Assembly: GCA_030220185.1 (NCBI GenBank)
Contig: JASPKZ010005709.1
Location: 394,001-458,000, forward strand
Direction of reading: 5' to 3'
Origin: Diploptera punctata
Taxonomy: Eukaryota; Arthropoda; Insecta; Blattodea; Blaberidae
Length of the DNA: 64,000 bases
Within the stretch, counting starts at the first letter, position 1. Each line of letters begins with the position of its first letter. The notes beneath the pieces are model-generated. The model was given only the letters and a program-made list of their open reading frames with translations, had not been told where the DNA came from and did not search any database. Of this stretch, positions 1-64,000 are shown one piece after another. The position numbers and the translations under genes are program-made.

Positions 1-228
1 GATGGATAAATCATATTTGAAGAGAAAAATTATACGCTCAGACCGGGACTTGAACCCGGGACCCTTGGTTTTCTAGTCCAAGTGCTCTACCATCTGAGCT
101 ACCTGAGCAAGTACCGATCTAAACGCAAATTTTTTTCTCTTCAAATATGATTTATCCATCATTGAGATGTATGAAATTAATAATAAAAAAACATCGAAAA
201 AAGTCGTACTGGCATTTATAATGTAATG
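1..228 (-). repeat. tRNA-cored element, left part (split by mariner)
   Basis: A tRNA-like core lies at about 35-108 on the minus strand, with an A box (TAGCTCAGATGGTAGAGC) and a B box (GGTTCAAGTCC). It is flanked by ATATTTGAAGAGAAAAATT on one side and its inverse on the other, followed by the family's AT-rich spacer. The spacer continues at 1564 after the mariner insertion. It is a repeat, not a functional tRNA gene: the anticodon arm is distorted and many copies exist. Confidence 0.75.
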
Positions 229-230
229 TA

Positions 231-1561
231 CAGGGTGGACCGCTCGAATGGACCTAATTTCAATTGCTTGTTACTGGCAAACGGTTGAAGATAGAAACTT
301 AAAACAACGTTCATATTACAGAAAAACTCACCAAGTTTTGATATCCAGATCACCACATCTCTATATGAGCCCCAGCAGTCACTGTGACGATATCAAAGCG
401 ATGAACAATTTCTTGCCAAGTACGTTGGAGTATGTCTTCTGGAATGTTCTCAATAGCCTCTATGATGCGCTCACGAAGATCACGAAGGTCTTTGACTGGG
501 GTGGTGTAAACTTTATCTTTGACATAGCCCCAGAGAAAGAAATCCAGTGGTGTTAAATCGGGAGAATCTCGGGGGCCACGCGATTGGTCCTCCCCTACCA
601 ATCCAACGGCCAGGGAAAATGTTGTCCAAAGTCGTACGAACTTCATTGGACCAGTGGGGAGGAGCACCATCTTGCTGGAAAACGATGTTAGGCTGCAGTT
701 GTTCAATTTGTGGAAAGAAGAACTGCTCCAGCATGTCAAGATATGTGGTACCACGAACAGTTTTCTCGGCGAAGAAAGAAAAACGGTCCAATGACCTTAT
801 TATGTGACAAACTGCACCAAACATTCATCTTCGGACTATCACGAACATGCTCTTGAATAGCGTGAGGATTCTCCGATCCTCAGATCCGCACATTATGCCG
901 GTTTACCTTGCCTGACAAATGGAAAGTGGCTTCGTCCGAGAAGAAAATCTTGGTCATGAAGTCAGGATCAGCGCCGAGACGGTCCAGCATCGTATTGGCG
1001 AATTCCACTCGTTTCGGCATGTCATTCGGCTCCAGACGTTGCACTAACTGCACTTTATATGCGTGCAGTTTGAGGCGTTTGTGGACAATCCGTTGTAATG
1101 TCGATTTTGGTATTTGAAGTTCCCGCGAAGCTCTTCTTAATGACTTCCGGGGGCTTCGCTCAAATGCGGCTTGAACATTTGCTACCATTTCATCGGATGT
1201 TCTGCGACCACCACCATGCTTCTTCAACACAGATCCTGTAGCTAATAATGTATCACGCCACTTCTTTATGCTTCTAGCAGTTGGAGCATCATGGTTAAAC
1301 ACACGCCGGAACTCCCTTTGAACTCTAATGATTGATTTAAACTCCGCATACCACAAAACAGCTTGCGCTTTCATCTGCGGAGTCGCCATTTTCACAAACA
1401 ATTAAATCTAAGAACGAGAAACGTATCTTTGTGCCATCTACCGACAGGATTCGAAACTTGGTGAGTTTTTCTGTACTATGAACGTTGTTTTAAGTTTCTA
1501 TCTTCAACCGTTTGCCAGTAACAAGCAATTGAAATTAGGTCCATTTGAGCGGTCCACCCTG
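231..1561 (-). mobile_element. DD41D-type mariner (rosa-like), defective
   Basis: A 1,331-bp Tc1/mariner element with about 108-bp terminal inverted repeats beginning CAGGGTGGACCGCTC, flanked by TA (229-230 and 1562-1563). It sits inside a tRNA-cored repeat. The empty site is seen around 12030 in another copy, where the two flanks are contiguous. The transposase is on the minus strand and is broken (see the pseudogene entry). Confidence 0.92.
350..1401 (-). pseudogene. DD41D mariner-family transposase pseudogene
   Basis: The reading frame starts MATPQMKAQAVLWYAEFKS near 1389 and runs through a helix-turn-helix region to FFSDEATFHL, which holds the first catalytic Asp. It then shifts frame near 880. 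A second frame contains FQQDGAPPHW (second Asp). A further shift is needed for SPDLTPLDFFLWGYVKDK (third Asp), and the protein ends AGAHIEMW. Counting from the second Asp to the Asp of PLD gives 41 intervening residues, so the triad is DD41D rather than mariner DD34D. At least two frameshifts make the product inactive. The family name rosa is from memory of DD41D elements. Confidence 0.85.
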
Positions 1562-1563
1562 TA

Positions 1564-1840
1564 TAATTCCCAAATATGTCTTCTTAATAAAGGAGCCGCC
1601 ATTTGCAAAGATAGAAGCAAAGGCTTCAAAGCATTTGGTGGACGGGAATTACAACGTATATAGAGAAAAATTTGCATTTAGATCGGTACTTGCTCAGGTA
1701 ACTCAGATGGTAGAGCACTTGGACTAGAAAACCAAGGGTCTCGGGTTCAAGTCCTGGTCTGAGCGCATAATTTTTCTCTTCAAATATGATTTATCCATCA
1801 TTGAGATGTATGAAATTAATAATAAAAAAAAACAGGGATT
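1564..1840 (+). repeat. tRNA-cored element, right part
   Basis: Spacer with GCCGCCATTTGCAAAGATAG followed by TAGAGAAAAATTTGCATTTA, then a tRNA-like core at 1692-1764 and the tail TAATTTTTCTCTTCAAATA. Together with 1-228 it shows two tRNA-like cores on opposite strands around one spacer. Confidence 0.75.
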
Positions 1841-2164
1841 AGGTTGTTGAAAATAGATTAAATTTTTTTTGGTAAGTCGAATAACATGATGCTTTATACT
1901 ACAAGAAAACATAAACATACACTCATCCTACACTCCTCTCTCTACACAATACAAGAATACATAATCTACGTAAAGTGGTCTGCCAAAGTGGTGCATAAAT
2001 TGAAAATAGATATATTAATGCCATCTATCTGCCCAGCGCAAAACCTAAAGCACGAACAGTGCAGTGGGTGACATTAGAAAAAACCCACACTCTCTGAATA
2101 ATACCAAATACAGGATAAAATAGAGGAGGCCTACTATTTTTATAACAATATAAGATGATTGTAT
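1841..2164. other. unassigned AT-rich intron
   Basis: No coding potential, repeat family or RNA recognised. Confidence 0.5.
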
Positions 2165-2247
2165 TAAAATTAATGTTGGGAAGTAAACAATATGAGGTCA
2201 TATCATTAATACTGAGTGGAGAACATCTTTTTAATAACTCACCTCAT

Positions 2248-4259
2248 ACTTACTTACTTACTCACTGGCACTATCGAACCCGTAGGTTCATGGCCGCACG
2301 GACATAAGCTCTCCATACATCCCTATCCTGAGCTAATGCTTTCCAATCATTCCCTGTATAATCTACTTCCCTCAAATCATAGTTAATGTTGTTCTCCCAC
2401 CTCATTTTTGGTCTACCAACTGGGCGTTTTCCCTCTGGCTTTCCTACAAGAAGTTTCCATGCACGTCTTTCATTCCCCATACGCGCAACATGTCCTGCCC
2501 ATCGCAGTCTACGGGACTTAACTGTTCTTATTATACCTGGCTTCCTATAAAGACCATGTAGTTCATTGTTATGTAGTCTTCTCCATTCACCTGTCTGTTC
2601 ATCTCTCTTTGGTCCAAAAATTTTCCTAAGAACTTTATTCTCAAATACTCGTAATCTCCTTTCCTCCCTTAAAGTAAGAGTCCATGTTTCGCACCCATAT
2701 AATATAACTGGTAGAACAATAGTTTTATATATTTTCAGCTTAACGTTTTTTGAAAGGAATTGGGACATCAAAAGTCTCTGCAATGCATAATAGCATGCAT
2801 TTCCAGAATTGAGCCTATGTTTAATTTCTTTGTGCATCTCATTCCTATTTGTGATTATTGTTCCTAGGTATTTGAATTCAGCCAATTCCTCAAAATTTCC
2901 CTCATTTGTCATTAGCTGTCCATTTCCATTATATAATGTATTTCTACGTGTGACCATATATTTAGTTTTACTGATATTTACTTCAGTCCTAATTTCTTAG
3001 TGTTACTCAATAGTGTGTGCGTGTTGGCCTTTAGTATCTCCTCGCTATCGGCCAGTAGTACTACATCATCAGCATAAACTAACAGCTTATTAATACCATT
3101 CAGTTGTAAGCCTTCCTCATTCTCCAAAGATTTAATGGCATGCTCTAGTACAAAATTAAATAGTAGAGGAGATAGTGCATCTCCTTGCTTTAACCCATTC
3201 TGGATTCAAAAGTGTCTGAAAACTGTTTGCCTACACGCACCCTACTCGTTGAGCCATTTAGACACATTCGTATAAGTCTAACTAACTTTTTAGGAATTCC
3301 AACTCCAGCAGGATACTATATAACTTCTCCCTCTTAATTGAATCATATGCTTTTTTGAAGTCTACATATAGTTGATGTACAGTACCATTATATTCCCATT
3401 TCTTTTCTAAATCTGTCTTATACTAAAAATCTGATCTGTTGTAGACCTGTTTCTTCTAAATGCACATTGATGATCTCCTAGAATGTCATCAATATAGGGA
3501 GCAAGTCTGCTTACTAATATATTTGTTAGAATTTTGTACGAAGTTGAAAGTAATGAGATGCCCCTATAGTTGTTGCAATCAGTTTTATCTCCTTTCTTAT
3601 AAATTGGTACGATAATTGATTCCTTCCATTCATCTGGAAGAGCTTCTTTTTCCCAAATCATACTAAGCAACCAGCGTATCTTGTCCATCAACTTTTCTCC
3701 CCCTGATTTTATCAGTTCTGCTGGGATCTCATCTGAGCCTGATGCTTTATACATCTTCAATTTTTCAATTGCCATTTCAACCTCTAATGCACTTGGCTCT
3801 GCGACTAGCATTTCTGCTGTCTGTAACTTATCCTCCTCAATGTCCTGTTCTGTATGTACATTTAATAGCTGATTAAAATAACTTTTCCATCTATTTAATA
3901 TACTCTTGGAATCTGCAATCATATCCCCATTTTCATTCCGAATTATGTTTGTTCTAGCCTGAAACCCTTTCTTCTCTATACTAATTCCCTGATATAATTC
4001 TCTAATGTTCCTATTTTTTGCATTCATTTCAAGATCATTAATCTTCTCTCTCAAATATTCCTCTTTTTACTCTTTAGTAACTTGGTGGTTTCCCGTCTAA
4101 CACTACCCAATTGCTCTAAATTTACCTCATTTGGCTCGTGTAACCATTTAATTTTTGCTAGCTTTCTTTTCTTTACAATGTCGGCACATTCCTCATCAAA
4201 CCATTTCTTGTTTTGCCTCTTTTTTAAACAACCAATGCTTTCTGATGCTGACAATTTAC
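2248..4259 (-). mobile_element. RTE-type LINE, 5'-truncated, reverse transcriptase
   Basis: Minus-strand non-LTR retrotransposon. 4054-3407 encodes the fingers/palm part (DEIPAELIKSGGEKL, WKESIIVPIYKKGDKTDCNN, YRGISLLSTSYKILTNIL). The catalytic YADD codons are intact at 3076-3065. The open frame 2957-2271 encodes the thumb and C-terminal part (KYLGTIITNRNE, LYGCETWTL, RRLRWAGHVARMGN). Frame breaks separate these pieces. The 3' end carries a (AAGT)n-like tail, read as TACTTACTTACTTACTCACT on the plus strand. No endonuclease domain is present, so it is 5'-truncated. At least six further 3' fragments of the same family lie in the window. Confidence 0.88.
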
Positions 4260-4360
4260 AATTTCAAATTTATTTGATTTAAGACCATTGGTTTTGAATG
4301 AATTTTTCATTCTTCTTCAGTTTATTTTCATGAAAATAATGGCTTCCATGGAAGCCATGA

Positions 4361-4397
4361 CTGAAAAGGGACAAGATATTGTCTGAAACCGCCGGTA
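4361..4397 (+). ncRNA. hammerhead-like core (degenerate) in PLE
   Basis: Core CTGAAAA (consensus CTGANGA), stem II GGACAA/TTGTCT, then GAAACC, loop GCC, GGTA. Flanking TGA/TCA forms a 3-bp stem I. Substitution in the core probably inactivates it. Confidence 0.5.
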
Positions 4398-4659
4398 TCA
4401 AAGAAATTTGAAATTATATGAGGTGAGTCGTTAAAAATATGTTTGCCACTCACTATTAATGATATAACCTCATAATGTTTACTTCCCAATATTAATTTAA
4501 ATATAGAGACTAGCATTTTAATTATAATTTAATTTGTATCAAGTTACTTGCATCAAAACATCACTGGCAGGGCATACAAGCAATCAACATATCATCTATT
4601 AATTAAATAAAAATAAAACATAGTTTTATTTGATTTTCATATTTATTATATAATTCAGT

Positions 4660-4692
4660 GACAGCTGTTTCGGTACACTGTACCTTCTTCAG
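4660..4692 (-). ncRNA. hammerhead ribozyme-like motif (PLE-B, left arm)
   Basis: CTGAAGA, one extra A, stem II GGTAC-AGT-GTACC, GAAAC, then AGCT and GTC cleavage triplet. The stem is intact. Compare 5063-5095, where the outer pair is A-T instead of G-C. Confidence 0.7.
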
Positions 4693-5062
4693 GCATGTCA
4701 ACAAATTATAAATTGTATTCCAACTGACCTAAGCAACAATACAACAATATTTATTTAAATTTTTAAATTTAACAAAGGGGATTCATTCAAATCAAGTTGA
4801 GAATTTAACAGTTTTTTTTTTGAGAGCATATAACAGAAATTTAGAAAATTCAAAATATGCTAACCACCTATTCCAATTTAATCATTGTTTCGATCCAAAT
4901 TTTGAAATTTTATATATTTGTGATAAGGGTAATTTAAAAGTAGTAAAAAAATTCTCAACTTGATTTGAATGAATCCCCTTTGTTAAATTAAAAAATTTAA
5001 ATAAATATTGTTGTATTGTTGCTTAGATCAGTTGGAACACAATTCATAATTTGTTAACATGT

Positions 5063-5095
5063 CTGAAGAAAGTACAGTGTACTGAAACAGCTGTC
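5063..5095 (+). ncRNA. hammerhead ribozyme-like motif (PLE-B, right arm)
   Basis: CTGAAGA, extra A, stem II AGTAC-AGT-GTACT, GAAAC, GTC triplet. The closing base pair of stem II is changed on both strands relative to 4660-4692, a compensatory change. Confidence 0.7.
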
Positions 5096-5566
5096 ACTGA
5101 ATTATATAATAAATATGAAAATCAAATAAAACTACGTTTTATTTTTATTTAATTAATACATATGGATTTTCATCAAGTAAACACCAACTCAATTGATTAA
5201 CATATTATCTTGTGGTGAAAAACAAAATGATTTGGGTGTACCCGCTATTGGATACAACAGCAAGCAAGAGGATGTTTGTTAATGCTGCGATCTTCCTGCC
5301 AGCTGGGAGTAGAAATGTCAATAATAAAGTAAGATCTCTTGTATTTATGTTCAATAATTTATATAATTTCAGATTCAGTATGAGTATAGAAATAAATTTG
5401 AGTTGTTTTGACTCACCTCATATTTCTTGATTTTTATGCAGACCTAGGTTTTGTTACTGACTTTGCGACATTCTCGATGCAACACAACTGCCATCTTGCG
5501 GTTGTCCCACCTGCAAATTGATTTCTGCGCTCTCTGTTGACTGACCAATGAACTTCCAAATCAAAA

Positions 5567-5963
5567 ATTAATAAATGAGTTGGAGAAAATTTTTTAACAT
5601 CTCAGCTTACAAAGTTGCGTGTCTTCACGATACCAGTTTCAAAAGTATAGTAATACTTCCATCTTCAGTCAAATTCCAACTGTTGAAATTTCGCTGTTAA
5701 CATCATCTTTTGAACTGCCATCTGGTGTAGATTTACATGACGAGAATAATTTAATCACCAAGTTCATAAAATCTACACCAGATGGCAGTTCAAAAGATGA
5801 TGTTAATGACGAAATTTCAACAGTTGGAATTTGACTGAAGATGGAAGTAATACTATACTTTTGAAACAGCAACTTTGTGAGGTGAGATGTTAAAGCATTT
5901 TCTCCAACTCATTTAGTAACGTAAATATCTCATAGTGTTTGCCCCAACGTAATTTTAATGAAA
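5567..5963 (+). mobile_element. PLE-A foldback, inner, 13-bp TSD
   Basis: 397 bp bounded by 13-bp direct repeats TTCCAAATCAAAA (5554-5566 and 5964-5976). It consists of two inverted copies of a PLE 3' end. Both arms encode the same C-terminal peptide (LITKFIKSTPDGSSKDDVN) in opposite directions. The right terminus extends about 45 nt beyond the left one. Confidence 0.85.
5631..5668 (-). ncRNA. hammerhead ribozyme-like motif (PLE-A)
   Basis: CTGAAGA, extra T, stem II GGAAGTA/TACTTTT (7 bp with two G-T pairs), loop TTACTA, GAAAC, TG, GTA. The plus-strand partner at 5835 has lost the cleavage triplet. Confidence 0.65.
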
Positions 5964-6299
5964 TTCCAAATCAAAAGTTCATCAGTCAGTCAACAGAGAG
6001 CGCAGAAATCAATTTGCAGGAGGGACAACTGCAAGACGGCAGTGGTGTTACATCGAGAATGTCACAAAGTTAAGGATGAAATGTAGGTCTGCATAAAAAT
6101 CAAGAAATATGAGGTGAGTCAAAACAACTCAAAGTTCTATATATTATAGAAGTATGAGGTATGAAATAATCACGATTAATTTAATTCTTATGAATTTGAA
6201 CCTCATAATGTTAAAAGTTCCCAAATTTAATATATAAACTCAAAGTTAATTAAAATAAACCTCATAGTGTTATTTCCTAGCTACATATATTTAATAGAA

Positions 6300-6729
6300 A
6301 GTATATTATTTACAAAGCACTTGGTACTATGTTAAGGATAGTAAATATTTATTATTTGAGATGGTACAGCATTCCTAAATGAGAACACAAAAACAACATT
6401 TCGATTTATAATTCAGTATAACACACAAACACGATGAAAGCAACAGAGTGACACAAAACATTGCATTTAGTATTAAACTAGTTTCCAGTTGGTAAATTCA
6501 ACATTCTTAAGCAGTGTCTTAACCCCAAGGAGATCTGACAAGGGGATCACTTTAGTTTTACTTATATGTGACTAAAAAGTTTAAGACCGTTTTAAAAGGA
6601 CGTTACAAAGTTTTTTTTTTTTTTTGTAATCTACATCTTACAATTGGGGAGATTTTTATGAAATCTGGTGACTGACACAAGGGGAATAATAATCTGCTTG
6701 ACATTCAGTTGCAAGTGATGTCAATTTTC
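6300..6729. other. unassigned intron, poly-T
   Basis: AT-rich, includes a poly-T run near 6610. No exon or repeat family recognised. Confidence 0.5.
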
Positions 6730-6941
6730 AGATAGATTATATTTGAAGATAAAAATTTTAGCCTAGACCTAGACTCGAAACCAGGACTTTTGGCTTTCCG
6801 GGCCAAATGCTCTACCAACTGAGCTACCAAGGCAAGTTGCGATCTAGATGCAAATTTTTCTCTTCATGTGTTGTAATACCCTCGTGTCAAATGCTATGAA
6901 GCCTTTGCTTCTATCTTTGTAAATGGCGGCTTCTTAGTTAA
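6730..6941 (-). repeat. tRNA-cored element (split by LTR-like insertion)
   Basis: Minus-strand tRNA-like core at about 6761-6833 with flank ATATTTGAAGATAAAAATTT and the family spacer (AAATGGCGGCTTCTTAGTTA), interrupted at a TTAA by the next feature and resuming at 7778. Confidence 0.75.
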
Positions 6942-7773
6942 TGAACCGAAAGTGCGATTTTCGGTTCGCACTGCAGTGCCGTTATCCTCCTTGAACAGAA
7001 AGATTCGTGAACTATGCCAATATCCCTTCTCTATGCATCTACCCCCACTCTCCTTTTTACCTCTCCTGTTGCGCTGTTTGTGCTGCGCATCTCCCCTTCT
7101 ACCTCGGAACGCTCAAATATGCTACGCACATTCAGAACATTATCTTTCGATCGGAACTTTATGTTTAGACTATGTCGTCTGGAGCATGCGAGTGGCGTGG
7201 TTTGAGTTTTGGTCCGGAGGACCGGGGGAAAGCCACCCTGGCTTGGACTATTTGTATGAAGGAAGTTGTGTGAGTGAGGTATGATATATATTTTTGATGT
7301 TAATGATTATTATTTATTTTTTTGTTTAAATTCTAGAATGATCAATATTTATATTTGTTATATTTTTCCTACACTTCAGACGTCTTGTTTATATTAAACA
7401 TCATTTTTATATACATCATGTTTAATGTTCAAATTATTTATGTGCATGCTGCTGTTTGATATATTCCCGTACGTAAACTTACTGCTTTAGGAGATCATAC
7501 AAGCTTCCTTTTTTCCGTCTAGCTTTCATGGTTAATAATAATAATGATACATTCAGTTTAGATCAGAATCATAGATTACTCCAGTGTTTTGAGATCTATT
7601 GTTGATTTATGTTTAAGTGTTTGGAAAAGAAAGGTGAATCAATCTTTGCTTCTTATGGGCCCGGGCAAAGGCTTTTCATTAATAACCTTGGGTGTTATGA
7701 ACTCTATGCTAATATATACAATGGAAACAAAAGACGATACACGGCGGCGCAGAGCGTGGTTATCGCCCGCACA
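6942..7773 (+). mobile_element. solo LTR-like insertion with TTAA duplication
   Basis: 832 bp beginning TGAACCGAAAGTGCG and ending CCCGCACA, i.e. TG...CA termini, flanked by TTAA on both sides (6938-6941, 7774-7777). The host tRNA-cored repeat reads through without it in other copies. A related copy lies at 26120-27029. TG/CA ends with a 4-bp duplication suggest a solo LTR. A piggyBac-type MITE (also TTAA) is the alternative, but the termini are not inverted repeats. Orientation is inferred. Confidence 0.6.
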
Positions 7774-7777
7774 TTAA

Positions 7778-8500
7778 GAAGACATTAATTGGGAATTTAA
7801 CACTACTTTAAAAAGCCAGTAGGGCTTCTATTAATGTTTTTTTTATTACTTTAATACTTCTCACTGAAGGATAAATTATATTTGAAGAGAAAATTCATAG
7901 CATTTGGCACGAGGGAATTACAATGTATATAAGAGAAAAATTTGCATCCAGATCGCAACTCGCCTCGGTAGCTCAGTTGGTAGAGCATTTGGCCTAGAAA
8001 GCCTAAGGTCCCGGGTTTGAGTCTCAGTCTAGGCGAAAAAAATGTTTCTCTTCAAATATAAAAAGTATTGACGATTTTTATTATTAATTTAACACTTCTC
8101 ATAGAAGGATAAATTATATTTGAAGAGAAAGCCAAGGGTCCCGGGTTCGAGTCCTGGTATAGGCGAAAATTTTTCTCTTCAAATATAATTTATCCTTCTA
8201 TGAGAAGTGTTAAATTAATAATAAAAATCGTCAATAGAAGCCCTACTGGCTATAAAGTAGTGTTAAATTTCCAATAAATGTCTTCTTAACTAAGAAGCCG
8301 CCATTTGCAAAGATAGAAGCTATGGTTTCAAGCATTTGGCGCGAGGGAATTACAACGTACATAAGAGAAAAATTTGCATCTAGATCGTAACTCGCCTCGG
8401 TAGCTCAGTTGGTAGAGCACTTGGCCCGGAAAGCCAAGGGTCCCGGGTTCGAGTCCCGGTCTGAGCGTATAATTTTTCTCTTTAAATATAAAAAGTATTG
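7778..8500 (+). repeat. tandem/inverted array of tRNA-cored units
   Basis: Two complete tRNA-like cores (7962-8034 and 8394-8466) and one half core (8129-8165), separated by the family spacer. Units are partly inverted: GAAGGATAAATTATATTTGA at 8104 has its exact inverse near 8200. The cores keep the A box (TAGCTCAGTTGGTAGAGC) and B box (GGTTCGAGTCC). The full core at 8394 shows recognisable D, anticodon and T arms, but has C rather than T before the anticodon-like triplet. Confidence 0.78.
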
Positions 8501-8760
8501 TTTACAGACCACACTGGAAACCAATTTAAAACACCTATGTTACATTATGACATTCGTTGTGTATATACAGTTTAATTCATAAACACACTCATAAACAGAT
8601 TAAATTACTGTACAGTTCTTAAAACATACAATGTGCTGCGGACAACAATAATCTGAAAAGAAATGTTGCTAACAAGTTGCTCTAGTCCATAGTCTTCACA
8701 CAAAAATAGTGTTTGCTTTGTGTATTTTGATATATTTCTATGTTCATAATTTAAAAATTA
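8501..8760. other. unassigned intron
   Basis: No feature recognised. Confidence 0.5.
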
Positions 8761-8804
8761 AAGTAAAATCTGTTCACCTCACCTCTTAACCTGTTTTCTA
8801 ATTA

Positions 8805-8839
8805 GACCAGTTTCAAAACCTAGGTGGTTTCATCATCAT
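8805..8839 (-). ncRNA. hammerhead ribozyme-like motif (PLE-A)
   Basis: Core ATGATGA (first C changed to A), extra T, stem II GAAACC-ACCTA-GGTTTT, GAAAC, TG, GTC. A 5-bp stem I is formed by AATTA upstream and TAATT downstream. Confidence 0.6.
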
Positions 8840-9189
8840 TAATTTCATGACCGATGTACTTTCATCCAGGAGCACTGCTTCTTACTTGACCTGTTGGTGG
8901 ACCGATGAAACTCCAAATCAACTTCTCTGGGAATTTCAAAATTAATTTTTTTTTTCTTGTTTTTTTGAATGTGGATTTTTTCCAAACCGTGAGCTCTTTT
9001 ACTTTTTGTATTTGTTTTATTAAACTGGCCTTTCTTTCAATTTGATGTTTTTCTGATGCTTGTGCTTGGTCAGAAAACATCAAATTGAAAGAAAGAGCAG
9101 TCAAATAAAACAAATAGAAAAATCAAAAGAGCTCACGGTTTGGAAAGAAATCTACATTTAAAAAAAGAACAAGAAAAAAGTTAATATTT

Positions 9190-9845
9190 AATTTTAGGAA
9201 GTGATATTTTGAGGTTATTTTAATTATATTATTTTTGGTCTGATCATCTTACCTCAATATTAATGTTGATTTGTTCTTGGACATGTTTCAAAACAATTCT
9301 GTTTTATCATCAGCTTGTCCAGACTGGTTTGATTTATGTTGCATTATGTTGCACAACCTGGATGTCGATGTCAGCTCCATCCTGTGGTTGGACAAAGAAC
9401 CTCCAAACAAGTCACGCTCCATCGGTATTTCAAAATTCATAACTCTGTTTTTGTTCTTCTGAATATAGATTTTTTCCCAAATAGTCAGCTCTTTTGTATT
9501 TTCTAACTGTTTTAATAATTTAGTGTCTGAATTTATATTATGTTTTTCAGACCAAACTATTAAAATTATTAAAACAGTTAGAAAATACAAAAGAGCTGAC
9601 TGTTTGGGAAAAATCTATTCAGAAGAACAAAACCAGAGTTATGAATTTTGAAATACCGATGGAGCGTGACTTGTTCGGAGGTTCTTCGGCCAACCACAGG
9701 ATGGAGCTGACATCGACATCCAGGTTGTGCAACATAAATCTAACCAGTCTGGACAAGCTGACAATAAAACAGAATTATTTTGAAACATGTCCAAGAACAA
9801 ATCAACATTAATATTGAGGTAAGATGATCAGACTAAAAATAATAT
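9190..9845. mobile_element. PLE-A foldback, inner
   Basis: Inverted arms starting and ending with the ATTGAGGTAAGATGATCAGA-type terminus. Both arms encode a GIY-YIG-element C-terminal remnant (ELTIWEKIYIQKNK, VMNFEIPMERDLFGG). The palindrome centre is near 9545. Confidence 0.75.
9280..9313 (-). ncRNA. hammerhead ribozyme-like motif (PLE-A)
   Basis: CTGATGA, extra T, perfect 6-bp stem II AAAACA-GAAT-TGTTTT, GAAAC, AT, GTC. All core residues match consensus. Its partner at 9758-9791 has CTGACAA and a weaker stem. Confidence 0.75.
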
Positions 9846-9965
9846 AAAGAAAAAAATTAATGAATTTTGAAATTCCCAGGGAAGTTGATTTGAATCGGAG
9901 GATCATCAGTCAACCAACAGATGGAAGCAGTGCTCCTGGACAACAGAACATCGGTCGTGAAATTA

Positions 9966-10000
9966 CTGATGATGAAACTGCCTAGGTCTTGAAACCGGTC
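9966..10000 (+). ncRNA. hammerhead ribozyme-like motif with 5-bp stem I
   Basis: CTGATGA, extra T, stem II GAAACT/GGTCTT (one A-C mismatch), GAAAC, CG, GTC. AATTA (9961-9965) pairs with TAATT (10001-10005) as stem I. One of the two best examples in the window. Confidence 0.78.
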
Positions 10001-10125
10001 TAATTAGAAGATGACCCTTGACATAACTGGTAAGTTTATAAAATTATGAGGTGAATGTGAACAGAATTTATTTTAAATTATACCTCATAGTGGCATTTCC
10101 TTTAATAGTTCAATTCTATTTTCAT

Positions 10126-10425
10126 TCTTATTTATAGATGCTTTAACATCTAAGGTCACATTACATCTATGATATTTGTATACAATTAAGTGAATGGATT
10201 ATTTTATAGCAGATAAAATGGGATTGTTGGAAAAGGACTTACCAATGGCTTGGTTTCTCTGCACTGTTGTTATGTCTCGTTGAGACTTTGCAATGAATAT
10301 TTTAACCATTGAAAAATAACTTATTTCTAATAATTAAAACATTTTGTCTGTTCATTCTTACCTCTTAGAGGCAACTACTCAAGTGCCAGTGAGAACTGAA
10401 ATATTTCAATGAACAATAGAGACAT
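10126..10425. other. intron with a PLE terminus remnant
   Basis: 10330-10375 reads TTCATTCTTACCTCTTAGAG, the inverted terminus seen in the 22467-22672 foldback. The remainder is unassigned. Confidence 0.55.
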
Positions 10426-11760
10426 TAGTGAACTGTAAAGTACAAAGAACTTGTACAATAAGAATTATCTTCTTCTTCTTCATCACAGCCAGAAGAATTG
10501 CCCATGCTGGAGCATCAGTAGATTTGGCAATCTTCTCCCTCCACCTAGCAGGTGTGTCGTCTATTTTAGGAGCCGTAAATTTCATTTCTGGTTTAGGCTT
10601 ATTTACTAGCCTGTTCTGGCTCCAAATTGCTGCTGTTTCCATCTTTTCTTTGGTCTTCCCAAACTTTTTCTTCCTTGTGGTGAATAGCTGTATGCAGCTT
10701 TTGGTATTCTATTCTCAGTCATCCTTTCTACGTGTTCTTTCCAGTTTGTTCTGTATTTCACTATTGTTGTGTTTAATTCCTCTACTTTTAGTTGCTGTCT
10801 TATTTCTGTGTTAAGTTTTTTGTCTGTTCTTTGATACCCTGCTATTGGTCTGAGGAATCTCCTTTCAGCATCTTGTATTCTGGCAGATTGTTGTGTTGTC
10901 ATTGTCCATGTTCGGATGCATAAGTGATAATAGGAACTGCCATAGTCTTGTATAATTTCATTATAGAGTCTTTTCTGGCTTTATTTTTCGGTTCTTTTTA
11001 GTGTTCTTGTTATATAATTAAACTTATTTAGTTTGTTATTTATATCTGTTTCCGCTGTGCATGATATTTCACAAACCTAGGAAGTTAATCTTACCACTTG
11101 TTCTATTGGTTTATTTTCCAATATTATCTTTGTCCGAATTAAGAATTATCATAAACCATTATTGTCTTCATCTTCTTCATCCATATAAGTCATAGGCCTA
11201 CGTAGAAGCCTGTTACGATCTCACTGATGAATTTTGTATCCAGTGCTTCCTTGGATGGCCCAGAGATATCATCCCAATTGGACAATAACAAAGCATGGCT
11301 TTGGGAACTAATATGTCGCAAATAATTCATCAAGTTGTTCTGGTATTCATGTATCCTGCTATATATTTCATGAATCTCATTTCACTAGAAGTTATCTTGC
11401 TCTCTTCTCCTTTCCTCAAAGTCCATGCCTCACTGCCATAGCAAAGTGCAGGGCTTATTAAGGTTTTGTATAACCGTACTCTGGTATCTCTCTGGACTAG
11501 AGAAGGTTTCATTTCTGAATTTATTATTCCCATGGTTTTATTAAAATTAATAATTTTATTTGATATGTCTACTTCATCCAAATATAGACAGATAAATGAA
11601 TTTATTCCTTCCAGTATCTTTGAATCTACACAAATTTTGCAATGTACAGGGTATTTTCCATTTGAGTCCTCTGTATTAATTTTCATATTAATATTTGATG
11701 GCTATTTTGTTAAAATTATAAACTGAACATTGTAATTCACCCTCTGAGGATGTCAATAGT
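10426..11760 (-). mobile_element. RTE-like LINE 3' region (second subfamily), decayed
   Basis: Minus-strand fragments of a non-LTR element C-terminus. 11686-11330 encodes KILEGINSFICLYLDE, KPSLVQRDTRVRLYKT, LCYGSEAWTLRKG. 10902-10606 encodes [44 protein letters not shown]. The W-K-x-H-V-x-R-M ... LGRPxKRW pattern is typical of the tail of RTE-like proteins. No reverse transcriptase core is visible and frames are broken. Confidence 0.75.
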
Positions 11761-11804
11761 TACATCATCTGTAAAAATTAATGTATCTAATTAAGTTATG
11801 TAGA

Positions 11805-11945
11805 TAGGAAATAACACTATGAGGTTTTTAATATTGTTAATTTTTTATTTCACTCACCTCATTGAGAATGTCACAAAGGATGTGACGAAACCCTGGGTAT
11901 GCTAGGAGTTATGAAGTATGAGGTGAGTGAAATAAAAAATAATTT
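11805..11945. mobile_element. minimal PLE foldback
   Basis: About 140 bp: TTTCACTCACCTCATTGAGA facing ATGAGGTGAGTGAAATAAAA. The centre carries stem II GTCACA/TGTGAC, GAAACCC and GGGTA, but the core reads TTGAGAA instead of CTGANGA. The element is little more than one ribozyme-like hairpin plus termini. Confidence 0.65.
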
Positions 11946-12262
11946 TTCTCTTCAAATATGATTTATCCATCATTGAGATGTATGAAATTAATAAGAACAT
12001 CGAAAAAAGCCGTACTGGCATTTATAATGTAATGTATAATTCCCAAATATGTCTTCTTAATATAGGAGCCGCCATTTGCAAAAAAATAGAAGCAAAGGCT
12101 TCAAAGCATTTTGTGGGCAGGAATTACAACGTATATAGAGAAAAATTTGTGTTTAGATCGGTACTTGCTCAGGTAGCTCAAATGGTAGAGCACTTAGACT
12201 AGAAAACCAAGGGTCCCGGGTTCAAGTCCCGGTCTGAGCGTATAATTTTTCTCTTCAAATAT
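11946..12262 (+). repeat. tRNA-cored element, uninterrupted copy
   Basis: One unit of the family: TTTTTCTCTTCAAATATGAT, spacer, GCCGCCATTTGC, flank AGAGAAAAATTTG, tRNA-like core 12167-12239, tail TAATTTTTCTCTTCAAATA. It contains the empty site that the DD41D mariner occupies in the first copy. Confidence 0.78.
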
Positions 12263-12454
12263 GAAACAATAATGTATCTAATTTTATATTTCCATTCAAT
12301 TGTATATGTCCATGACATTGTTCTCACCATTCTTTAACTGATTCATATATATATGATATATGATAAATAAATTATTGTAAAGTAAATTAAATAAAGGATG
12401 ATCGGAACAAGCCATATGGGCTTAATCCATGATTGTTGATGATGTAATAAAGGA

Positions 12455-12990
12455 AGATTATAAATGATAAAATCAAATGTTTCCTACCTCTCCTCATATA
12501 AATCTTCTAAGTAGATTGTCATTTCGAGACCATATTGGTCTCATCTTCAGTACAATCTTGGCGACTGATATTATGTCGATTGGAAGAAACACTTCTTCTT
12601 CCCTCTGTTGGTAGATCGATGAACCTCTGGATCAGGTCAGGATTTGTGGGAATTTCAAAGTTCATAAGTTTTTCTTTATTTTTCTGAATGTACAGTATAT
12701 TTTTTATGAACTTTGAAATTCCCACAAATCCTGACCTGATCCACAGGTTCATTGGTCCATCAACAGAGGGAAGAAGAAGTGTTTCTTCCGATCGACATAA
12801 CATCAGTCGCCAAGATTGTACTAAAGATGAGACCATTATGGTCTCGAAATCGCGACCTACTTGGAAGATTTATATGAGGAGAGGTACGAAACATTTGATT
12901 TTATCATAAATTAAACCTCATAGTGATTAATTCCTGTAAGAGTTAATAGAAGAATATAAAACATTACTTATTTTAGGAATTCTCACTATG
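12455..12990. mobile_element. PLE foldback (subfamily with TACCTCTCCTC end)
   Basis: Inverted arms 12455-12690 and 12700-12910 with coding remnant MNFEIPTNPDLI on both strands, then the terminus ACCTCATAGTGATTAATTCC. Left terminus ATGTTTCCTACCTCTCCTCA. Confidence 0.75.
12514..12550 (-). ncRNA. hammerhead ribozyme-like motif
   Basis: CTGAAGA, extra T, perfect 6-bp stem II GAGACC-AATAT-GGTCTC, GAAA, then TGACA and ATC as cleavage triplet. GTA/TAC gives a 3-bp stem I. The partner near 12825 has ACTAAAGA and is degenerate. Confidence 0.65.
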
Positions 12991-13057
12991 AGGTATATTC
13001 ATTAAGGTAGAATATTTTTTATCACTCACCTCATATTGTTCTTCTTATTTGACTATA

Positions 13058-13094
13058 AACTAGTTTCAGAACATAATTTCTGTTCCATCCTCAG
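13058..13094 (-). ncRNA. hammerhead ribozyme-like motif
   Basis: CTGAGGA, extra T, stem II GGAACA-GAAATTA-TGTTCT, GAAAC, TA, GTT. ATA/TAT forms a 3-bp stem I. Confidence 0.7.
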
Positions 13095-13345
13095 TATCGT
13101 CACGACCGTTGTTCTGTCGTCTTGAAGAGCTGTCCTTCTCTCCTTCCATTGGCTGACTGAAAAACCTCGAAACCAGGTCATTCTCACTGGGAATTTCAAA
13201 GTTCATTAATTTCTTCGCGAAAAGAAGAAATTAATGAAATTTGAAATTCCCGGTGAGAATGACCTGGTTTCGAGGTTTTTCAGTCAGCCAATGGGAGGAG
13301 AGAAGGACAGCTCTTCAAGACGACAGAACAACGGTCGTGACGATA

Positions 13346-13382
13346 CTGAGGATGGAACAGAAACTATGTTCCGAAACTAGTT
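13346..13382 (+). ncRNA. hammerhead ribozyme-like motif
   Basis: Partner of 13058-13094: CTGAGGA, T, GGAACA-GAAACTA-TGTTCC (fully paired), GAAAC, TA, GTT, with stem I ATA/TAT. Confidence 0.72.
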
Positions 13383-13697
13383 TATAATTAAATAAGAAGA
13401 ACAATATGAGGTGAGTGATAAAAAAATATTCTACCTTAATATAAAACTTTATTTGAAACTATTGGAGATTATTTAAGAGTTCCAGTTAGTATAAAGTCAT
13501 CCATCCCCCCCACAAATTACAATATATTTAAGTGTATGTGTTTAGTGCGAGTTGTATGAGAGCTGATGAAGGAAGAAGATGAAATGTGGTACCAGCACAA
13601 AGCCTGTACAACAATCTAAATTTGACCAATGATTGTGAGGTACACAACTAAGCTGATTAACAACATAAAGCAAATAGAGAGGTTGAGTCAGACTTAC

Positions 13698-13852
13698 CTC
13701 GGAGTCGACAGATGTCAGTTTTGACATGAGCATATGTCTCTTCTGGTTGAGTAATTCTCGCAGCATGTCTGTCGCAGACTGACTGTCAGGCCCCTCCTCT
13801 CCGCCTGGTCCCTGTAGTGGATCATGTACCAACCTTACTGATGGCGGTGAAT
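13698..13852 (-). CDS. Rab3-GEF: Rab3-GEF exon I (last recognisable exon)
   Basis: 155 nt, entered in phase 1 and left in phase 0. The acceptor is aatgttgcag at 13853 and the donor GTAAGT at 13697-13692. The peptide is [20 protein letters not shown] followed by [20 protein letters not shown] and LTSVDSE. The [23 protein letters not shown] part resembles the family segment preceding the C-terminal globular region. An RTE LINE fragment begins about 24 nt upstream of the acceptor. I see no following exon in 1-13697, so the next intron exceeds 13 kb or the next exon is too short to recognise. Confidence 0.88.
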
Positions 13853-13875
13853 CTGCAACATTATACAATGACCCC

Positions 13876-14317
13876 ACTACATAAGCCCTCCATACATCTT
13901 TATCCTGAGCTAATGTTTTTCAATCATCCCTTTCATAATCTACTTCCCTCAAATCATGGTTGATGTTATTCTCCCACCTCATTCTTCGTCTATCAATTGG
14001 GTGTTCCCTTATGTTTTTCCTTCAAGAAGCTTCCATGCCTCTCTTTCATTCCCCAATCATACCACATGTCCTGCCCATTGCAGGACTTAACTGTTCTTAT
14101 TATATTTGGTTTCCTATAAAGATCATGTAGCTTACTGTTATCTGTTATGTTGTCTTCTCCATTCATCTCTCTGTTCGGTTCTGTTTGGTCCAAAAATTTT
14201 CCTAAGAACTTTATTCTCAAATACTCATAATATTTTCTCCTCCCTTAAAGTAAGAGTCCATGTTTCACATTCATATAATATAACTGGGAGAATAACAGTT
14301 ATATATATCCTTCCTTA
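13876..14317 (-). mobile_element. RTE LINE 3' fragment next to exon I
   Basis: Same family as 2248-4259 (LRKFLGQ-type and LHDLYRKPNIIRTVKS segments), degenerate with small deletions. Its edge is about 24 nt from the exon I acceptor. Confidence 0.75.
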
Positions 14318-14612
14318 GTAATTCTGCCCGAGGGTAGGTCTTTCACTGTAATCATAGCATTTTCATGCTATGCTTTGCAGCTTTACTAAGGAATTATAGG
14401 TGTGGTAGCTTCCCATTGCTTTCCACACCGGTGAAAGATGATGATGATAATGATGATGGCCGAATGATTTTTGGGGACCGTTGGGCCCTAAGCTTCCTGA
14501 CATTTGTCTTACAGATGAGGAAAAACCCCCAAAAAAACCTCACCCAGGAGCCTGTCCGAACCGGCTGGACCTGCTGCGTGACAAGGCAGCATGCTACCTC
14601 GAGACCACAGAG
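14318..14612 (-). mobile_element. tRNA-derived SINE (family S1)
   Basis: Head at the right end (minus strand): B box within the GGTTCGGACAGGC region, degenerate. The body holds CTGTAAGACAAATGTCAGGA and the 3' end CGGGCAGAATTACT. Followed by an (AT)n tract. Confidence 0.75.
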
Positions 14613-14719
14613 GTGGACATATATATATATATATAAATTTGCTTAACTGTTATGTTAGCCACTAGATGTCAGTTGGAACAAATTCCCGCTACCTCTTGTG
14701 TGAATTGAGAATACTACAT

Positions 14720-14850
14720 GTATAAGAAAAATGTATGTTTGTGTTGGAATTCTTGGGTAGCTCAGTTGGTTAGAGCGCTAAACGTACAGAGTTTAGAGAC
14801 TCGGGCTCAAATCCCGACTCAAGCATTCATTTTTCTTTTCATATCATATA
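14720..14850 (+). repeat. tRNA-like core in inverted AAAAATG flanks
   Basis: GGGTAGCTCAGTTGGTTAGA, an anticodon-arm-like CTAAAC...GTTTAG and a B box GGCTCAAATCC (14757-14826). Flanked by AAGAAAAATGTATG and CATTCATTTTTCTTTTC, a different core in the same kind of inverted flank as the main family. Confidence 0.6.
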
Positions 14851-15135
14851 TATATATATATATATGTTAATTGTAAATTATTTCACAGAGTTACTTCCCA
14901 CTGTAATTTTTAATAAAATTTTCCAAGTTAATAAAGTCCTCCTTTTGGGTCTCCAGGGCAAGGTCAACTGATTGCTAACTGAAAATACTCCAGTGGAATG
15001 TTGGAAGGCTACTGCAAAGAAAAAAAAATCCATCTTTTCCAATGTTTATAACTACCAGGTCAAAGATTTAAAAAAAGTTGTACCAGATCTCAGGATTATC
15101 TCTATTTTCAATATTTTGTAACATTACTTGTTTTA

Positions 15136-15735
15136 AAATTCATCGGAGAACATTTTGTTTAAACAACTCACCTCATAGGATTCATGATTCCATGATACTG
15201 CGGTTTCAAACACAGTTGCGTTCATCCCTAGCCATAACTCCGACTAACGAAATTCTTCGGCCGTCAACTGTTCTATCTTCAATGCTGCCATCTATGGTTG
15301 AATTTATGAACTTCGAAATCAAAGTTATTTCGTTAGGGATATCAAAATTCATTGATCTATCTTTATTTTTCTGAATGTATATTTTCTCCCAAACTGTCAA
15401 TTCCAAAGGCTTCTCTACTTGTTTTAAAAGTTTAGCTTCTCTTCCAATTTTATGATGTTCTAATAAACTATGTGCTGCAATTGCAGATTTTTCAAATGCA
15501 CAATTTTTAATATTTCTGAAATACACTGAAGATGGCGACAATAGAACAGTTGACGGCCGAAGAATTTCGTCAGTTGGAGTTATGGCTGAGGATGAACATA
15601 ACTGTGTTTGAAACCGTGGTATCGGTATCATGGAAGCATGAATCCTATGAGGTGAGTTGTTTAGACAAAATGTTCTCCGATGAATTTGAATGATTATACC
15701 TCATAATATTTACTTCCCAACATTCATTTAATATA
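15136..15735 (+). mobile_element. PLE-A foldback, 600 bp, 13-bp TSD
   Basis: Bounded by ATTACTTGTTTTA (15123-15135 and 15736-15748). The minus-strand arm 15631-15206 encodes a GIY-YIG-element C-terminal remnant (EKPLELTVWEKIYIQKNKDR, MNFDIPNE). The right terminus is GAGGTGAGTTGTTTAGAC...ATACCTCATAATATTTACTT. It lies 160 nt downstream of exon H in the intron. Confidence 0.85.
15586..15621 (+). ncRNA. hammerhead ribozyme-like motif
   Basis: CTGAGGA, T, stem II GAACA-TAACTG-TGTTT, GAAAC, CGTG, GTA. The opposite arm (near 15190-15230) has CTAGGGA and is probably dead. Confidence 0.62.
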
Positions 15736-15895
15736 ATTACTTGTTTTATTTTTCTGCAGTCTTCAATTGGAAAACTCAACAGAACTCCTAGTATGCGAAC
15801 AATTTTACATCCAGAGGTTGGTCTATCCACTACTAGAGGGGAAGGATCAACAGGATATCAGACACTCAACACAATAGTCAAAGGAAAAAACTTAC

Positions 15896-16241
15896 CATAT
15901 ATTCCAGCTTGGGAAGATTTTCTAGAAGCTGGATCCTGCTGATAGTATTCGGCTGGAGGAAGTGGTGACCCAGCATGTGGACTGACAGGTGACTTGAGAT
16001 TCTCACGGCTGCCGTAAGGGCTTGAAGCCTGTGACATCATTGCCGTGCCACCTCCCCCAACAAGATCCAGACCTTGAGCTTCAGACAGATCTTTGGTCCA
16101 GAAATGAGTATGTGCTATTTCTAGCACTTGAAATGCTGATGCCATGCCTCCCAGTCCAAAATTAGAGTACGTCTGTTCCAGCCCATATGTCACGGCTTGC
16201 AAAGTCTTCAACATTCCCTTCCATACAGCTCTGCTTACACA
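15896..16241 (-). CDS. Rab3-GEF: Rab3-GEF exon H (conserved GLGGMAS block)
   Basis: 346 nt, 115 codons plus one base. The acceptor is atgttgcag at 16242 and the donor GTAAGT at 15895-15890. The conserved start [48 protein letters not shown] matches the MADD family (xxYKGMLxLL, LEQSYxxxGLGGMAS, EIAxTHYxSK from memory). It is followed by a variable Ser/Pro/Gly linker containing [20 protein letters not shown]. The first half is one of the best conserved parts of the family outside the DENN module. The second half is probably disordered and ends SSQAGIY before the split codon. Confidence 0.94.
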
Positions 16242-16315
16242 CTGCAACATAAGGAAATACAGCAAAAATATTTTCAAACAAGAAATTCAAATCAAAAACT
16301 GAATAACATCCTAAA

Positions 16316-17043
16316 TAACTAACTCACTGGCACTATCGAACCCATAGGTTCATGGCTGCATAGACATAAGCTTTCCATATATTCCTATCCTGAGCTAATG
16401 ATTTCCAATCATTCCCTATATAATCTACGGGTGTTTTCCCTCTGGTTTTCCTCAAGAAGCTTCCATGCATGTCTTTTATTCCCCATTCGTGCCACATGTC
16501 CTGCCCATCGCAGTCTATGAGACTTAACTGTTCTCATTATATCTGGATTCTTATAAAGACCATGTAGTTCATTGTTATGTAGTCTTCTCCATTCACCTGT
16601 CTGTTCATCTCTCTTTGGTCCAAAAAATTTCCTAAGTATTTTATTCTCAAATACTCGTATCTCCTTTTCTCCCTTAAAGTAAGAGTCCATGTTTCGCATC
16701 CATATAATATAACTGGTAGAATAATAGTTTATATATTTTCAGTTTAACATTTTTTGAAAGTAGTTGGGATGTCAAGAGTCCCTGTAATGCATAATAGCAT
16801 GCATTTCCAGAATTGAGCCTATGTTTCATTTCTTTGTGCATATAGACATAACAAATAAAAGGACGAGAAAGATAAATTGATTAATATTTAAATCTCCATG
16901 TATATAATCATCTCTATAAAGAATATCATTCCTATTTGTGATTATTGTTCCCAAGTATTTGAATTCAGCCACTTCCTCAAAATTTCCCTCATTTGTCATT
17001 AGCTGTCCATTTCCATTATATAATGTATTTCTATGTGTGACCA
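16316..17043 (-). mobile_element. RTE LINE 3' fragment with an 86-bp insertion
   Basis: 3' half of the RTE family (FGPKRDEQTGEWRRLHNNEL, RLRWAGHVARMGNKRH). Relative to the copy at 2248-4259 it carries foreign sequence at about 16842-16927. Confidence 0.8.
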
Positions 17044-17788
17044 TTAATGCCACAGTTCGACTACTGCGACATATTACTGACTAATCTGACAACTGATCTA
17101 TCTGACAGACTACAGCGTGCTCATAATGCGTGCATTCGATTTATATTCAATCTCCGTCGTTATGATCACATGTCTCCTTCATTTCAGGCCTTATCATGGC
17201 TACGCCTAAATGACAGAAGAACTTTACATTCACATACCTTACTATTCCAAATTCTGCACACACATTTACCAACTTATTTAACAACACATTTTCAACATTT
17301 ATCGGCTCATTACAATTTAGGAACAAGATCACAAGACTCTTCTTTATTTTTGATACCACAGCACAGGACCTGTCTGTACTCTGAATCTTACACAATATCT
17401 ATGACTAGAGCATGGAACTCACTTCCCAGTCATGTCAGGGACTGTCAATCGCTATCATTATTTAAATCCAAATTAACTGATATCTTAAGTTCGACACAAT
17501 GAAAACATTAACTGCCTGACAACTATATAGAGCATTCCATTAATAATCATGTAGGAAGCTACTTACTTTATTTTATATCATTTTAATTTTATTATATTCT
17601 ATGTTTTTGTTAGTATTACCTAGTATTAGATCACATCATCTTTGTATTTTGTTTAGTCTGTATTTTAATATCTTAAAATTGTAATAAGTGTGTAATTTTT
17701 GTATAATTTTACTATTCGCTGGTTGAGTGGAAGAGAAGGCCTTATGGCCTTAACTCTGCCAGCTAAAATAAAGCATTATTATTATTCA
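17044..17788 (+). mobile_element. CR1/L2-like LINE 3' end
   Basis: The open frame 17047-17502 encodes PQFDYCDILLTNLTTDLSDR, LQRAHNACIRFIFNLRRYDH and AWNSLPSHVRDCQSLSLFKS, the typical C-terminus of CR1/L2/jockey-group reverse transcriptases (LQ(R/K)xQNxCxRxI ... FKxxLK). A 3' UTR follows, ending TAAAATAAAGCATTATTATT, a (ATT)n tail. 5'-truncated. A minus-strand piece of a similar element is at 46820-46960. Confidence 0.82.
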
Positions 17789-18219
17789 AAGTTAAAATTG
17801 GGAAACACATTATGAGGTTCTTAATTAATAAATTAATGAGTCATTTTAACATCTTACCTCATATTTCATGTTTTTCAAACACGGTAACTATAGTTTTCAA
17901 ATCATTTTCAACCGCCATTATGACTACCGGATATTCGTGGGAATCTCCCTCTATAACGTTGCCATCTGGTGTTGATTTGACGAACTTTGAGATATCGTTG
18001 CCAAGTTCATCGAATCAACACCAGATGGCAACGATATCTCAAAGTTCGTCAAATCAACACCAGATGGCAACGTTATAGAGGGAGATTCCAACGAATATCC
18101 GATAGTCATAATGGCGGTTGAAAATGAATGACAAGATCATTTGAAAACTATAGTTACCGTGTTTGAAAAACATGAAATATGAGGTAAGATGTTAAAATGA
18201 CCCATTAATTTATTCATTA
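17789..18219. mobile_element. PLE foldback (GTAAGA-type terminus)
   Basis: Inverted arms around 18000 share AACACCAGATGGCAACG and TCTCAAAGTTCGTCAAATC. Termini ATCTTACCTCATATTTC and ATGAGGTAAGATGTTAA. The hammerhead region is degenerate (TTGAAAATGA). Confidence 0.75.
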
Positions 18220-18370
18220 TTATTATTATTATATTTAGTTTTATTGATGTTTACTTCCAGTCCCAATTTCTTAGTGTTACTTAATAATGTGTGTTGGCCT
18301 TTAGTATCTCTTAGCTATCGCCTAATAGTACTACATCATCAGCATAAACTAACAGCTTATTAATGCCATT
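18220..18370 (-). mobile_element. RTE LINE fragment around the YADD motif
   Basis: About 150 bp matching the catalytic segment of 2248-4259; AGTTTATGCTGATGATGTAG on the minus strand. Confidence 0.7.
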
Positions 18371-18479
18371 GAAATTTTTTTGAAATAACATCCAGTGAAA
18401 TAAATGGATCTTTATACTTCTGATAGTTCAGTATTTGGAAATATTGTGTCCACGTTGCATCAGCGACACATTCAAAATT

Positions 18480-19300
18480 TAAAATAAATTCTGTTCATGA
18501 CGATCTTGAAGAAGATTTCCGGGCTGTAGGCCGTGGTCTCGAGGCTTGAAGTTCCCCGACGTCTCACCAGATGCAGTCTCTGGCGAAACGTCAGGGAAAT
18601 TAAAGCCTCGAGACCACGGCCTACAGTCCGGAAATCTTCTTCAAGATCATCATAGCAACTCCGGCCGTGAAAGCCCAAGTCAATACAAATTCTGTTCACT
18701 TCATCTCATATCCCATATATCATGTAAGTGTTATCCATTACATACACAGGAAAAGAAACGACAAAATTAGCCAATGCACTAAAGAAAGCCGATAAAAACG
18801 TAAAAATTGCATACAGAACCAATAACAAATTAAATAACATAATAAACAATAACATTGAAGAAAATAACATTTTCAACAGCAAAGGAGTTTATAAACTGAC
18901 ATGTAAGGACTGCAACAAATTTTATTTAAGAAGGACAAACAGGAGTTTTAACATCAGATTCAAAGAACATTTTCGAGACTTCATTCACGCAGAAGGTAAA
19001 TCAAGCTATGCAAAACACGTTATCCATGAAGGATATCGCATGTTAAATATTGAAAACACCCTAACAGTAATGCACAGAGAAAATAATTCAGCGAAGATAA
19101 ACGTACTCGAAGAGATGGAAATCATGAAAGCAGCTCACAACGACAGCCTGATAAACGAAAACGAACCCAATACATGCAACCCCCTCTACCAGATCTTCAG
19201 TGAAACACCAGTTTTGAATCCTGCCGATGATGGGACAAGTCCCAAAAGCGCTACAGTTAAATGATAATTAAGTTGAGGAGACGGACCTTTCAGGTGAATA
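18480..19300 (+). mobile_element. PLE-C 3' region with GIY-YIG endonuclease
   Basis: An inverted-repeat leader at 18480-18690 (TCTCGAGGCTTGAAGTTCCC facing AAAGCCTCGAGACCACGGCC, then GGCGAAACGTCAGGG) is followed by the endonuclease reading frame and a short 3' tail. The reverse transcriptase is absent. Confidence 0.8.
18728..19264 (+). CDS. Penelope-like element GIY-YIG endonuclease (partial)
   Basis: 178 codons, open to TGA-free TAA/TGA region at 19262. GVY (residues 53-55) and a Tyr-Leu-Arg in place of YIG (66-68) flank a Cx2C pair (C59, C62). The motif GVYKLTCKDCNKFYLRRT is characteristic of PLE endonucleases, in which a Cys pair lies between GIY and YIG. RSFNIRFKEHF and KHVIHEGY supply the conserved Arg and His positions, and EEMEIMKA the late acidic position. 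Length matches only the endonuclease third of a PLE protein, so the element is 5'-truncated. The start codon is arbitrary. G-to-R at the YIG glycine suggests loss of activity. Confidence 0.8.
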   Translation: MLSITYTGKETTKLANALKKADKNVKIAYRTNNKLNNIINNNIEENNIFNSKGVYKLTCKDCNKFYLRRTNRSFNIRFKEHFRDFIHAEGKSSYAKHVIHEGYRMLNIENTLTVMHRENNSAKINVLEEMEIMKAAHNDSLINENEPNTCNPLYQIFSETPVLNPADDGTSPKSATVK

Positions 19301-19464
19301 TTCCATAATTTTATATTAATTTTGAATAAACCTCAACGGAACACATCATGAATCTTATAAAAGTTGATATGATTTCTTGTGATTGTAATTCTACTCTTTT
19401 ATTAATTTAAGTAGCTTAAGAGAAAGTGCTTAGTTAAATGACTGGTAAATAAATAAATGTGTGA

Positions 19465-20270
19465 TTAAAATTCATCGGAGAACATTTTGTTTCAACAACT
19501 CACCTCATAGGATTCATGCTTCCATGATACTGCAGTTTCAAACACAGTATCATGGAAGCATGAATCCTATGAGGTGAGTTGTTTAAACAAAATGTTCGCC
19601 GATGAATTTGAATGATTATACCTCATAATCAAATGGTAAAGAGAAAAATTTTTGCCTGAACCGGGAATCGAACCCCGAACCTTCAGCTTTCCGTGCTGAT
19701 GCTCTAACCATTGAGCTAATCCAGGCTTCCCTCCCATCCAAGCATAAATCCTTCCTTTACCTTACTGTCTTGGTCCCACATTCAAATGCAATGAATCATC
19801 ATTCACAAATACACAATGAATGGCTTCTACCTGAAGAAGACATGAAGGGACTCCACATAGCTATAGCATTATTTATTAAATTAATATTAAGAAGCTAAAG
19901 CTGTTACTATGATTGAAATAAGTATATTAAAGTACACTACTAAATTATTGTAATCAAATGGTAAAGAGAAAAATTTGTGAATGATGATTCATTGCATTTG
20001 AATGTGGGACCAAGACAGTAAGGTAAAGGAAGGATTTATGCTTGGATGGGAGGGAAGCCTGGATTAGCTCAATGGTTAGAGCATCAGCACGGAAAGCTGA
20101 AGGTTCGGGGTTCGATTCCCGGTTCAGGCATAAATTTTTCTCTTTACCATTTGATTACAATAATTTAGTAGTGTACTTTAATATACTTATTTCAATCATA
20201 GTAACAGCTTTAGCTTCTTAATATTAATTTAATACCTCATAATGTTTACTTCCCAACATTCATTTAATAT
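19465..20270 (+). mobile_element. PLE-A foldback disrupted by a tRNA-cored dimer
   Basis: Bounded by AAATGTGTGA (19455-19464 and 20271-20280). Left part 19465-19629: two inverted termini meeting inside the ribozyme region (GCAGTTTCAAACACAGTATC). The element is interrupted at ATACCTCATAAT by 19630-20231. The right target-site copy overlaps base +6 of the intron after exon G. Confidence 0.82.
19630..20231. repeat. tRNA-cored inverted dimer with 12-bp TSD
   Basis: Flanked by ATACCTCATAAT on both sides. Contains one core on the minus strand (19653-19726) and one on the plus strand (20057-20130). The core folds well: acceptor GCCTGGA/TTCAGGC, D arm GCTC/GAGC, anticodon arm TCAGC/GCTGA with loop ACGGAAA, and a T arm with one mismatch. 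C at position 33 argues against a working tRNA. About 95-bp inverted tails, starting TTAATATTAAGAAGCTAAAG, surround the second unit. Confidence 0.8.
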
Positions 20271-20285
20271 AAATGTGTGACTCAC

Positions 20286-20444
20286 CACATCATCTATGTG
20301 ATCATCAGGACTGATCTTGCGTTCCAGAGTTCGGTTCAATTTGCTCACAACAAAGTTGCGATAACTCTCATCTTCCATTAGTTTCTTAAGACGGTTTAGT
20401 TTGAGCCAACCGACTCCCTCACCTTCCAGCACCTGGTTCACAAC
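20286..20444 (-). CDS. Rab3-GEF: Rab3-GEF exon G (conserved GVGWL/SKLNR block)
   Basis: 159 nt, 53 codons, phase 0-0. The acceptor is gtattgcag at 20445 and the donor GTGAGT at 20285-20280. The peptide is VVNQVLEGEGVGWLKLNRLK followed by KLMEDESYRNFVVSKLNR and ISPDDHIDDV. Vertebrate MADD has a matching block (VGWLxxxxxRxLxE, then SKLNR). A PLE insertion with its own nested tRNA-like dimer (19465-20270) abuts the intron only 15 nt from the exon end. Its target-site copy begins at intron base +6 and leaves the donor intact. Confidence 0.93.
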
Positions 20445-20639
20445 CTGCAATACATCACAACTCTATCAGAGTTACTAACATCACATCCTCATTGATTGAC
20501 AACTACTAGTTAACACTCAGCCTGGCCATTTAAATGACATTTAACAATAGTATTTTCTAAGACAATTTATGTAATTCATAACTCTCATTCAAAACCATAA
20601 GATAATATTTCTGTTTTATAATGTATAGTATAATATTGT

Positions 20640-20800
20640 TAGCCCATATTCAGCGCATGGATCGTCACAGAATACCAAAACAAATTCTTCACTACATTCC
20701 TCGAGGCAGAAGATCTGTGGGTCGACCTTTTCGGAGATGGCGGGAGACCGTAATAGGCCACTGGGCCTAATACTTGAAAGGCAGATGATGATGAATATTG
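20640..20800 (+). mobile_element. RTE-like LINE tail fragment
   Basis: Encodes ILHYIPRGRRSVGRPFRRW-like C-terminus (in part RGRRSVGRPFRRW), then a 3' end rich in ATGATGATG. Confidence 0.6.
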
Positions 20801-20918
20801 TTTATTCTCAAAGAATTACAAACAGAATCAGTCATGGAATATGTACAAAAATACAGAAACAACTGGAAATCTCATGTAAGAAGAATGAGCAGAACAAGAA
20901 TACCACGTCAGATCTTAA

Positions 20919-22249
20919 CACATTGGTGACGGGCCACGGAGATCTCCGTTTTTAAATGGCCAGCGCTAGACGACTGGTCACGGAGATTTCCGGTTTTACG
21001 TTTTCTATGGCTTTCCTGCCTCTTCGCTTTTGAATGAGGCATTCAATTTTGTTTCTTCTCATTGTGAAATAAATTTTAGTTGTTTTGTACCCCTCTCTTC
21101 TCTTTTATGAAATTGCCAACTTTACAGAAAGAGTTGTTTACAATTTTTATGACAGACGGCTGGTGAAATGTGGAATTTTAGTGTGGGTAGTTAGGCGATT
21201 ACGGGATACGTATGTAACCCGTAAATATATGTTGCAGAGCGGAAAAATTAAAAGAAACTATATTTTGCATTCTGGAGCCGAATTTATATCTGTGGCATCA
21301 TGTCTACCAGGATAATTATTATAATAGTGTGGCTATAGCTGAAAATTTGCTCGAAAGAAAGACGAGAGTTTCTGAAGCAATAAAGATTAACAGAGGACTT
21401 CCAAAATCATCTGTGGAGGCAGGAAATAAACTCAAACCACGAGAAAGTGTTTTTGTAGTAAGAGGGACCTTTTGCTACAAACATCAAAAGATAAAAGAGA
21501 CGTAAGAATGGTTAGCACATTGCATCAGGCAACATGAGAGTGGGAGGAGTAAAGTTGTAAAAATGTCCTATTGAATACTTCAATATAACAAGTATATGAA
21601 GGGTGTAGACAGGGCTGACCAGTACGTATCATATTACTCCATCCTTAGAAAAATAGTGAAATGGACCTAGAAAGTTGTATTGTGGCTTCTGAATTGTGCA
21701 CTCTTTAATGCTTTCAGGGTCTATAAATTTCAAAATCCTAACAGCAAAATGTCAAACAGAAGTTTTTTGCTTGAAACAGCCTCTTGTTTGGCAGTCGTGA
21801 AATTAGGAACATATGACAGGGAAGACGAGGAAAGACAGAGAGAAAAGAAACCACTTCTAGGAGACCACCTCACGACCCACCAGGGAGGCTAAGACATTAA
21901 GAAAAATAAATTAACACCAACTGTGATTGGAAAGAAAAGAAGACCCTCCAAACTTTGCCGCGTTTTTAGTGAACACAAGAAAAGAAACTCGCTACATATG
22001 CTCTTTTGCACTGTGCCATTACATAAAGGGAAATGTTTCCAACGCTATCAAACCCTCAATTTCTCCTAGAAGGTCTGGTGAGAACACTAATAAAGATTTA
22101 CTTATGCATTATTGTTATTGACTGTAAATATATTGACGTAAAAGCGACACTGTGCCAGCGCGATTTAAAATTTAAAAGTCCACCCTACTGACAGAAATGT
22201 CCGGTCCAGCAGCGTTGGGTGGAATGCAGAGCTGTCGGTCACCAATGTG
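20919..22249 (+). mobile_element. piggyBac element, decayed
   Basis: 1,331 bp between TTAA duplications (20915-20918 and 22250-22253). Termini CACATTGGTGAC and GTCACCAATGTG. It carries the 3' half of a piggyBac transposase. Confidence 0.88.
21300..22130 (+). pseudogene. piggyBac transposase remnant
   Basis: Conserved late block YMKGVDRADQYVSYYS with VDRAD, then VVLWLLNCALFNAFRVYKFQ. A Cys-rich C-terminus (SKLCRVFSEHKKRNS, LFCTVPLHKGKCFQ) resembles the piggyBac C-terminal zinc-binding domain. Several stop codons and frame changes interrupt it, and the N-terminal half including the first catalytic Asp residues is missing. The block order and the TTAA ends agree on the assignment. Confidence 0.82.
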
Positions 22250-22466
22250 TTAAATTACCAGTCACCAGGCAAGAGATCTTTGGGCAGACCCTTCAAACGA
22301 TTTATTGAGACCGTAACAGACCACTAGGTCTATCACATGAAAGGAAGAAGAAGAAGAAGTATAATATTGTTATAGTAAGCTGCAACCCTAACATGCCTTT
22401 GTGACAAAATAGGGTTTCAAAATATTTGGAGATTCAATAATAATAACATTGGTCAGAGTATATTTT

Positions 22467-22672
22467 AAAAATTAAAATATTTTTGTCTGTTCATTCTTAC
22501 CTCTTAGAGTTTTTTTGTCGAACATATGTTTCAGAGCTTCTTAGCTGACGATGGGGCTAAGAAGCTCTGAAACATGTTCGACAAAAACAACTCTAAGAGG
22601 TAAGAATGAACAGAAAAAAATGTTTTAATTATTAAACAAACCTCTTAATGTTACTTCCTATTGTATTTTAAA
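22467..22672. mobile_element. minimal PLE foldback with central hammerhead
   Basis: Termini TTCATTCTTACCTCTTAGAG and CTCTAAGAGGTAAGAATGAA, right end ACCTCTTAATGTTACTTCCT. The palindrome axis falls inside the ribozyme-like motif. Confidence 0.78.
22545..22578 (+). ncRNA. hammerhead ribozyme-like motif at palindrome centre
   Basis: CTGACGA, T, stem II GGGGCT-AAGA-AGCTCT (6 bp, two G-T), GAAAC, AT, GTT. All core residues match. Confidence 0.72.
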
Positions 22673-22728
22673 AACTCACTTCATAAATAAAGGTCTATAA
22701 TTTTACTAAACAATTAATCTGGAATAAT

Positions 22729-23877
22729 ATTTTACGGACTATAAGACACACTTTTTTCTTTGAAAAATTGCCTCCAAAATTCAGGTGCATCTTATACTCA
22801 AAATTAATATAAAAATTTCCAGTGTTTGATTTAAAATTCCTGCCAGTCTTAAAAATGGCGATATATTCAATGCCGTGGGAAACCTATCTCTATCTGGCAA
22901 CATTGGATTCAACTGGCAGCAGCAGTACAGCGATGCGACGAACATGAGTTGCGGGGATTCACAAGCTTGCTAACACTGTCTCCCTCCTGTCCCACCATCA
23001 CAAACCTAGAACACTGTCTAGCCTATGATGTGTTATTGCAGTCTACGATGTCAGTGAACTTAAACAAATGGATGGTGGATGAAACCCAACATGAATTCAC
23101 GCCAAAGGTAGCTTTAAAATGACATACATCAAACAAGTGTGTCAGTGGATAAAACAGTCATGGTCTAGAGTGAGAGAAGACATTATTGTTAAATCTTTCA
23201 AGAAGTGCAGCATAAGTAATGCTCTTGATGGCATCTTATATATGATGAGGACAACGAAGAGAAAGAATAAGAAGAAGAAAAAGAATAATAAGAAGAAAGT
23301 TCAGATGACAATTTTCAGGGATTTTATAGATCAGAACAGTTTTATAAACTAAGATTCTTTTTTTAGTCTGGCTTTGCAATCTAATAATAAAAATGGTAAA
23401 ATACGGTACCCAAAAAAGACTAGAATGGCAATGTATAAAACTTATTTCAAACCAGTTCTAACATATACAGCTAAGACTTGGACATATACAAAGAAGGAAT
23501 TGAGCAGAATACCAGCTACAGAAATGAAATTCTTATGTGGAATGGTACATAAAACAAGGAGAGATAGAATAAGGAATGACAAAATCAGAGAGATATTAAG
23601 TGTAGGAAAATTAAAATCATACATAGAAAAAAATAGACTAAAATGGTTTGGACACTTAAAAAGAATGGAAAAGGAAAGACTACCACAGAGACTGTTAAAT
23701 CTCAAGATAAAAGGAAAATGACCACGAGACAGACTATGATTTTAATTAAAATAACCTCAAAATATCACTTCCTAAAATAAAATATTAATTAGGAAGATTC
23801 TTAAAAAGCCTCTTCAAAATTGGGGAGGTCATCTTAAATTCAAGGTTGACTTATATTTGGATAAATATGGTAAATTA
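22729..23877 (+). mobile_element. pogo/Tigger-like element remnant, interrupted
   Basis: Starts TTTTACGGACTATAAGACAC and ends AAATATGGTAAATT, pogo-like termini. 23119-23230 encodes VCQWIKQSWSRVREDIIVKS and FKKCSISNALDG, the conserved C-terminal block of pogo/Tigger transposases. The DDE core is missing. It contains the LINE fragment below. Confidence 0.72.
23352..23795 (+). mobile_element. LINE tail plus PLE terminus inside pogo remnant
   Basis: 23395-23721 encodes TRMAMYKTYFKPVLTYTAKT, RIPATEMKFLCGMVHKTRRD and LKWFGHLKRMEKERLPQR, an RTE-like C-terminus. It is followed directly by a PLE terminus (ATAACCTCAAAATATCACTT, 23745-23795). Confidence 0.7.
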
Positions 23878-23919
23878 CCTGATAGTGTAGGCTGTTATAA
23901 ATTTTAATATTATACTCAC

Positions 23920-24188
23920 GTCCTTGAGAAAGGCCTGGTTCTCTGAGTTAGTAGAAGATCTCTCCGCACTCTGCATTCTCTGCATTTCCTCCTGTCGAGC
24001 CTTGCTGGGACTGTGTCTGATCAGCGATGACTTCTCCACCAGTCCCTTACGTCCCTTAGGGAAAGGTCCAAATGGTTGCACTTTCTCTTTTGGTTTTGTT
24101 GTTGCGGTACCACCACCACCAGCTGATGCAGGAGGTGCTGCACTTACATTAGGACCCATGTTGCGTGGCATCGCAGCTCCCTTCCCAC
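23920..24188 (-). CDS. Rab3-GEF: Rab3-GEF exon F
   Basis: 269 nt, entered with two bases completing the split Gly codon, leaving in phase 0. The acceptor is tgtgcag at 24189 and the donor GTGAGT at 23919-23914. After a Gly/Ala-rich start the peptide reads KVQPFGPFPKGRKGLVEKSS, LIRHSPSKARQEEMQRMQSA and ends NSENQAFLKD. From memory, the SSENQAFLKE block is followed in vertebrate MADD by a V(L/V)xGxGVGWL segment, and exon G supplies exactly that here. It is the strongest single link between exons. The basic Ser-rich stretch is a plausible phosphorylation region, which is inference. Confidence 0.92.
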
Positions 24189-24244
24189 CTGCACAGACAT
24201 TGTTACATCAATCACCTTCTCTTTACTCGACTTTACATGACTCT

Positions 24245-24918
24245 TAGCTAACTCACTGCCACTATTGAACCTGTAGGTTCATGGCCACATGGCCATAAAC
24301 TCTCCATACATCCCTATCCTGAAATAATGTTTTCCAATCATACTCTGTATAATTTACTTCCCTCAAATCATGATTAATGTTATTCTCTCACCTCATTCTT
24401 GGTCTATCTACTGGGCACTTTCCCTCTGGTTTACCAACAAGTAGTTTCTATGTCCCTCTTTTATTTCCCATTCGTCCCACATGTCCTGCCCATCGCAATC
24501 TACAAGACTTTAACTGTTCTTATCATATCTGGTTTCCTATAAAGATCGTGTAGTTCACTGTTATGTAGTTCTCTCTATTTTCCTTCTGTTCATCTCTCCA
24601 AAAATGTTCCTAAGAACTTTGTTCTCAAATACTTGTAATCTTTCCACCTACTTTGAAGTAAGAGTGCATGTTTTGCATTCATATAATGTAACTGGGAGAA
24701 TAACACTTTTATATATTTTCCAGTTTAATGTTTTTTGAGAGAATTTGGATGACAAGAGTACCTTGTAATGCATAACATGCATTTCCAGAAATGAGCCGAT
24801 ATTTAATTTCTTTGCGTACCTCATTCCTGTTTGTAATTATTGTTCCTAGGTATTTTAATTGAGTCACTTCTTCAAAATTTCCCTCATTTATCATTAACTG
24901 TCCATTTCCATTATATAA
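24245..24918 (-). mobile_element. RTE LINE 3' fragment
   Basis: Degenerate 3' half of the RTE family with its ACTCACTGCCACTATTGAAC end adjacent to exon F's intron. Encodes MINEGNFEEVTQLKYLGTII. Confidence 0.75.
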
Positions 24919-25262
24919 TGAATTATATTTGAAGAGAAAAATTATATGCTCAGACTGGAGTTTGAACCCAGAACCTTTGGCTTTCTAGGCCAATGCTTTT
25001 TCCCAAAGCTACCTGAGCACTCCAATCTAAACACAAATTTTCTCTTATATACAATGTTAATTTCTGAGCACCAAATGCTACAAAACCATTGCTTTGATCT
25101 TGCAAATGGCAGCTTCTTTATTAAGAAGACCTTTTATTGGGAATTTTACATTACATTATAGAGCCAGTATGGCCTCTTTTGATGTTTTTTTATTATTCAT
25201 TTCATACATCTCAATGATGGATAAATCATGTTTGAAGAGAAAAATATACACTCAGACTTCTA
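24919..25262 (-). repeat. tRNA-cored element, diverged
   Basis: Core at 24948-25018 on the minus strand with a damaged A box. Flanks ATATTTGAAGAGAAAAATTA and spacer as in the main family. Confidence 0.7.
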
Positions 25263-25685
25263 TTATTGTCACAGCAACAAGAGAAAAATCAGCAGAAACA
25301 AAAAATAAAATTCAGAGGACACTATCCGGCATTGTGCACTGGTTTTAAACTTTTAACGTATAGGATTTTTAAATGCCCATCACTGGAATATAAATGTCTT
25401 AACACCCTTATTTTGCAGCATTGTAAATAAAAATTTATTAACTGCAATATGTCAGATTTATCTGCCTTTTGGTCGCAGACGGTGTATACCTGGCATCATG
25501 TATATGTGACCTTAGTCCTTTAAAGGTAAAATGCCCTATTTAAATACCAGTTCCAGACTGTTTTTAAATCTAAAATGCATGAAACATTTTTAAAATATCA
25601 TATAATCAGTCACGATTAACCTTCCTGGATAAATGAAATGTTGCTTCATCACTGAGTATATTGTTGTTGTTGTTTTCAAATGGCT
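25263..25685. other. unassigned intron
   Basis: No coding or repeat family recognised. Confidence 0.5.
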
Positions 25686-25689
25686 GGAG

Positions 25690-26040
25690 CTTGGTTTACA
25701 CCATTAGTACTCTTGTTTCCCAATAAAGTCCTGCAACGCCTTCCTGACCTTTTTCTCGGGGTCTAGTTGCCTGCAATTTAGCAAGTGTTCCTTGCTTAGG
25801 AGAACATTTTCTCCACACAAGGAGCAGCCCATAGTTCTAGGGACAATCCCCATTCTATGAAGGTGGTCATCCAGACAGTCATGCCCCATTTCCAATCTGA
25901 AGAGAGCTACTGCTGTTATTCTAGGGGGACGTTTTATTGTTTCAGCATATTTCACTATGTCTTATGTTTTATATTCTTCCGCTATGTCTTATTTTGAAGA
26001 TCTTTCATATTCTGTTCTCTTCTTTTGAGAACCTATTGGC
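25690..26040 (-). mobile_element. LINE C-terminus with CCHC motif
   Basis: 25955-25704 encodes [27 protein letters not shown] and CSLCGENVLLSKEHLLNC, a CxxC...HxxxxC knuckle typical of the tail of RNase-H-bearing non-LTR elements. Same family as 27236-27784. Confidence 0.72.
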
Positions 26041-26119
26041 CAACTTTATAGAGCACACATGCACACTGAGACTGTACCCTCGACCCGTCGTAGCTTTTCA
26101 GATAAACAGCTTCTTGCGA

Positions 26120-27029
26120 TGAACCGAAAGTGCATTTTTTCGGTTCAGTGTAGTATCTTTGTTCTCCTCCCTACACAGGAACATTTGTGAAATATGCCAA
26201 TACCCATGTTCTCCTAGTGGCTACCCCTTCCCTCTTTATCCTTCCTGCCGCGCATGTCTACGGCGCATTCCCCCTCTACCTCGGAACCTTTATATACATA
26301 GTGCACCTACAGAACTAGATCATTCGATCATCCTAGCAATCGGCGTTTTGGTTGTACTAACGGATTCAAGAGTGGAATCCGGTTCCAGATCAATATGCGA
26401 CTGGAAAGTTAAAACATGGACTTCTACGTAGACAAGTTGTCTTGAGGCCAAGAAGAGGCCTGTTTGAGTTGGTCTGACCGTCTAGGGAAGAGGATATTCC
26501 CGAAACTCGGACATCTGTGTGAGTGTGGTGTGATGTATGGTATGTTATTTATTTATTTTTCTTTCTGTACGGCTACTTTGATCGTTTGATCGAATGCCAT
26601 TATTTTCGTTGTTAATTTACTTTTTAATGAGCCAACTTGTTTATTAAAGTTATCTTTTAAACAACGCCCCTCTCTTGCTTTGTTTAAGTATAAATAGTTG
26701 TTCACTATCCTGTTATGGAAATCACTCACGTAAGATACCATTCCGAGCTCCTCAACTATCATGCTGATTAGCATTATTCAAAACACAGTCATTGTCTTGT
26801 ATTTAATAAGAAAGATGAATCAACGGCTACCTTCTATGGGCCCGAGGTAAACCATTTTCCTGATAAGATATCCTCTTTGGAAATCTGATCCACGTTAATA
26901 GAAACAGCAAATTACAAAACCCGATCCCGGAGTAAAATGGTAGCAAGATGCGTAGTTTATTAAAAGTGGGAATCGTAACCCCCACAAAAGGTAGCAGTCA
27001 GCGTGGTTTAGGGTTTCGTAACCCCCACA
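26120..27029 (+). mobile_element. LTR-like sequence, related to 6942-7773
   Basis: Starts TGAACCGAAAGTGC and ends near CGTAACCCCCACA. It is followed by TGGTAACAGAGCGC, which could be a primer-binding site for a tRNA 3' end, and about 200 bp of further sequence. That would make it a 5' LTR with some internal region. Both ends are less certain than in the first copy. Confidence 0.5.
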
Positions 27030-27235
27030 AATGGTAACAGAGCGCTGGGTTTCTAGCCAGCACAGCGATCTCAACCAAGAGCGTCTCATTTCATCAACAA
27101 GTTTGCTTGTACACAGGTAAGTTAAGTCTATTTCTCATACTTCAAACAAAAGGTTTATTTTTAAAAAATAAGATAAATTTGCAGATCCATTATTCTTTAA
27201 TTGCAATATCTCAAACTAAGATCTGAAATTCAGTT

Positions 27236-27784
27236 TAGATGTTCCTCTTCCTTCCCAATAAAGTCCTACAATGTCATTCCTGACCTTTTTCCGAAGGTCT
27301 AGTTGCCTGCAATTTAGCAAGTTTCCTTGCTTAGGAGAATATTTTCTCCACACAAGGAGCATTCCACAGTTCTAGGTATAGTCCCCATTCTATGAAGACA
27401 GTCATGGGCAGTTTTCCAATCTGAAGAGAGATACAGCTGTTCTTCTAGGGAGGTGTTTTTATTGTTTCAGCATATTTCGGCATGTCTTCATATTTCTTAT
27501 TTTGAAGATCTTTTATATTCTGTTCTCTTCTTTTGAGATGTATTTTTTGTTTTAGCTCCTGTTGTCTTCTTTGTAGGGATATCTCTTTTGTTGTCCTCAG
27601 TCTGATTGGAGCCTTTCTTTGCTAACAAGTCTGCTCGTTCATTACCCAGTAATCCCACTTGTGACGGTACCCACTGTAATACAATGTATTTACCTTGAGC
27701 TTCTGCAATCTTATATGTGGTTCTTATGTTCTGGATGATCGGGGTGTTTTGTTGGTTATCAATTATTGCTTGTATTGCTGACAT
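27236..27784 (-). mobile_element. LINE with RNase H domain fragment
   Basis: 27784-27497 encodes SAIQAIIDNQQNTPIIQNIR, IVLQWVPSQVGLLGNERADL and LAKKGS. The W-V-P-S-x-x-G-x-x-GNERAD-x-LAK pattern is the end of an RNase H domain of the jockey/I/R1 group. A frame-broken tail follows, collinear with 25690-26040. Confidence 0.8.
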
Positions 27785-27787
27785 TGA

Positions 27788-28369
27788 GGGTCGTATGTTA
27801 GAACATTACTCTCTACTCAAATTACTTCCAATCACTAGTGAGCTGATTCACCGTGAGCAATTGCTGAGAACGAATTAACGGCCGACTTAACAGTCATGCA
27901 CGAGAGTCGACGTTTTCGTAATATTGGCAACGAATTACCCAGAATTCTCAGCGATAAAACCACTTCCGTTATTTTCGTCTGCTATAGAGGAATGCATTTA
28001 TGCTTGCATCCCGCAAATAATACCGTATACAAACACGTCTGCGACACGCAATATTACGCCGATTCTCCTGTTCTTCCAGTTGAATTCTTTGGTAGACTCT
28101 ATCAAATTCCTCTTCTCCGTGTATACCGAAAACATGATCGAAGTCTTCAAGGTCCGACATCTTGGATAAATGTTGGATAAAGCAGCAAAGTACATCGGTT
28201 CCGGGATTTTAATTTGAGTTGCTCATGTAAGGTACCTCCACAGGTAGCTTACAAATTTAACCAATTATTATCGTATGAACAGATTTCTGAGTAAGCAAAA
28301 TCGTATTAGCATACAACTTGCTCAGCAGAGAAGGCATTTTACTGTCTAATGCGTCCAAACATGCGACCC
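27788..28369. mobile_element. Harbinger-like non-autonomous element, copy 1
   Basis: 582 bp with ends GGGTCGTATGTT and AACATGCGACCC, flanked by TGA (27785-27787, 28370-28372). Nearly identical to copy 2 at 52394-52999. On the minus strand it encodes MSDLEDFDHVFGIHGEEEFD, possibly the start of a PIF/Harbinger transposase. The 3-bp duplication and GGG ends fit PIF/Harbinger. Confidence 0.75.
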
Positions 28370-28372
28370 TGA

Positions 28373-28665
28373 ATCTATCAATATTACCATCTTCCTGCTT
28401 ACACTGGGCCTGTATAAAATATTTTGTACTGCAGTTTCTATTGCCTTTAGTTCTGCATCAAAATTTGTTGCTCCTGGTCCAAGTGAAATATATTGGGAAA
28501 AGATTTCACTGCATTCACTGAGTATAATCCAACAAAGAAATCACTTATTCACAATTTTGTAAACGGATCAAATTCCTGCTCCAAACTGGAGCACACAATG
28601 CAAACTTGATGAGTTTATGGTTTGTTTCAAATATCAATCACATTTCCACATGTAATACTTCAAAA
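28373..28665. other. unassigned intron
   Basis: No feature recognised. Confidence 0.5.
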
Positions 28666-29000
28666 AATATCCATCCATTGTAATTCTTCCCAAAGGCAGG
28701 TCCTTCACTACAATCATAGCATTTTCATGCTATGATTGCAGCTTTACTAGGGAATTGTAGGTGTGGTAGCTTCCAGTTGCTTTCCACACCGGTGAAGGAT
28801 GATGATGATGATAATTATAAGGAGGATGATGATGATGAGCATATGATTTTGGGGACCATTTGGGCCTTAAAGTTTTCCTGACATTTGTCTTACAGGTGAG
28901 GAAAACCCCCAATAAAAACCTCACCCAGAAAAACTGCCCCGACCGGAGATCGAACCCGGGCCAACTGCGTGACAAGGCAGCATGCTACCTCGGTGAACTT
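28666..29000 (-). mobile_element. SINE family S1
   Basis: Minus-strand copy: head with GGTTCGATCTCCGG near 28940, body, and 3' end CTTTGGGAAGAATTACAATG. Confidence 0.78.
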
Positions 29001-29085
29001 ACTAAATATAGTGTTCTGAAAATTAATCAGTCATTTATAATAGCCATGTAGTTAAAACCAATCAATCAATCATATCCAGTGTCAT

Positions 29086-29410
29086 AACAGCTGTTGCCAT
29101 CTTCCAGAAACCAAATGCCATTCCTTTCTGTCCATCCACTGGTTCAGTTTCAATCCTCGAGTATACATAACTGCTTGTACTCCCTCCATTCAAATATTTC
29201 TCGGTCATCCCTTTTTTCTTCTCCCTGTTGGTACCCAATTTTTCTTCTTTTTTTTTCAGAATTTATTCACAATATAGTGATTTTCCATCACCCTCAAGAA
29301 ATTTGTCTTCTCTATTTGTAGTGGTCCTGAACATCCTTATCGGTAAGTCCTAGTTCACTCCTACTTCTTTTCACACTGTACATCCATCTTCTTTAGATCT
29401 TCCCTTTCTT
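29086..29410 (-). mobile_element. RTE-like LINE tail, degenerate
   Basis: Resembles the 3' ends at 49373-49965 and 41155-41480 (TTCCAGAAACCAAATGCCAT). No long frame remains. Confidence 0.55.
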
Positions 29411-29501
29411 TTTTTCCTATCTATTTTCCACTCCAACAATGGTATCCAAATATAACAAATAAATAAACTATTAAATCAGTTTTGTGGGAGTGTGCACTTA
29501 C

Positions 29502-29760
29502 CAACATCTTTCTTGCCGAAGATACCATGGAACATGCTAGAAGTTTGAGCTGCAATGCCGTTGAGCTCAGAACTCATGTTAGAGAAGAAGTCACGACCCC
29601 CTGCGCCCAGTAAATCTCGTCCTGCTGCCCTGCTAAGGTCAGATTGTACCAACTCACGGCTTGGCACAGGTGCAGGTTGTTGGTGTTGTTGCAGTGGAAG
29701 CTGCTGGGGAGGAACTGGCTGTGCAGAGCCAGGTGGTGACTCTCGGGAATCCCCAAGACC
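29502..29760 (-). CDS. Rab3-GEF: Rab3-GEF exon E
   Basis: 259 nt, entered in phase 0 and left in phase 1 (last codon split G/GT). The acceptor is ttgtaacag and the donor GTAAGT at 29501-29496. The peptide begins GLGDSRESPPGSAQPVPPQQ, passes a Gln/Pro-rich tract, then SRELVQSDLSRAAGRDLLGA and ends SSMFHGIFGKKDV. The final FHGIFGKK-like segment looks conserved and the Gln/Pro part is a flexible linker. A Harbinger-like element starts 115 nt upstream of the acceptor, in the preceding intron. Confidence 0.86.
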
Positions 29761-29875
29761 CTGTTACAAAATAACATTCACACATCTCATTACTGAGCAC
29801 TAATTATTAAAATAAATTATTACATTTTTTATTGTAAAATATTATTTTTAATCATAAAAACAGTTAAGTCTCTTA

Positions 29876-31124
29876 GGGTCATATCTATGTACGCATTAGA
29901 CCGTAAAAGTCATTCTCTGCTGAGAAAGTTGCATCCAAAGACTTTTTGCATACTTGAAAGTCTGTTCATGTGATAATAATTGTCGTAATTCCTAAGCTAC
30001 CTGGAGAGGTGACTTTGCAGAGAATGAATAGTGAGCAACCCGATGGGAACCGATGGTAACCGATGTACTTTGAAACCTTGCTGCTTTATCCAAGATGTCG
30101 GACCTTGAAGACTTTGATCATGTTTATGGTATATGCGGAGAAGAGGAATTTGATAGAGTCTACCAAAGAATTCAACTGGAAGAACAGTAGAATTGGCATA
30201 ATATTGTGCGATGCAGACGTCGTCGTAAAACGGTTTTATTTGCGGGACACAAGCGTAAATGCACTCCTCTTACTTACTTACTTACTCACTGGCACTATCG
30301 AACCCGTAGGTTCATGGCCGTGCGGACATAAGCTCTCCATACATCCCTATCCTGAGCTAATGCTTTCCAATCATTCCCTGTATAATCTACTTCCCTCAAA
30401 TCATAGTTAATGTTGTTTTCCCACCTCATTCTTGGTCTACCAACTGGGCGCTTTCCCTCTGGCTTTCCTACAAGAAGTTTCCATGCACGTCTTTCATTCC
30501 CCATACGTGCAACATGTCCTGCCCATCGCAGTCTACGAGACTTAACTGTTATTATTATATCTGGCTTCCTATAAAGACCATGTAGTTCATTGCCTAACAT
30601 TCCATGTTCCTAGGAACATGTCCATGTGTTTGAGCCTTTGGCATGGGTTCCCTGAAGTAGTCCCCGTCCGGAGAACCGAATGGGGGACTATTTGACCTCC
30701 GGAAAATTTTACCCCAGATGAACCCATGTCCGCATTTCTTGACGGTTGTATTTTTACGGTGAAAGATCGTCACTCTTTCGCCCAAGGTACTTTTTTCGTC
30801 TGGCTTATCACCTTCGACCAGTCCGGCATGGGTAACCCTATCGGCAGCAATGCTACCGCCGGCATAGCTCTCAGGATCATTTAAGCACGCAAGCCACTCC
30901 ACCACGACAAGGTAAAGATACCATGGAGGGAATGCACTCCTCTAGCAGATGAAAATAACGGAAGTGGTTTTATCGCTGAGAATTCTGGGTAATTTCTTGC
31001 CAATATTACGAAAAAAAAAAAAACTACTTTCATGCATGACCAGTCAGCAACTCGCTAATTCGAACTTTGCACGTTCTCACAGAAAACTCAGATCACCAGA
31101 GACTAATGTATTTGAATGCGGCCC
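29876..31124. mobile_element. Harbinger-like element, copy 3, with LINE inside
   Basis: GGGTCATATCTATG at the left, GAATGCGGCCC at the right, TTA duplications (29873-29875, 31125-31127). Interrupted by 30271-30930. Confidence 0.75.
30271..30930 (-). mobile_element. RTE LINE joined to a second segment, one 13-bp TSD
   Basis: Flanked by AATGCACTCCTCT (30258-30270 and 30931-30943). The 3' part (30271-30597) is the RTE tail. The 5' part (30598-30930) encodes VVEWLACLNDPESYAGGS-like and FRRSNSPPFGSPDGDYFR. It is either the RTE's own 5' UTR joined by internal deletion or a second transcript acquired by template switching. Confidence 0.75.
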
Positions 31125-31127
31125 TTA

Positions 31128-31335
31128 GACTATGATTGGCAGGACATGCGTTACAAATGAGAAATAAAAAGAGGTATGAAAACTTCTTGTAGGAAAATCA
31201 GAGCAAAGGCACCCAGTCAGTAGGCTAAGAATGAGGTGAGAGAATAACATTAACCACGATATGAGGGAAGATGATTATACAGTGGGTGATTGGAAAACAT
31301 TAGCTCAGGATAGAAGTGTGACCTGTCCTTGTGCC
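31128..31335 (+). mobile_element. RTE LINE fragment
   Basis: Plus-strand piece of the RTE tail (TTGTAGGAAAATCAGAGCAA, GAATGAGGTGAGAGAATAAC). Confidence 0.65.
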
Positions 31336-31545
31336 ATGTATTTTTAGTTGTACCTTTTCTCAGCTAAGTTCCAGTTGTAATGTAAACAAACCCAAAATAT
31401 GACTGCATCTTCATTCGTGAAATAATGCATGTAAGAAAATGTAGTTTGCTCTCTAACACTCAAAATAAATTAAATAAAAATATATGTTATCTAGCACATG
31501 TCTATGTAAGTTATATGGGAGAATCTTAAAATATATAATTAACAT

Positions 31546-32067
31546 TTTAATATTTCAAAAAAAACGTTAAACTGAAAATATATAAAACTATTATTCTACC
31601 AGTTATATTATATGGGTGCGAAACATGGACTCTTACTTTAAGGGAGGAAAGGAGATTACAAGTATTTGAGAATAAAGTACTTAGGAAAATTTTTGGACCA
31701 AAGGGAGATGAACAGACAGGTGAATGGAGAAGACTACATAACAATGAGCTACATGGTCTTTATAGGAAGCCAGATATAATAAGAACAGTTAAGTCTCATA
31801 GACAGTGATGGGCAGGACATGTTGCACGTATGGGGAATGAAAGACTTGCATGGAAGCTTCTTGTAGGAAAGCCAGAGGGAAGGCGCCCAGTTGGTAGACC
31901 AAGAGTGAGGTGGGAGAACAACATTAACTATGATTTGAGGGAAGTAGATTATACATGGAATGATTGAAAAGCATTATCTCAGGATAGGGATGTATGGAGA
32001 GCTTATGTCCGCGCGGCCATGAACCTACGGGTTCGATAGTGCCAGTGAGTAAGTAAGTAAGTATGCA
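31546..32067 (+). mobile_element. RTE LINE 3' end, plus strand
   Basis: Frame-broken C-terminal region ending ACGGGTTCGATAGTGCCAGT and (AAGT)n. Inserted in Harbinger-like copy 4. Confidence 0.8.
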
Positions 32068-32625
32068 AATATATTAGTCTCTGATGAGCAGAGTTTTCCA
32101 TGAGCACGTGCAAAGTTCGAATTAGAAAGTTGCTGTCTGCTCATGCATGAAAGTAGTTTTTTCGTAATATTGGCAAGAAATTACCCAGAATTCTCAGCGA
32201 TAAAACCACTTCCATTATTTTCATCTGCTAGAGGAACGCATTTACGCTTGCATCCCACAAATAAAACCGTATACAACGACGTCTGCATCGCGTGATATTA
32301 CGCCGATTCTCCTGTTCTTCCAGTTGAATTCTTTGGTAGACTCTATCAAATTCCTCTTCTCCGCATATACCAAAAACATGATCGAAGTTTTCAAGGTCCA
32401 AAATCTTGGATAAAGCAGCAAGATAGGCAGCAAGGTTTCATTCGGTTACCATCGGTTCCCATCAGGTTGCTCACGATTCGTTCTCTGCAAAGTCACCTTG
32501 CCAGGTAGCTTAGGAATTTTGACAATTATTATCGCATGAACAGATTTTTGAACACGCAAAAACGTCTTTGGATACAACTTTCTCAGCAGAGATTATGGTC
32601 TAATGCATTCATAGATACGACCCTA
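32068..32625. mobile_element. Harbinger-like element, copy 4, left end lost
   Basis: Same internal sequence as the other copies, right end ATAGATACGACCC. The left end is cut by the LINE. Confidence 0.65.
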
Positions 32626-32633
32626 AATGAGCA

Positions 32634-32879
32634 TTGTTATACTCTTACGTATGCACAATACAGAATACATTGGGATTTCTATTGTTTCATAATGGCAAAA
32701 CGTTTGTAGAATTTCTTAAAACATTGGAAAATAAACCATTTAAAAGCGGAGAGAAACAAATTATTTTGAATGTTTTCAAACAGTTTAGTGAAATATATCC
32801 CACATTAACTATTGAGGATGTCATGAAAATAAGAGTTGAATTTACAGGTGAGTCAGCAAACAACATATTCTGTATTTAA
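32634..32879 (+). other. unassigned 81-codon open frame
   Basis: Peptide contains LGFLLFHNGKTFVEFLKTLE and IILNVFKQFSEIYPTLTIED, then EFTG/GTGAGT, a possible splice donor at 32849. I do not recognise it. It could be a transposon exon or an old gene fragment on the strand opposite to Rab3-GEF. Confidence 0.35.
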
Positions 32880-32910
32880 TACACAAGTGATCTTCTTGGT
32901 GATATAAATA

Positions 32911-33700
32911 TTAAAATATATATGTAGTCAATATGCCCATTTCACCAATTAATGTTTTAAAATGGTCAACAAGTTTCTACAGCCAAGCTGTCATTCTCAA
33001 GACCAGATATTGACTGAAGACAGAATTGATAATAAGTAAAGAAACAAATTCAGTTAAAAACAAACTACGTCACATGACGCAATCATTCATAAGTGAACAA
33101 TAAAACATACTAAAACTAATCCTCTTTTGTTTCAATTAGAGAAAAGAGGGCGCTGTACGGAATAGGGCCCTTGTCTTTATTCATTATTTTATCCTTATTT
33201 TTATAAATTTCCAAACTTTCAAGGACGTTAAGGAATTTGAAATCCATGACCGAACGAACCAGCCTAAGGTTACTTTTATTGATAGCATGACCGTACTCAG
33301 AAATATGTTTCTGAGTACGGTCATGCTATCAATAAAAGTAACCTTAGGCTGGTTCGTTCGGTCATGGATTTCAAATTCCTTAACGTCCTTGAAAGTTTGG
33401 AAATTTATAAAAATAAGGATAAAATAATGAATAAAGACAAGGGCCCTATTCCGTACAGCGCCCTCTTTTCTCTAATTGAAACAAAAGAGGATTAGTTTTA
33501 GTATGTTTTATTGTTCACTTATGAATGATTGCGTCATGTGACGTAGTTTGTTTTTAACTGAATTTGTTTCTTTACTTATTATCAATTCTGTCTTCAGTCA
33601 ATATCTGGTCTTGAGAATGACAGCTTGGCTGTAGAAACTTGTTGACCATTTTAAAACATTAATTGGTGAAATGGGCATATTGACTACATATATATTTTAA
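32911..33700. mobile_element. PLE-D palindrome, two 393-bp arms
   Basis: 32911-33303 and 33308-33700 are inverted copies around TATG, with no difference that I can see. Each arm encodes a PLE C-terminus (EYGHAINKSNLRLVRSVMDF, KFLNVLESLEIYKNKDK, MNKDKGPIPYSALFSLIE) and carries a ribozyme-like hairpin ACAGC-TTG-GCTGT, GAAAC with a non-consensus TTGAGAA core. Confidence 0.85.
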
Positions 33701-34045
33701 CATATTCTGCTCGTAATTAAATTGTTATATAAAGGATATCTATTGACACCATGGAAAAAGTATAAACATATGATTAGATAGGCCCATATATAATTTTTTG
33801 TCATAAATAAATAAGAAATGGAAGTTCCTAATTATTGCTATCATCTTACCTTGTATTCAATCTTATTTCCCGTAAAATATAATGTTCCCTAAGAACAATG
33901 TTTCTATCAACAACAATTCCTTATACAATTCAGTCATATGGCGGGTAAAAGTAGCACCATCGTTCCTCTAATAGACAGGGGATTAATGCCTTATGCAAGT
34001 TTGTTTACAGTACAACTGGAATTTAGCTTGGAATTGGTATAGTTA
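33701..34045. other. unassigned intron
   Basis: No feature recognised. Confidence 0.5.
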
Positions 34046-34169
34046 ATAAGTGAGTGGAGAACATATTTTTAACAACTCACCTCATAAAATTTCAAGTTTT
34101 CTTGACTTGAGACCAATGGGTAAACTTCTAAGTACCAATAAAAAAAAATCAACATCCCAGACAGTAAGA

Positions 34170-34311
34170 AATCTGGAATTTATCAATAAATTGTAATGAT
34201 TGCAGCAAGGTATATATAGGTAAAACAAAAAGGAATTTGGAAACTCGTACTAAAGAACATTTTAGAAATATTAAAAACTGTGAAATTGAAAAAATCAATA
34301 ATTGCTGCACA
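34170..34311 (+). pseudogene. PLE-A GIY-YIG endonuclease remnant
   Basis: With one base missing, the segment reads GIYQ then NCNDCSKVYIGKTKRNLETR and TKEHFRNIKNCEIEK, i.e. GIY and YIG separated by a Cx2C pair. The mariner interrupts it and it resumes at 35220 (KPLELTVWEKIFIQKN, MNFDIPVEKNLILKF). Related remnants occur at 51720-51965, 37249-37827 and 57700-57960. Confidence 0.78.
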
Positions 34312-34313
34312 TA

Positions 34314-35217
34314 CGAGGGTGGATCAAATATAAACCGGAATTTGTATCTGGAGGCTCTGGTAGCAAAGTGCAAAGGTTGCAGTTTGGAGGGGAAGTTGGT
34401 GGGGGTGTCTGGAGTAGGGATCTTGATGTGTCGCACTTCGAAGAGCGGCTGCTTACTTCAGTACGCCAGGAGCGAGCAAGAGGTACACACGTCTGTTGCG
34501 CAACGCGTTATTATTAAGTTTTTAGCGAAAGAAGGCACTAAACATTCTGTAATTTTGAGAAGGCTCCATGTGCAGTTCAGGGAAGCAACCCTTTCGAAGA
34601 CGCAGGTGTATGATTGGCGCAAAAACATTTTAGCGGGCCGGGATTCAGTGGAAAATGAGCCCCACCAAAGACGGCAACGAACAAGCGTCACTGCAGACAA
34701 CATTCGTGCTGTACAGGACCTTATTGAGGAGGATCGGCATGTAACAATTTCTGAAATTGCTTCACACATTGGAATAAGCTTCGGAAGTGTTCAAGCCTTC
34801 ATCAGTGATGAACTCAAATTCCGAAAATTGTCTGCCAGGTGGGTTCCTCGGCTCCTCAGCCAGGAACAAAAAAATTTGACGAAAAACTGACAAAAATGCA
34901 TTGGACACCTCTGGAGCATCCTCCTTACAGTCCAGATTTGTCACCCTGTGACTACCATTTGTTTGGGCCACTGAAAGAAGACCTGGGAGGAAGGTGGTTT
35001 GGCCGACAATGTAGCAGTAGAGAAGTTCTTGCGCACTGGCTGACCATGTCATCCCTCATTCTTCAAGGACGGCATCCAAAAGTTGCCAACTCGATGGCAA
35101 AAGTGTTTTGGAAATGCAGGAGACTATGTAGAAAAATGTGGTGGTGGTTTTGTATTTTTTTCGTTAATTCAATAAAATTGTAAATGATAATTCTGGTTTA
35201 TATTTGATTCACCCTCA
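34314..35217 (+). mobile_element. mariner element with internal deletion
   Basis: Ends CGAGGGTGGATCAAATATAA and TTATATTTGATTCACCCTCA, TA duplications at 34312-34313 and 35218-35219. The transposase lacks its catalytic centre. Confidence 0.88.
34420..35183 (+). pseudogene. mariner transposase, catalytic core deleted
   Basis: The N-terminal helix-turn-helix region is intact (FLAKEGTKHSVILRRLHVQF, TLSKTQVYDWRKNILAGRDS, EIASHIGISFGSVQAFISDE, LSARWVPRLLS). The frame then breaks and resumes at LEHPPYSPDLSPCDYHLFGP, which holds the third Asp. The segment with the first two Asp residues (about 100 codons) is missing, so it cannot transpose itself. Compare the intact relative at 45615-46694. Confidence 0.85.
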
Positions 35218-35465
35218 TAGTTTGCTAGAAACATCATAAAATTAGAAGAGATGCAAAACTTTTGAAACAATTGGATAAACCGTTAGAATTAACAGTCTGG
35301 GAGAAGATATTCATTCAGAAGAATAAATATCGATTGATGAACTTCGATATTCCGGTGGAGAAAAATCTGATTTTGAAATTTATAAATCCAACCAAAGATG
35401 GCAGCACAAGAGGTGATGACCTTAGAAAAATCAACAGCCAAAGAATTTAACAGTTGGAGTCATGA

Positions 35466-35502
35466 CTGAAGAGGGACGATAAGTTGTCTGAAACCATCGG
35501 TC
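35466..35502 (+). ncRNA. hammerhead ribozyme-like motif with 3-bp stem III
   Basis: CTGAAGA, extra G, stem II GGACGA-TAAG-TTGTCT, GAAACC-ATC-GGTC. TGA/TCA forms stem I. It has the most complete set of helices in the window. Confidence 0.78.
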
Positions 35503-35668
35503 TCAAATCAAGAAAGCTTGAAATTTTATGAGGTGAGTTGTTAAAAATATGTTCTCCACTCACTATTAATGATATAACCTCATAATGTTTACTTCCCAAC
35601 ATTAATTTAAATATATTGGTATAGTTAGTGCAATGCAACAAGGATATTCACAAACATATACTAGCTGT

Positions 35669-35986
35669 GTCCATCGCTGTGGTCTCAAGGTAGCGTGCTG
35701 CCTTGTCACGCAGCAGGCCCGGGTTCGATCCCCGGTCGGGGCAGTTTTTCTGGGTGAGGTTTTTATCGGGGTTTTTCATCACCTATAAGACAAATGTTAG
35801 GAAAACTTTAAGGCCCAAATGGTTCCTGAAATCATATGGCCATCATCCTTATCATTATCCTTCATCGGTGTGGAAAGCAACGGGAATCTACCACACCTAC
35901 AATTCCCTAGTAAAGCTGCAAGCATAACATGAAAATGCTATGATTGCAGTGAAGGACCTGCCTTTGGGCAGAATTACTATGGATGG
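35669..35986 (+). mobile_element. SINE family S1, 11-bp TSD
   Basis: Flanked by ATACTAGCTGT (35658-35668, 35987-35997). The head shows CTTGTCACGCAGC and GGGTTCGATCCCCGG, resembling a tRNA-Asp (GTC anticodon). The body contains CACCTATAAGACAAATG and the 3' end GGCAGAATTACTATGGATGG. Confidence 0.88.
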
Positions 35987-36200
35987 ATACTAGCTGTCTT
36001 GTGGTTCAGTTACCCTTTGATAAACAAATATCCAGGAATAGCCCTACAAATTTATTAGTGCAGAAGTTTGGTTAAGAAAACTAAACCTAAGGCAGAGAGA
36101 CTATATGATGTAAAACCTTGTGGCTCCCTGTACTAGCCAGTGATGTAACCACTTAAGTTGACCAGTTCTTTGAAGTTGTCATGCTATGAAATGTATTTAC

Positions 36201-36401
36201 CTTGAGAAGACCTTTCTTAGTGGCAACCTCCTTAGCACTCTTGGTAAGATCTCCAAATGTGCTCTTGCTGACATATGTCAAGTCATCAAATGTGTTTTTA
36301 CTGACACCAGCTGCCGTTTTGCTGGCTTCCAGTGCTGTCTTGCTGGCTTCGTGCATTGACTTAGATGCTTCCTCCGCAGCTTTTTTTGCTTGAATCGTGA
36401 G
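36201..36401 (-). CDS. Rab3-GEF: Rab3-GEF exon D (Ala/Lys-rich helical repeat region)
   Basis: 201 nt, 67 codons, phase 0-0. The acceptor is tgtggcag at 36402 and the donor GTAAAT at 36200-36195. The peptide contains an imperfect repeat (SKSMHEA, SKTALEA, SKTAAGV, SKNTFDD), then YVSKSTFGDLTKSAKEVATK and KGLLK. The periodic SKT/SKN pattern suggests an amphipathic helix or coiled coil. The next exon continues in frame as GLGDSRESPP. No enzymatic motif is present. A PLE foldback (36453-36880) lies just upstream of the acceptor, about 50 nt away. Confidence 0.87.
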
Positions 36402-36452
36402 CTGCCACAAAAACATTCACTCACATTAAATTTCTTCACATTAAAAATTGAT

Positions 36453-36880
36453 AATAATTAAATGAATCGTGATTTTTTCTTACCTCATACATCTATGTTT
36501 CTTTAAACACAGCACTGCAGTATCGGCGACACTTCGTCGTCATCGTCAGCTGTTTTCACGACTGTCAATTTTTTCTCCTTTTTGCCGGTAATTATCTAGG
36601 CTGCCATCATGAATCTCGATTCATCCAAAATAACACCAGATGGCAGTTTGAAGAGGAATTCCTTCAAAAGAACACCAGATGGCAGCCTAGATAATTACCG
36701 GCAAAAAGGAGAAAAAATTGACAGTCGTGAAAACAGCTGACGATGACGACAAAGTGTCGCCGATACTGCAGTGCTGTGTTTAAAGAAACATAGATGTATG
36801 AGGTAAGAAAAAATCACGATTCATTTAATTATTATTAATTGAACCTCATAATGTTAAAAATTCCCAAATTTAATATATAA
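36453..36880. mobile_element. PLE foldback, 13-bp TSD (one mismatch)
   Basis: Flanks ATTAAAAATTGAT (36440-36452) and ATTAAAAATTGGT (36881-36893). Inverted arms share AACACCAGATGGCAG and GCCTAGATAATTACCGGCAA. The core is CTGACGA with stem II CGAC/GTCG, but GATA replaces GAAA. Confidence 0.78.
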
Positions 36881-36904
36881 ATTAAAAATTGGTATTCAGA
36901 ATTA

Positions 36905-37170
36905 TGTCATCCTAGACCTCACAAGGGAACTGTCAACCATTGCAGGCCGAAACCTACCTTGAAATTTCTTCCAGAGAAACGTTGAAATGTACAAAGGCCA
37001 TGTTCAAAAAATTATCTACCATTTTAAACTGTAAAAAAATAAAATCAAGCTCCAAATTTTGGCAGACTGGAAAACCCTTACTTCTCACCTTCTGCACTGC
37101 ATTCCCCACTCCACTCTATGCTAATCCTTGCAGGGATGTACACTTAGCAAAAAAAAAAAAAGAATGAACA
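36905..37170 (+). repeat. dispersed repeat, inverted partner at 38775-38960
   Basis: Shares AAGGGAACTGTCAACCATTG and the end GTACACTTAGCAAAAA with the inverse of 38775-38960. Family not recognised. Confidence 0.55.
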
Positions 37171-37248
37171 GACTCTTGATCTTGAACATTTTAAGTTTTA
37201 ATGAGCGATTCACAAGACTAAACTAATTGCACAGTAGAGCTACAATAT

Positions 37249-37827
37249 TTAAATTAACATTGGGAAGTAAACATTATGAGGTTATATCATTAATAGTGAG
37301 TGTAGAATATATTATTAACGACTCACCTCATATGATTTCAAATTTCTTTGATACCGGCAGTTTCAGACAATATCTTGTCCCTCTTCAGTGATGTCTTCCA
37401 CTGATGAAATTCTGTGGTTGTTGGTTTCCCTAAGAACATCACCTCTTGTGCTGCCATCTTTTGTTATAATTATAAACTTTGTAATTACATATTTATCCAC
37501 CGGAATATTGAAATTCATAGATCGATATTTATTCTTCTGAATGAATATAATTTCCCAAATTGTCAATTCCAACGGTTTATCTAATTGTTTCAAAAGTTTT
37601 GCCTCTTTTTCAATTTTATAATGTTGTAGCAAACTATGTGCTGCAATTGCTGATTTTTCAATTTCACAATTTTTAATATTTCTAAAATGTTCTTTAGTGC
37701 ATGTTTCCAAATTCCTTTTTGTTTTTCCTATGTATACTTTGTTACAATCATTACAATTTATTTGGTATCAAAGAAATTTGAAATCATATGAGGTGAGTCG
37801 TTAAAAATATATTCTACACTCACTATT
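37249..37827 (-). mobile_element. PLE-A foldback, 579 bp, 13-bp TSD
   Basis: Bounded by AGAGCTACAATAT (37236-37248, 37828-37840). The minus-strand frame 37710-37363 encodes TKEHFRNIKNCEIEKSAIAA, KPLELTIWEIIFIQKNKYRS and a C-terminal tail, the largest uninterrupted PLE-A remnant. Confidence 0.87.
37352..37388 (-). ncRNA. hammerhead ribozyme-like motif
   Basis: CTGAAGA, extra G, stem II GGACAA-GATA-TTGTCT, GAAAC, TGCCG, GTA. Confidence 0.7.
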
Positions 37828-37879
37828 AGAGCTACAATATGTTTCCCTTCCTCCAATGAAGAGCATTTTTTATGCATAG

Positions 37880-37965
37880 CAAGCCAGCGAATGGTTAGTT
37901 CAGTGCCTTATGGCTTGCTTCGTATACAAGAGGTCACAGGTCCAATTCCCGATGAGGTTAATTTT
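37880..37965 (+). repeat. tRNA-like sequence
   Basis: GCGAATGGTTAGTTCAGTGC and B box GGTCCAATTCCC followed by TTAATTTTTTT. A and B boxes are recognisable, otherwise degenerate. Confidence 0.45.
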
Positions 37966-38774
37966 TTTAAATTGTTACAGTGTTTTTATTTTAATCTGTC
38001 TGTCTACTCTTAGAGAAGAAACGAACTAACTATTTGGAAATATTACTATTTAATTATTGTTACTATTATTATTACTATTGTCCATCATCTATAGGCTATT
38101 ATTAGGTGGACTTGACCTATATAAAATAAATATTTTAATTGATAGGTGAAACATTTTCCTCACTAATATGTAATAAATAAATACTTAAATATATGAACCT
38201 ATATTATATTTTATTACATAAATTTATAGCATTAATATTAAAATGTGGTACTGCACACACAATTAAATTTATACCAGTAGCTAAATAGTGTTATAAAGTT
38301 TATGAAGGCAGGAATATTACTTAAAACAGTGTAAAGTGGACGCAGATACTGTGGCTGGAATTAAATGTTATGGGATGTATTGCGGAAAATAAAAATAAAT
38401 AACAAAAAATCATTGTCGAGGAAGTTGAAGCCTGGCTCTCATATATATTTAATCTTTTTTGTGATCAGTTTAACAATCTAAGCTACTTAAACGTCAAATA
38501 CTAATCATTTAAATCCTGGTTGTCTTGTTTACTTTTACACTAAGCACAAGAGTTGAACTTTATTTGAAATGTTGCAATTTGAGTTATATTATAAACTTCC
38601 AACACTCATTAATATCTAGAAACGTCTCCTTCATTGCTCTTTAACTATTTAAGACAATTAAAATCAAATACAGCATATTTAAAACATTCAACAATGCATT
38701 ACATCGTGAACCACAACTTTAGCTCTTCGAGCATGCACAATGGGTCATAGCAGGTACTCTGCTTTTTGAAGCCG
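37966..38774. other. unassigned intron
   Basis: AT-rich, no coding, repeat or RNA signal recognised. Confidence 0.5.
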
Positions 38775-38960
38775 CTCATTCATTTTTGCTAAGTGTACAT
38801 TTGCTCCATACAGTGGGCTGCTGTTGCTGGATTCTGGCTTTGATTTCTGTGCCTTGCACTTTAAAACGGCAGATAAGTTTTTGGACACAGCATTGTTCTC
38901 TGGGAGAAATTTCAAGGCATGCAATGATTGACAGTTCCCTTGTTATATGAATGATATATA
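38775..38960 (-). repeat. dispersed repeat, inverted partner of 36905-37170
   Basis: Inverse relation to 36905-37170. Minus frame encodes LEISPREQCCVQKLICRFKV; not recognised. Confidence 0.5.
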
Positions 38961-39429
38961 TTATTGACTTCCTCATTATGGTGTTTCTCCAACATAAGGT
39001 TCCAAGATAAATCTACACAAAAATCCAAACCTATTATCTCGGAAGAAGAGAGGAAAAGAAGTTCAGAAAGAATGAAGAAATACTGGGCAGTATGAGAGGA
39101 ACAACACATAGAAAAATGATTGATCCAACGTATCCCAAAGAGAGTGAAACGAATATATAAAAAAAATTGAGTTAAATTTGACAACTCACCTCATAACTGT
39201 AAATATTAAAGAAAATAAAAAATAATTTGAAGTAAGAGTGATTGGATGCATGCAATTTCATAATTTCCTACCAGATGGTACTGCTGTATGACCCAACATC
39301 AAAATAATAGATGAGAGCAGACTAGTGCTGCTTGTGAAACAAACAAGAAACATGCCAAACTTCCTCTCTCTTAATTTATTCTATGTGCAGAATCTCAAAG
39401 TTTAATAACAATGGCTTTCAATGTTTTTA

Positions 39430-39600
39430 TTATTCATTTCATACATCTCAGTGATGAAAAAATTATATTAGAAGAGAAAAATTATACACTCAGACTGGGG
39501 TTTGAACCCTGGACGTTTTGCACACTAGGCAAATGTTCTACCAAGTGAGCTATCTGAGCAACTCCAATCTAATGCAAATCTTTCTCTTATATACAGCAAA
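39430..39600 (-). repeat. tRNA-cored element, diverged
   Basis: Core 39488-39559 on the minus strand, flank ATATTAGAAGAGAAAAATTA. Confidence 0.65.
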
Positions 39601-39839
39601 CTCCAGATTATTCGTGTTAATTGGGACCGAGATATGCAGAGAAAATCGAAAAACATTTATAATCCAATTAAGTTATTCAACACCATGGAAGTTGATCAGA
39701 AATGTATTTACCCACTTTAACACTACTTAAATGCAACAAATATTAATAAAATGTTATATTAAATGTATTTAGGTGTGAGTCGTAATTTTCATTATTTTAT
39801 TTTACTCGTAAATATGAAAAAAAGAAAGTGGGACTATTT

Positions 39840-40022
39840 CCAGGTCATGACCACTCCAGTTACAACAGTTATTCAAAATGGCCACTATAACCAGCGACAA
39901 CTACACTAGTAACCACCGATATCCACACTTATAACCAGCAATTCCCACACTAGTAACCACTGATATACATACTTATAACCAGCGATGACAAATAATCACC
40001 GATGACCACACTAGTAACCAGC
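39840..40022. repeat. degenerate minisatellite (TAACCAGCGA/TAACCACCGA)
   Basis: Repeated words CACACTAGTAACCA, ACTTATAACCAGC and CGATGA, spaced about 20-40 nt. Confidence 0.6.
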
Positions 40023-40291
40023 GACTCCACAATGGAAATTTCCGAAATTGTATTGTATTCTCAGAATGTTGGTTGATACCGTTAAATGCATCAGGGGAGG
40101 GGGTTGTGAGTGAAGGTTACTCTATTGTGCTAGTTTCTACGTGCAGTTCACAGTAGCACATTTAAAAATAAAGAATTTTTTCATAAGAATACAAAATATA
40201 GTATTTTAAAAAAATACGGTAAAGAGAGTCATGATCCCTATTAGGTTCGTCTTCCGGGCATATAGGCCGTGGTCCAGTCGTTCTTCTACTC

Positions 40292-40326
40292 GACGTTTCG
40301 TCTACTGCTGCAGTAGACATCTTCAG
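40292..40326 (-). ncRNA. hammerhead ribozyme-like motif (PLE-C)
   Basis: CTGAAGA, extra T, perfect stem II GTCTAC-TGCAGCA-GTAGAC, GAAAC directly followed by GTC (minimal stem III). CTC/GAG is stem I. Confidence 0.8.
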
Positions 40327-40472
40327 GAGATACTGCATGCTCTCTGTGAACTCCTCAACAGTCGGCTGCAGACTGGCTGGTCGTTGAAAACTCCCTCCCT
40401 ATTTATAGTTTCCAACGACCAGCCAGTCTGCAGCCGACTATTGAGGAGTTCACAGAGAGCACGCAGTATCTC

Positions 40473-40507
40473 CTGAAGATGTCTACCGCAGCAGTAGACG
40501 AAACGTC
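40473..40507 (+). ncRNA. hammerhead ribozyme-like motif (PLE-C)
   Basis: Partner of the above: CTGAAGA, T, GTCTAC-CGCAGCA-GTAGAC, GAAAC, GTC, with stem I CTC/GAG. Confidence 0.8.
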
Positions 40508-40674
40508 GAGTAGAAGAACGACTGGACCACGGCCTATATGCCCGGAAGACGAACCTAATAGGGATCAAGACGCCGGCCGTGAAAGCCTACAGTTATACAA
40601 AAGAGAGTCATGCCCGGATAATCTGCAAACTGGATAATATGCGCATGGATAATCGGGAGTTTGCTGTACGCTGT

Positions 40675-40985
40675 AAATTCCCATGCACCAAATCCTATGA
40701 AGCCTTTGCTTCTATCTTGCAAATGGTAGCTTCTTTATTAAGAAGACATTTAATTGGGGATTTTACATTACATTATAAAGTCAGTGCAGCTTCTTTCGAT
40801 AGATAGATAGAAGCAAAGACTTCATAGCATTTGGTGCGTGGGAATTAGCAGCGTATATAAGAGAAAGATTTTTGTTTAGATTGGAGATGCTCAGATAGCT
40901 CACTTGGTAAAGCATTCACCTAATAAACTAAAGGTCCTGAGTTCAAACTCCAGTCTGAGCGTATAATTTTTCTATTCAAATATAA
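40675..40985 (+). repeat. tRNA-cored element with partial inverted copy
   Basis: Inverted partial spacer (40675-40800) followed by a unit with core 40889-40960 (GCTCAGATAGCTCACTTGGT, GTTCAAACTCC). Confidence 0.7.
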
Positions 40986-41154
40986 CAATGGCTTTATTTT
41001 ACTTGGCATAATTAGTTGATAGTTTATTTATTTCCAGAACCATGCAATATAGTAACTTCAGCACAAACTATATAATAATTTTACCACCAATTAAAAAGAG
41101 AAAAGATGATCAGCCATCAATGCTTGTTTTATAATCTTTTTAAAATCAATCATT

Positions 41155-41480
41155 GATCTATCTATCTTCAGGTTTTTACAGCTGCTGCCATCTTCCTGTA
41201 CCAAACCTCCAAGGCCTACGATCTTGGGCATCTTTAATGCTTAGCCCTCTTGCTTGCATTAATGTCTTCATGTTTTCCTTCCATGTTAACTTCGGTCTCC
41301 CTCTCTTCCTCCTTCTGGTTGGATGCCATAATTCCTTTGGCCATCGCTCATCTTCCATTCTTAAAACATATCCTAACCACTTTAATTCCTTCTCCATAAT
41401 TCTTTCAATTATGCTTTCTTCTGCTTCCATTATATTTCTAATTTCCTTATTTGTGACATGTTCTAATTTTGACTTTTGAT
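41155..41480 (-). mobile_element. RTE-like LINE tail
   Basis: 41430-41176 encodes ELKWLGYVLRMEDERWPKEL and RKRGRPKLTWKENMKTLMQA. Confidence 0.75.
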
Positions 41481-41849
41481 AATTTTCTTAAAAAACATAA
41501 TATTTTAAGAAATAAACTTAAAATCTCTTTTATATTTTAATATATTTACTTATGTGAATGTATAAATTTGAACAATTTCCTGTTAATTATTATGAATTGA
41601 TCAACAAATGATGAAATTATTTAGATTTCTCTTAGAATATTGAAGACAGGTCAATATAAACATTGATGCCAATGTGATCTTTCTAAGCAATTTATGCATT
41701 TGGTTAATTAAAGCCATTTTCTACGCACCAATAATAATTATGTTGTGCATGTGTGTGACAAAGAGTTCCTGGATGAGTTTCTTGGAACAACTTGAAATTT
41801 TAAAACACAAAAATAATAGTTGTATACTGTTGAATGAACAAACTATATA
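41481..41849. other. unassigned intron
   Basis: No feature recognised. Confidence 0.5.
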
Positions 41850-41940
41850 ATCAATTGAGTTGGTGTTTACTTGATGAAAATCCATATTTATTAATTAAAT
41901 AAAAATAAAACTACGTTTTATTTTTATTTAATTAATGAAC
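41850..41940. mobile_element. PLE-B terminus fragment
   Basis: GAGTTGGTGTTTACTTGATG and the short palindrome AATAAAACTACGTTTTATT, as at the end of the 4597-5157 element. Confidence 0.6.
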
Positions 41941-42499
41941 AAACTATATTTATTTTTTCCTCCCTTTTTACATATTTTTAAGAGTAGCTTATCTGTGGAT
42001 GACAACACATGATGCCATCTTCAGAAAACTATATATAGTTTAGGTTTTCTTTTCTTTAGTGTTTTTACTTTTGATGTGATCACCCTGATGATGGCTTGTT
42101 CAAGGGCAAAACACATATCCGGATCAATTTGAATATTTTTTGTCTTTTTTTATCACTTTTACCGTATCTGTGACTTTAATTGGACAGATCTGCATCCCAG
42201 ATTGATTGTTGGCTCTTTTAGCAGAATTACTACTAAGGTAATTATTTTTTTTAGGATTTCACATTATGAGGTATATTTATTTAAGTAAATTTTTATCACT
42301 CACTTCATATTCTTCTTCTTTTTTTTAAACTAGTTTCAAAACTTTACACATCAGTTCCATCTCCAGTAATTTTGTGACTATTGTTTTGTCGTTCAGAGGG
42401 AGCGAGAGGCAGCTCTTCAAGACGACAGAACAACGGTCACAAAATTAATATTTGAGTTTGTATTCTTTAACATTTTTACCTCATATGTTTATTCTATCG

Positions 42500-42533
42500 G
42501 ACGATCGTTTCAAAGCTATTGCTCCATCTTCAG
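42500..42533 (-). ncRNA. hammerhead ribozyme-like motif
   Basis: CTGAAGA, T, stem II GGAGC-AATA-GCTTT, GAAA, stem III ACG-AT-CGT, C. Confidence 0.68.
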
Positions 42534-42584
42534 CTTGTTCACAAAATTACTGCAGATGGAACTGAAGTGTAAAGTTTCGAAACT

Positions 42585-43160
42585 TCTTCTTCTTCTTCCT
42601 TTCCAGGATTAGGTCAATGCGACCTGTTCCGTTCTCAAGTCCATCATTTCCTTGGCCGTCCCAAAGATCTTTTTCCATGTGGTTTGTAGGTGCTGATCTT
42701 TTTGGGTAATCTTGTATTGTCCATTCTGTCTATATGTTCTTTCCATTGGTATATGTGCTCGTCTAGTTTAACAACTATTGAAAATATCTCCTGTTCATTT
42801 CTTATTGATTCATTGTGTAATCTATCCATGCGTGTACATCCTTTTACGGATCTTAAAAATTTCATTTCGGTGGCTTGAATGTGTGAGATATCTTTTTTTG
42901 TAAGCACCCAAGATTCAGATCCATATAAAAGAACAGGAACAGCCATAATTTTATAAAACCTGAGCTGAGTTTCTCTTCGAGTCTTTCGGAGGGTTCTTCT
43001 TATGGTGCCACACATCATTTGATATCGGTTTAATTTATTTTGTATATCCCAATCATAGCTATATGTTATATCTGAACCAAGATAGTTAAAGTGTGCTATC
43101 TATTCTATTATTTTATTATTGATCACTATTTTTGCTTTGACTGGCACTTTGCCCTGAAAA
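42585..43160 (-). mobile_element. RTE-like LINE tail
   Basis: 43018-42644 encodes RETQLRFYKIMAVPVLLYGS, ESWVLTKKDISHIQATEMKF and GKRSLGRPRK. Confidence 0.8.
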
Positions 43161-43224
43161 GTTTAAAAAAAGAAGAAGAAGAATATGAGGTGAGTGATAA
43201 AAATTGACATAAATACTACTAAGA

Positions 43225-43665
43225 TACATTGTTTCATCATCATCATCATCATCAAGGATTAGACCTGCTGGTCTGTTCCAATCTCATGTTAGAATTGGTC
43301 TGTCCATTTTTTACTGGGTCTTCCAACATTTCTTCATCCTAGTGTTTGTAATGAAGAATCTGTTTTGGAATTCTATTGTTATCTATTCTATTGATGTGGT
43401 CCAGCCATTCATCTCTGTATTGTGTAATTCTATCTAATCACTTCGTCTTTGATCCATTATTGTATAGCCGGCCACATTCCTCAGAAACCTCATTTCTGAC
43501 GTTTCTATTCTTCGTTCCTGGTTTTTGGTTAAGACTCAGTGTTCTGATCCATATAGTAGTGTTTTAACCGCCATTGTTTTATAAAATTTTAGAAGTGTCT
43601 CCTTTCTAGTTCCTTTGAGACTTCGTTTTATGGCGCCACACATATAATTAAATTTATTTATTTTT
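43225..43665 (-). mobile_element. RTE-like LINE tail, degenerate
   Basis: Parallel to 42585-43160 but frame-broken. Starts with (CAT)n at 43237. Confidence 0.6.
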
Positions 43666-43667
43666 AT

Positions 43668-44165
43668 ATAATTGTAGGCTTTCACGGCCGGCGTCTTGAT
43701 CCATATTTGGTTCGTCTTCCGGGCTTATAGGCTGTGGTCTGGTTGTCTTCTTACTCGACGTTTCGTCGGTCCGCGCAGAAACCCCCCCCACCACCCGGGG
43801 TTTAGCTATAAAAAGAGAGACAGTTTCCAACCACCAGCCAGTTTGCAGCCGACTGTTGAGGAGTTCACAGAGAGCACGCAGTATCTCCTGATGAGGTCTA
43901 CCACAGCAGTAGACGAAACATCGAGTAAGAAGACAAACAGACCACGGCCTATAAGCCCGGAAGACGAACCAAATATGGATCGTTTATTTATTTTGTTTTC
44001 AGTCTTCACTTTTTCTATGTGACACATTGCATTCCAGATAATTACAATTGCATTTGTATTCATGTAGACTTTCACGGCCGGAGTTGCTATGATGATCTTG
44101 AAGATTTTTGGGCTGTAGGCCGTGGTCGTGAGGCTTGTAGTTCCCGAAAATCTTCAGGATCATCA
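43668..44165. mobile_element. PLE-C foldback and fragment
   Basis: Inverted GGTTCGTCTTCCGGGCTTAT and its partner near 43960. A second short palindrome lies at 44065-44165 (GATGATCTTGAAGATTTTTG). The hammerhead at 43888-43922 has CTGATGA, G, GTCTAC/GTAGAC, GAAAC, ATC. Confidence 0.7.
43888..43922 (+). ncRNA. hammerhead ribozyme-like motif (PLE-C, ATC triplet)
   Basis: As 40473-40507 but with CTGATGA and GAAACATC. Stem II is intact. Confidence 0.6.
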
Positions 44166-44563
44166 TAAAATTGCATTGTTTAATTTTGTATAATATTATC
44201 TACACCACTGCCCCATGTGTCTCTGTTTTTTTTTTTCTGGAGATGGGACTTGCATATAACAATGATCCAGCAGCATACCTACTGGTAAGGAATTCAAATT
44301 ACAGAAAGGTTAAGAGAAAGGTTTCTGACAAAAAAGAGATGCATTGGTCCTCTAGGATACCTGAGGATTGATCATAGGGCTAACAATCCAATACTGTAAA
44401 ATCCCAAATTGTGATTCAAACTTAATTTCTGCAATCAAGTAATGGTCTTAAAGAAGAAGTAAAAGTAAACAAGTTTCAGATGAAACTTAATTATAAATAA
44501 ATAACATTTAATTCATACAAAATAAGAAACAGGCAACGCATGCTGTTACAGATAATAATATAC

Positions 44564-44626
44564 CTGTTCGAGAGGAGCGAACAGGCGTGCCTCCTCTGTG
44601 GCAGCCTCCGTGATTTTCTCCTTGGC
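44564..44626 (-). CDS. Rab3-GEF: Rab3-GEF exon C (21-codon microexon)
   Basis: 63 nt, 21 codons, phase 0-0, between acceptor ...aacttcag and donor GTATAT, a weak donor. It encodes AKEKITEAATEEARLFAPLEQ, a charged helical segment. It joins LLAHMDK of exon B to LTIQAKKAAEEAS of exon D and continues the same heptad-like helical character. Because it is short, phase 0-0 and has a weak donor, it is a natural candidate for a cassette exon. That is inference. Confidence 0.78.
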
Positions 44627-44875
44627 CTGAAGTTTCAACTTTGTAACAGTACAAACAGAATACAACACAATCAACACACACAGCAAGCAAGTTGCGCCCT
44701 TATATAACATGTACTTCAAATTGTGCTTCTTCATTTATTTTACAAACTTATAAAATAATGCTTGCTTTTTTTTCATTAAAAAAATTATTCCAACATATCT
44801 TAGCCAAATAAAAACTGCCATCTCTGACTACAGGCTGACAACTCAAAGTAAATTCTACATTTTATTTCTATGAAT

Positions 44876-45448
44876 GAGTCCACCGCTGTGGTCTCAAGGT
44901 AGCATGCTGCCTTGTCAAGCAGCGGGCCCGGGTTCGATCCCCGATTGGGGCAGTTTCCTGGGTGAGGTTTTTTATTTGAGTTTTTCCTCACCTGTAAGAC
45001 AAATGTCACTTTGAGTACCATGGCATTTAAATGACACTGAATCCGAGAAAATTAAAGCTCTCAGCATGCCTGTGGTGTTTTTGTGGTTCAGAAAAACACT
45101 CCTGTACTCTGCCAGCACAGGCATGCCGAGGGATTTAATTTTCTCTGGCTTCAGTGTCATATAAATGCCATGGTAGCAGTACCACTGCCAGACTCAAAGT
45201 GCTAAGGCCCAAATGATACCTGACCATCACAATCATCATCATTCATATTCATCTTAGATTAAGCTTAGGATTAAGGACTCTCCTGGTGCACCACTATCAT
45301 CATCCATCATATCATCAGGGCAACGTATCCTGCCTTCCAGGTGTCCCAACCTCAGAAGTGGGTTACAATTACACCAATGCAAGGAGAGAACACCAGAAAT
45401 GTCCAAGAGGACAACCTGGGGCATTAAAAAAAAATTCTATGAATGAGG
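44876..45448 (+). mobile_element. SINE (S1 variant) interrupted by a MITE
   Basis: The head has GGGCCCGGGTTCGATCCCC. The body is interrupted at 45011 and continues to TGGGTTACAATTACACCAAT, a different 3' end shared with 62645-63034. Confidence 0.72.
45011..45199. mobile_element. MITE with long inverted repeats
   Basis: About 189 bp, ACTTTGAGT ... ACTCAAAGT. The arms share CCATGGCATTTAAATGACAC versus its inverse. Confidence 0.65.
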
Positions 45449-45470
45449 CAATTACTGAAAAATATTAATA

Positions 45471-46794
45471 CGAGGGCGGATCGGAAAGTAACGCACAATA
45501 ATTTTTTTCTGCCTTGGTATTGCAGCTAGAATGTTGAAATTTCACAGAGATATAGTTTGAAGTTTTCACTACAGATGGTATTTTTTTCTCAGGTGCACCT
45601 CTTGCGAGAGAAGCTTGAACTATGCAACAAAGATGGTGCGCATGCTACAGTCGTCCACCTGTGAGGAACAGAGAAGTGTTGTTCGATTTTTGTGGGCCAA
45701 AGGGCATAAACCCAGTGAAATTCACAGGGACATGCGTGGCGTGTATGGGGATGATTGTATGGACCGTAGCAATGTCTCCAGGTGGTGCACATTCTTCCAA
45801 GAGGGACGCGTGAACCTTAGTGATTCGCCACGCTCCGGCCGGCCGACAACAGCAGCAATCCCGCAGAATGTCAGAGGCATTGAGGCGGCAATTCTGAACA
45901 ACTGGCATGTGCAACTGCAAGCCTTATCGCAGAAGTTCAACATTTCTTATGGTGCGGTTTACGATATTGTTCATGAAAATTTGAAATTCCGTAAAGTTAG
46001 TGCTCGCTGGGTGCCTAAGAACCTGACAGACGACCACAAGGGCCAGCGAATGATGGCAAGCTTGGACCACTTAACGCGGTACACCGCACAAGGACATGAC
46101 TTTCTGGAAGGAATCGTCACAGGTGATGAGTCGTGGGCGTACCACTACACGCCCGAAACAAAGCAGGCATCAATGGAGTGGAAACATGCTGGTTCCCCAG
46201 TAAAGAAAAAATTCAAAGTGACTCAATCTGCCAGGAAAATGCTTGTGACAGTGTTCTGGGATATGCATGGTGTTTTATTGGTGGACTTTGCTGAACACGG
46301 GACCACTGTGAATGCTGCGGCCTACATTAAAACTTTGGTGAAGTTGCGTCGTGCCATTCGTGACAAACGTCACAACATTAACGTTAAACTTCTTCATGAC
46401 AATGCTCGCCCCCATGTTGCTGCTGTCGTTCGTCAGGAAATCGCCGAATTTGGTTGGGAGGTGCTCCAGCATCCACCATACAGTCCAGATCTTGCACCAT
46501 CAGACTTTCATCTGTTTGGTCCCATGAAGAAATTCCTGGCCGGCAAACGCTTTGAGACAGATGTGGAAATGAAATCAGCAGTGCGCAGATGGCTACACTC
46601 CAACCAAACGGACTTCTACGAACAGGGCATATTGAAACTGGTAACACGATGGGAAAAATGTGTTGAGAAAGTTGGTGACTATGTCGAAAAGTAGGTAAAA
46701 GATGTAAGTTCATTTGTGATTTTTTTTCCTTTTTTTTTTACTATTAAACTTTTTAAAAAAAAAATATTGTGCGTTACTTTCCGATCCGCCCTCG
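45471..46794 (+). mobile_element. intact mariner element
   Basis: 1,324 bp with inverted ends CGAGGGCGGATCGGAAAGTA and TACTTTCCGATCCGCCCTCG, flanked by TA (45469-45470, 46795-46796). Carries a full open transposase frame. Confidence 0.95.
45615..46694 (+). CDS. mariner transposase, DD34D, full length
   Basis: 359 codons without interruption. It would cut and paste the element at TA sites. N-terminal paired helix-turn-helix region: RSVVRFLWAKGHKPSEIHRD, CTFFQEGRVNLSDSPRSGRP (linker with GRP), FNISYGAVYDIVHENLKFRK. Then VSARWVPKNLTDD, the WVPHxL-like motif. Catalytic residues: Asp in VTGDESWAYHY, Asp in LLHDNARPH and Asp in YSPDLAPSDFHLFG, with 34 residues between the second and third, i.e. 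DD34D. Length is close to the usual 345-350. ATG at 45633 is an alternative start. All key residues are present, so the copy is potentially active and young. The TIR and GRP-type features mark it as a true mariner; the subfamily is not assigned. Confidence 0.95.
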   Translation: MNYATKMVRMLQSSTCEEQRSVVRFLWAKGHKPSEIHRDMRGVYGDDCMDRSNVSRWCTFFQEGRVNLSDSPRSGRPTTAAIPQNVRGIEAAILNNWHVQLQALSQKFNISYGAVYDIVHENLKFRKVSARWVPKNLTDDHKGQRMMASLDHLTRYTAQGHDFLEGIVTGDESWAYHYTPETKQASMEWKHAGSPVKKKFKVTQSARKMLVTVFWDMHGVLLVDFAEHGTTVNAAAYIKTLVKLRRAIRDKRHNINVKLLHDNARPHVAAVVRQEIAEFGWEVLQHPPYSPDLAPSDFHLFGPMKKFLAGKRFETDVEMKSAVRRWLHSNQTDFYEQGILKLVTRWEKCVEKVGDYVEK

Positions 46795-46819
46795 TATAAG
46801 CAGAAACCATGTTTTGAAA

Positions 46820-46960
46820 TATAATAATAATAATAATAATTTACTTAAATGTGCAGAGTTAGGTCCATAAGACTTTTTCAACTATTCAACCAGTGCAAAA
46901 TATTAAATACAGAATAAAACTATATAAGATCATAACATAAAATTAAATTAAATTATAACA
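46820..46960 (-). mobile_element. CR1/L2-like LINE 3' end fragment
   Basis: Starts with (AAT)n and contains GGTCCATAAGAC, the inverse of the 17700-17788 tail. Confidence 0.55.
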
Positions 46961-46973
46961 TGTTTACATGAGA

Positions 46974-47275
46974 GGAAGGGGCATGTCGTAGTGTGTGGTT
47001 AAGGTAATGTGCTTACAAGCCAGAAGGTCGAAAGTTCGAGTCACGGTGGGGTCAAGATTTTTAAACTGACACAAACCTTCTGGCGGCCCTGGGGTCGACT
47101 CAATCCTCTAATGGAAATGTGTACCAGACACTTGTATTGGGGGGTAAAGGTGGCTGTCACACAAGGCTGACAACCCGGCTGAGATTAAGTGCCAATTGTC
47201 TAGAAAAAGTGGGAGCCTTAACCTCTTACTACCCCAAGGTCCTCCTAAGGCCTGTAGTAGGTTCACTTTACCTTT
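46974..47275 (+). mobile_element. SINE family S2
   Basis: Head GTCGTAGTGTGTGGTTAAGG with B box AGTTCGAGTC, body with AAAGTGGGAGCCTTAACCTC and CCCAAGGTCCTCCTAAGGCC. Two inverse copies are at 63181-63782. Confidence 0.78.
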
Positions 47276-47280
47276 TTATA

Positions 47281-47352
47281 TGAGAGAGAAAAATTTGTGT
47301 CTGGTTAGTGTGCTGGATTTTGGGTTCAATTCCCATTTCAGACAAAAAATGT
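47281..47352 (+). repeat. short tRNA-like core in AAAAATTT flanks
   Basis: GAGAAAAATTTGTGTCTGGT, GGGTTCAATTCCC, CAGACAAAAAATG. The 5' half is shortened. Confidence 0.5.
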
Positions 47353-47455
47353 TATCTTCAAAAAACTGATATATTGATCAATCTGAGTGTATACATTTAT
47401 ATATAACATCAAAATTAAACTAAAATTAAATTGAATCAAGTCAAATTATTAATTA

Positions 47456-47755
47456 ACTAACTAAGTCACTGACACTGTTGAACCCATAGGTTCATAACCA
47501 TGTGGGCATAAGCTCTCCATACATCCTTATCCTGAGCTAATGTTTTCCAATCATCCCCTGTATAATCTACTTCCCTCAAATCATGGTTAATGTTATTCTC
47601 CCACCACATTCTTGGTCTACCAACTGGACATTTTCCCTCTAGTTTTCCTATAAGAAGCTTCTAAGCATGTCTTTCATTCCCCATTCATAACATATTCTGC
47701 CCATCGAAGTCTATGAGACTGTTCTTATTATATATGGCCTCCTATATATTAATTC
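47456..47755 (-). mobile_element. RTE LINE 3' fragment
   Basis: AAGTCACTGACACTGTTGAA end and the conserved tail, degenerate. Confidence 0.7.
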
Positions 47756-48150
47756 CCTGCAGTGGACCAGTGGTTATGCTCCTTGCCTCTGGTCCTGAGG
47801 GTTGCGGTTCAAACCCGGCCGGGGTCGATGGATTTTTTAGGATGGAAAAATCCAAGGAGCAAGTCCTCCAGGAGGGACTTTAAGCCATGGGTCCCGAGTC
47901 TGAAGATTTTCAGGCTCGTAAAAGATCCTTAAGCCTGAATGAAAAGGCCTCTAAGCAAAATTTACTGAATTTTCCCCTCCTAGTACTACCTTGGTTTCCT
48001 AGATATCAGTATGAGGCGGTGCGCTGACCACGGACCACTCAAATGACATCTATACGAAAACAAGTGTAACTAAATCAGTATGGTTCAAATTCTTTCCTGT
48101 AGTGGGAGAGCGCCTAAATCTCTGTTAAGGGAAACATGGGCTTACAAAAT
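47756..48150 (+). mobile_element. SINE family S3
   Basis: Head AGTGGACCAGTGGTTATGCT and B box GCGGTTCAAACCCGG, long unique body. Only copy seen here. Confidence 0.65.
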
Positions 48151-48530
48151 ACAAGAAGATGTATTAATTTGCAATTTATTCTAGTTGTCAGCCTGTAACC
48201 TTAACACAATAATGAATATGTTCAAAAAGAAGAAACTATTTTCAGCATTCAACATAATCAGTCACATCACAGAAAAAAAACAACAATCTGTACAGGAACA
48301 TGTTTTCTGTTACACTGGCAGCAAGTTGTTCTATAATATATTACTTGATGATAATGGGATAGAAACAATATCAATATCATGACCGCCCTCGGAACAAGTG
48401 AACTGTATATAGGTTATGTGTTACCTTCTGCTGATGGTGGAACTAGTCCCAAATGGCCTGAAGTGAATTAATATTTTGAAAAGTTGAGGAAACAAACCTA
48501 CAAGGTAATGATGGACAATTATTATTTAGA
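48151..48530. other. unassigned intron
   Basis: No feature recognised. Confidence 0.5.
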
Positions 48531-48880
48531 AAAGAAAAATTAATGCATGAACCAGGAGTTGAAATCAAGACTCTACCTTTGTTTGCTTGTGTGGTATCCA
48601 TTACTCTATCCGGGCTTTCAATGCTACCATTAATTTTTCTTTCTTCATATACTATTCTCTTATCGTCCGAGGCAGATAGCCATTTCTTCTTCTTCTTCTT
48701 CCTTCCAAGTATTAGGCCAAGGCCTGTTACGATCCTATAGAAAATTTTCCCCCCAGCGTTTGAGGGAAATTCTCGTATAAGACTTGAAAGCATAATAATA
48801 GTCCCTTCGATTGGTTGCTGCCCAAAGGAAGGCAAGACCAGTGATGGGGCTGCCATCTTATAGCCTCTGGTCAGGCTTTT
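48531..48880 (-). repeat. tRNA-like core plus LINE tail fragment
   Basis: 48533-48665: minus-strand core between AAAAATTAATG and CATTAATTTTTC. 48690-48880: inverse of an RTE-like 3' end (AGGCCAAGGCCTGTTACGAT). Confidence 0.55.
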
Positions 48881-49235
48881 CTGGAGAAGAAAAGAAAATA
48901 AAGGAAAGAAGAAATGGAAGAAAGGAAAGACTCCCTAGCCCTCGGATGCCCTAATAGCGTCGGCGTCAAAAAAACAAGAGTTAACCAAGAGAGATTAGAT
49001 AGTAAAGTTAAAAGAGTGCGAAACACAAGTAAGTGGAAGAAATGTTTTGCACAGCTTGGGCACCTTGTGGTCGCCATCCACATATCCCCTAGATGAGGAC
49101 CCCTGTTATATTTTAACACTCACAATGATGGACAATTTGTTCGTAAAAGTTGCTATAAAAGTTGTATTGTCTTCTAGAATTAGAAGCCATCAGATATCAT
49201 TGGTAGTAATGGCTACCTGTATTGGATGATAAAAG

Positions 49236-49372
49236 ATTCATATTTGAAGGAAGAAAAATTAATGGTTGCATTGGAAACCCTAGATAGTATAATAGATAGC
49301 ACCCTAGCATACAAAGCTAGAGGTCTTAGGTTCAAATCCTGGTTTGGGCATTAATTTTTCTTTACAAATAAC
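49236..49372 (+). repeat. tRNA-like core in inverted AAAAATTAATG flanks
   Basis: GAAGAAAAATTAATGG, core with TAGATAGTATAATAGATAGC and B box GGTTCAAATCC, then GCATTAATTTTTCTTTAC. Confidence 0.62.
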
Positions 49373-49965
49373 CATCATCATCATCATCATCCGGTATCAT
49401 GGCAGCTGCCGCCGTCTTCCAGAAATCAAATGCCATTCCTCTCTGTCCATCCATTGATCTTCCTCCATTCCTCTGATATTCATAGCTGCTTGTACCCCTT
49501 CTATCCAAGTTTTCTTTGGTCTTCCTCCTTTCCATTGGGATCCATTCCATAACAATTTTTGGCAATCTTTGCTCTGGCATTCTTTTGACATGACCATACC
49601 ACTGCAATCTTTTTCTTTTCTATAATGTCTATGATGTCCGGCTCCACTTGTACCCCCATAATTTCCCTTATTTCTTCATTTTGTATTCTATCCATTCTAG
49701 ATTTTCCAGCTGATCTTCTTAAAACATCCATTTCTGTACTTAAAATTCTTTTCATTTCCCTGGTAGGAATTTGCCAGACTTCAGCACCATACGTTAAAAT
49801 GCTCTGAATTATGGTTTGATATATTTGTAATTTTCTATTTTTTGTAATATTTTTGCTCCACCAAACAGAGTTTAAAGCATTTATTGCTTGTTTTGTTTGT
49901 GCGATTCTATTTTTAATTTCCACTGTGTTATCGCCTGAATGGTCTAATTTTGTTCTTTACAAATA
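49373..49965 (-). mobile_element. RTE-like LINE tail
   Basis: 49923-49501 encodes MEIKNRIAQTKQAINALNSV, ILTYGAEVWQIPTREMKRIL and STEMDVLRRSAGKSRMDRIQ. The frame shifts once, then GRRSMDGQRGMAF. Confidence 0.82.
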
Positions 49966-50004
49966 ATATTAAACAAAAACAAACATTTTTAATACAATGA
50001 TGAG

Positions 50005-50140
50005 TACATTGACGTACGGTGCACAAACATGGGAATTAAAATTTAGAGCAATAAGTAAATTTAATTCTGCAGAAATGGATTTTTGGAGGCGTTCAGCTGG
50101 AATTTCTAGAAGAGATAAAAAAGAAACAGTGTAATTAAAC
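50005..50140 (+). mobile_element. RTE-like LINE fragment
   Basis: Encodes LTYGAQTWELKFRAIS-like residues, plus strand. Confidence 0.55.
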
Positions 50141-50159
50141 AAAAGATAAATTTAATATA

Positions 50160-50745
50160 ATAATATTTGAAGAGAAAAATTTTCGCCTAGACCGGAACTC
50201 GAACCCGGGACCCCTGGCTTTCCGGGCCAAGTGCTCTACCAACTGAGCTACCGAGGCGAGTTACGATCTAGACGCAAATTTTTCTCTTATGTACGTTGTA
50301 ATTCCCTCGTGCCAAATGCTTGAAACCATAGCTTCTATCTTTGCAAATGGCGGCTTCTTAGTTAAGAAGACATTTATTGGGAATTTAACACTACTTTATA
50401 GCCAGTAGGGCTTCTATTGACGATTTTATTATTAATTTAACACTTCTCATTGAAGGATAAATTATATTTGAAGAGAAAAATTTTCGCCTAGACCGGAACT
50501 CGAACCCGGGACCCCTGGTTTTCCGGGCCAAGTGCTCTACCAACTGAGCTACCGAGGCGAGTTACGATCTAGACGCAAATTTTTCTCTTATGTACGTTGT
50601 AATCCCTCGCGCCAAATGCTTGAAACCATAGCTTCTATCTTTGCAAATGGCTGCTTCTTAGTTAAGTCTAGGCGAAAATTTTTCTCTTCAAATATAATTT
50701 ATCCTTCAATGAGAAGTGTTAAATTAATAATAAAATCGTTAATAT
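50160..50745 (-). repeat. array of two tRNA-cored units with inverted end
   Basis: Cores 50185-50257 and 50486-50558 on the minus strand, 301 bp apart and nearly identical. They are followed at 50667 by an inverted tail (CTAGGCGAAAATTTTTCTCT, then ATAATTTATCCTTCAATGAG). The short period and high identity indicate recent duplication. Confidence 0.8.
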
Positions 50746-51100
50746 AATAAATTTGGGAATTTTAACATTATGAGGTTTTATTAATAAGAATCAAATGAAT
50801 CATGAATTCTTCTTACCTCATACTTCTATGTTTTTTTTAAACACAGCACCACAGTATCGGAGAACAATCTTCCCCATCATCAGCCGTTTTCACAACTGTC
50901 AATTTTTTTCTTTTGCCGGTAATTATCCAAACTGTCATATGGTGTTCTTTTGAAGGAATCATTTTCTAAACTGCCATCTGTTGTATTTTTGAAAAACTTT
51001 GTAATCAAGCTTGGTTCGTCCAGAATCTCAAAGTTCATGGTTCAAGTATGGTTTTTTTTAATATAAATAATTTCTCAAACTGTTAAATCCAAAGGTTTAG
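50746..51100 (-). mobile_element. PL E arm (GATA-type core)
   Basis: PLE terminus ACATTATGAGGTTTTATTAA, TTCTTACCTCATACTTCTAT. A hammerhead-like motif on the minus strand (about 50858-50883) has CTGATGA, T, GGGGAA/TTCTCC, but GATAC in place of GAAAC. Coding remnant CCATCTGTTG. Confidence 0.65.
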
Positions 51101-51104
51101 ATAG

Positions 51105-51693
51105 ATGGTGAAATTAAATGTTTCTTACCTCTCCCCATATAAATGGATTGCGCACAAATGTGCAAAGGTGATAACACAGCTAAAAATCACTAACACTAAC
51201 TTGGTCTTGCGTAATCACAAATTGTTTTTGTTCTTTGTGTACATGTTTCGATGTGATATCTTTCGCATTTCTGTTCACACACTTCGCATATGCATGACAT
51301 CTTCGGGTCATGGAATGTTTTATCTCTACACATTACGTGGTGGAATCCATGCATGCTTAATCTTGTGATGACGTGTCGTATCTGGAAATTTGCTTCTGTC
51401 CAGTTCCTATCTATCATCGCTCCAGTGCTGAAGAATTCCGGCCATACTTCCTCTCTTTTTCTGCATAGTCTTTGTAGCGCATGCTTATAGGGTTCTGTGG
51501 TTGGTAGTAGGTATGATGTTTTCAAGTCCTCGATAAGGAAAGCCTCCCTTGCAAGTAGGTACACTAGACGGCTTCTTGTCGTTCTTGATACTCCTATTAC
51601 CCTTTTTATGTATGTAGCTTTCACTTTTTCCAGTGTGTTCAGATTAGCTTCTGTAAGATGTGAGGAGAGGTAAGAAACATTTAATTTCACCAT
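51105..51693. mobile_element. foldback termini enclosing a CCHC LINE fragment
   Basis: Inverted termini ATTAAATGTTTCTTACCTCT and its inverse at 51660. The minus-strand open frame 51693-51196 between them encodes VKATYIKRVIGVSRTTRSRL, GFHHVMCRDKTFHDPKMSCI and CEVCEQKCERYHIETC, a zinc-knuckle tail of a non-LTR element. Confidence 0.65.
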
Positions 51694-51719
51694 AAATTAA
51701 ACCTTATAGTGATTAATTC

Positions 51720-51965
51720 CTATAAAAGTTAAAAATAAAGTTTAGATAGATGTTTCAAAAGTTTTGCTTCTTTTTCAATTCTATGATTCTCTAATAAACT
51801 ATGTGCTGCTATAGCTGATTTTTCCAATTTCTCCATTTTTTTATGTTTCTAAAGTGTTCTTTTTTATGAGTTTCCAAGTTCCTTTTTGTTTTTCCTATAT
51901 ATATATCCTATTGCAATCTTTACAATCAATTTGATAAATTCCAGATTTTTTGTTGTCTGGGATGT
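51720..51965 (-). pseudogene. PLE-A GIY-YIG remnant
   Basis: Minus strand: ATCTGGAATTTATCAAATTG (SGIYQI) followed by DCKDCN-like Cys pair and a damaged YIG. Continues into EKLEKSAIAAHSLLENH-type residues. Confidence 0.65.
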
Positions 51966-51989
51966 TAACTTTATTAAGATGAATGTTCA

Positions 51990-52260
51990 AATTTCAATTT
52001 CATAAAAAACAAACAATTAAAATGGTATGGTCATGTAAAAAGAATGACAGAAGACAGATTCCCAAGAAGAATATTATAATGGGTGCCACTTGGTAGAAGA
52101 AGAAGAGGATGGCCAAAAAATAATGTGGATTGATGGTATTTTAAGCAGCATGACAAAGAAATGATTGGATAAAGGAGATTGGAATGACTGAGTGATATGG
52201 AGGAGAATAACAGTAGATTAATTAGGTGCAGGAAGATGTGAAACATTGAGAAACCTGCTA
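51990..52260 (+). mobile_element. RTE-like LINE tail fragment
   Basis: Encodes LKWYGHVKRMTEDRFPRRI-like residues (KRMTEDRFPRR), frame-broken. Confidence 0.6.
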
Positions 52261-52393
52261 AATAAAAATAAATAAAATTAATAATATGTTTATAATAATG
52301 GAAATTGTAAACGCAAAACTAAATGAAGGAGTGGTAGTATATTGTACATTGATAGAATACATAGATGATTTACAATGGTCGGTACATAATTTA

Positions 52394-52999
52394 GGGTCAT
52401 ATGTTAGAACATTACTCTCTACTCAAATTACTTCCAATCACTAGTGAGCTGATTCACCGTGAGCAATTGCTGAGAACGAATTAACGGCCGACTTATCGGT
52501 CATGCACGAGAGTCGACGTTTTCGTAATATTGGCAACGAATTACCCAGAATTCTCAGCGATAAAACCACTTCCGTTATTTTCGTCTGCTATAGAGGAATG
52601 CATTTATGCTTGCATCCTGCAAATAATACCGTATACAAACACGTCTGTGACACGCAATATTACGCCGATTCTCCTGTTCTTCCAGTTGAATTCTTTGGTA
52701 GACTCTATCAAATTCCTCTTCTCCGTGTATACCGAAAACATGATCGAAGTCTTCAAGGTCCGACATCTTGGATAAATGTTGGATAAAGCAGCAAAGTACA
52801 TCAATTACCATCGGTTCCCGTCGGTTCCCTTCGGGATTTTAATTTGAGTTGCTCATTTAAGCTACCTCCGCAGATAGCTTACAAATTTAGCCAATTATTA
52901 TCGCATGAACAGATTTCTGAGTAAGCAAAATCGTATTAGCATACAACTTGCTCAGCAGAGAAGGCATTTTACTGTCTAATGCGTCCAAACATGCGACCC
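52394..52999. mobile_element. Harbinger-like non-autonomous element, copy 2
   Basis: 606 bp, ends GGGTCATATGTT and AACATGCGACCC, TTA duplications (52391-52393, 53000-53002). Differs from 27788-28369 at only a few sites plus a short insertion near 52805. Confidence 0.78.
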
Positions 53000-53640
53000 T
53001 TAAATTTGATAGCCCAGAAACATTCAATGGAAATATCTACCAATAAAACTAAAATAATGGCCTTTTGTGGAAAATCCCCAATACCAAGCAAAATGTGTTT
53101 AAATAACAAAATTTTAGAGAGAGTTAATGAGTTTACTTATTTAGGATATAAACTCTCTTTTGCTGAAAATTTGGATTTATCAGAGAAAATTGTGAAATTC
53201 AACAAATCAATGGGAATCATTAATAGAGTTTTAAAACCTTCATTAGTGCAAAAATCAACTCGTACTCGTCTTTATCAAATAATGGCTCAACCAATCCTAT
53301 GTTATGGGAGTGAAGCGTGGACTATAAGGATGAGAGATGAAAGCAAACTAACAGCTTGTGAGATGAAATTTATGCGCCGAACAGCTGGCTACACCAAATG
53401 TGATCGAAAGAAAAATGTAGAAATCCTTCAAGAACTTAATGTGTCACCAATACTGGACTACATCTCCAGATATCAGCTAAACTGGAAGGAACATGGCTAG
53501 ATCCAGGATCCCCAAGGCAATAATGAACTACTGTCCAAATGGGAAACGGTCACTTGGTCGACCTATGAAAAGACCGCTTTCTCAGGCTGTAACAGTTCTT
53601 CTAGGACTAATACCTGGCAGGATGATGAAGATGATGATAG
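53000..53640 (+). mobile_element. RTE-like LINE tail
   Basis: 52979-53500 encodes HSMEISTNKTKIMAFCGKSP, EFTYLGYKLSFAENLDLSEK, LCYGSEAWTIRMRDESKLTA and YQLNWKEH. Shifts frame, then GKRSLGRPMKR. The closest relative is 10426-11760. Confidence 0.83.
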
Positions 53641-53718
53641 AATACTTGGCTGCCAGTGCAGGTCAATGTACACATGACGTAGACATCATGCACAATACAC
53701 GTACACACACTCACTTAC

Positions 53719-53955
53719 CTTATCCATATGAGCAAGCAGACCATCTTGACTGCTCTGTCTAGTCGTCTCTCTCACCAACTCCTTGGCCGACACTGCAAAC
53801 TGTTCAAATAATGATGTCTGACTGCCTTGCCTAGTCACACCAGCATTACCAGGAGGCGCTGGGGCTCCAGTAGCTGAACCAAAACTAGATGTGCGTGCTA
53901 GCACATTTCCTACGCTCGGCTGTCTTTGTAACAACCCAGGACTTGGTGGGGGAAC
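53719..53955 (-). CDS. Rab3-GEF: Rab3-GEF exon B
   Basis: 237 nt, 79 codons, phase 0-0. The acceptor is tgttgcag at 53956 and the donor GTAAGT at 53718-53713. The peptide opens VPPPSPGLLQRQPSVGNVLA, continues through a Gly/Ala/Pro-rich stretch and ends in a probably helical segment, FEQFAVSAKELVRETTRQSS then QDGLLAHMDK. The last part looks like the family's conserved post-DENN segment. The exon is isolated between an RTE LINE fragment on one side and a PLE foldback on the other, with 8-9 kb introns on both sides. A 79-codon open frame bounded by two good splice sites, in a region where other open frames are transposon-derived, makes this a solid exon. Confidence 0.85.
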
Positions 53956-54054
53956 CTGCAACATCATGTCACAATGAAAGTAAACATATTTTCTTCAGAA
54001 GTACAAATATAGATTGTGTGACAGACCTCTTTTTATATGAGAGATTATTTTTAA

Positions 54055-54711
54055 TGAATGAATGAGTCATTTCTTATCTTACCTTATAGTTTACGTTTTC
54101 TTAACCCATTCACTTCAGGTTTAAATGCTCAATGTACTTTCCCAGAAATCGGGTTTAAGCTACCATAAATTTTCTATTTTCAGACATTCAAAACAAATAA
54201 AAGACAACGGTACTTGAGATCACAGTAAGGGTGAAGGCAAAAACACATTCCTCTACTATCCATAAATGTTAACAAAAGATTACCCTGCCAGGGGATGTAC
54301 AAAATATTGCAAAATATATGGCAGCAGAATTAAGAGAGTGTGCCTCGTCTTCTGAGTCGAAGGTCATTTAGCTGTCTTTTGAGGCGAATGAGTTAAACAT
54401 GGGAACTGCAGTTTTCTAGAGGAACATTCCTCCCATTTTCAATTGATATTATAACTGCCGGATTTTCGTCGGAATCTCCATCTACAATGTTGCCATCTGG
54501 TGTTGATTTGATGAACTTCGAGATCAGGTCCCATTCATCAGGAATTTTGAAACCTGGTAGTCATAATGTCAGTTGAAAATGGGAGGGATGTTCCTCTTGA
54601 AAACTGCAGTTCCCATGTTTAAGAAAACATAAACTATGAGGTAAGATAAGAAATGACTCATTCATTCATTGAATTAAAAACCTCATAATGTTATTTCCCA
54701 TATTTAACTAA
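54055..54711. mobile_element. PLE foldback, 11-bp TSD
   Basis: ATTATTTTTAA at 54044-54054 and 54712-54722. Termini TTATCTTACCTTATAGTTTA and ACTATGAGGTAAGATAAG. An insertion at about 54100-54410 separates part of the left arm. Confidence 0.72.
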
Positions 54712-55051
54712 ATTATTTTTAACATGAAAACAAAATTTGGAAGTCTTTCATTGTATATTACGATACACGGATGGAAGACATTGTTCTACGTATGAGTTTA
54801 AATGTTGGTTGGTTGGTTGGTATCTAATGTCGAGCACTTGATAATGAAATCATTCGCTCTTGAGTTTAAATGTTTATAGTAAACATTAAGAATTGGAAAA
54901 CTGACATCTTGAGGATACTAACCATACTATCAACATAAATTCAAATAAAAAATGGAACAATGCAAAATTTATTGTTGCAGTACGTGAATAACTAAATTAA
55001 ATTATTTTAGTCTGATCATCTTATCTCAATATTAATGTTGATTTGTTCTTG

Positions 55052-55084
55052 AACATGCTTCGATTATATCATAATCATCGTCAG
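55052..55084 (-). ncRNA. hammerhead ribozyme-like motif
   Basis: CTGACGA, T, perfect stem II GATTAT-GAT-ATAATC, GAAG (consensus GAAA), AT, GTT. Partner at 56311-56343 has GAAAC but CTGACAA, so the two arms carry complementary defects. Confidence 0.62.
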
Positions 55085-55379
55085 CATCTTGCCCAGACTG
55101 GTTAGATTTATGTTGTACACCGTGGATGTCAACTCCATCATGTGGTTAACCAAAGAACCTCCAAACAAGGTCACACTCAGTCGGTATTTCAAAATTCATA
55201 ACTATGTTTTTGTTCTTCTGAATATAGATGTTTTTCTAAATAGTCAGCTCTTTTGTATTTTCTAACTGTTTTAATAATTTAGTGTCCGAATTTATATTAC
55301 GTTTTTTAAGACCAAATGTCAGCAGCAACTGCAGATTTTTCTATTTCCCCATTTTTAATATTTCTTATGTGCTCTTTTC

Positions 55380-55995
55380 ATATAATATGAAAATTTCCAC
55401 ATCAAAATCCAAAACAATGGCAATGTGTGGAAAAAAACATACAACGGGTGAAAATTGAGATTGATGGAAAAATTATAGAACAAGTGTCAGATTTCTCTTA
55501 CTTAGGAAGTGTATTTGCAGAGTATAAGAGTGACATTGATTCAAAATTACAAAAATATAATAAAATGAATGGGGTAATACGAAGACATTTTGGTAAACAG
55601 ATGAGGACAGAGACAAAACTAAGATTACATAACGTCACATCAAAAGCTGCTCTAAAATACGGAAGTGAAATTTGGATTTTAAATAAAAGAAACTCTCATA
55701 AACTTCAAGTAAGCCAAATGCGCTTCTTACGATCATTGTTAGGAGTTAATAGACTGGATCACCAAAGGAACACTACTATCAGAGGAAAACTTGGAGTAGC
55801 AAGTTTAAATGAAGATATCCAAAGATACCAACAAGAATGGAAAAATCATCTGAGAAGAATGGCAAGAAATAGACTTCCAAAATTGGCATTCCAATATACC
55901 CCAACTGGACATAGGGACCAAGGAAGACCAAAACATCGGTGGAAAGATCAAGACCATCTTCGCTAGGTTTACCGTACAGGCCACATGGCCTAAAA
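55380..55995 (+). mobile_element. RTE-like LINE tail
   Basis: 55427-55966, 179 open codons: KIIEQVSDFSYLGSVFAEYK, ALKYGSEIWILNKRNSHKLQ, QMRFLRSLLGVNRLDHQRNT and LPKLAFQYTPTGHRDQGRPK. Confidence 0.82.
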
Positions 55996-56654
55996 CGAAT
56001 TTGTTCATGATGATGATGATGTGCTCTTTGGTTCTAATTTTTAGGTTTCTTTTTGTTTTTCCTATATATATCTTTTCACAATCCATATATTCAATTTAAT
56101 ATATTCCTGATTTTTTATTTTTTATCATTTTTTTCATTTTTGTTGGTTTTTATTAGTTTATTATTAATCAGAAGAACAAAAACAGAGTTATGAATTTTGA
56201 AATACCGACTGAGTATAACCTTGTTTGGAGGTTCTTTGGCCAACCACAGGATGGAGCTGACATCGACATCCAGGGTGTACAACATAAATCTAACCAGTCT
56301 GGGCAAGATGCTGACAATGATTATGATATAATCGAAACATGTTCAAGAACAAATCAACATTAATATTGAGGTAAGATGAACAGACTAAAAATAATTTAAT
56401 TAAATAACCTCAAAATATCACTTCCTAGAATAAAATATTAATATGAATAATTACTTGAGATAAATATATATGTTGATTTTTTCCAAAAAATAATGTGAAA
56501 AATGCCTTAAAATGAAGTGAGAAGTTGAGCTCAAAGTAACCAAAAATCAGCATATTTGCAATGTAAAATATGTACCAGTCATTGCTCAGACATTTTAGCC
56601 ACTGATCATTAAAGCCCGTTAACAAACAGGTGAATGTTAAACTAATGTGCTGTT

Positions 56655-57095
56655 TGAAATTCATCGGACAACATTTTTTGACAACTCACCTCATAAATTT
56701 TGTGTTTTTCACGAAACTGCAGTTTCAAACATAATCACGTCCATCTTCAGCCTTAACTCCGACTGATGAAATTCTTTGGCCGTCAACTCTTCTATTGTCA
56801 CCATCATCAGCACTGCCATCTATGGTTGAATTGATGAATTTCGAAATAAAATTTTGTTCATTAGGATTTTGAAATTTATAAATTCAATCATAGATGGTGA
56901 CTATAGAAGAGTTTACGGCCGAATAATGTCATCAGTCGAAGTTATGGCTGAGGTGGACATGATTATGTTTGAAACTGCAGTTTTGTGAAAAACATGAAAC
57001 TTATGAGGTGAGATGTCAAAATATGTTCTCCGATGAATTTAAATGATTATACCTTATAATGTTTACTTCCCAACATTAATTTAATGTAATTTGGT
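56655..57095. mobile_element. PLE-A foldback
   Basis: Left terminus GACAACTCACCTCATAAATT, right ACTTATGAGGTGAGATGTCA and ATACCTTATAATGTTTACTT. Both arms keep the ATAGATGG coding remnant. Confidence 0.75.
56715..56750 (-). ncRNA. hammerhead ribozyme-like motif
   Basis: CTGAAGA, T, stem II GGACGT-GATT-ATGTTT (G-T rich), GAAAC, TGCA, GTT. The opposite arm has CTGAGGT. Confidence 0.6.
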
Positions 57096-57254
57096 GTACT
57101 AACTCACCCATTTTCTCACTCTAACTTGCTCAAACTAAAACTAACTTTCTAATCTAATACTAACTTGCTGATTTACTAACTTGCACACTAATGCAGGTAG
57201 ACTCTTGGGATAGAATCCCCTTATATATGAGCAAATATGTTGGATTCATGAATG

Positions 57255-58185
57255 AATTAGTCTTTTTTTTTTCTTACCTCATAGTTTATGTTTTCTTAAA
57301 CACGGGAACCGCTGTTTTCAAGAGGAACATCCCTTCCATTTTCAGCCGACATTATGACTACCGGATTTTCATTGGAATCTCCATCTATAACGTTGCATCT
57401 GGTGTTCATTTGATGAACTTCGAAATCAGGTCCCATTCATCAGGAATTTCGGAATTCATGGATCTAAATTTGTTCTTCTGAATATATATATCTTCTCCCA
57501 AACTGTCAATTCTAAATGTTTTTCCAAATTTTTTAGAAGTTTGGCCTCTTTTTAAATTTTATGATTCTCCAACAAATTTTTAAAAAATTTCAAGAAATTT
57601 ATTACATTGGCATCGATAAATAGATTTAGCCTTGGTAATCTATTAATAACCAATAAAAAATTGAACACCCCAGGTAATAAAAAAATCTGGAATTTATCAA
57701 ATTAGTTGTAGAGATTGCAATAAAGTATATAGAAAAAAACAAAAAGGATATTTGCACAAAAGAACACTTTAGAAATATTAAAAATGGTGAAATTGAAAAA
57801 TCAGCTTTTGCAGAACACAGTTTGTTGGAGAGTCATAAAATTGAAAAAGAGAAAAAACTTCTAAAACACTTGGAAAAACTTTTAGAATTGACAGTTTGGG
57901 AGAAGATATATATTCAGAAGAATAAATTTAGATCCATGAATTTCGAAATTCCCAATGAACAGGACCTGATCTGAAAGATCATCAAATCAACACCAGATGG
58001 CAATGTTAGAGATGGAGATTCCAATGAAAATCCGGTACTCAATAATATCGGTTAAAAATGGGATGGATGTTCCTCTTGAAAACATAAACTATTAGGTAAG
58101 ATATAAAAAGTGACTCATTCATTCAAGAATTAAGAACTTCATAATGTTATTTCCCATATTTAACTATAAATAAATATGTTGGAAT
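57255..58185. mobile_element. PLE-A foldback with GIY-YIG remnant
   Basis: Left terminus TTCTTACCTCATAGTTTATG. The middle plus-strand remnant at 57690-57960 reads SGIYQIS and CRDCNKVY, then EKLLELTVWEKIYIQKNKFR and MNFEIPNEQDLI. Degenerate core CTGAAAATG. Confidence 0.72.
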
Positions 58186-58424
58186 GGTTCTAGCAGGATT
58201 CTAAAACACATGCTAAACAAACACACTAATGCATTAAACAATAATTGATAGGATGTAATACTATCAGTTGTGATATTGTCAAGATATTTATATCTCACCT
58301 CTTTATATTAATCATCATCATTTACTCTGTGGATTAAGCTTTATCAGGCTTATTCTGGTCTCAATTTTTAACCCTTAACTTAACAATTAATTAATCAATT
58401 GATTTAGCATTTACTTGATGAAAA

Positions 58425-58512
58425 TTCATTTTTATGATGTTTTTATTATTAATTTAACATTTCTCAATGAAAGATAAATTATATTTGAAGAGAAAAATTT
58501 TTGCCTAGACAT
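58425..58512. repeat. tRNA-cored element, end fragment
   Basis: ATAAATTATATTTGAAGAGA and TTTTGCCTAGAC, then lost. Confidence 0.6.
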
Positions 58513-58707
58513 TTTTATGTTAACACTCTCCACACTCAACCCATGGTACCTGTTTTCTGATGGTGGACTGTTTGTTTTTTAACACTTTTGTGATTTTTTT
58601 AAGCTACGTAGAAAAATAACACAGAACAGCATATCAGTTATCTATAATAAATAAAATTTGTATTTTTTAATGGTGTTACTAGTTTTTAGGATAGCCATCA
58701 CATCATT

Positions 58708-59077
58708 GTCCACCGCTGTGGTCTCGAGGTAGCTTGCTGCCTTGTCACGCAGCGGGCCCGGGTTCGACCCCCAGTCGGGGCAGTTTTTCTGGGTGACGTT
58801 TTTATCGGGGTTTTTCCTCACCTGTAAGACAAATGTCAGGAAAACTTTAAGGCCCAAACGGTCCCCGAAATCATATGGCCATCATCATCATCATCAACAT
58901 CCTTATCATTATCATTATCATTATCATCTCATCTCATAATTATCATCCTTCACCGGTGTGGAAAGCAACGGGAAGCTACCACACCTACAATTCCCTAGTA
59001 AAGCTGCAAGCATAGCATGAAAATGCTATGATTGCAATGAAGGACCTGCCTTCGGGCAGAATTACTATGGATGGATT
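58708..59077 (+). mobile_element. SINE family S1, 8-bp TSD
   Basis: ACATCATT at 58700-58707 and 59078-59085. The head has CTTGTCACGCAGC and GGGTTCGACCCCC. Expanded (CAT)n/(ATT)n in the body. Confidence 0.85.
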
Positions 59078-59085
59078 ACATCATT

Positions 59086-59560
59086 TTTTACAGAATTAAA
59101 AAAAAATGCATGTTTTTTGCTTACAAGAAAAAAAAAAAGGATTCTTCTGATCATTTTTCATTTTTTTTACTCATATCACTTGCAGAATCTGGTGATTCAT
59201 AATCATTGTCATCATCGGTATAATCATTTTAGGAACCAGATGAACCCAAAAAAATAATAGAGACTTCAGCAAGGACACGCTGTGAGTTTGATCCAGCCAT
59301 CTTGCAACTTTAACAACAACAGATGATGTAGCCTCAATCATAAAATAAAAATTAGTCGTGTAGAAATCAATATATATGAAAAGAACACACTCTACCGGGA
59401 AGAAAAATAACTAAATTTTCAGCAGGAATAGACGAAGAACATATTGGATACGAGCGGTTTCATTACTTTGCATAGCAAATGCCAGACTGTACAAGATGTG
59501 GGCTTTGTTCAGACAGCCATTTTTTACGGAACGTAATAGATACGTGCGTCGTGTTGAAAG
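59086..59560. other. unassigned intron
   Basis: No feature recognised. Confidence 0.5.
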
Positions 59561-59562
59561 AG

Positions 59563-59745
59563 TTAATTAAATAAAAATAAAACTTAAAGTTTTATATGAA
59601 TTTCATATTTATTAAAATACAAATTCATCATAAAATTCGTCTGAAGAAGGTACAAAGTACTGAAACAGCTGTTACAAATTTGCGTATTAATAAATATGAA
59701 AAGCATATAAAACTTTAAGTTTTATTTTTATTTAATTACCATAGC
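59563..59745. mobile_element. PLE-B minimal foldback
   Basis: Inverted AATTAAATAAAAATAAAACT ends and a single ribozyme-like motif at the centre. Confidence 0.78.
59641..59673 (+). ncRNA. hammerhead ribozyme-like motif (PLE-B)
   Basis: CTGAAGA, extra A, stem II GGTAC-AAA-GTACT (outer G-T), GAAAC, AGCT, GTT. Third member of the covarying set with 4660-4692 and 5063-5095. Confidence 0.7.
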
Positions 59746-59969
59746 AATTAATTTGTAAAAAAATTGTCCTAAACATTATATATTTTTTTTAATGCTGAAT
59801 TTTAAACTTTGTTTCACTTAAGGGGTAATTAGAGAATTTTTAGAAAAGGTTATATTAAAATCCAAATTATACTAGCATTTGTTAAAAAATGAATGCACAT
59901 AGAATAAAATATCCCTTTCATGGGGATCCAAAATTACACATTACAAGACAGTGACCAAGCCAGAAGCAC

Positions 59970-60060
59970 CTGGAAGGTGGAGTTCCATTACCCCGATGAT
60001 ATGATGGGTGATGAATGATAATGAAGTGCCAGGAGAGTTCTTAACTTAAACTTAATCTAA
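59970..60060 (+). mobile_element. SINE 3' fragment (62645 type)
   Basis: CCCCGATGATATGATGGGTG and GTGCCAGGAGAGT, as in 62645-63034. Confidence 0.55.
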
Positions 60061-60116
60061 ATTCCAGACCATGGACGACAAAAAGAATAATTTCCTTTAA
60101 GAAAAAATACTTATTG

Positions 60117-60330
60117 TATAACAGGGAAAGCCAGAGGGAAAACGTCCAGTTGGTAGACCAAGAATGAGGTGGGAGAACAACATTAACTATGATTTGAGGG
60201 AGGTAGATTATACAGGGAATGATTGGAAAGCATTAGCTCAGGATAGGGATGTATGGAGAGCTTATGTCCGCGCGGCCATGAACCTTCGGGTTCGATAGTG
60301 CCAGTGAGTTAGTTAGTTAGTTAGTTATAA
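60117..60330 (+). mobile_element. RTE LINE 3' end
   Basis: Last ~200 bp of the RTE family ending GATAGTGCCAGTGAGTTAG and (TTAG)n. Confidence 0.8.
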
Positions 60331-60433
60331 CAGGGAATCAAACCCAGAACCTCATGAATTGTAGTCGAAAATGCTGACCACTAGCCCCCGAGGCTGGTCT
60401 TAATCTAAAAGTATATTTTTAATTAAAAAATTT

Positions 60434-62174
60434 ATTTAACATTTATCATAATTTAGGTCCAGCTTCTGGATGTACTAATCCCATCTAGAGGGTTAGTTGT
60501 TATTGTGGACTTTAATCTTGTTTCTCTGAGCATAGGTCTTTTATCATCCCAGAGAAAGGACCCCCTCTTCCCATCAGTTCTCTGACCCAAATCGCTGAAG
60601 GGATTCTTTACCACAACATTAATTAGGGTTACTCGGATTAGCAGGTTCACCTCGAGCAGGTTGGGAAAGGAGTTGATATACAGAGGCTGAGTGTTCGCAA
60701 ATCCTCTAGATAAATTGGAAATCAATCGTGGCATTACTTATGACTATTTAACTCACGCCCCAAATGGGAGTCAATGACCAATCACGTTCAATGATTTTTT
60801 ATTTATAACCAATCACAGTCGTGTTTCGCCTAGAATTTACCAACTAAAGTTTATCATAATAAAGAAAGCACCTCCTTTTTAACATTCTTGAATAGGTCAT
60901 AGCATTATTTTGCAGTGACTGACTCCCTAAGAAATACGGCTACCAGATTATATATATAGTGCATGAATGTCAACACATAACGCATGCAGAAGTTAATATA
61001 AAAACATTTGTAGCAATTGATTATACCATAAAAAAACACTATTTGCACTTTCTTAAATATATTTTTTCTCAGGTAATAACATTCCAGAAAAATATAATTG
61101 TCATATTTACATCTTAGGACATCAGAAATGAATTAATATACAGTTTGATGTGTTTCATTTTTTCTCCACTAGAGTGCATTCTTATAATATTGCGTTCCTT
61201 TGGCAATAAATAATATGATCTAGTTGCAGTGATGAACAAAATAAGCAAATGAAGCATACCAATCGTTTCTCATTTGTTTTCAAACATCGCCGTTTACATT
61301 AAATATATAAATATTTAAAAATAACTATAGTTAAATAATGATTTGTGAGTAAACAGCTTAATTTTATTCGTTAAATAGAACTAACAAATGCCACTCTTGA
61401 TTTCCAAATTCTCTTGACTATTTAACTCATGCCCCAAATGGGAGTCAATGACCAATCACGTTTCAATGATTTTTGTTTTACAACCAATCAGAGTCGTGTT
61501 TCACGAAATATTTATCAGTGTTATAATTACCATATTAAAGAAAGCTCCTCCTTTTTAATATTCTGAACAGGTCTGACCATTATTTTGCAGTGACTGAGCC
61601 TGTGAGAAATACGGCTACCTTGTATATATAGTGCATGAATGTCAACACATGCCGCCTGCGGGAGTTAATATAAAAACATTTGTAGCAATTGATTATACCA
61701 CCAAAAAAAGAAACCACTGTTTGCACTTTCTTAAATGTATTTTTTCCCAGGTAATAATTCAGAAAAATATAATTGTCATATTTACATCATACGACATCAG
61801 AAATGAATTAATATACAGTTTGATGTGTTTCATTTTTTCTCCACTAGAGAGCATTCTTACAATACTGCATTCCTTTGGCAATAAATAGTATGATCTGGTT
61901 GCAGTGATGAACAAAATAAGCAAATGAAGCATACCAATCGTTTCTCATTTGTTTTCAAACATCGCCGTTTACATTAAATATATAAATTTTTAAAAATTAC
62001 TATAATTAAATAATGATTTGTGAGTAAACAGCTTAATTTTATTTGTTAAATAGTCCTAACATATGCCACTCTTGATTTCCAAATTCTCTAGATAAATTCA
62101 CTCTTCTCTTCATGAGTCGTGAATTTATTGATAATTTGCAAATCACTCGTGGCATTACTTATGATAAATGTTAA
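60434..62174. mobile_element. unidentified element with 17-bp inverted ends
   Basis: TTTAACATTTATCATAA at the left and TTATGATAAATGTTAAA at the right. It contains an open minus frame (60734-60453: NLSRGFANTQPLYINSFPNL, TDGKRGSFLWDDKRPMLRE), not recognised, and the 674-bp tandem repeat. Confidence 0.5.
60741..62088. repeat. 674-bp direct tandem duplication
   Basis: Copies 60741-61414 and 61415-62088 with scattered differences. Each copy has two CCAATCA words (about 60779 and 60819), TATATATAGTGCATGAATG and AAACATCGCCGTTTACATTA. Confidence 0.85.
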
Positions 62175-62304
62175 ATGATTATTACCTCATAATGTTTACT
62201 TTCCAACATTATTTTTAAATAGAATTAAAATTTATGTTGATATATGAGGTGAGGTACAAGTCTTGACATTAATGCATGCCTATGTGTGTGAGACAGTTAC
62301 TTAC
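62175..62304 (-). mobile_element. PLE terminus near the exon A donor
   Basis: TTACCTCATAATGTTTACTT and TATATGAGGTGAGGTAC. The last bases before 62299 are the intron start. Confidence 0.55.
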
Positions 62305-62511
62305 AGGTGTGACGGACCTGGAGAGCCGCGTGGAGGGTTTAGGGGTGGTAGGTCTGTCTCTATCAGACCCACCTAGAGAAGTCTCGCTGCCGAGGCTGGG
62401 GGTGGGGCTATGGTGGGGAAGGGACGATTGATTGCTGATCACAGTCTTGGGAGTAGTGGTCGTCGAATTGGAGTCTGACTCTCCTGCCGGACTCAGTACT
62501 TCTTCCTTGTC
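62305..62511 (-). CDS. Rab3-GEF: Rab3-GEF exon A (Ser/Thr/Pro-rich linker)
   Basis: 207 nt, 69 codons, phase 0 at both ends. The acceptor is a rather weak ...ctctgaag at 62512 and the donor is GTAAGT at 62304-62299. The peptide starts DKEEVLSPAGESDSNSTTTT and ends STRLSRSVTP. It is low-complexity, rich in Ser, Thr and Pro, with several S/T-P sites, as expected of a disordered phosphorylatable linker between the N-terminal DENN module and the central region. No catalytic motif is visible. Reading upstream of the chosen acceptor meets an in-frame TGA, which supports the border. Membership in this gene rests on strand, phase continuity with exon B and composition, not on a diagnostic motif, so certainty is lower than for exons F to H. 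Confidence 0.75.
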
Positions 62512-62644
62512 CTTCAGAGCGAAACATTGGTCTCAGTGCAGCTACCACACACACACAAGTCTGTTCCTCTATTTCACATTTTATTGTACAAAGCATGGGA
62601 AAAATTTTACTACAAAATACTAGCATGTCATTCTCGATAATTTT

Positions 62645-63034
62645 TTTTTTTTTGCAAATGCCCCAGGTTGTCTTTCGACATTCCTGGTGTTCTCTCCTGG
62701 CATGGCATACTTGTAACCCACTTCTGAGATTGGGGCGCTTGGAAGGCAGGGTTACGTTGCCCCGATGATATAATGGGTGATGATGATGATAGTGGTGTGC
62801 CAGGAGAGTCCCTAATCCTAAGCTTAACCTAAGATGAATATTAATGATGATGATTGTGATGGCCATATGATTTTGGAGACCGTTTGGGCCTTAAAGATTT
62901 CCTGACATTTTTCTTACTGTGAGGAAAAACCCCAATAAAAACCTCACCCAGAAAAACTGTCCCGACTGGGGATCAAAGCCTGGCCCACTGCGTGACAAGG
63001 CAGCATGCTACCTTGGGACCACAGCGGTGGACTG
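62645..63034 (-). mobile_element. SINE S1 variant with alternative 3' end
   Basis: Head at the right (GGGCCAGGCTTTGATCCCC, inverse), body as S1. The 3' half matches 45200-45448 (GTAACCCACTTCTGAGATTG). Confidence 0.75.
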
Positions 63035-63036
63035 AA

Positions 63037-63175
63037 ATGTTAAATTATAACCCAAATAATTAAATTCATTTACTCGTTTTAAAATTTCACTGTCCAAAAC
63101 AATTTTGCTAGGTGTAGGGTATTTCCCACAAAAGGCCAACACTTTAGTTTTCTTGTATTGATTTCCATTTTTTTT
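63037..63175 (-). mobile_element. RTE-like LINE fragment
   Basis: Encodes KVLAFCGKYPTPSKIVLDSE and LKRVNEFNYLGYNLTF, parallel to the start of 53000-53640. Confidence 0.7.
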
Positions 63176-63180
63176 TTTTT

Positions 63181-63782
63181 TGTGATCCCACAACAGGCCC
63201 GGAGGCCCTTGGGGTAATAGGAGGTTAAGGCTCCCACTTTTTCTAGACAATCGGCACTTTATGTCAGCTGGGTTGTCAGCCCTGCATGACGGCCGTCTTT
63301 ACCCCCAAAACAAGCATCTGGTACTCATTTCCATTAGAGGCTGAATCGACCCCAGGGCCATGGTGCCGCCAGAGGGTTTGGGTCAGTTTAAAAATCCTGA
63401 CCCCAACGGCACTTGGACCCTCGACCCTCCGGCTTGTAGCTCAGTGCCTTAACCACTACGCTATGGCGTGCCCCCAAAGGTAAAGTGATCCCACAACAGG
63501 CCTCAGGAGGCCCTTGGGGTAGTAGGAGGTTAAGGCTCCCACTTTTTCTAGACAATCGGCACTTTATGTCAGCTGGGTTGTCAGCCCTGCGTGACGGCCG
63601 TCTTTACCCCCAGAACAAGCGTCTGGTACTCATTTCCGTTAGAGGCTGAGTCGACCCCAGGGCCATAGTGCCACCAGAGGGTTTGGGTCAGTTTAAAAAT
63701 CCTGACCCTAACGGGACTTGAAACCTCGACCCTCCATCTTGTAGCTCAGTGCCTTAACCACTACGCTACGGCGTGCCCCCTA
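63181..63782 (-). mobile_element. two tandem S2 SINE copies
   Basis: 63181-63475 and 63486-63782, heads at the right of each (GTAGCTCAGTGCCTTAACCA is the inverse A-box region). Highly similar to each other and to 46974-47275. Confidence 0.8.
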
Positions 63783-64000
63783 TATTGTATATTTTTGCAA
63801 TTATATTAAAATTGTGTATAGAATACTGTAAATCTGTTTCTGTTGGAGCTATTCATACCAAATAATCTGCAAAAGCAGGGAGTCTATTTATCAGAGAATG
63901 AGATGCTGGTATTTTGACTGTGTGAAACAGACTCTATATAAACAAACAGGTGAAAGGTGTGATGATAAATCTACTTCTGCACACAGCAGGCAGGACACTT
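63783..64000. other. unassigned intron at window edge
   Basis: No exon or repeat recognised. Confidence 0.45.

Follow-up and report, generated by a model that had tools for sequence, protein, structure and literature searches.

Hammerhead motifs are already known to be associated with Penelope-type elements. In published accounts, among them Lunse, Weinberg and Breaker 2017, as relayed in passages of PMC7761336, PMC6466107, PMC7229834 and PMC6155905, Penelope-like elements (PLEs) carry a type I hammerhead core in their pseudo-LTRs, and a 2020 review calls the role of the hammerhead in these elements a mystery (PMC7761336). For PAc, a Poseidon element of Anolis carolinensis, the passages of PMC11167929 cited here describe cutting and extension of both target strands, two internal reverse transcription starts that yield a tail, insertion in vitro that is independent of hammerhead cleavage, and no RNA-seq reads starting or ending at the predicted cut.

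The window analyzed here is a stretch of 64,000 nucleotides from Diploptera punctata. Judged from their sequence, its recurrent motifs belong to Penelope-like elements and are type I hammerheads of minimal form, a kind already described, and we consider it very probable that such hammerheads, together with foldbacks formed by priming on both strands of one break, account for the whole.

Hammerhead motifs in the window

A sequence-only reading of this DNA had proposed a window-wide family of hammerhead-like motifs, and the family is real. A strict descriptor (CTGANGA, 0-2 inserted bases, a stem of at least 5 bp, and GAAAC) found the hammerhead core CUGANGA ... GAAA at 17 sites of the window versus 0 in 10 first-order Markov shuffles. 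In the same scan, six mutated-core controls gave 0, 0, 0, 0, 0, and 1 matches, and four altered GAAAC boxes gave 1 (GATAC), 0, 0, and 0. A relaxed scan permitting one mismatch reached 26 sites, and our own covariance model, built from 17 sites (13 from this window) all selected for pairing, gave 28 window matches at E<=0.01. The sites discussed below are:

4658..4696, minus strand: PLE-B hammerhead motif, outer stem II pair G-C, stem III ACAGCTGT
5059..5097, plus strand: PLE-B hammerhead motif, outer stem II pair A-U, stem III ACAGCTGT
5627..5672, minus strand: hammerhead motif, left arm, stem II GGAAGT
5831..5876, plus strand: hammerhead motif, right arm (partner of 5627..5672), stem III region non-palindromic
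9276..9317, minus strand: hammerhead motif, stem II AAAACA/TGTTTT, stem III ACATGT, predicted cut after GUC
9962..10004, plus strand: hammerhead motif, stem III ACCGGT, stem I AATTA/TAATT
12512..12554, minus strand: hammerhead motif, stem II GAGACC/GGTCTC, GAAAU
12817..12859, plus strand: decayed opposite-arm copy of the 12512..12554 motif
13054..13098, minus strand: hammerhead motif, GGAACA foldback, stem III ACTAGT, predicted cut after GUU
13342..13386, plus strand: hammerhead motif, GGAACA foldback, stem III ACTAGT, predicted cut after GUU
15582..15623, plus strand: hammerhead motif, core ATG opens 33 codons
15644..15727, plus strand: tail region 3' of the 15586 motif, with a TATGAGGT...ACCTCATA stem
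22541..22582, plus strand: hammerhead motif, stem II GGGGCT/AGCTCT, stem III ACATGT, fold junction immediately upstream
35462..35503, plus strand: hammerhead motif, PLE subfamily A, extra base G
37351..37392, minus strand: hammerhead motif, PLE subfamily A, at the end of a GIY-YIG reading frame
37366..37767, minus strand: open frame matching GIY-YIG (E 0.00028; 21.6 bits against a cut-off of 22.6), running into the hammerhead motif
40286..40330, minus strand: hammerhead motif, left arm of the 40 kb foldback, stem II GTCTAC/GTAGAC, stem III ACGT, predicted cut after GUC, A9-U-G = ATG
40469..40513, plus strand: hammerhead motif, right arm of the 40 kb foldback, core ATG opens 52 codons, the last dozen or so past the insertion end
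42498..42537, minus strand: hammerhead motif, stem III ACGATCGT, predicted cut after GUC
43884..43928, plus strand: hammerhead motif, GTCTAC subfamily, stem III and ATG mutated
50845..50887, minus strand: GATAC-subfamily motif, with U in place of A14
56713..56754, minus strand: hammerhead motif, stem III ACTGCAGT, predicted cut after GUU
59637..59675, plus strand: PLE-B hammerhead motif, outer stem II pair G-U

The change of the outer PLE-B pair from G-C to A-T to G-T that had been read from the letters was found at 4692, 5063, and 59641, and copies in both arms of a palindrome, likewise claimed, are present in I7, I9, I12, I19, and I20. The nearly invariant base said to be bulged before stem II held for presence, exactly one base being inserted at 17/17 strict sites, and failed for identity (T at 11, A at 3, G at 3). 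Position N7 at these sites was A (11), G (3), T (2), or C (1).

The same reading had proposed a search with Rfam covariance models and had counted a lack of matches against itself; the Rfam hammerhead models indeed gave no match in the window, at the gathering score or at E<=10. This is probably because stem III is a self-complementary segment of 4-8 nt and not a hairpin, and because a base is inserted before stem II. Several weak Rfam miRNA matches lie on palindromes (e.g., 13156-13284 and 5646-5855), and one match of our own model, at 4282-4324, appears spurious.

Stems, core bases and the carrier element

Stems were analyzed in 54 covariance-model matches: 56 reached E<=0.01, 55 were entered (4282-4324 was omitted), and 1 had neither GAAA nor GATA; the 19 of 75 matches with E 0.01-1 were excluded. 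Stem II was assessed separately in a set picked without any pairing requirement, comprising the 74 distinct motifs from the 100 genome pattern matches listed, all on contig C1. Given a one-base insertion, 62/74 had at least 4/5 pairs, versus 3 with no insertion and 18 with a two-base insertion, and stem II pairing is maintained between differing subfamilies after one inserted base, as had been claimed; a further set, selected for pairing, agrees.

The first three pairs of stem I, which flanks the predicted cut, scored a mean of 2.29/3 over 38 distinct sites versus 1.51 when shuffled (5000 shuffles, maximum 1.84), and the score was lower at every slide than at the predicted cut site, although some subfamilies pair poorly there (only 1 bp in AAAACA). 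Stem III was self-complementary from A15.1 over 4-8 nt in 32/54 matches; the sites usually leave too little space for a stem III of at least two pairs with a hairpin loop. The short self-complementary stem III of most analyzed copies would let two RNAs pair, and by analogy with described PLE hammerheads its pairing would be attainable only in that way.

An NUH triplet was present in 46/54 matches (GUA 16, GUU 16, GUC 11, AUC 2, AUA 1) in a search that accepted only H, and 8/54 had no usable site. The base after the stem III palindrome was G in 0/32, which supports NUH independently of the H-only search. The GATAC subfamily, in which A14 is replaced by U, has lost an essential core base, and its copies should be unable to cleave. 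Among the eight GATAC copies seen, five have G at position 17, against NUH, and four retain an exact stem III palindrome (two being the arms of one insertion), three of these four also with G at position 17. Taken together, these comparisons support a hammerhead core, all three stems and mostly NUH at the window sites.

The motifs lie in pseudo-LTRs, those of a Penelope-like element of the GIY-YIG type with an ORF that extends into the motif. The sequence-only reading had rightly named PLE hammerheads as precedent. GIY-YIG frames that extend into the motif were found (150 scored of 169,252 first-look candidates), and a 773-aa frame in locus L049 combines RVT_1 (E 2.1e-9) and GIY-YIG (E 2.9e-6) in one ORF; its homologues among the matches listed have RVT_1/GIY-YIG domains in many cases. 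Pseudo-LTRs, head-to-head inverted copies, a tail and short target duplications, as expected of a PLE, were all found, whereas the small tandem repeats bounded by canonical hammerheads that define retrozymes were not: the ends lie past the motif, and what is copied are fragments of PLEs. An ORF at 3410-4066 (minus strand) was rejected as a PLE, as it matches LINE-1 ORF2.

Two candidate roles for the box TATGAGGTGAGT were also rejected. No spliced frame could be demonstrated for it as a 5' splice site, and its pairing with the tail ACCTCATA rarely exceeded shuffles in single copies; covariation of the two was weak (one compensated pair in two sequences, in motif-chosen segments), and a slide of +3 covaried better.

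Genome pattern matches numbered 150,796 with T as the extra base (reversed-pattern control 2,961, 2 percent) and 64,149 with another extra base (control 7,493, 12 percent), which leaves about 200,000 above control in Diploptera punctata.

Foldback insertions and competing explanations

Foldback end coordinates were worked out by hand:

12963..13437, no strand: foldback PLE insertion, GGAACA subfamily (I9), left end long, right end short
12953-12962 and 13438-13447: duplications AATATAAAAC flanking the 12963..13437 foldback
36451..36880, no strand: foldback PLE insertion, GATAC subfamily (I19), left end short, right end long
36440-36450 and 36881-36891: duplications ATTAAAAATTG flanking the 36451..36880 foldback
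40221..40233, no strand: target-site duplication AAAGAGAGTCATG, left of the 40 kb foldback
40234..40599, no strand: foldback PLE insertion, GTCTAC subfamily (I20), arms outward, short at the left end, 34-nt tail at the right end
40600..40612, no strand: target-site duplication AAAGAGAGTCATG, right of the 40 kb foldback

Target duplications of 10-13 bp flank 12/20 head-to-head pairs tested, and 12/12 of these pairs have one short and one long (tail) end. From these ends we infer that foldbacks are single head-to-head insertions. The other 8/20 pairs lack a clear 10-bp duplication; in three of them the repeats measure 7-8 bp and the ends are short and long (null 2-5/30). The two ends of pair 5668/5835 are equal, lie about 300 nt out and carry an 8-bp repeat, so that it perhaps belongs to a larger palindrome; pair 12550/12821 has a 9-bp repeat mismatched to the side where the tail is seen, and the c1 94693/94773 pair has a tail on neither side. 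The test left out neighboring sites of different subfamilies (e.g., 42498/42546 and 9276/9962) and one pair in L037 whose right end falls outside the locus.

Pairs within 1 kb among the 100 sites listed were outward in 13 cases and inward in 0, and pairs within 10 kb among 150 endonuclease matches were outward in 9 and inward in 0. Neighbors within 1 kb were more mixed in the window (6 outward, 3 inward, 3 same-strand) and on C1 (3, 1, and 3, respectively), as were those among the T-type genome matches listed (8, 2, and 2).

According to the explanation that we favor, the element's endonuclease would make cuts in the two target strands that lie a few bases apart, and reverse transcription would begin on each strand ~45-110 nt 3' of the predicted ribozyme cut, at the short site on one strand and at the long (tail) site on the other. 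The two cDNAs, independently 5'-truncated, would then join head to head, which would place an outward-pointing hammerhead in each arm. Short and long ends with target duplications fit such priming on both strands of one break. Independent truncation of the arms, which overlap by 1-3 nt at 5/6 subfamily A foldback junctions, also speaks for this explanation. The motifs themselves would cleave as dimers or with help of the element's protein, as published for other PLEs. Inward neighbors, the weak stem I of some subfamilies, the GATAC core break, the 8/20 pairs without a clear duplication and, for PAc, the lack of RNA-seq read ends at the predicted cut and of a strand difference in start site do not sit easily with this explanation.

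An unlikely alternative assigns the palindromic stem III mainly to a dimer site uniting two PLE RNAs, so that a paired reverse transcription complex would start the short and long cDNAs, one per target strand, with foldbacks as its regular product. Retention of the palindrome with different letters in many subfamilies, including GATAC copies, speaks for it, as does the presence of one end of each kind in 12/12 foldbacks with a duplication of at least 10 bp.

It is quite unlikely that ribozyme cleavage makes the integrated RNA ends, as in retrozymes, with insertion ends marking cut sites. One GATAC-family copy (C1 65723) starts exactly at the cut, and the AAAACA subfamily has 171 breakpoints there versus 48 one base further at equal pass probability. 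However, among the 100 listed of these 171, an AAA context surrounds 33 and a single array contributes 11; a strict count scales to 44; four bases further, 91 breakpoints occur at a higher pass probability; and many of the 127 matches with more context are fold junctions, A-runs, local deletions or members of two arrays. Moreover, 3' ends run well past the cut in the tested foldback pairs and in 28/28 subfamily A copies in L029-L049. As insertion ends lie beyond it, the integrated template would have been uncut at its 3' hammerhead.

Snap-back self-priming, in which the first cDNA folds and copies its own arm, is distinctly improbable and already disfavored. Arkhipova et al. 2013 proposed self-priming, there on an antisense template, in the passages of PMC3846280 cited here, and it would produce head-to-head palindromes, some with small spacers. 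Arms are nearly equal in 2/6 subfamily A foldbacks (891/896 and 623/683 nt), but others are very unequal in 5' truncation (e.g., 1112/191 and 185/1110 nt). A copied arm should also have the same 3' end as the first arm and continue into flanking DNA, whereas in 12 pairs the arms end at different sites and direct 10-13 bp duplications flank them.

It is highly improbable that the core is conserved only through its overlap with the start codon and first part of the PLE reading frame and has no role as a ribozyme. The Anolis PAc ORF begins at the start of stem II (in passages of PMC11167929), and ATG occupies A9-U-G in 65/100 T-type copies among the matches listed. However, a stop in the same frame falls inside the motif in 17 of these 65, ATG is absent from that position in subfamilies A and B, and coding does not demand GAAA, paired stems or the palindrome. 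The extra base, mostly T, often creates this core ATG, as published for the Anolis PLE, but early stops in several subfamilies show that this is only part of its reason. Finally, the genome is rich in repeats and palindromes, yet an origin of the motifs by chance or as artefacts of palindromes in AT-rich DNA is refuted: the shuffles gave nothing, the mutated-core and altered-box controls stayed near 0, and the reversed-pattern controls reached only the small fractions given above.

Comparison with described elements

The genome of Diploptera punctata offers some 200,000 pattern matches for studying the role of hammerheads in PLEs. The paired short and long ends would be a footprint, left in the genome, of the two-strand priming that PAc shows in vitro. 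They thereby offer a testable explanation other than self-priming for the inverted Penelope repeats, an old puzzle.

Animal retrozymes, as presented in passages of PMC7229834, likewise have type I hammerheads in dispersed repeats, but theirs are ~170-400 nt RNAs from small tandem repeats with mostly canonical hammerheads, whereas here PLE pieces carry minimal ones. The Penelope elements of Adineta vaga share inverted pLTRs head to head, target duplications of 8-10 bp and an optional 31-bp tail on one inverted pLTR (passages of PMC3846280); copy number is very low there and self-priming was invoked, whereas the many copies here favor two primings. As in PAc, the motif lies at the ORF start with a start codon at the beginning of stem II, but foldback ends here use different starts in 12/12 clear cases, while PAc in vitro showed no strand difference in start site (PMC11167929).

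The closest likeness is to the described PLE hammerheads, known here from secondary passages of PMC7761336, PMC6466107, PMC7229834 and PMC6155905, in which helix III is missing or diminished, dimers are invoked, a stem III palindrome is noted, and thousands of copies occur across many animal genomes. Compared with these accounts, a single additional base precedes stem II in 17/17 strict copies of the window, and GATAC is found in one subfamily.

Pairing of the hammerhead-like motifs

The sequence-only reading had proposed a window-wide family of hammerhead-like motifs, and a strict search (CTGANGA, zero to two inserted bases, a stem II of at least 5 bp, and GAAAC) bore this out, with 17 sites in 64 kb against 0 in 10 first-order Markov shuffles. 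Six controls with mutated cores gave 0, 0, 0, 0, 0, and 1 matches in the window, and four with an altered GAAAC box gave 1, 0, 0, and 0. C1, another contig of the same genome, held 11 strict sites in 200 kb (5 kb of it N); all six mutated cores gave 0 there, as did the altered boxes other than GATAC, whose 5 matches are a separate subfamily. The Rfam hammerhead covariance models, suggested earlier as a check, found nothing in the window. Position 7 is the sole free position of the hammerhead core, and it is variable among the motifs of this genome. Exactly one base lies between A9 and stem II in all strict sites, confirming the single bulged base described earlier. Genome-wide (3.12 Gb), patterns that did not require stem pairing matched 150,796 times with T as this extra base (reversed-pattern control, 2961) and 64,149 times with another base (control, 7493), an excess over the controls of ~204,000 matches, about 72% of them with T after A9.

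In alignment A1, 98.0% of the stem II cells were paired and 41 showed a change on both sides; the members of A1 were selected for pairing, however, so it is not a fair covariation test. The covariation of stem II claimed earlier held on 100 listed matches whose extra base is T, all from C1 and found without any demand for pairing. With a one-base insertion, at least 4 of 5 pairs formed in 62 of the 74 distinct motifs among them, compared to 3/74 with none and 18/74 with two bases, and the 54 distinct arm pairs averaged 4.26/5 pairs versus 2.74 with arms exchanged (maximum of 2000: 3.35).

Starting from A15.1, stem III was perfectly self-complementary over 4–8 nt in 32 of the 54 analyzed hits (23/45 distinct), the segments being ACGT, ACATGT, ACTAGT, ACCGGT, ACAGCTGT, ACTGCAGT, ACGATCGT, ATCGCGAT, ACCGCGGT, ACATATGT, and one ATAT; a G directly after the palindrome was found in 0/32. 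At other offsets, the same test gave 4–11/54 (+3 to +8) and 0–4/54 (−4 to −2), while the high counts at −1, +1, and +2 (14, 31, and 16 of 54) arise because palindromes nest. A usable NUH site, with only H admitted in the search, was present in 46/54 hits, and across 38 distinct sites, pairing between the trinucleotide that follows NUH and the one that precedes the core (stem I) averaged 2.29/3 versus 1.51. The motifs are predicted type I hammerheads, whose stem III, where palindromic, could by its sequence form only between two RNAs.

The extra base, the GATAC subfamily, and nearby structures

An ATG is formed in 65 of the 100 T copies listed, and in the GTCTAC subfamily the ATG frame at 40473 is open for 52 codons, of which roughly the final dozen lie in the flank. 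According to PMC11167929, the ORF of PAc, the Poseidon element of Anolis carolinensis, begins where stem II begins, with C3 and G8 preceding the start codon, a placement that would fit the same ATG as in the T copies here. An inherited start codon accounts for the extra base in part only, because 17 of the 65 ATGs meet an in-frame stop inside the motif and subfamilies A and B carry AAG, AGG, or AAA instead. The inserted base may have a structural role.

In the GATAC subfamily, A14 is changed to U in eight copies that retain stem II.

GATAC copies
Window 50845–50887(−), GATAC copy
Window 36451–36880, GATAC copies
C1 61379, 63191, 63565, 72474, and 77495, GATAC copies

An exact stem III palindrome is kept in 4/8 and G occupies position 17 in 5/8. 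This retention of stem II and the palindrome despite A14 to U and G17 hints at a use of the motif other than cutting. Insertions ran beyond the predicted cut in 28/28 subfamily A copies, so cleavage does not set the insertion 3′ end.

Two arrays of ~212-bp units in both orientations (G000:C3765:203975-206273 and C7196:703813-706247) show similarity to the AAAACA subfamily, starting, among the letters listed, 0–1 nt from the predicted ribozyme cut. Downstream of the ribozyme and adjoining the reverse-transcription start, there is a weakly indicated stem, TATGAGGT/ACCTCATA (window 15644–15727(+), 40526–40603(+), and relatives), with an equally tentative GTCTAC-subfamily version, CACGGCC/GGCCGTG; it overlaps GTGAGT, which also resembles a 5′ splice site.

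The element and its foldback ends

Frame 37366–37767(−) matched GIY-YIG slightly below the Pfam cut-off and extends into a hammerhead motif. Used as a query against the genome, it drew 169,252 first-look candidates; scoring was confined to the best 150, and all of these matched. Locus L049 has a 773-aa open frame that combines RVT_1 with GIY-YIG and overlaps the hammerhead at its 3′ end. Among the 120 matches listed, the named relatives are whitefly, lacewing, springtail, and mosquito proteins (34–41% identity).

Other elements in the window
3410–4066(−), LINE-type reverse transcriptase fragment
45561–46691(+), open mariner-like transposase frame with Transposase_1, HTH_48, and DDE_3
32908–33703, 396-bp inverted repeat, 100% complementary, 4-nt spacer
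35–108(−), 1692–1765, 7962–8035, 8394–8467, 12167–12240, and ten more, tRNA matches above the Rfam threshold

Several of the 15 tRNA matches are repeated together with their flanks and are therefore probably a tRNA-derived SINE family.

Orientation of neighbors (outward, inward, same-strand)
Motifs <1 kb apart, 100 sites listed, extra base other than T: 13, 0, 6
Motifs <1 kb apart, 42 of the sites listed, T as extra base: 8, 2, 2
Endonuclease hits <10 kb apart, best 150 of 169,252: 9, 0, 1
Motifs in the window: 6, 3, 3
Motifs in C1: 3, 1, 3

Judged by eye, the inward neighbors in the window and C1 belong to different elements. Neighbors mostly point outward. Direct duplications of 10–13 bp flank 12 of the 20 head-to-head pairs tested (null 0–1/30 shuffles). 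These 12 pairs come from several subfamilies, three lying in the window (13, 36, and 40 kb), and 12/12 have one arm with a short end and one with an end longer by 28–46 nt, under settings in which equal ends would also have shown up. The 28 subfamily A copies in L029–L049, a non-random sample of best-scoring loci, comprised 16 short ends, 10 long ends ~45 nt further, 1 elsewhere, and 1 cut by the locus; by hand calculation from this tally, the chance of mixed ends is ~0.47 per pair, and about 1.3e-4 for 12/12.

Three further pairs with 7–8 bp repeats showed the same pattern weakly (null 2, 2, and 5 of 30), and five of the 20 gave no clear short/long pattern with a duplication. Pair 5668/5835 had two equal ends ~300 nt out, with a repeat of 8 bp there (null 0/30), pair 12550/12821 a 9-bp repeat inconsistent with the side of the visible tail (null 0/30), and pair 94693/94773 of C1 a tail on neither side.

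Arm lengths in six subfamily A foldbacks were 1112/191, 185/1110, 290/391, 623/683, and 891/896 nt, and 481 nt in L043, where the other arm is broken by an insertion; the arms are independently truncated. At the inner junctions, arms overlap by 1–3 nt at five and lie 3 nt apart in L037.

Origin of the foldbacks and known systems

The simplest account is that a foldback would result from two target-primed reverse transcriptions, one per cut strand, starting from two different template sites, with the two cDNAs then joined head to head. For PAc, the protein cleaves and extends the two strands with internal starts, and its in vitro RNA insertion occurs with or without a working hammerhead (PMC11167929). 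Self-priming, proposed by Arkhipova and others for rotifer inverted pLTRs (PMC3846280), is countered here by the direct duplications and the unequal ends, so the evidence speaks against it and favors two target-primed events.

Minimal dimeric hammerheads in Penelope-like elements are already published. In the literature surveyed more broadly, with few subscription papers covered and the phrase never searched alone, unequal Penelope foldback ends were treated only in PMC3846280 and PMC11167929. For rotifer Penelope elements, Arkhipova and others described 8–10 bp duplications and two inverted pLTRs of which one carries a tail (PMC3846280).
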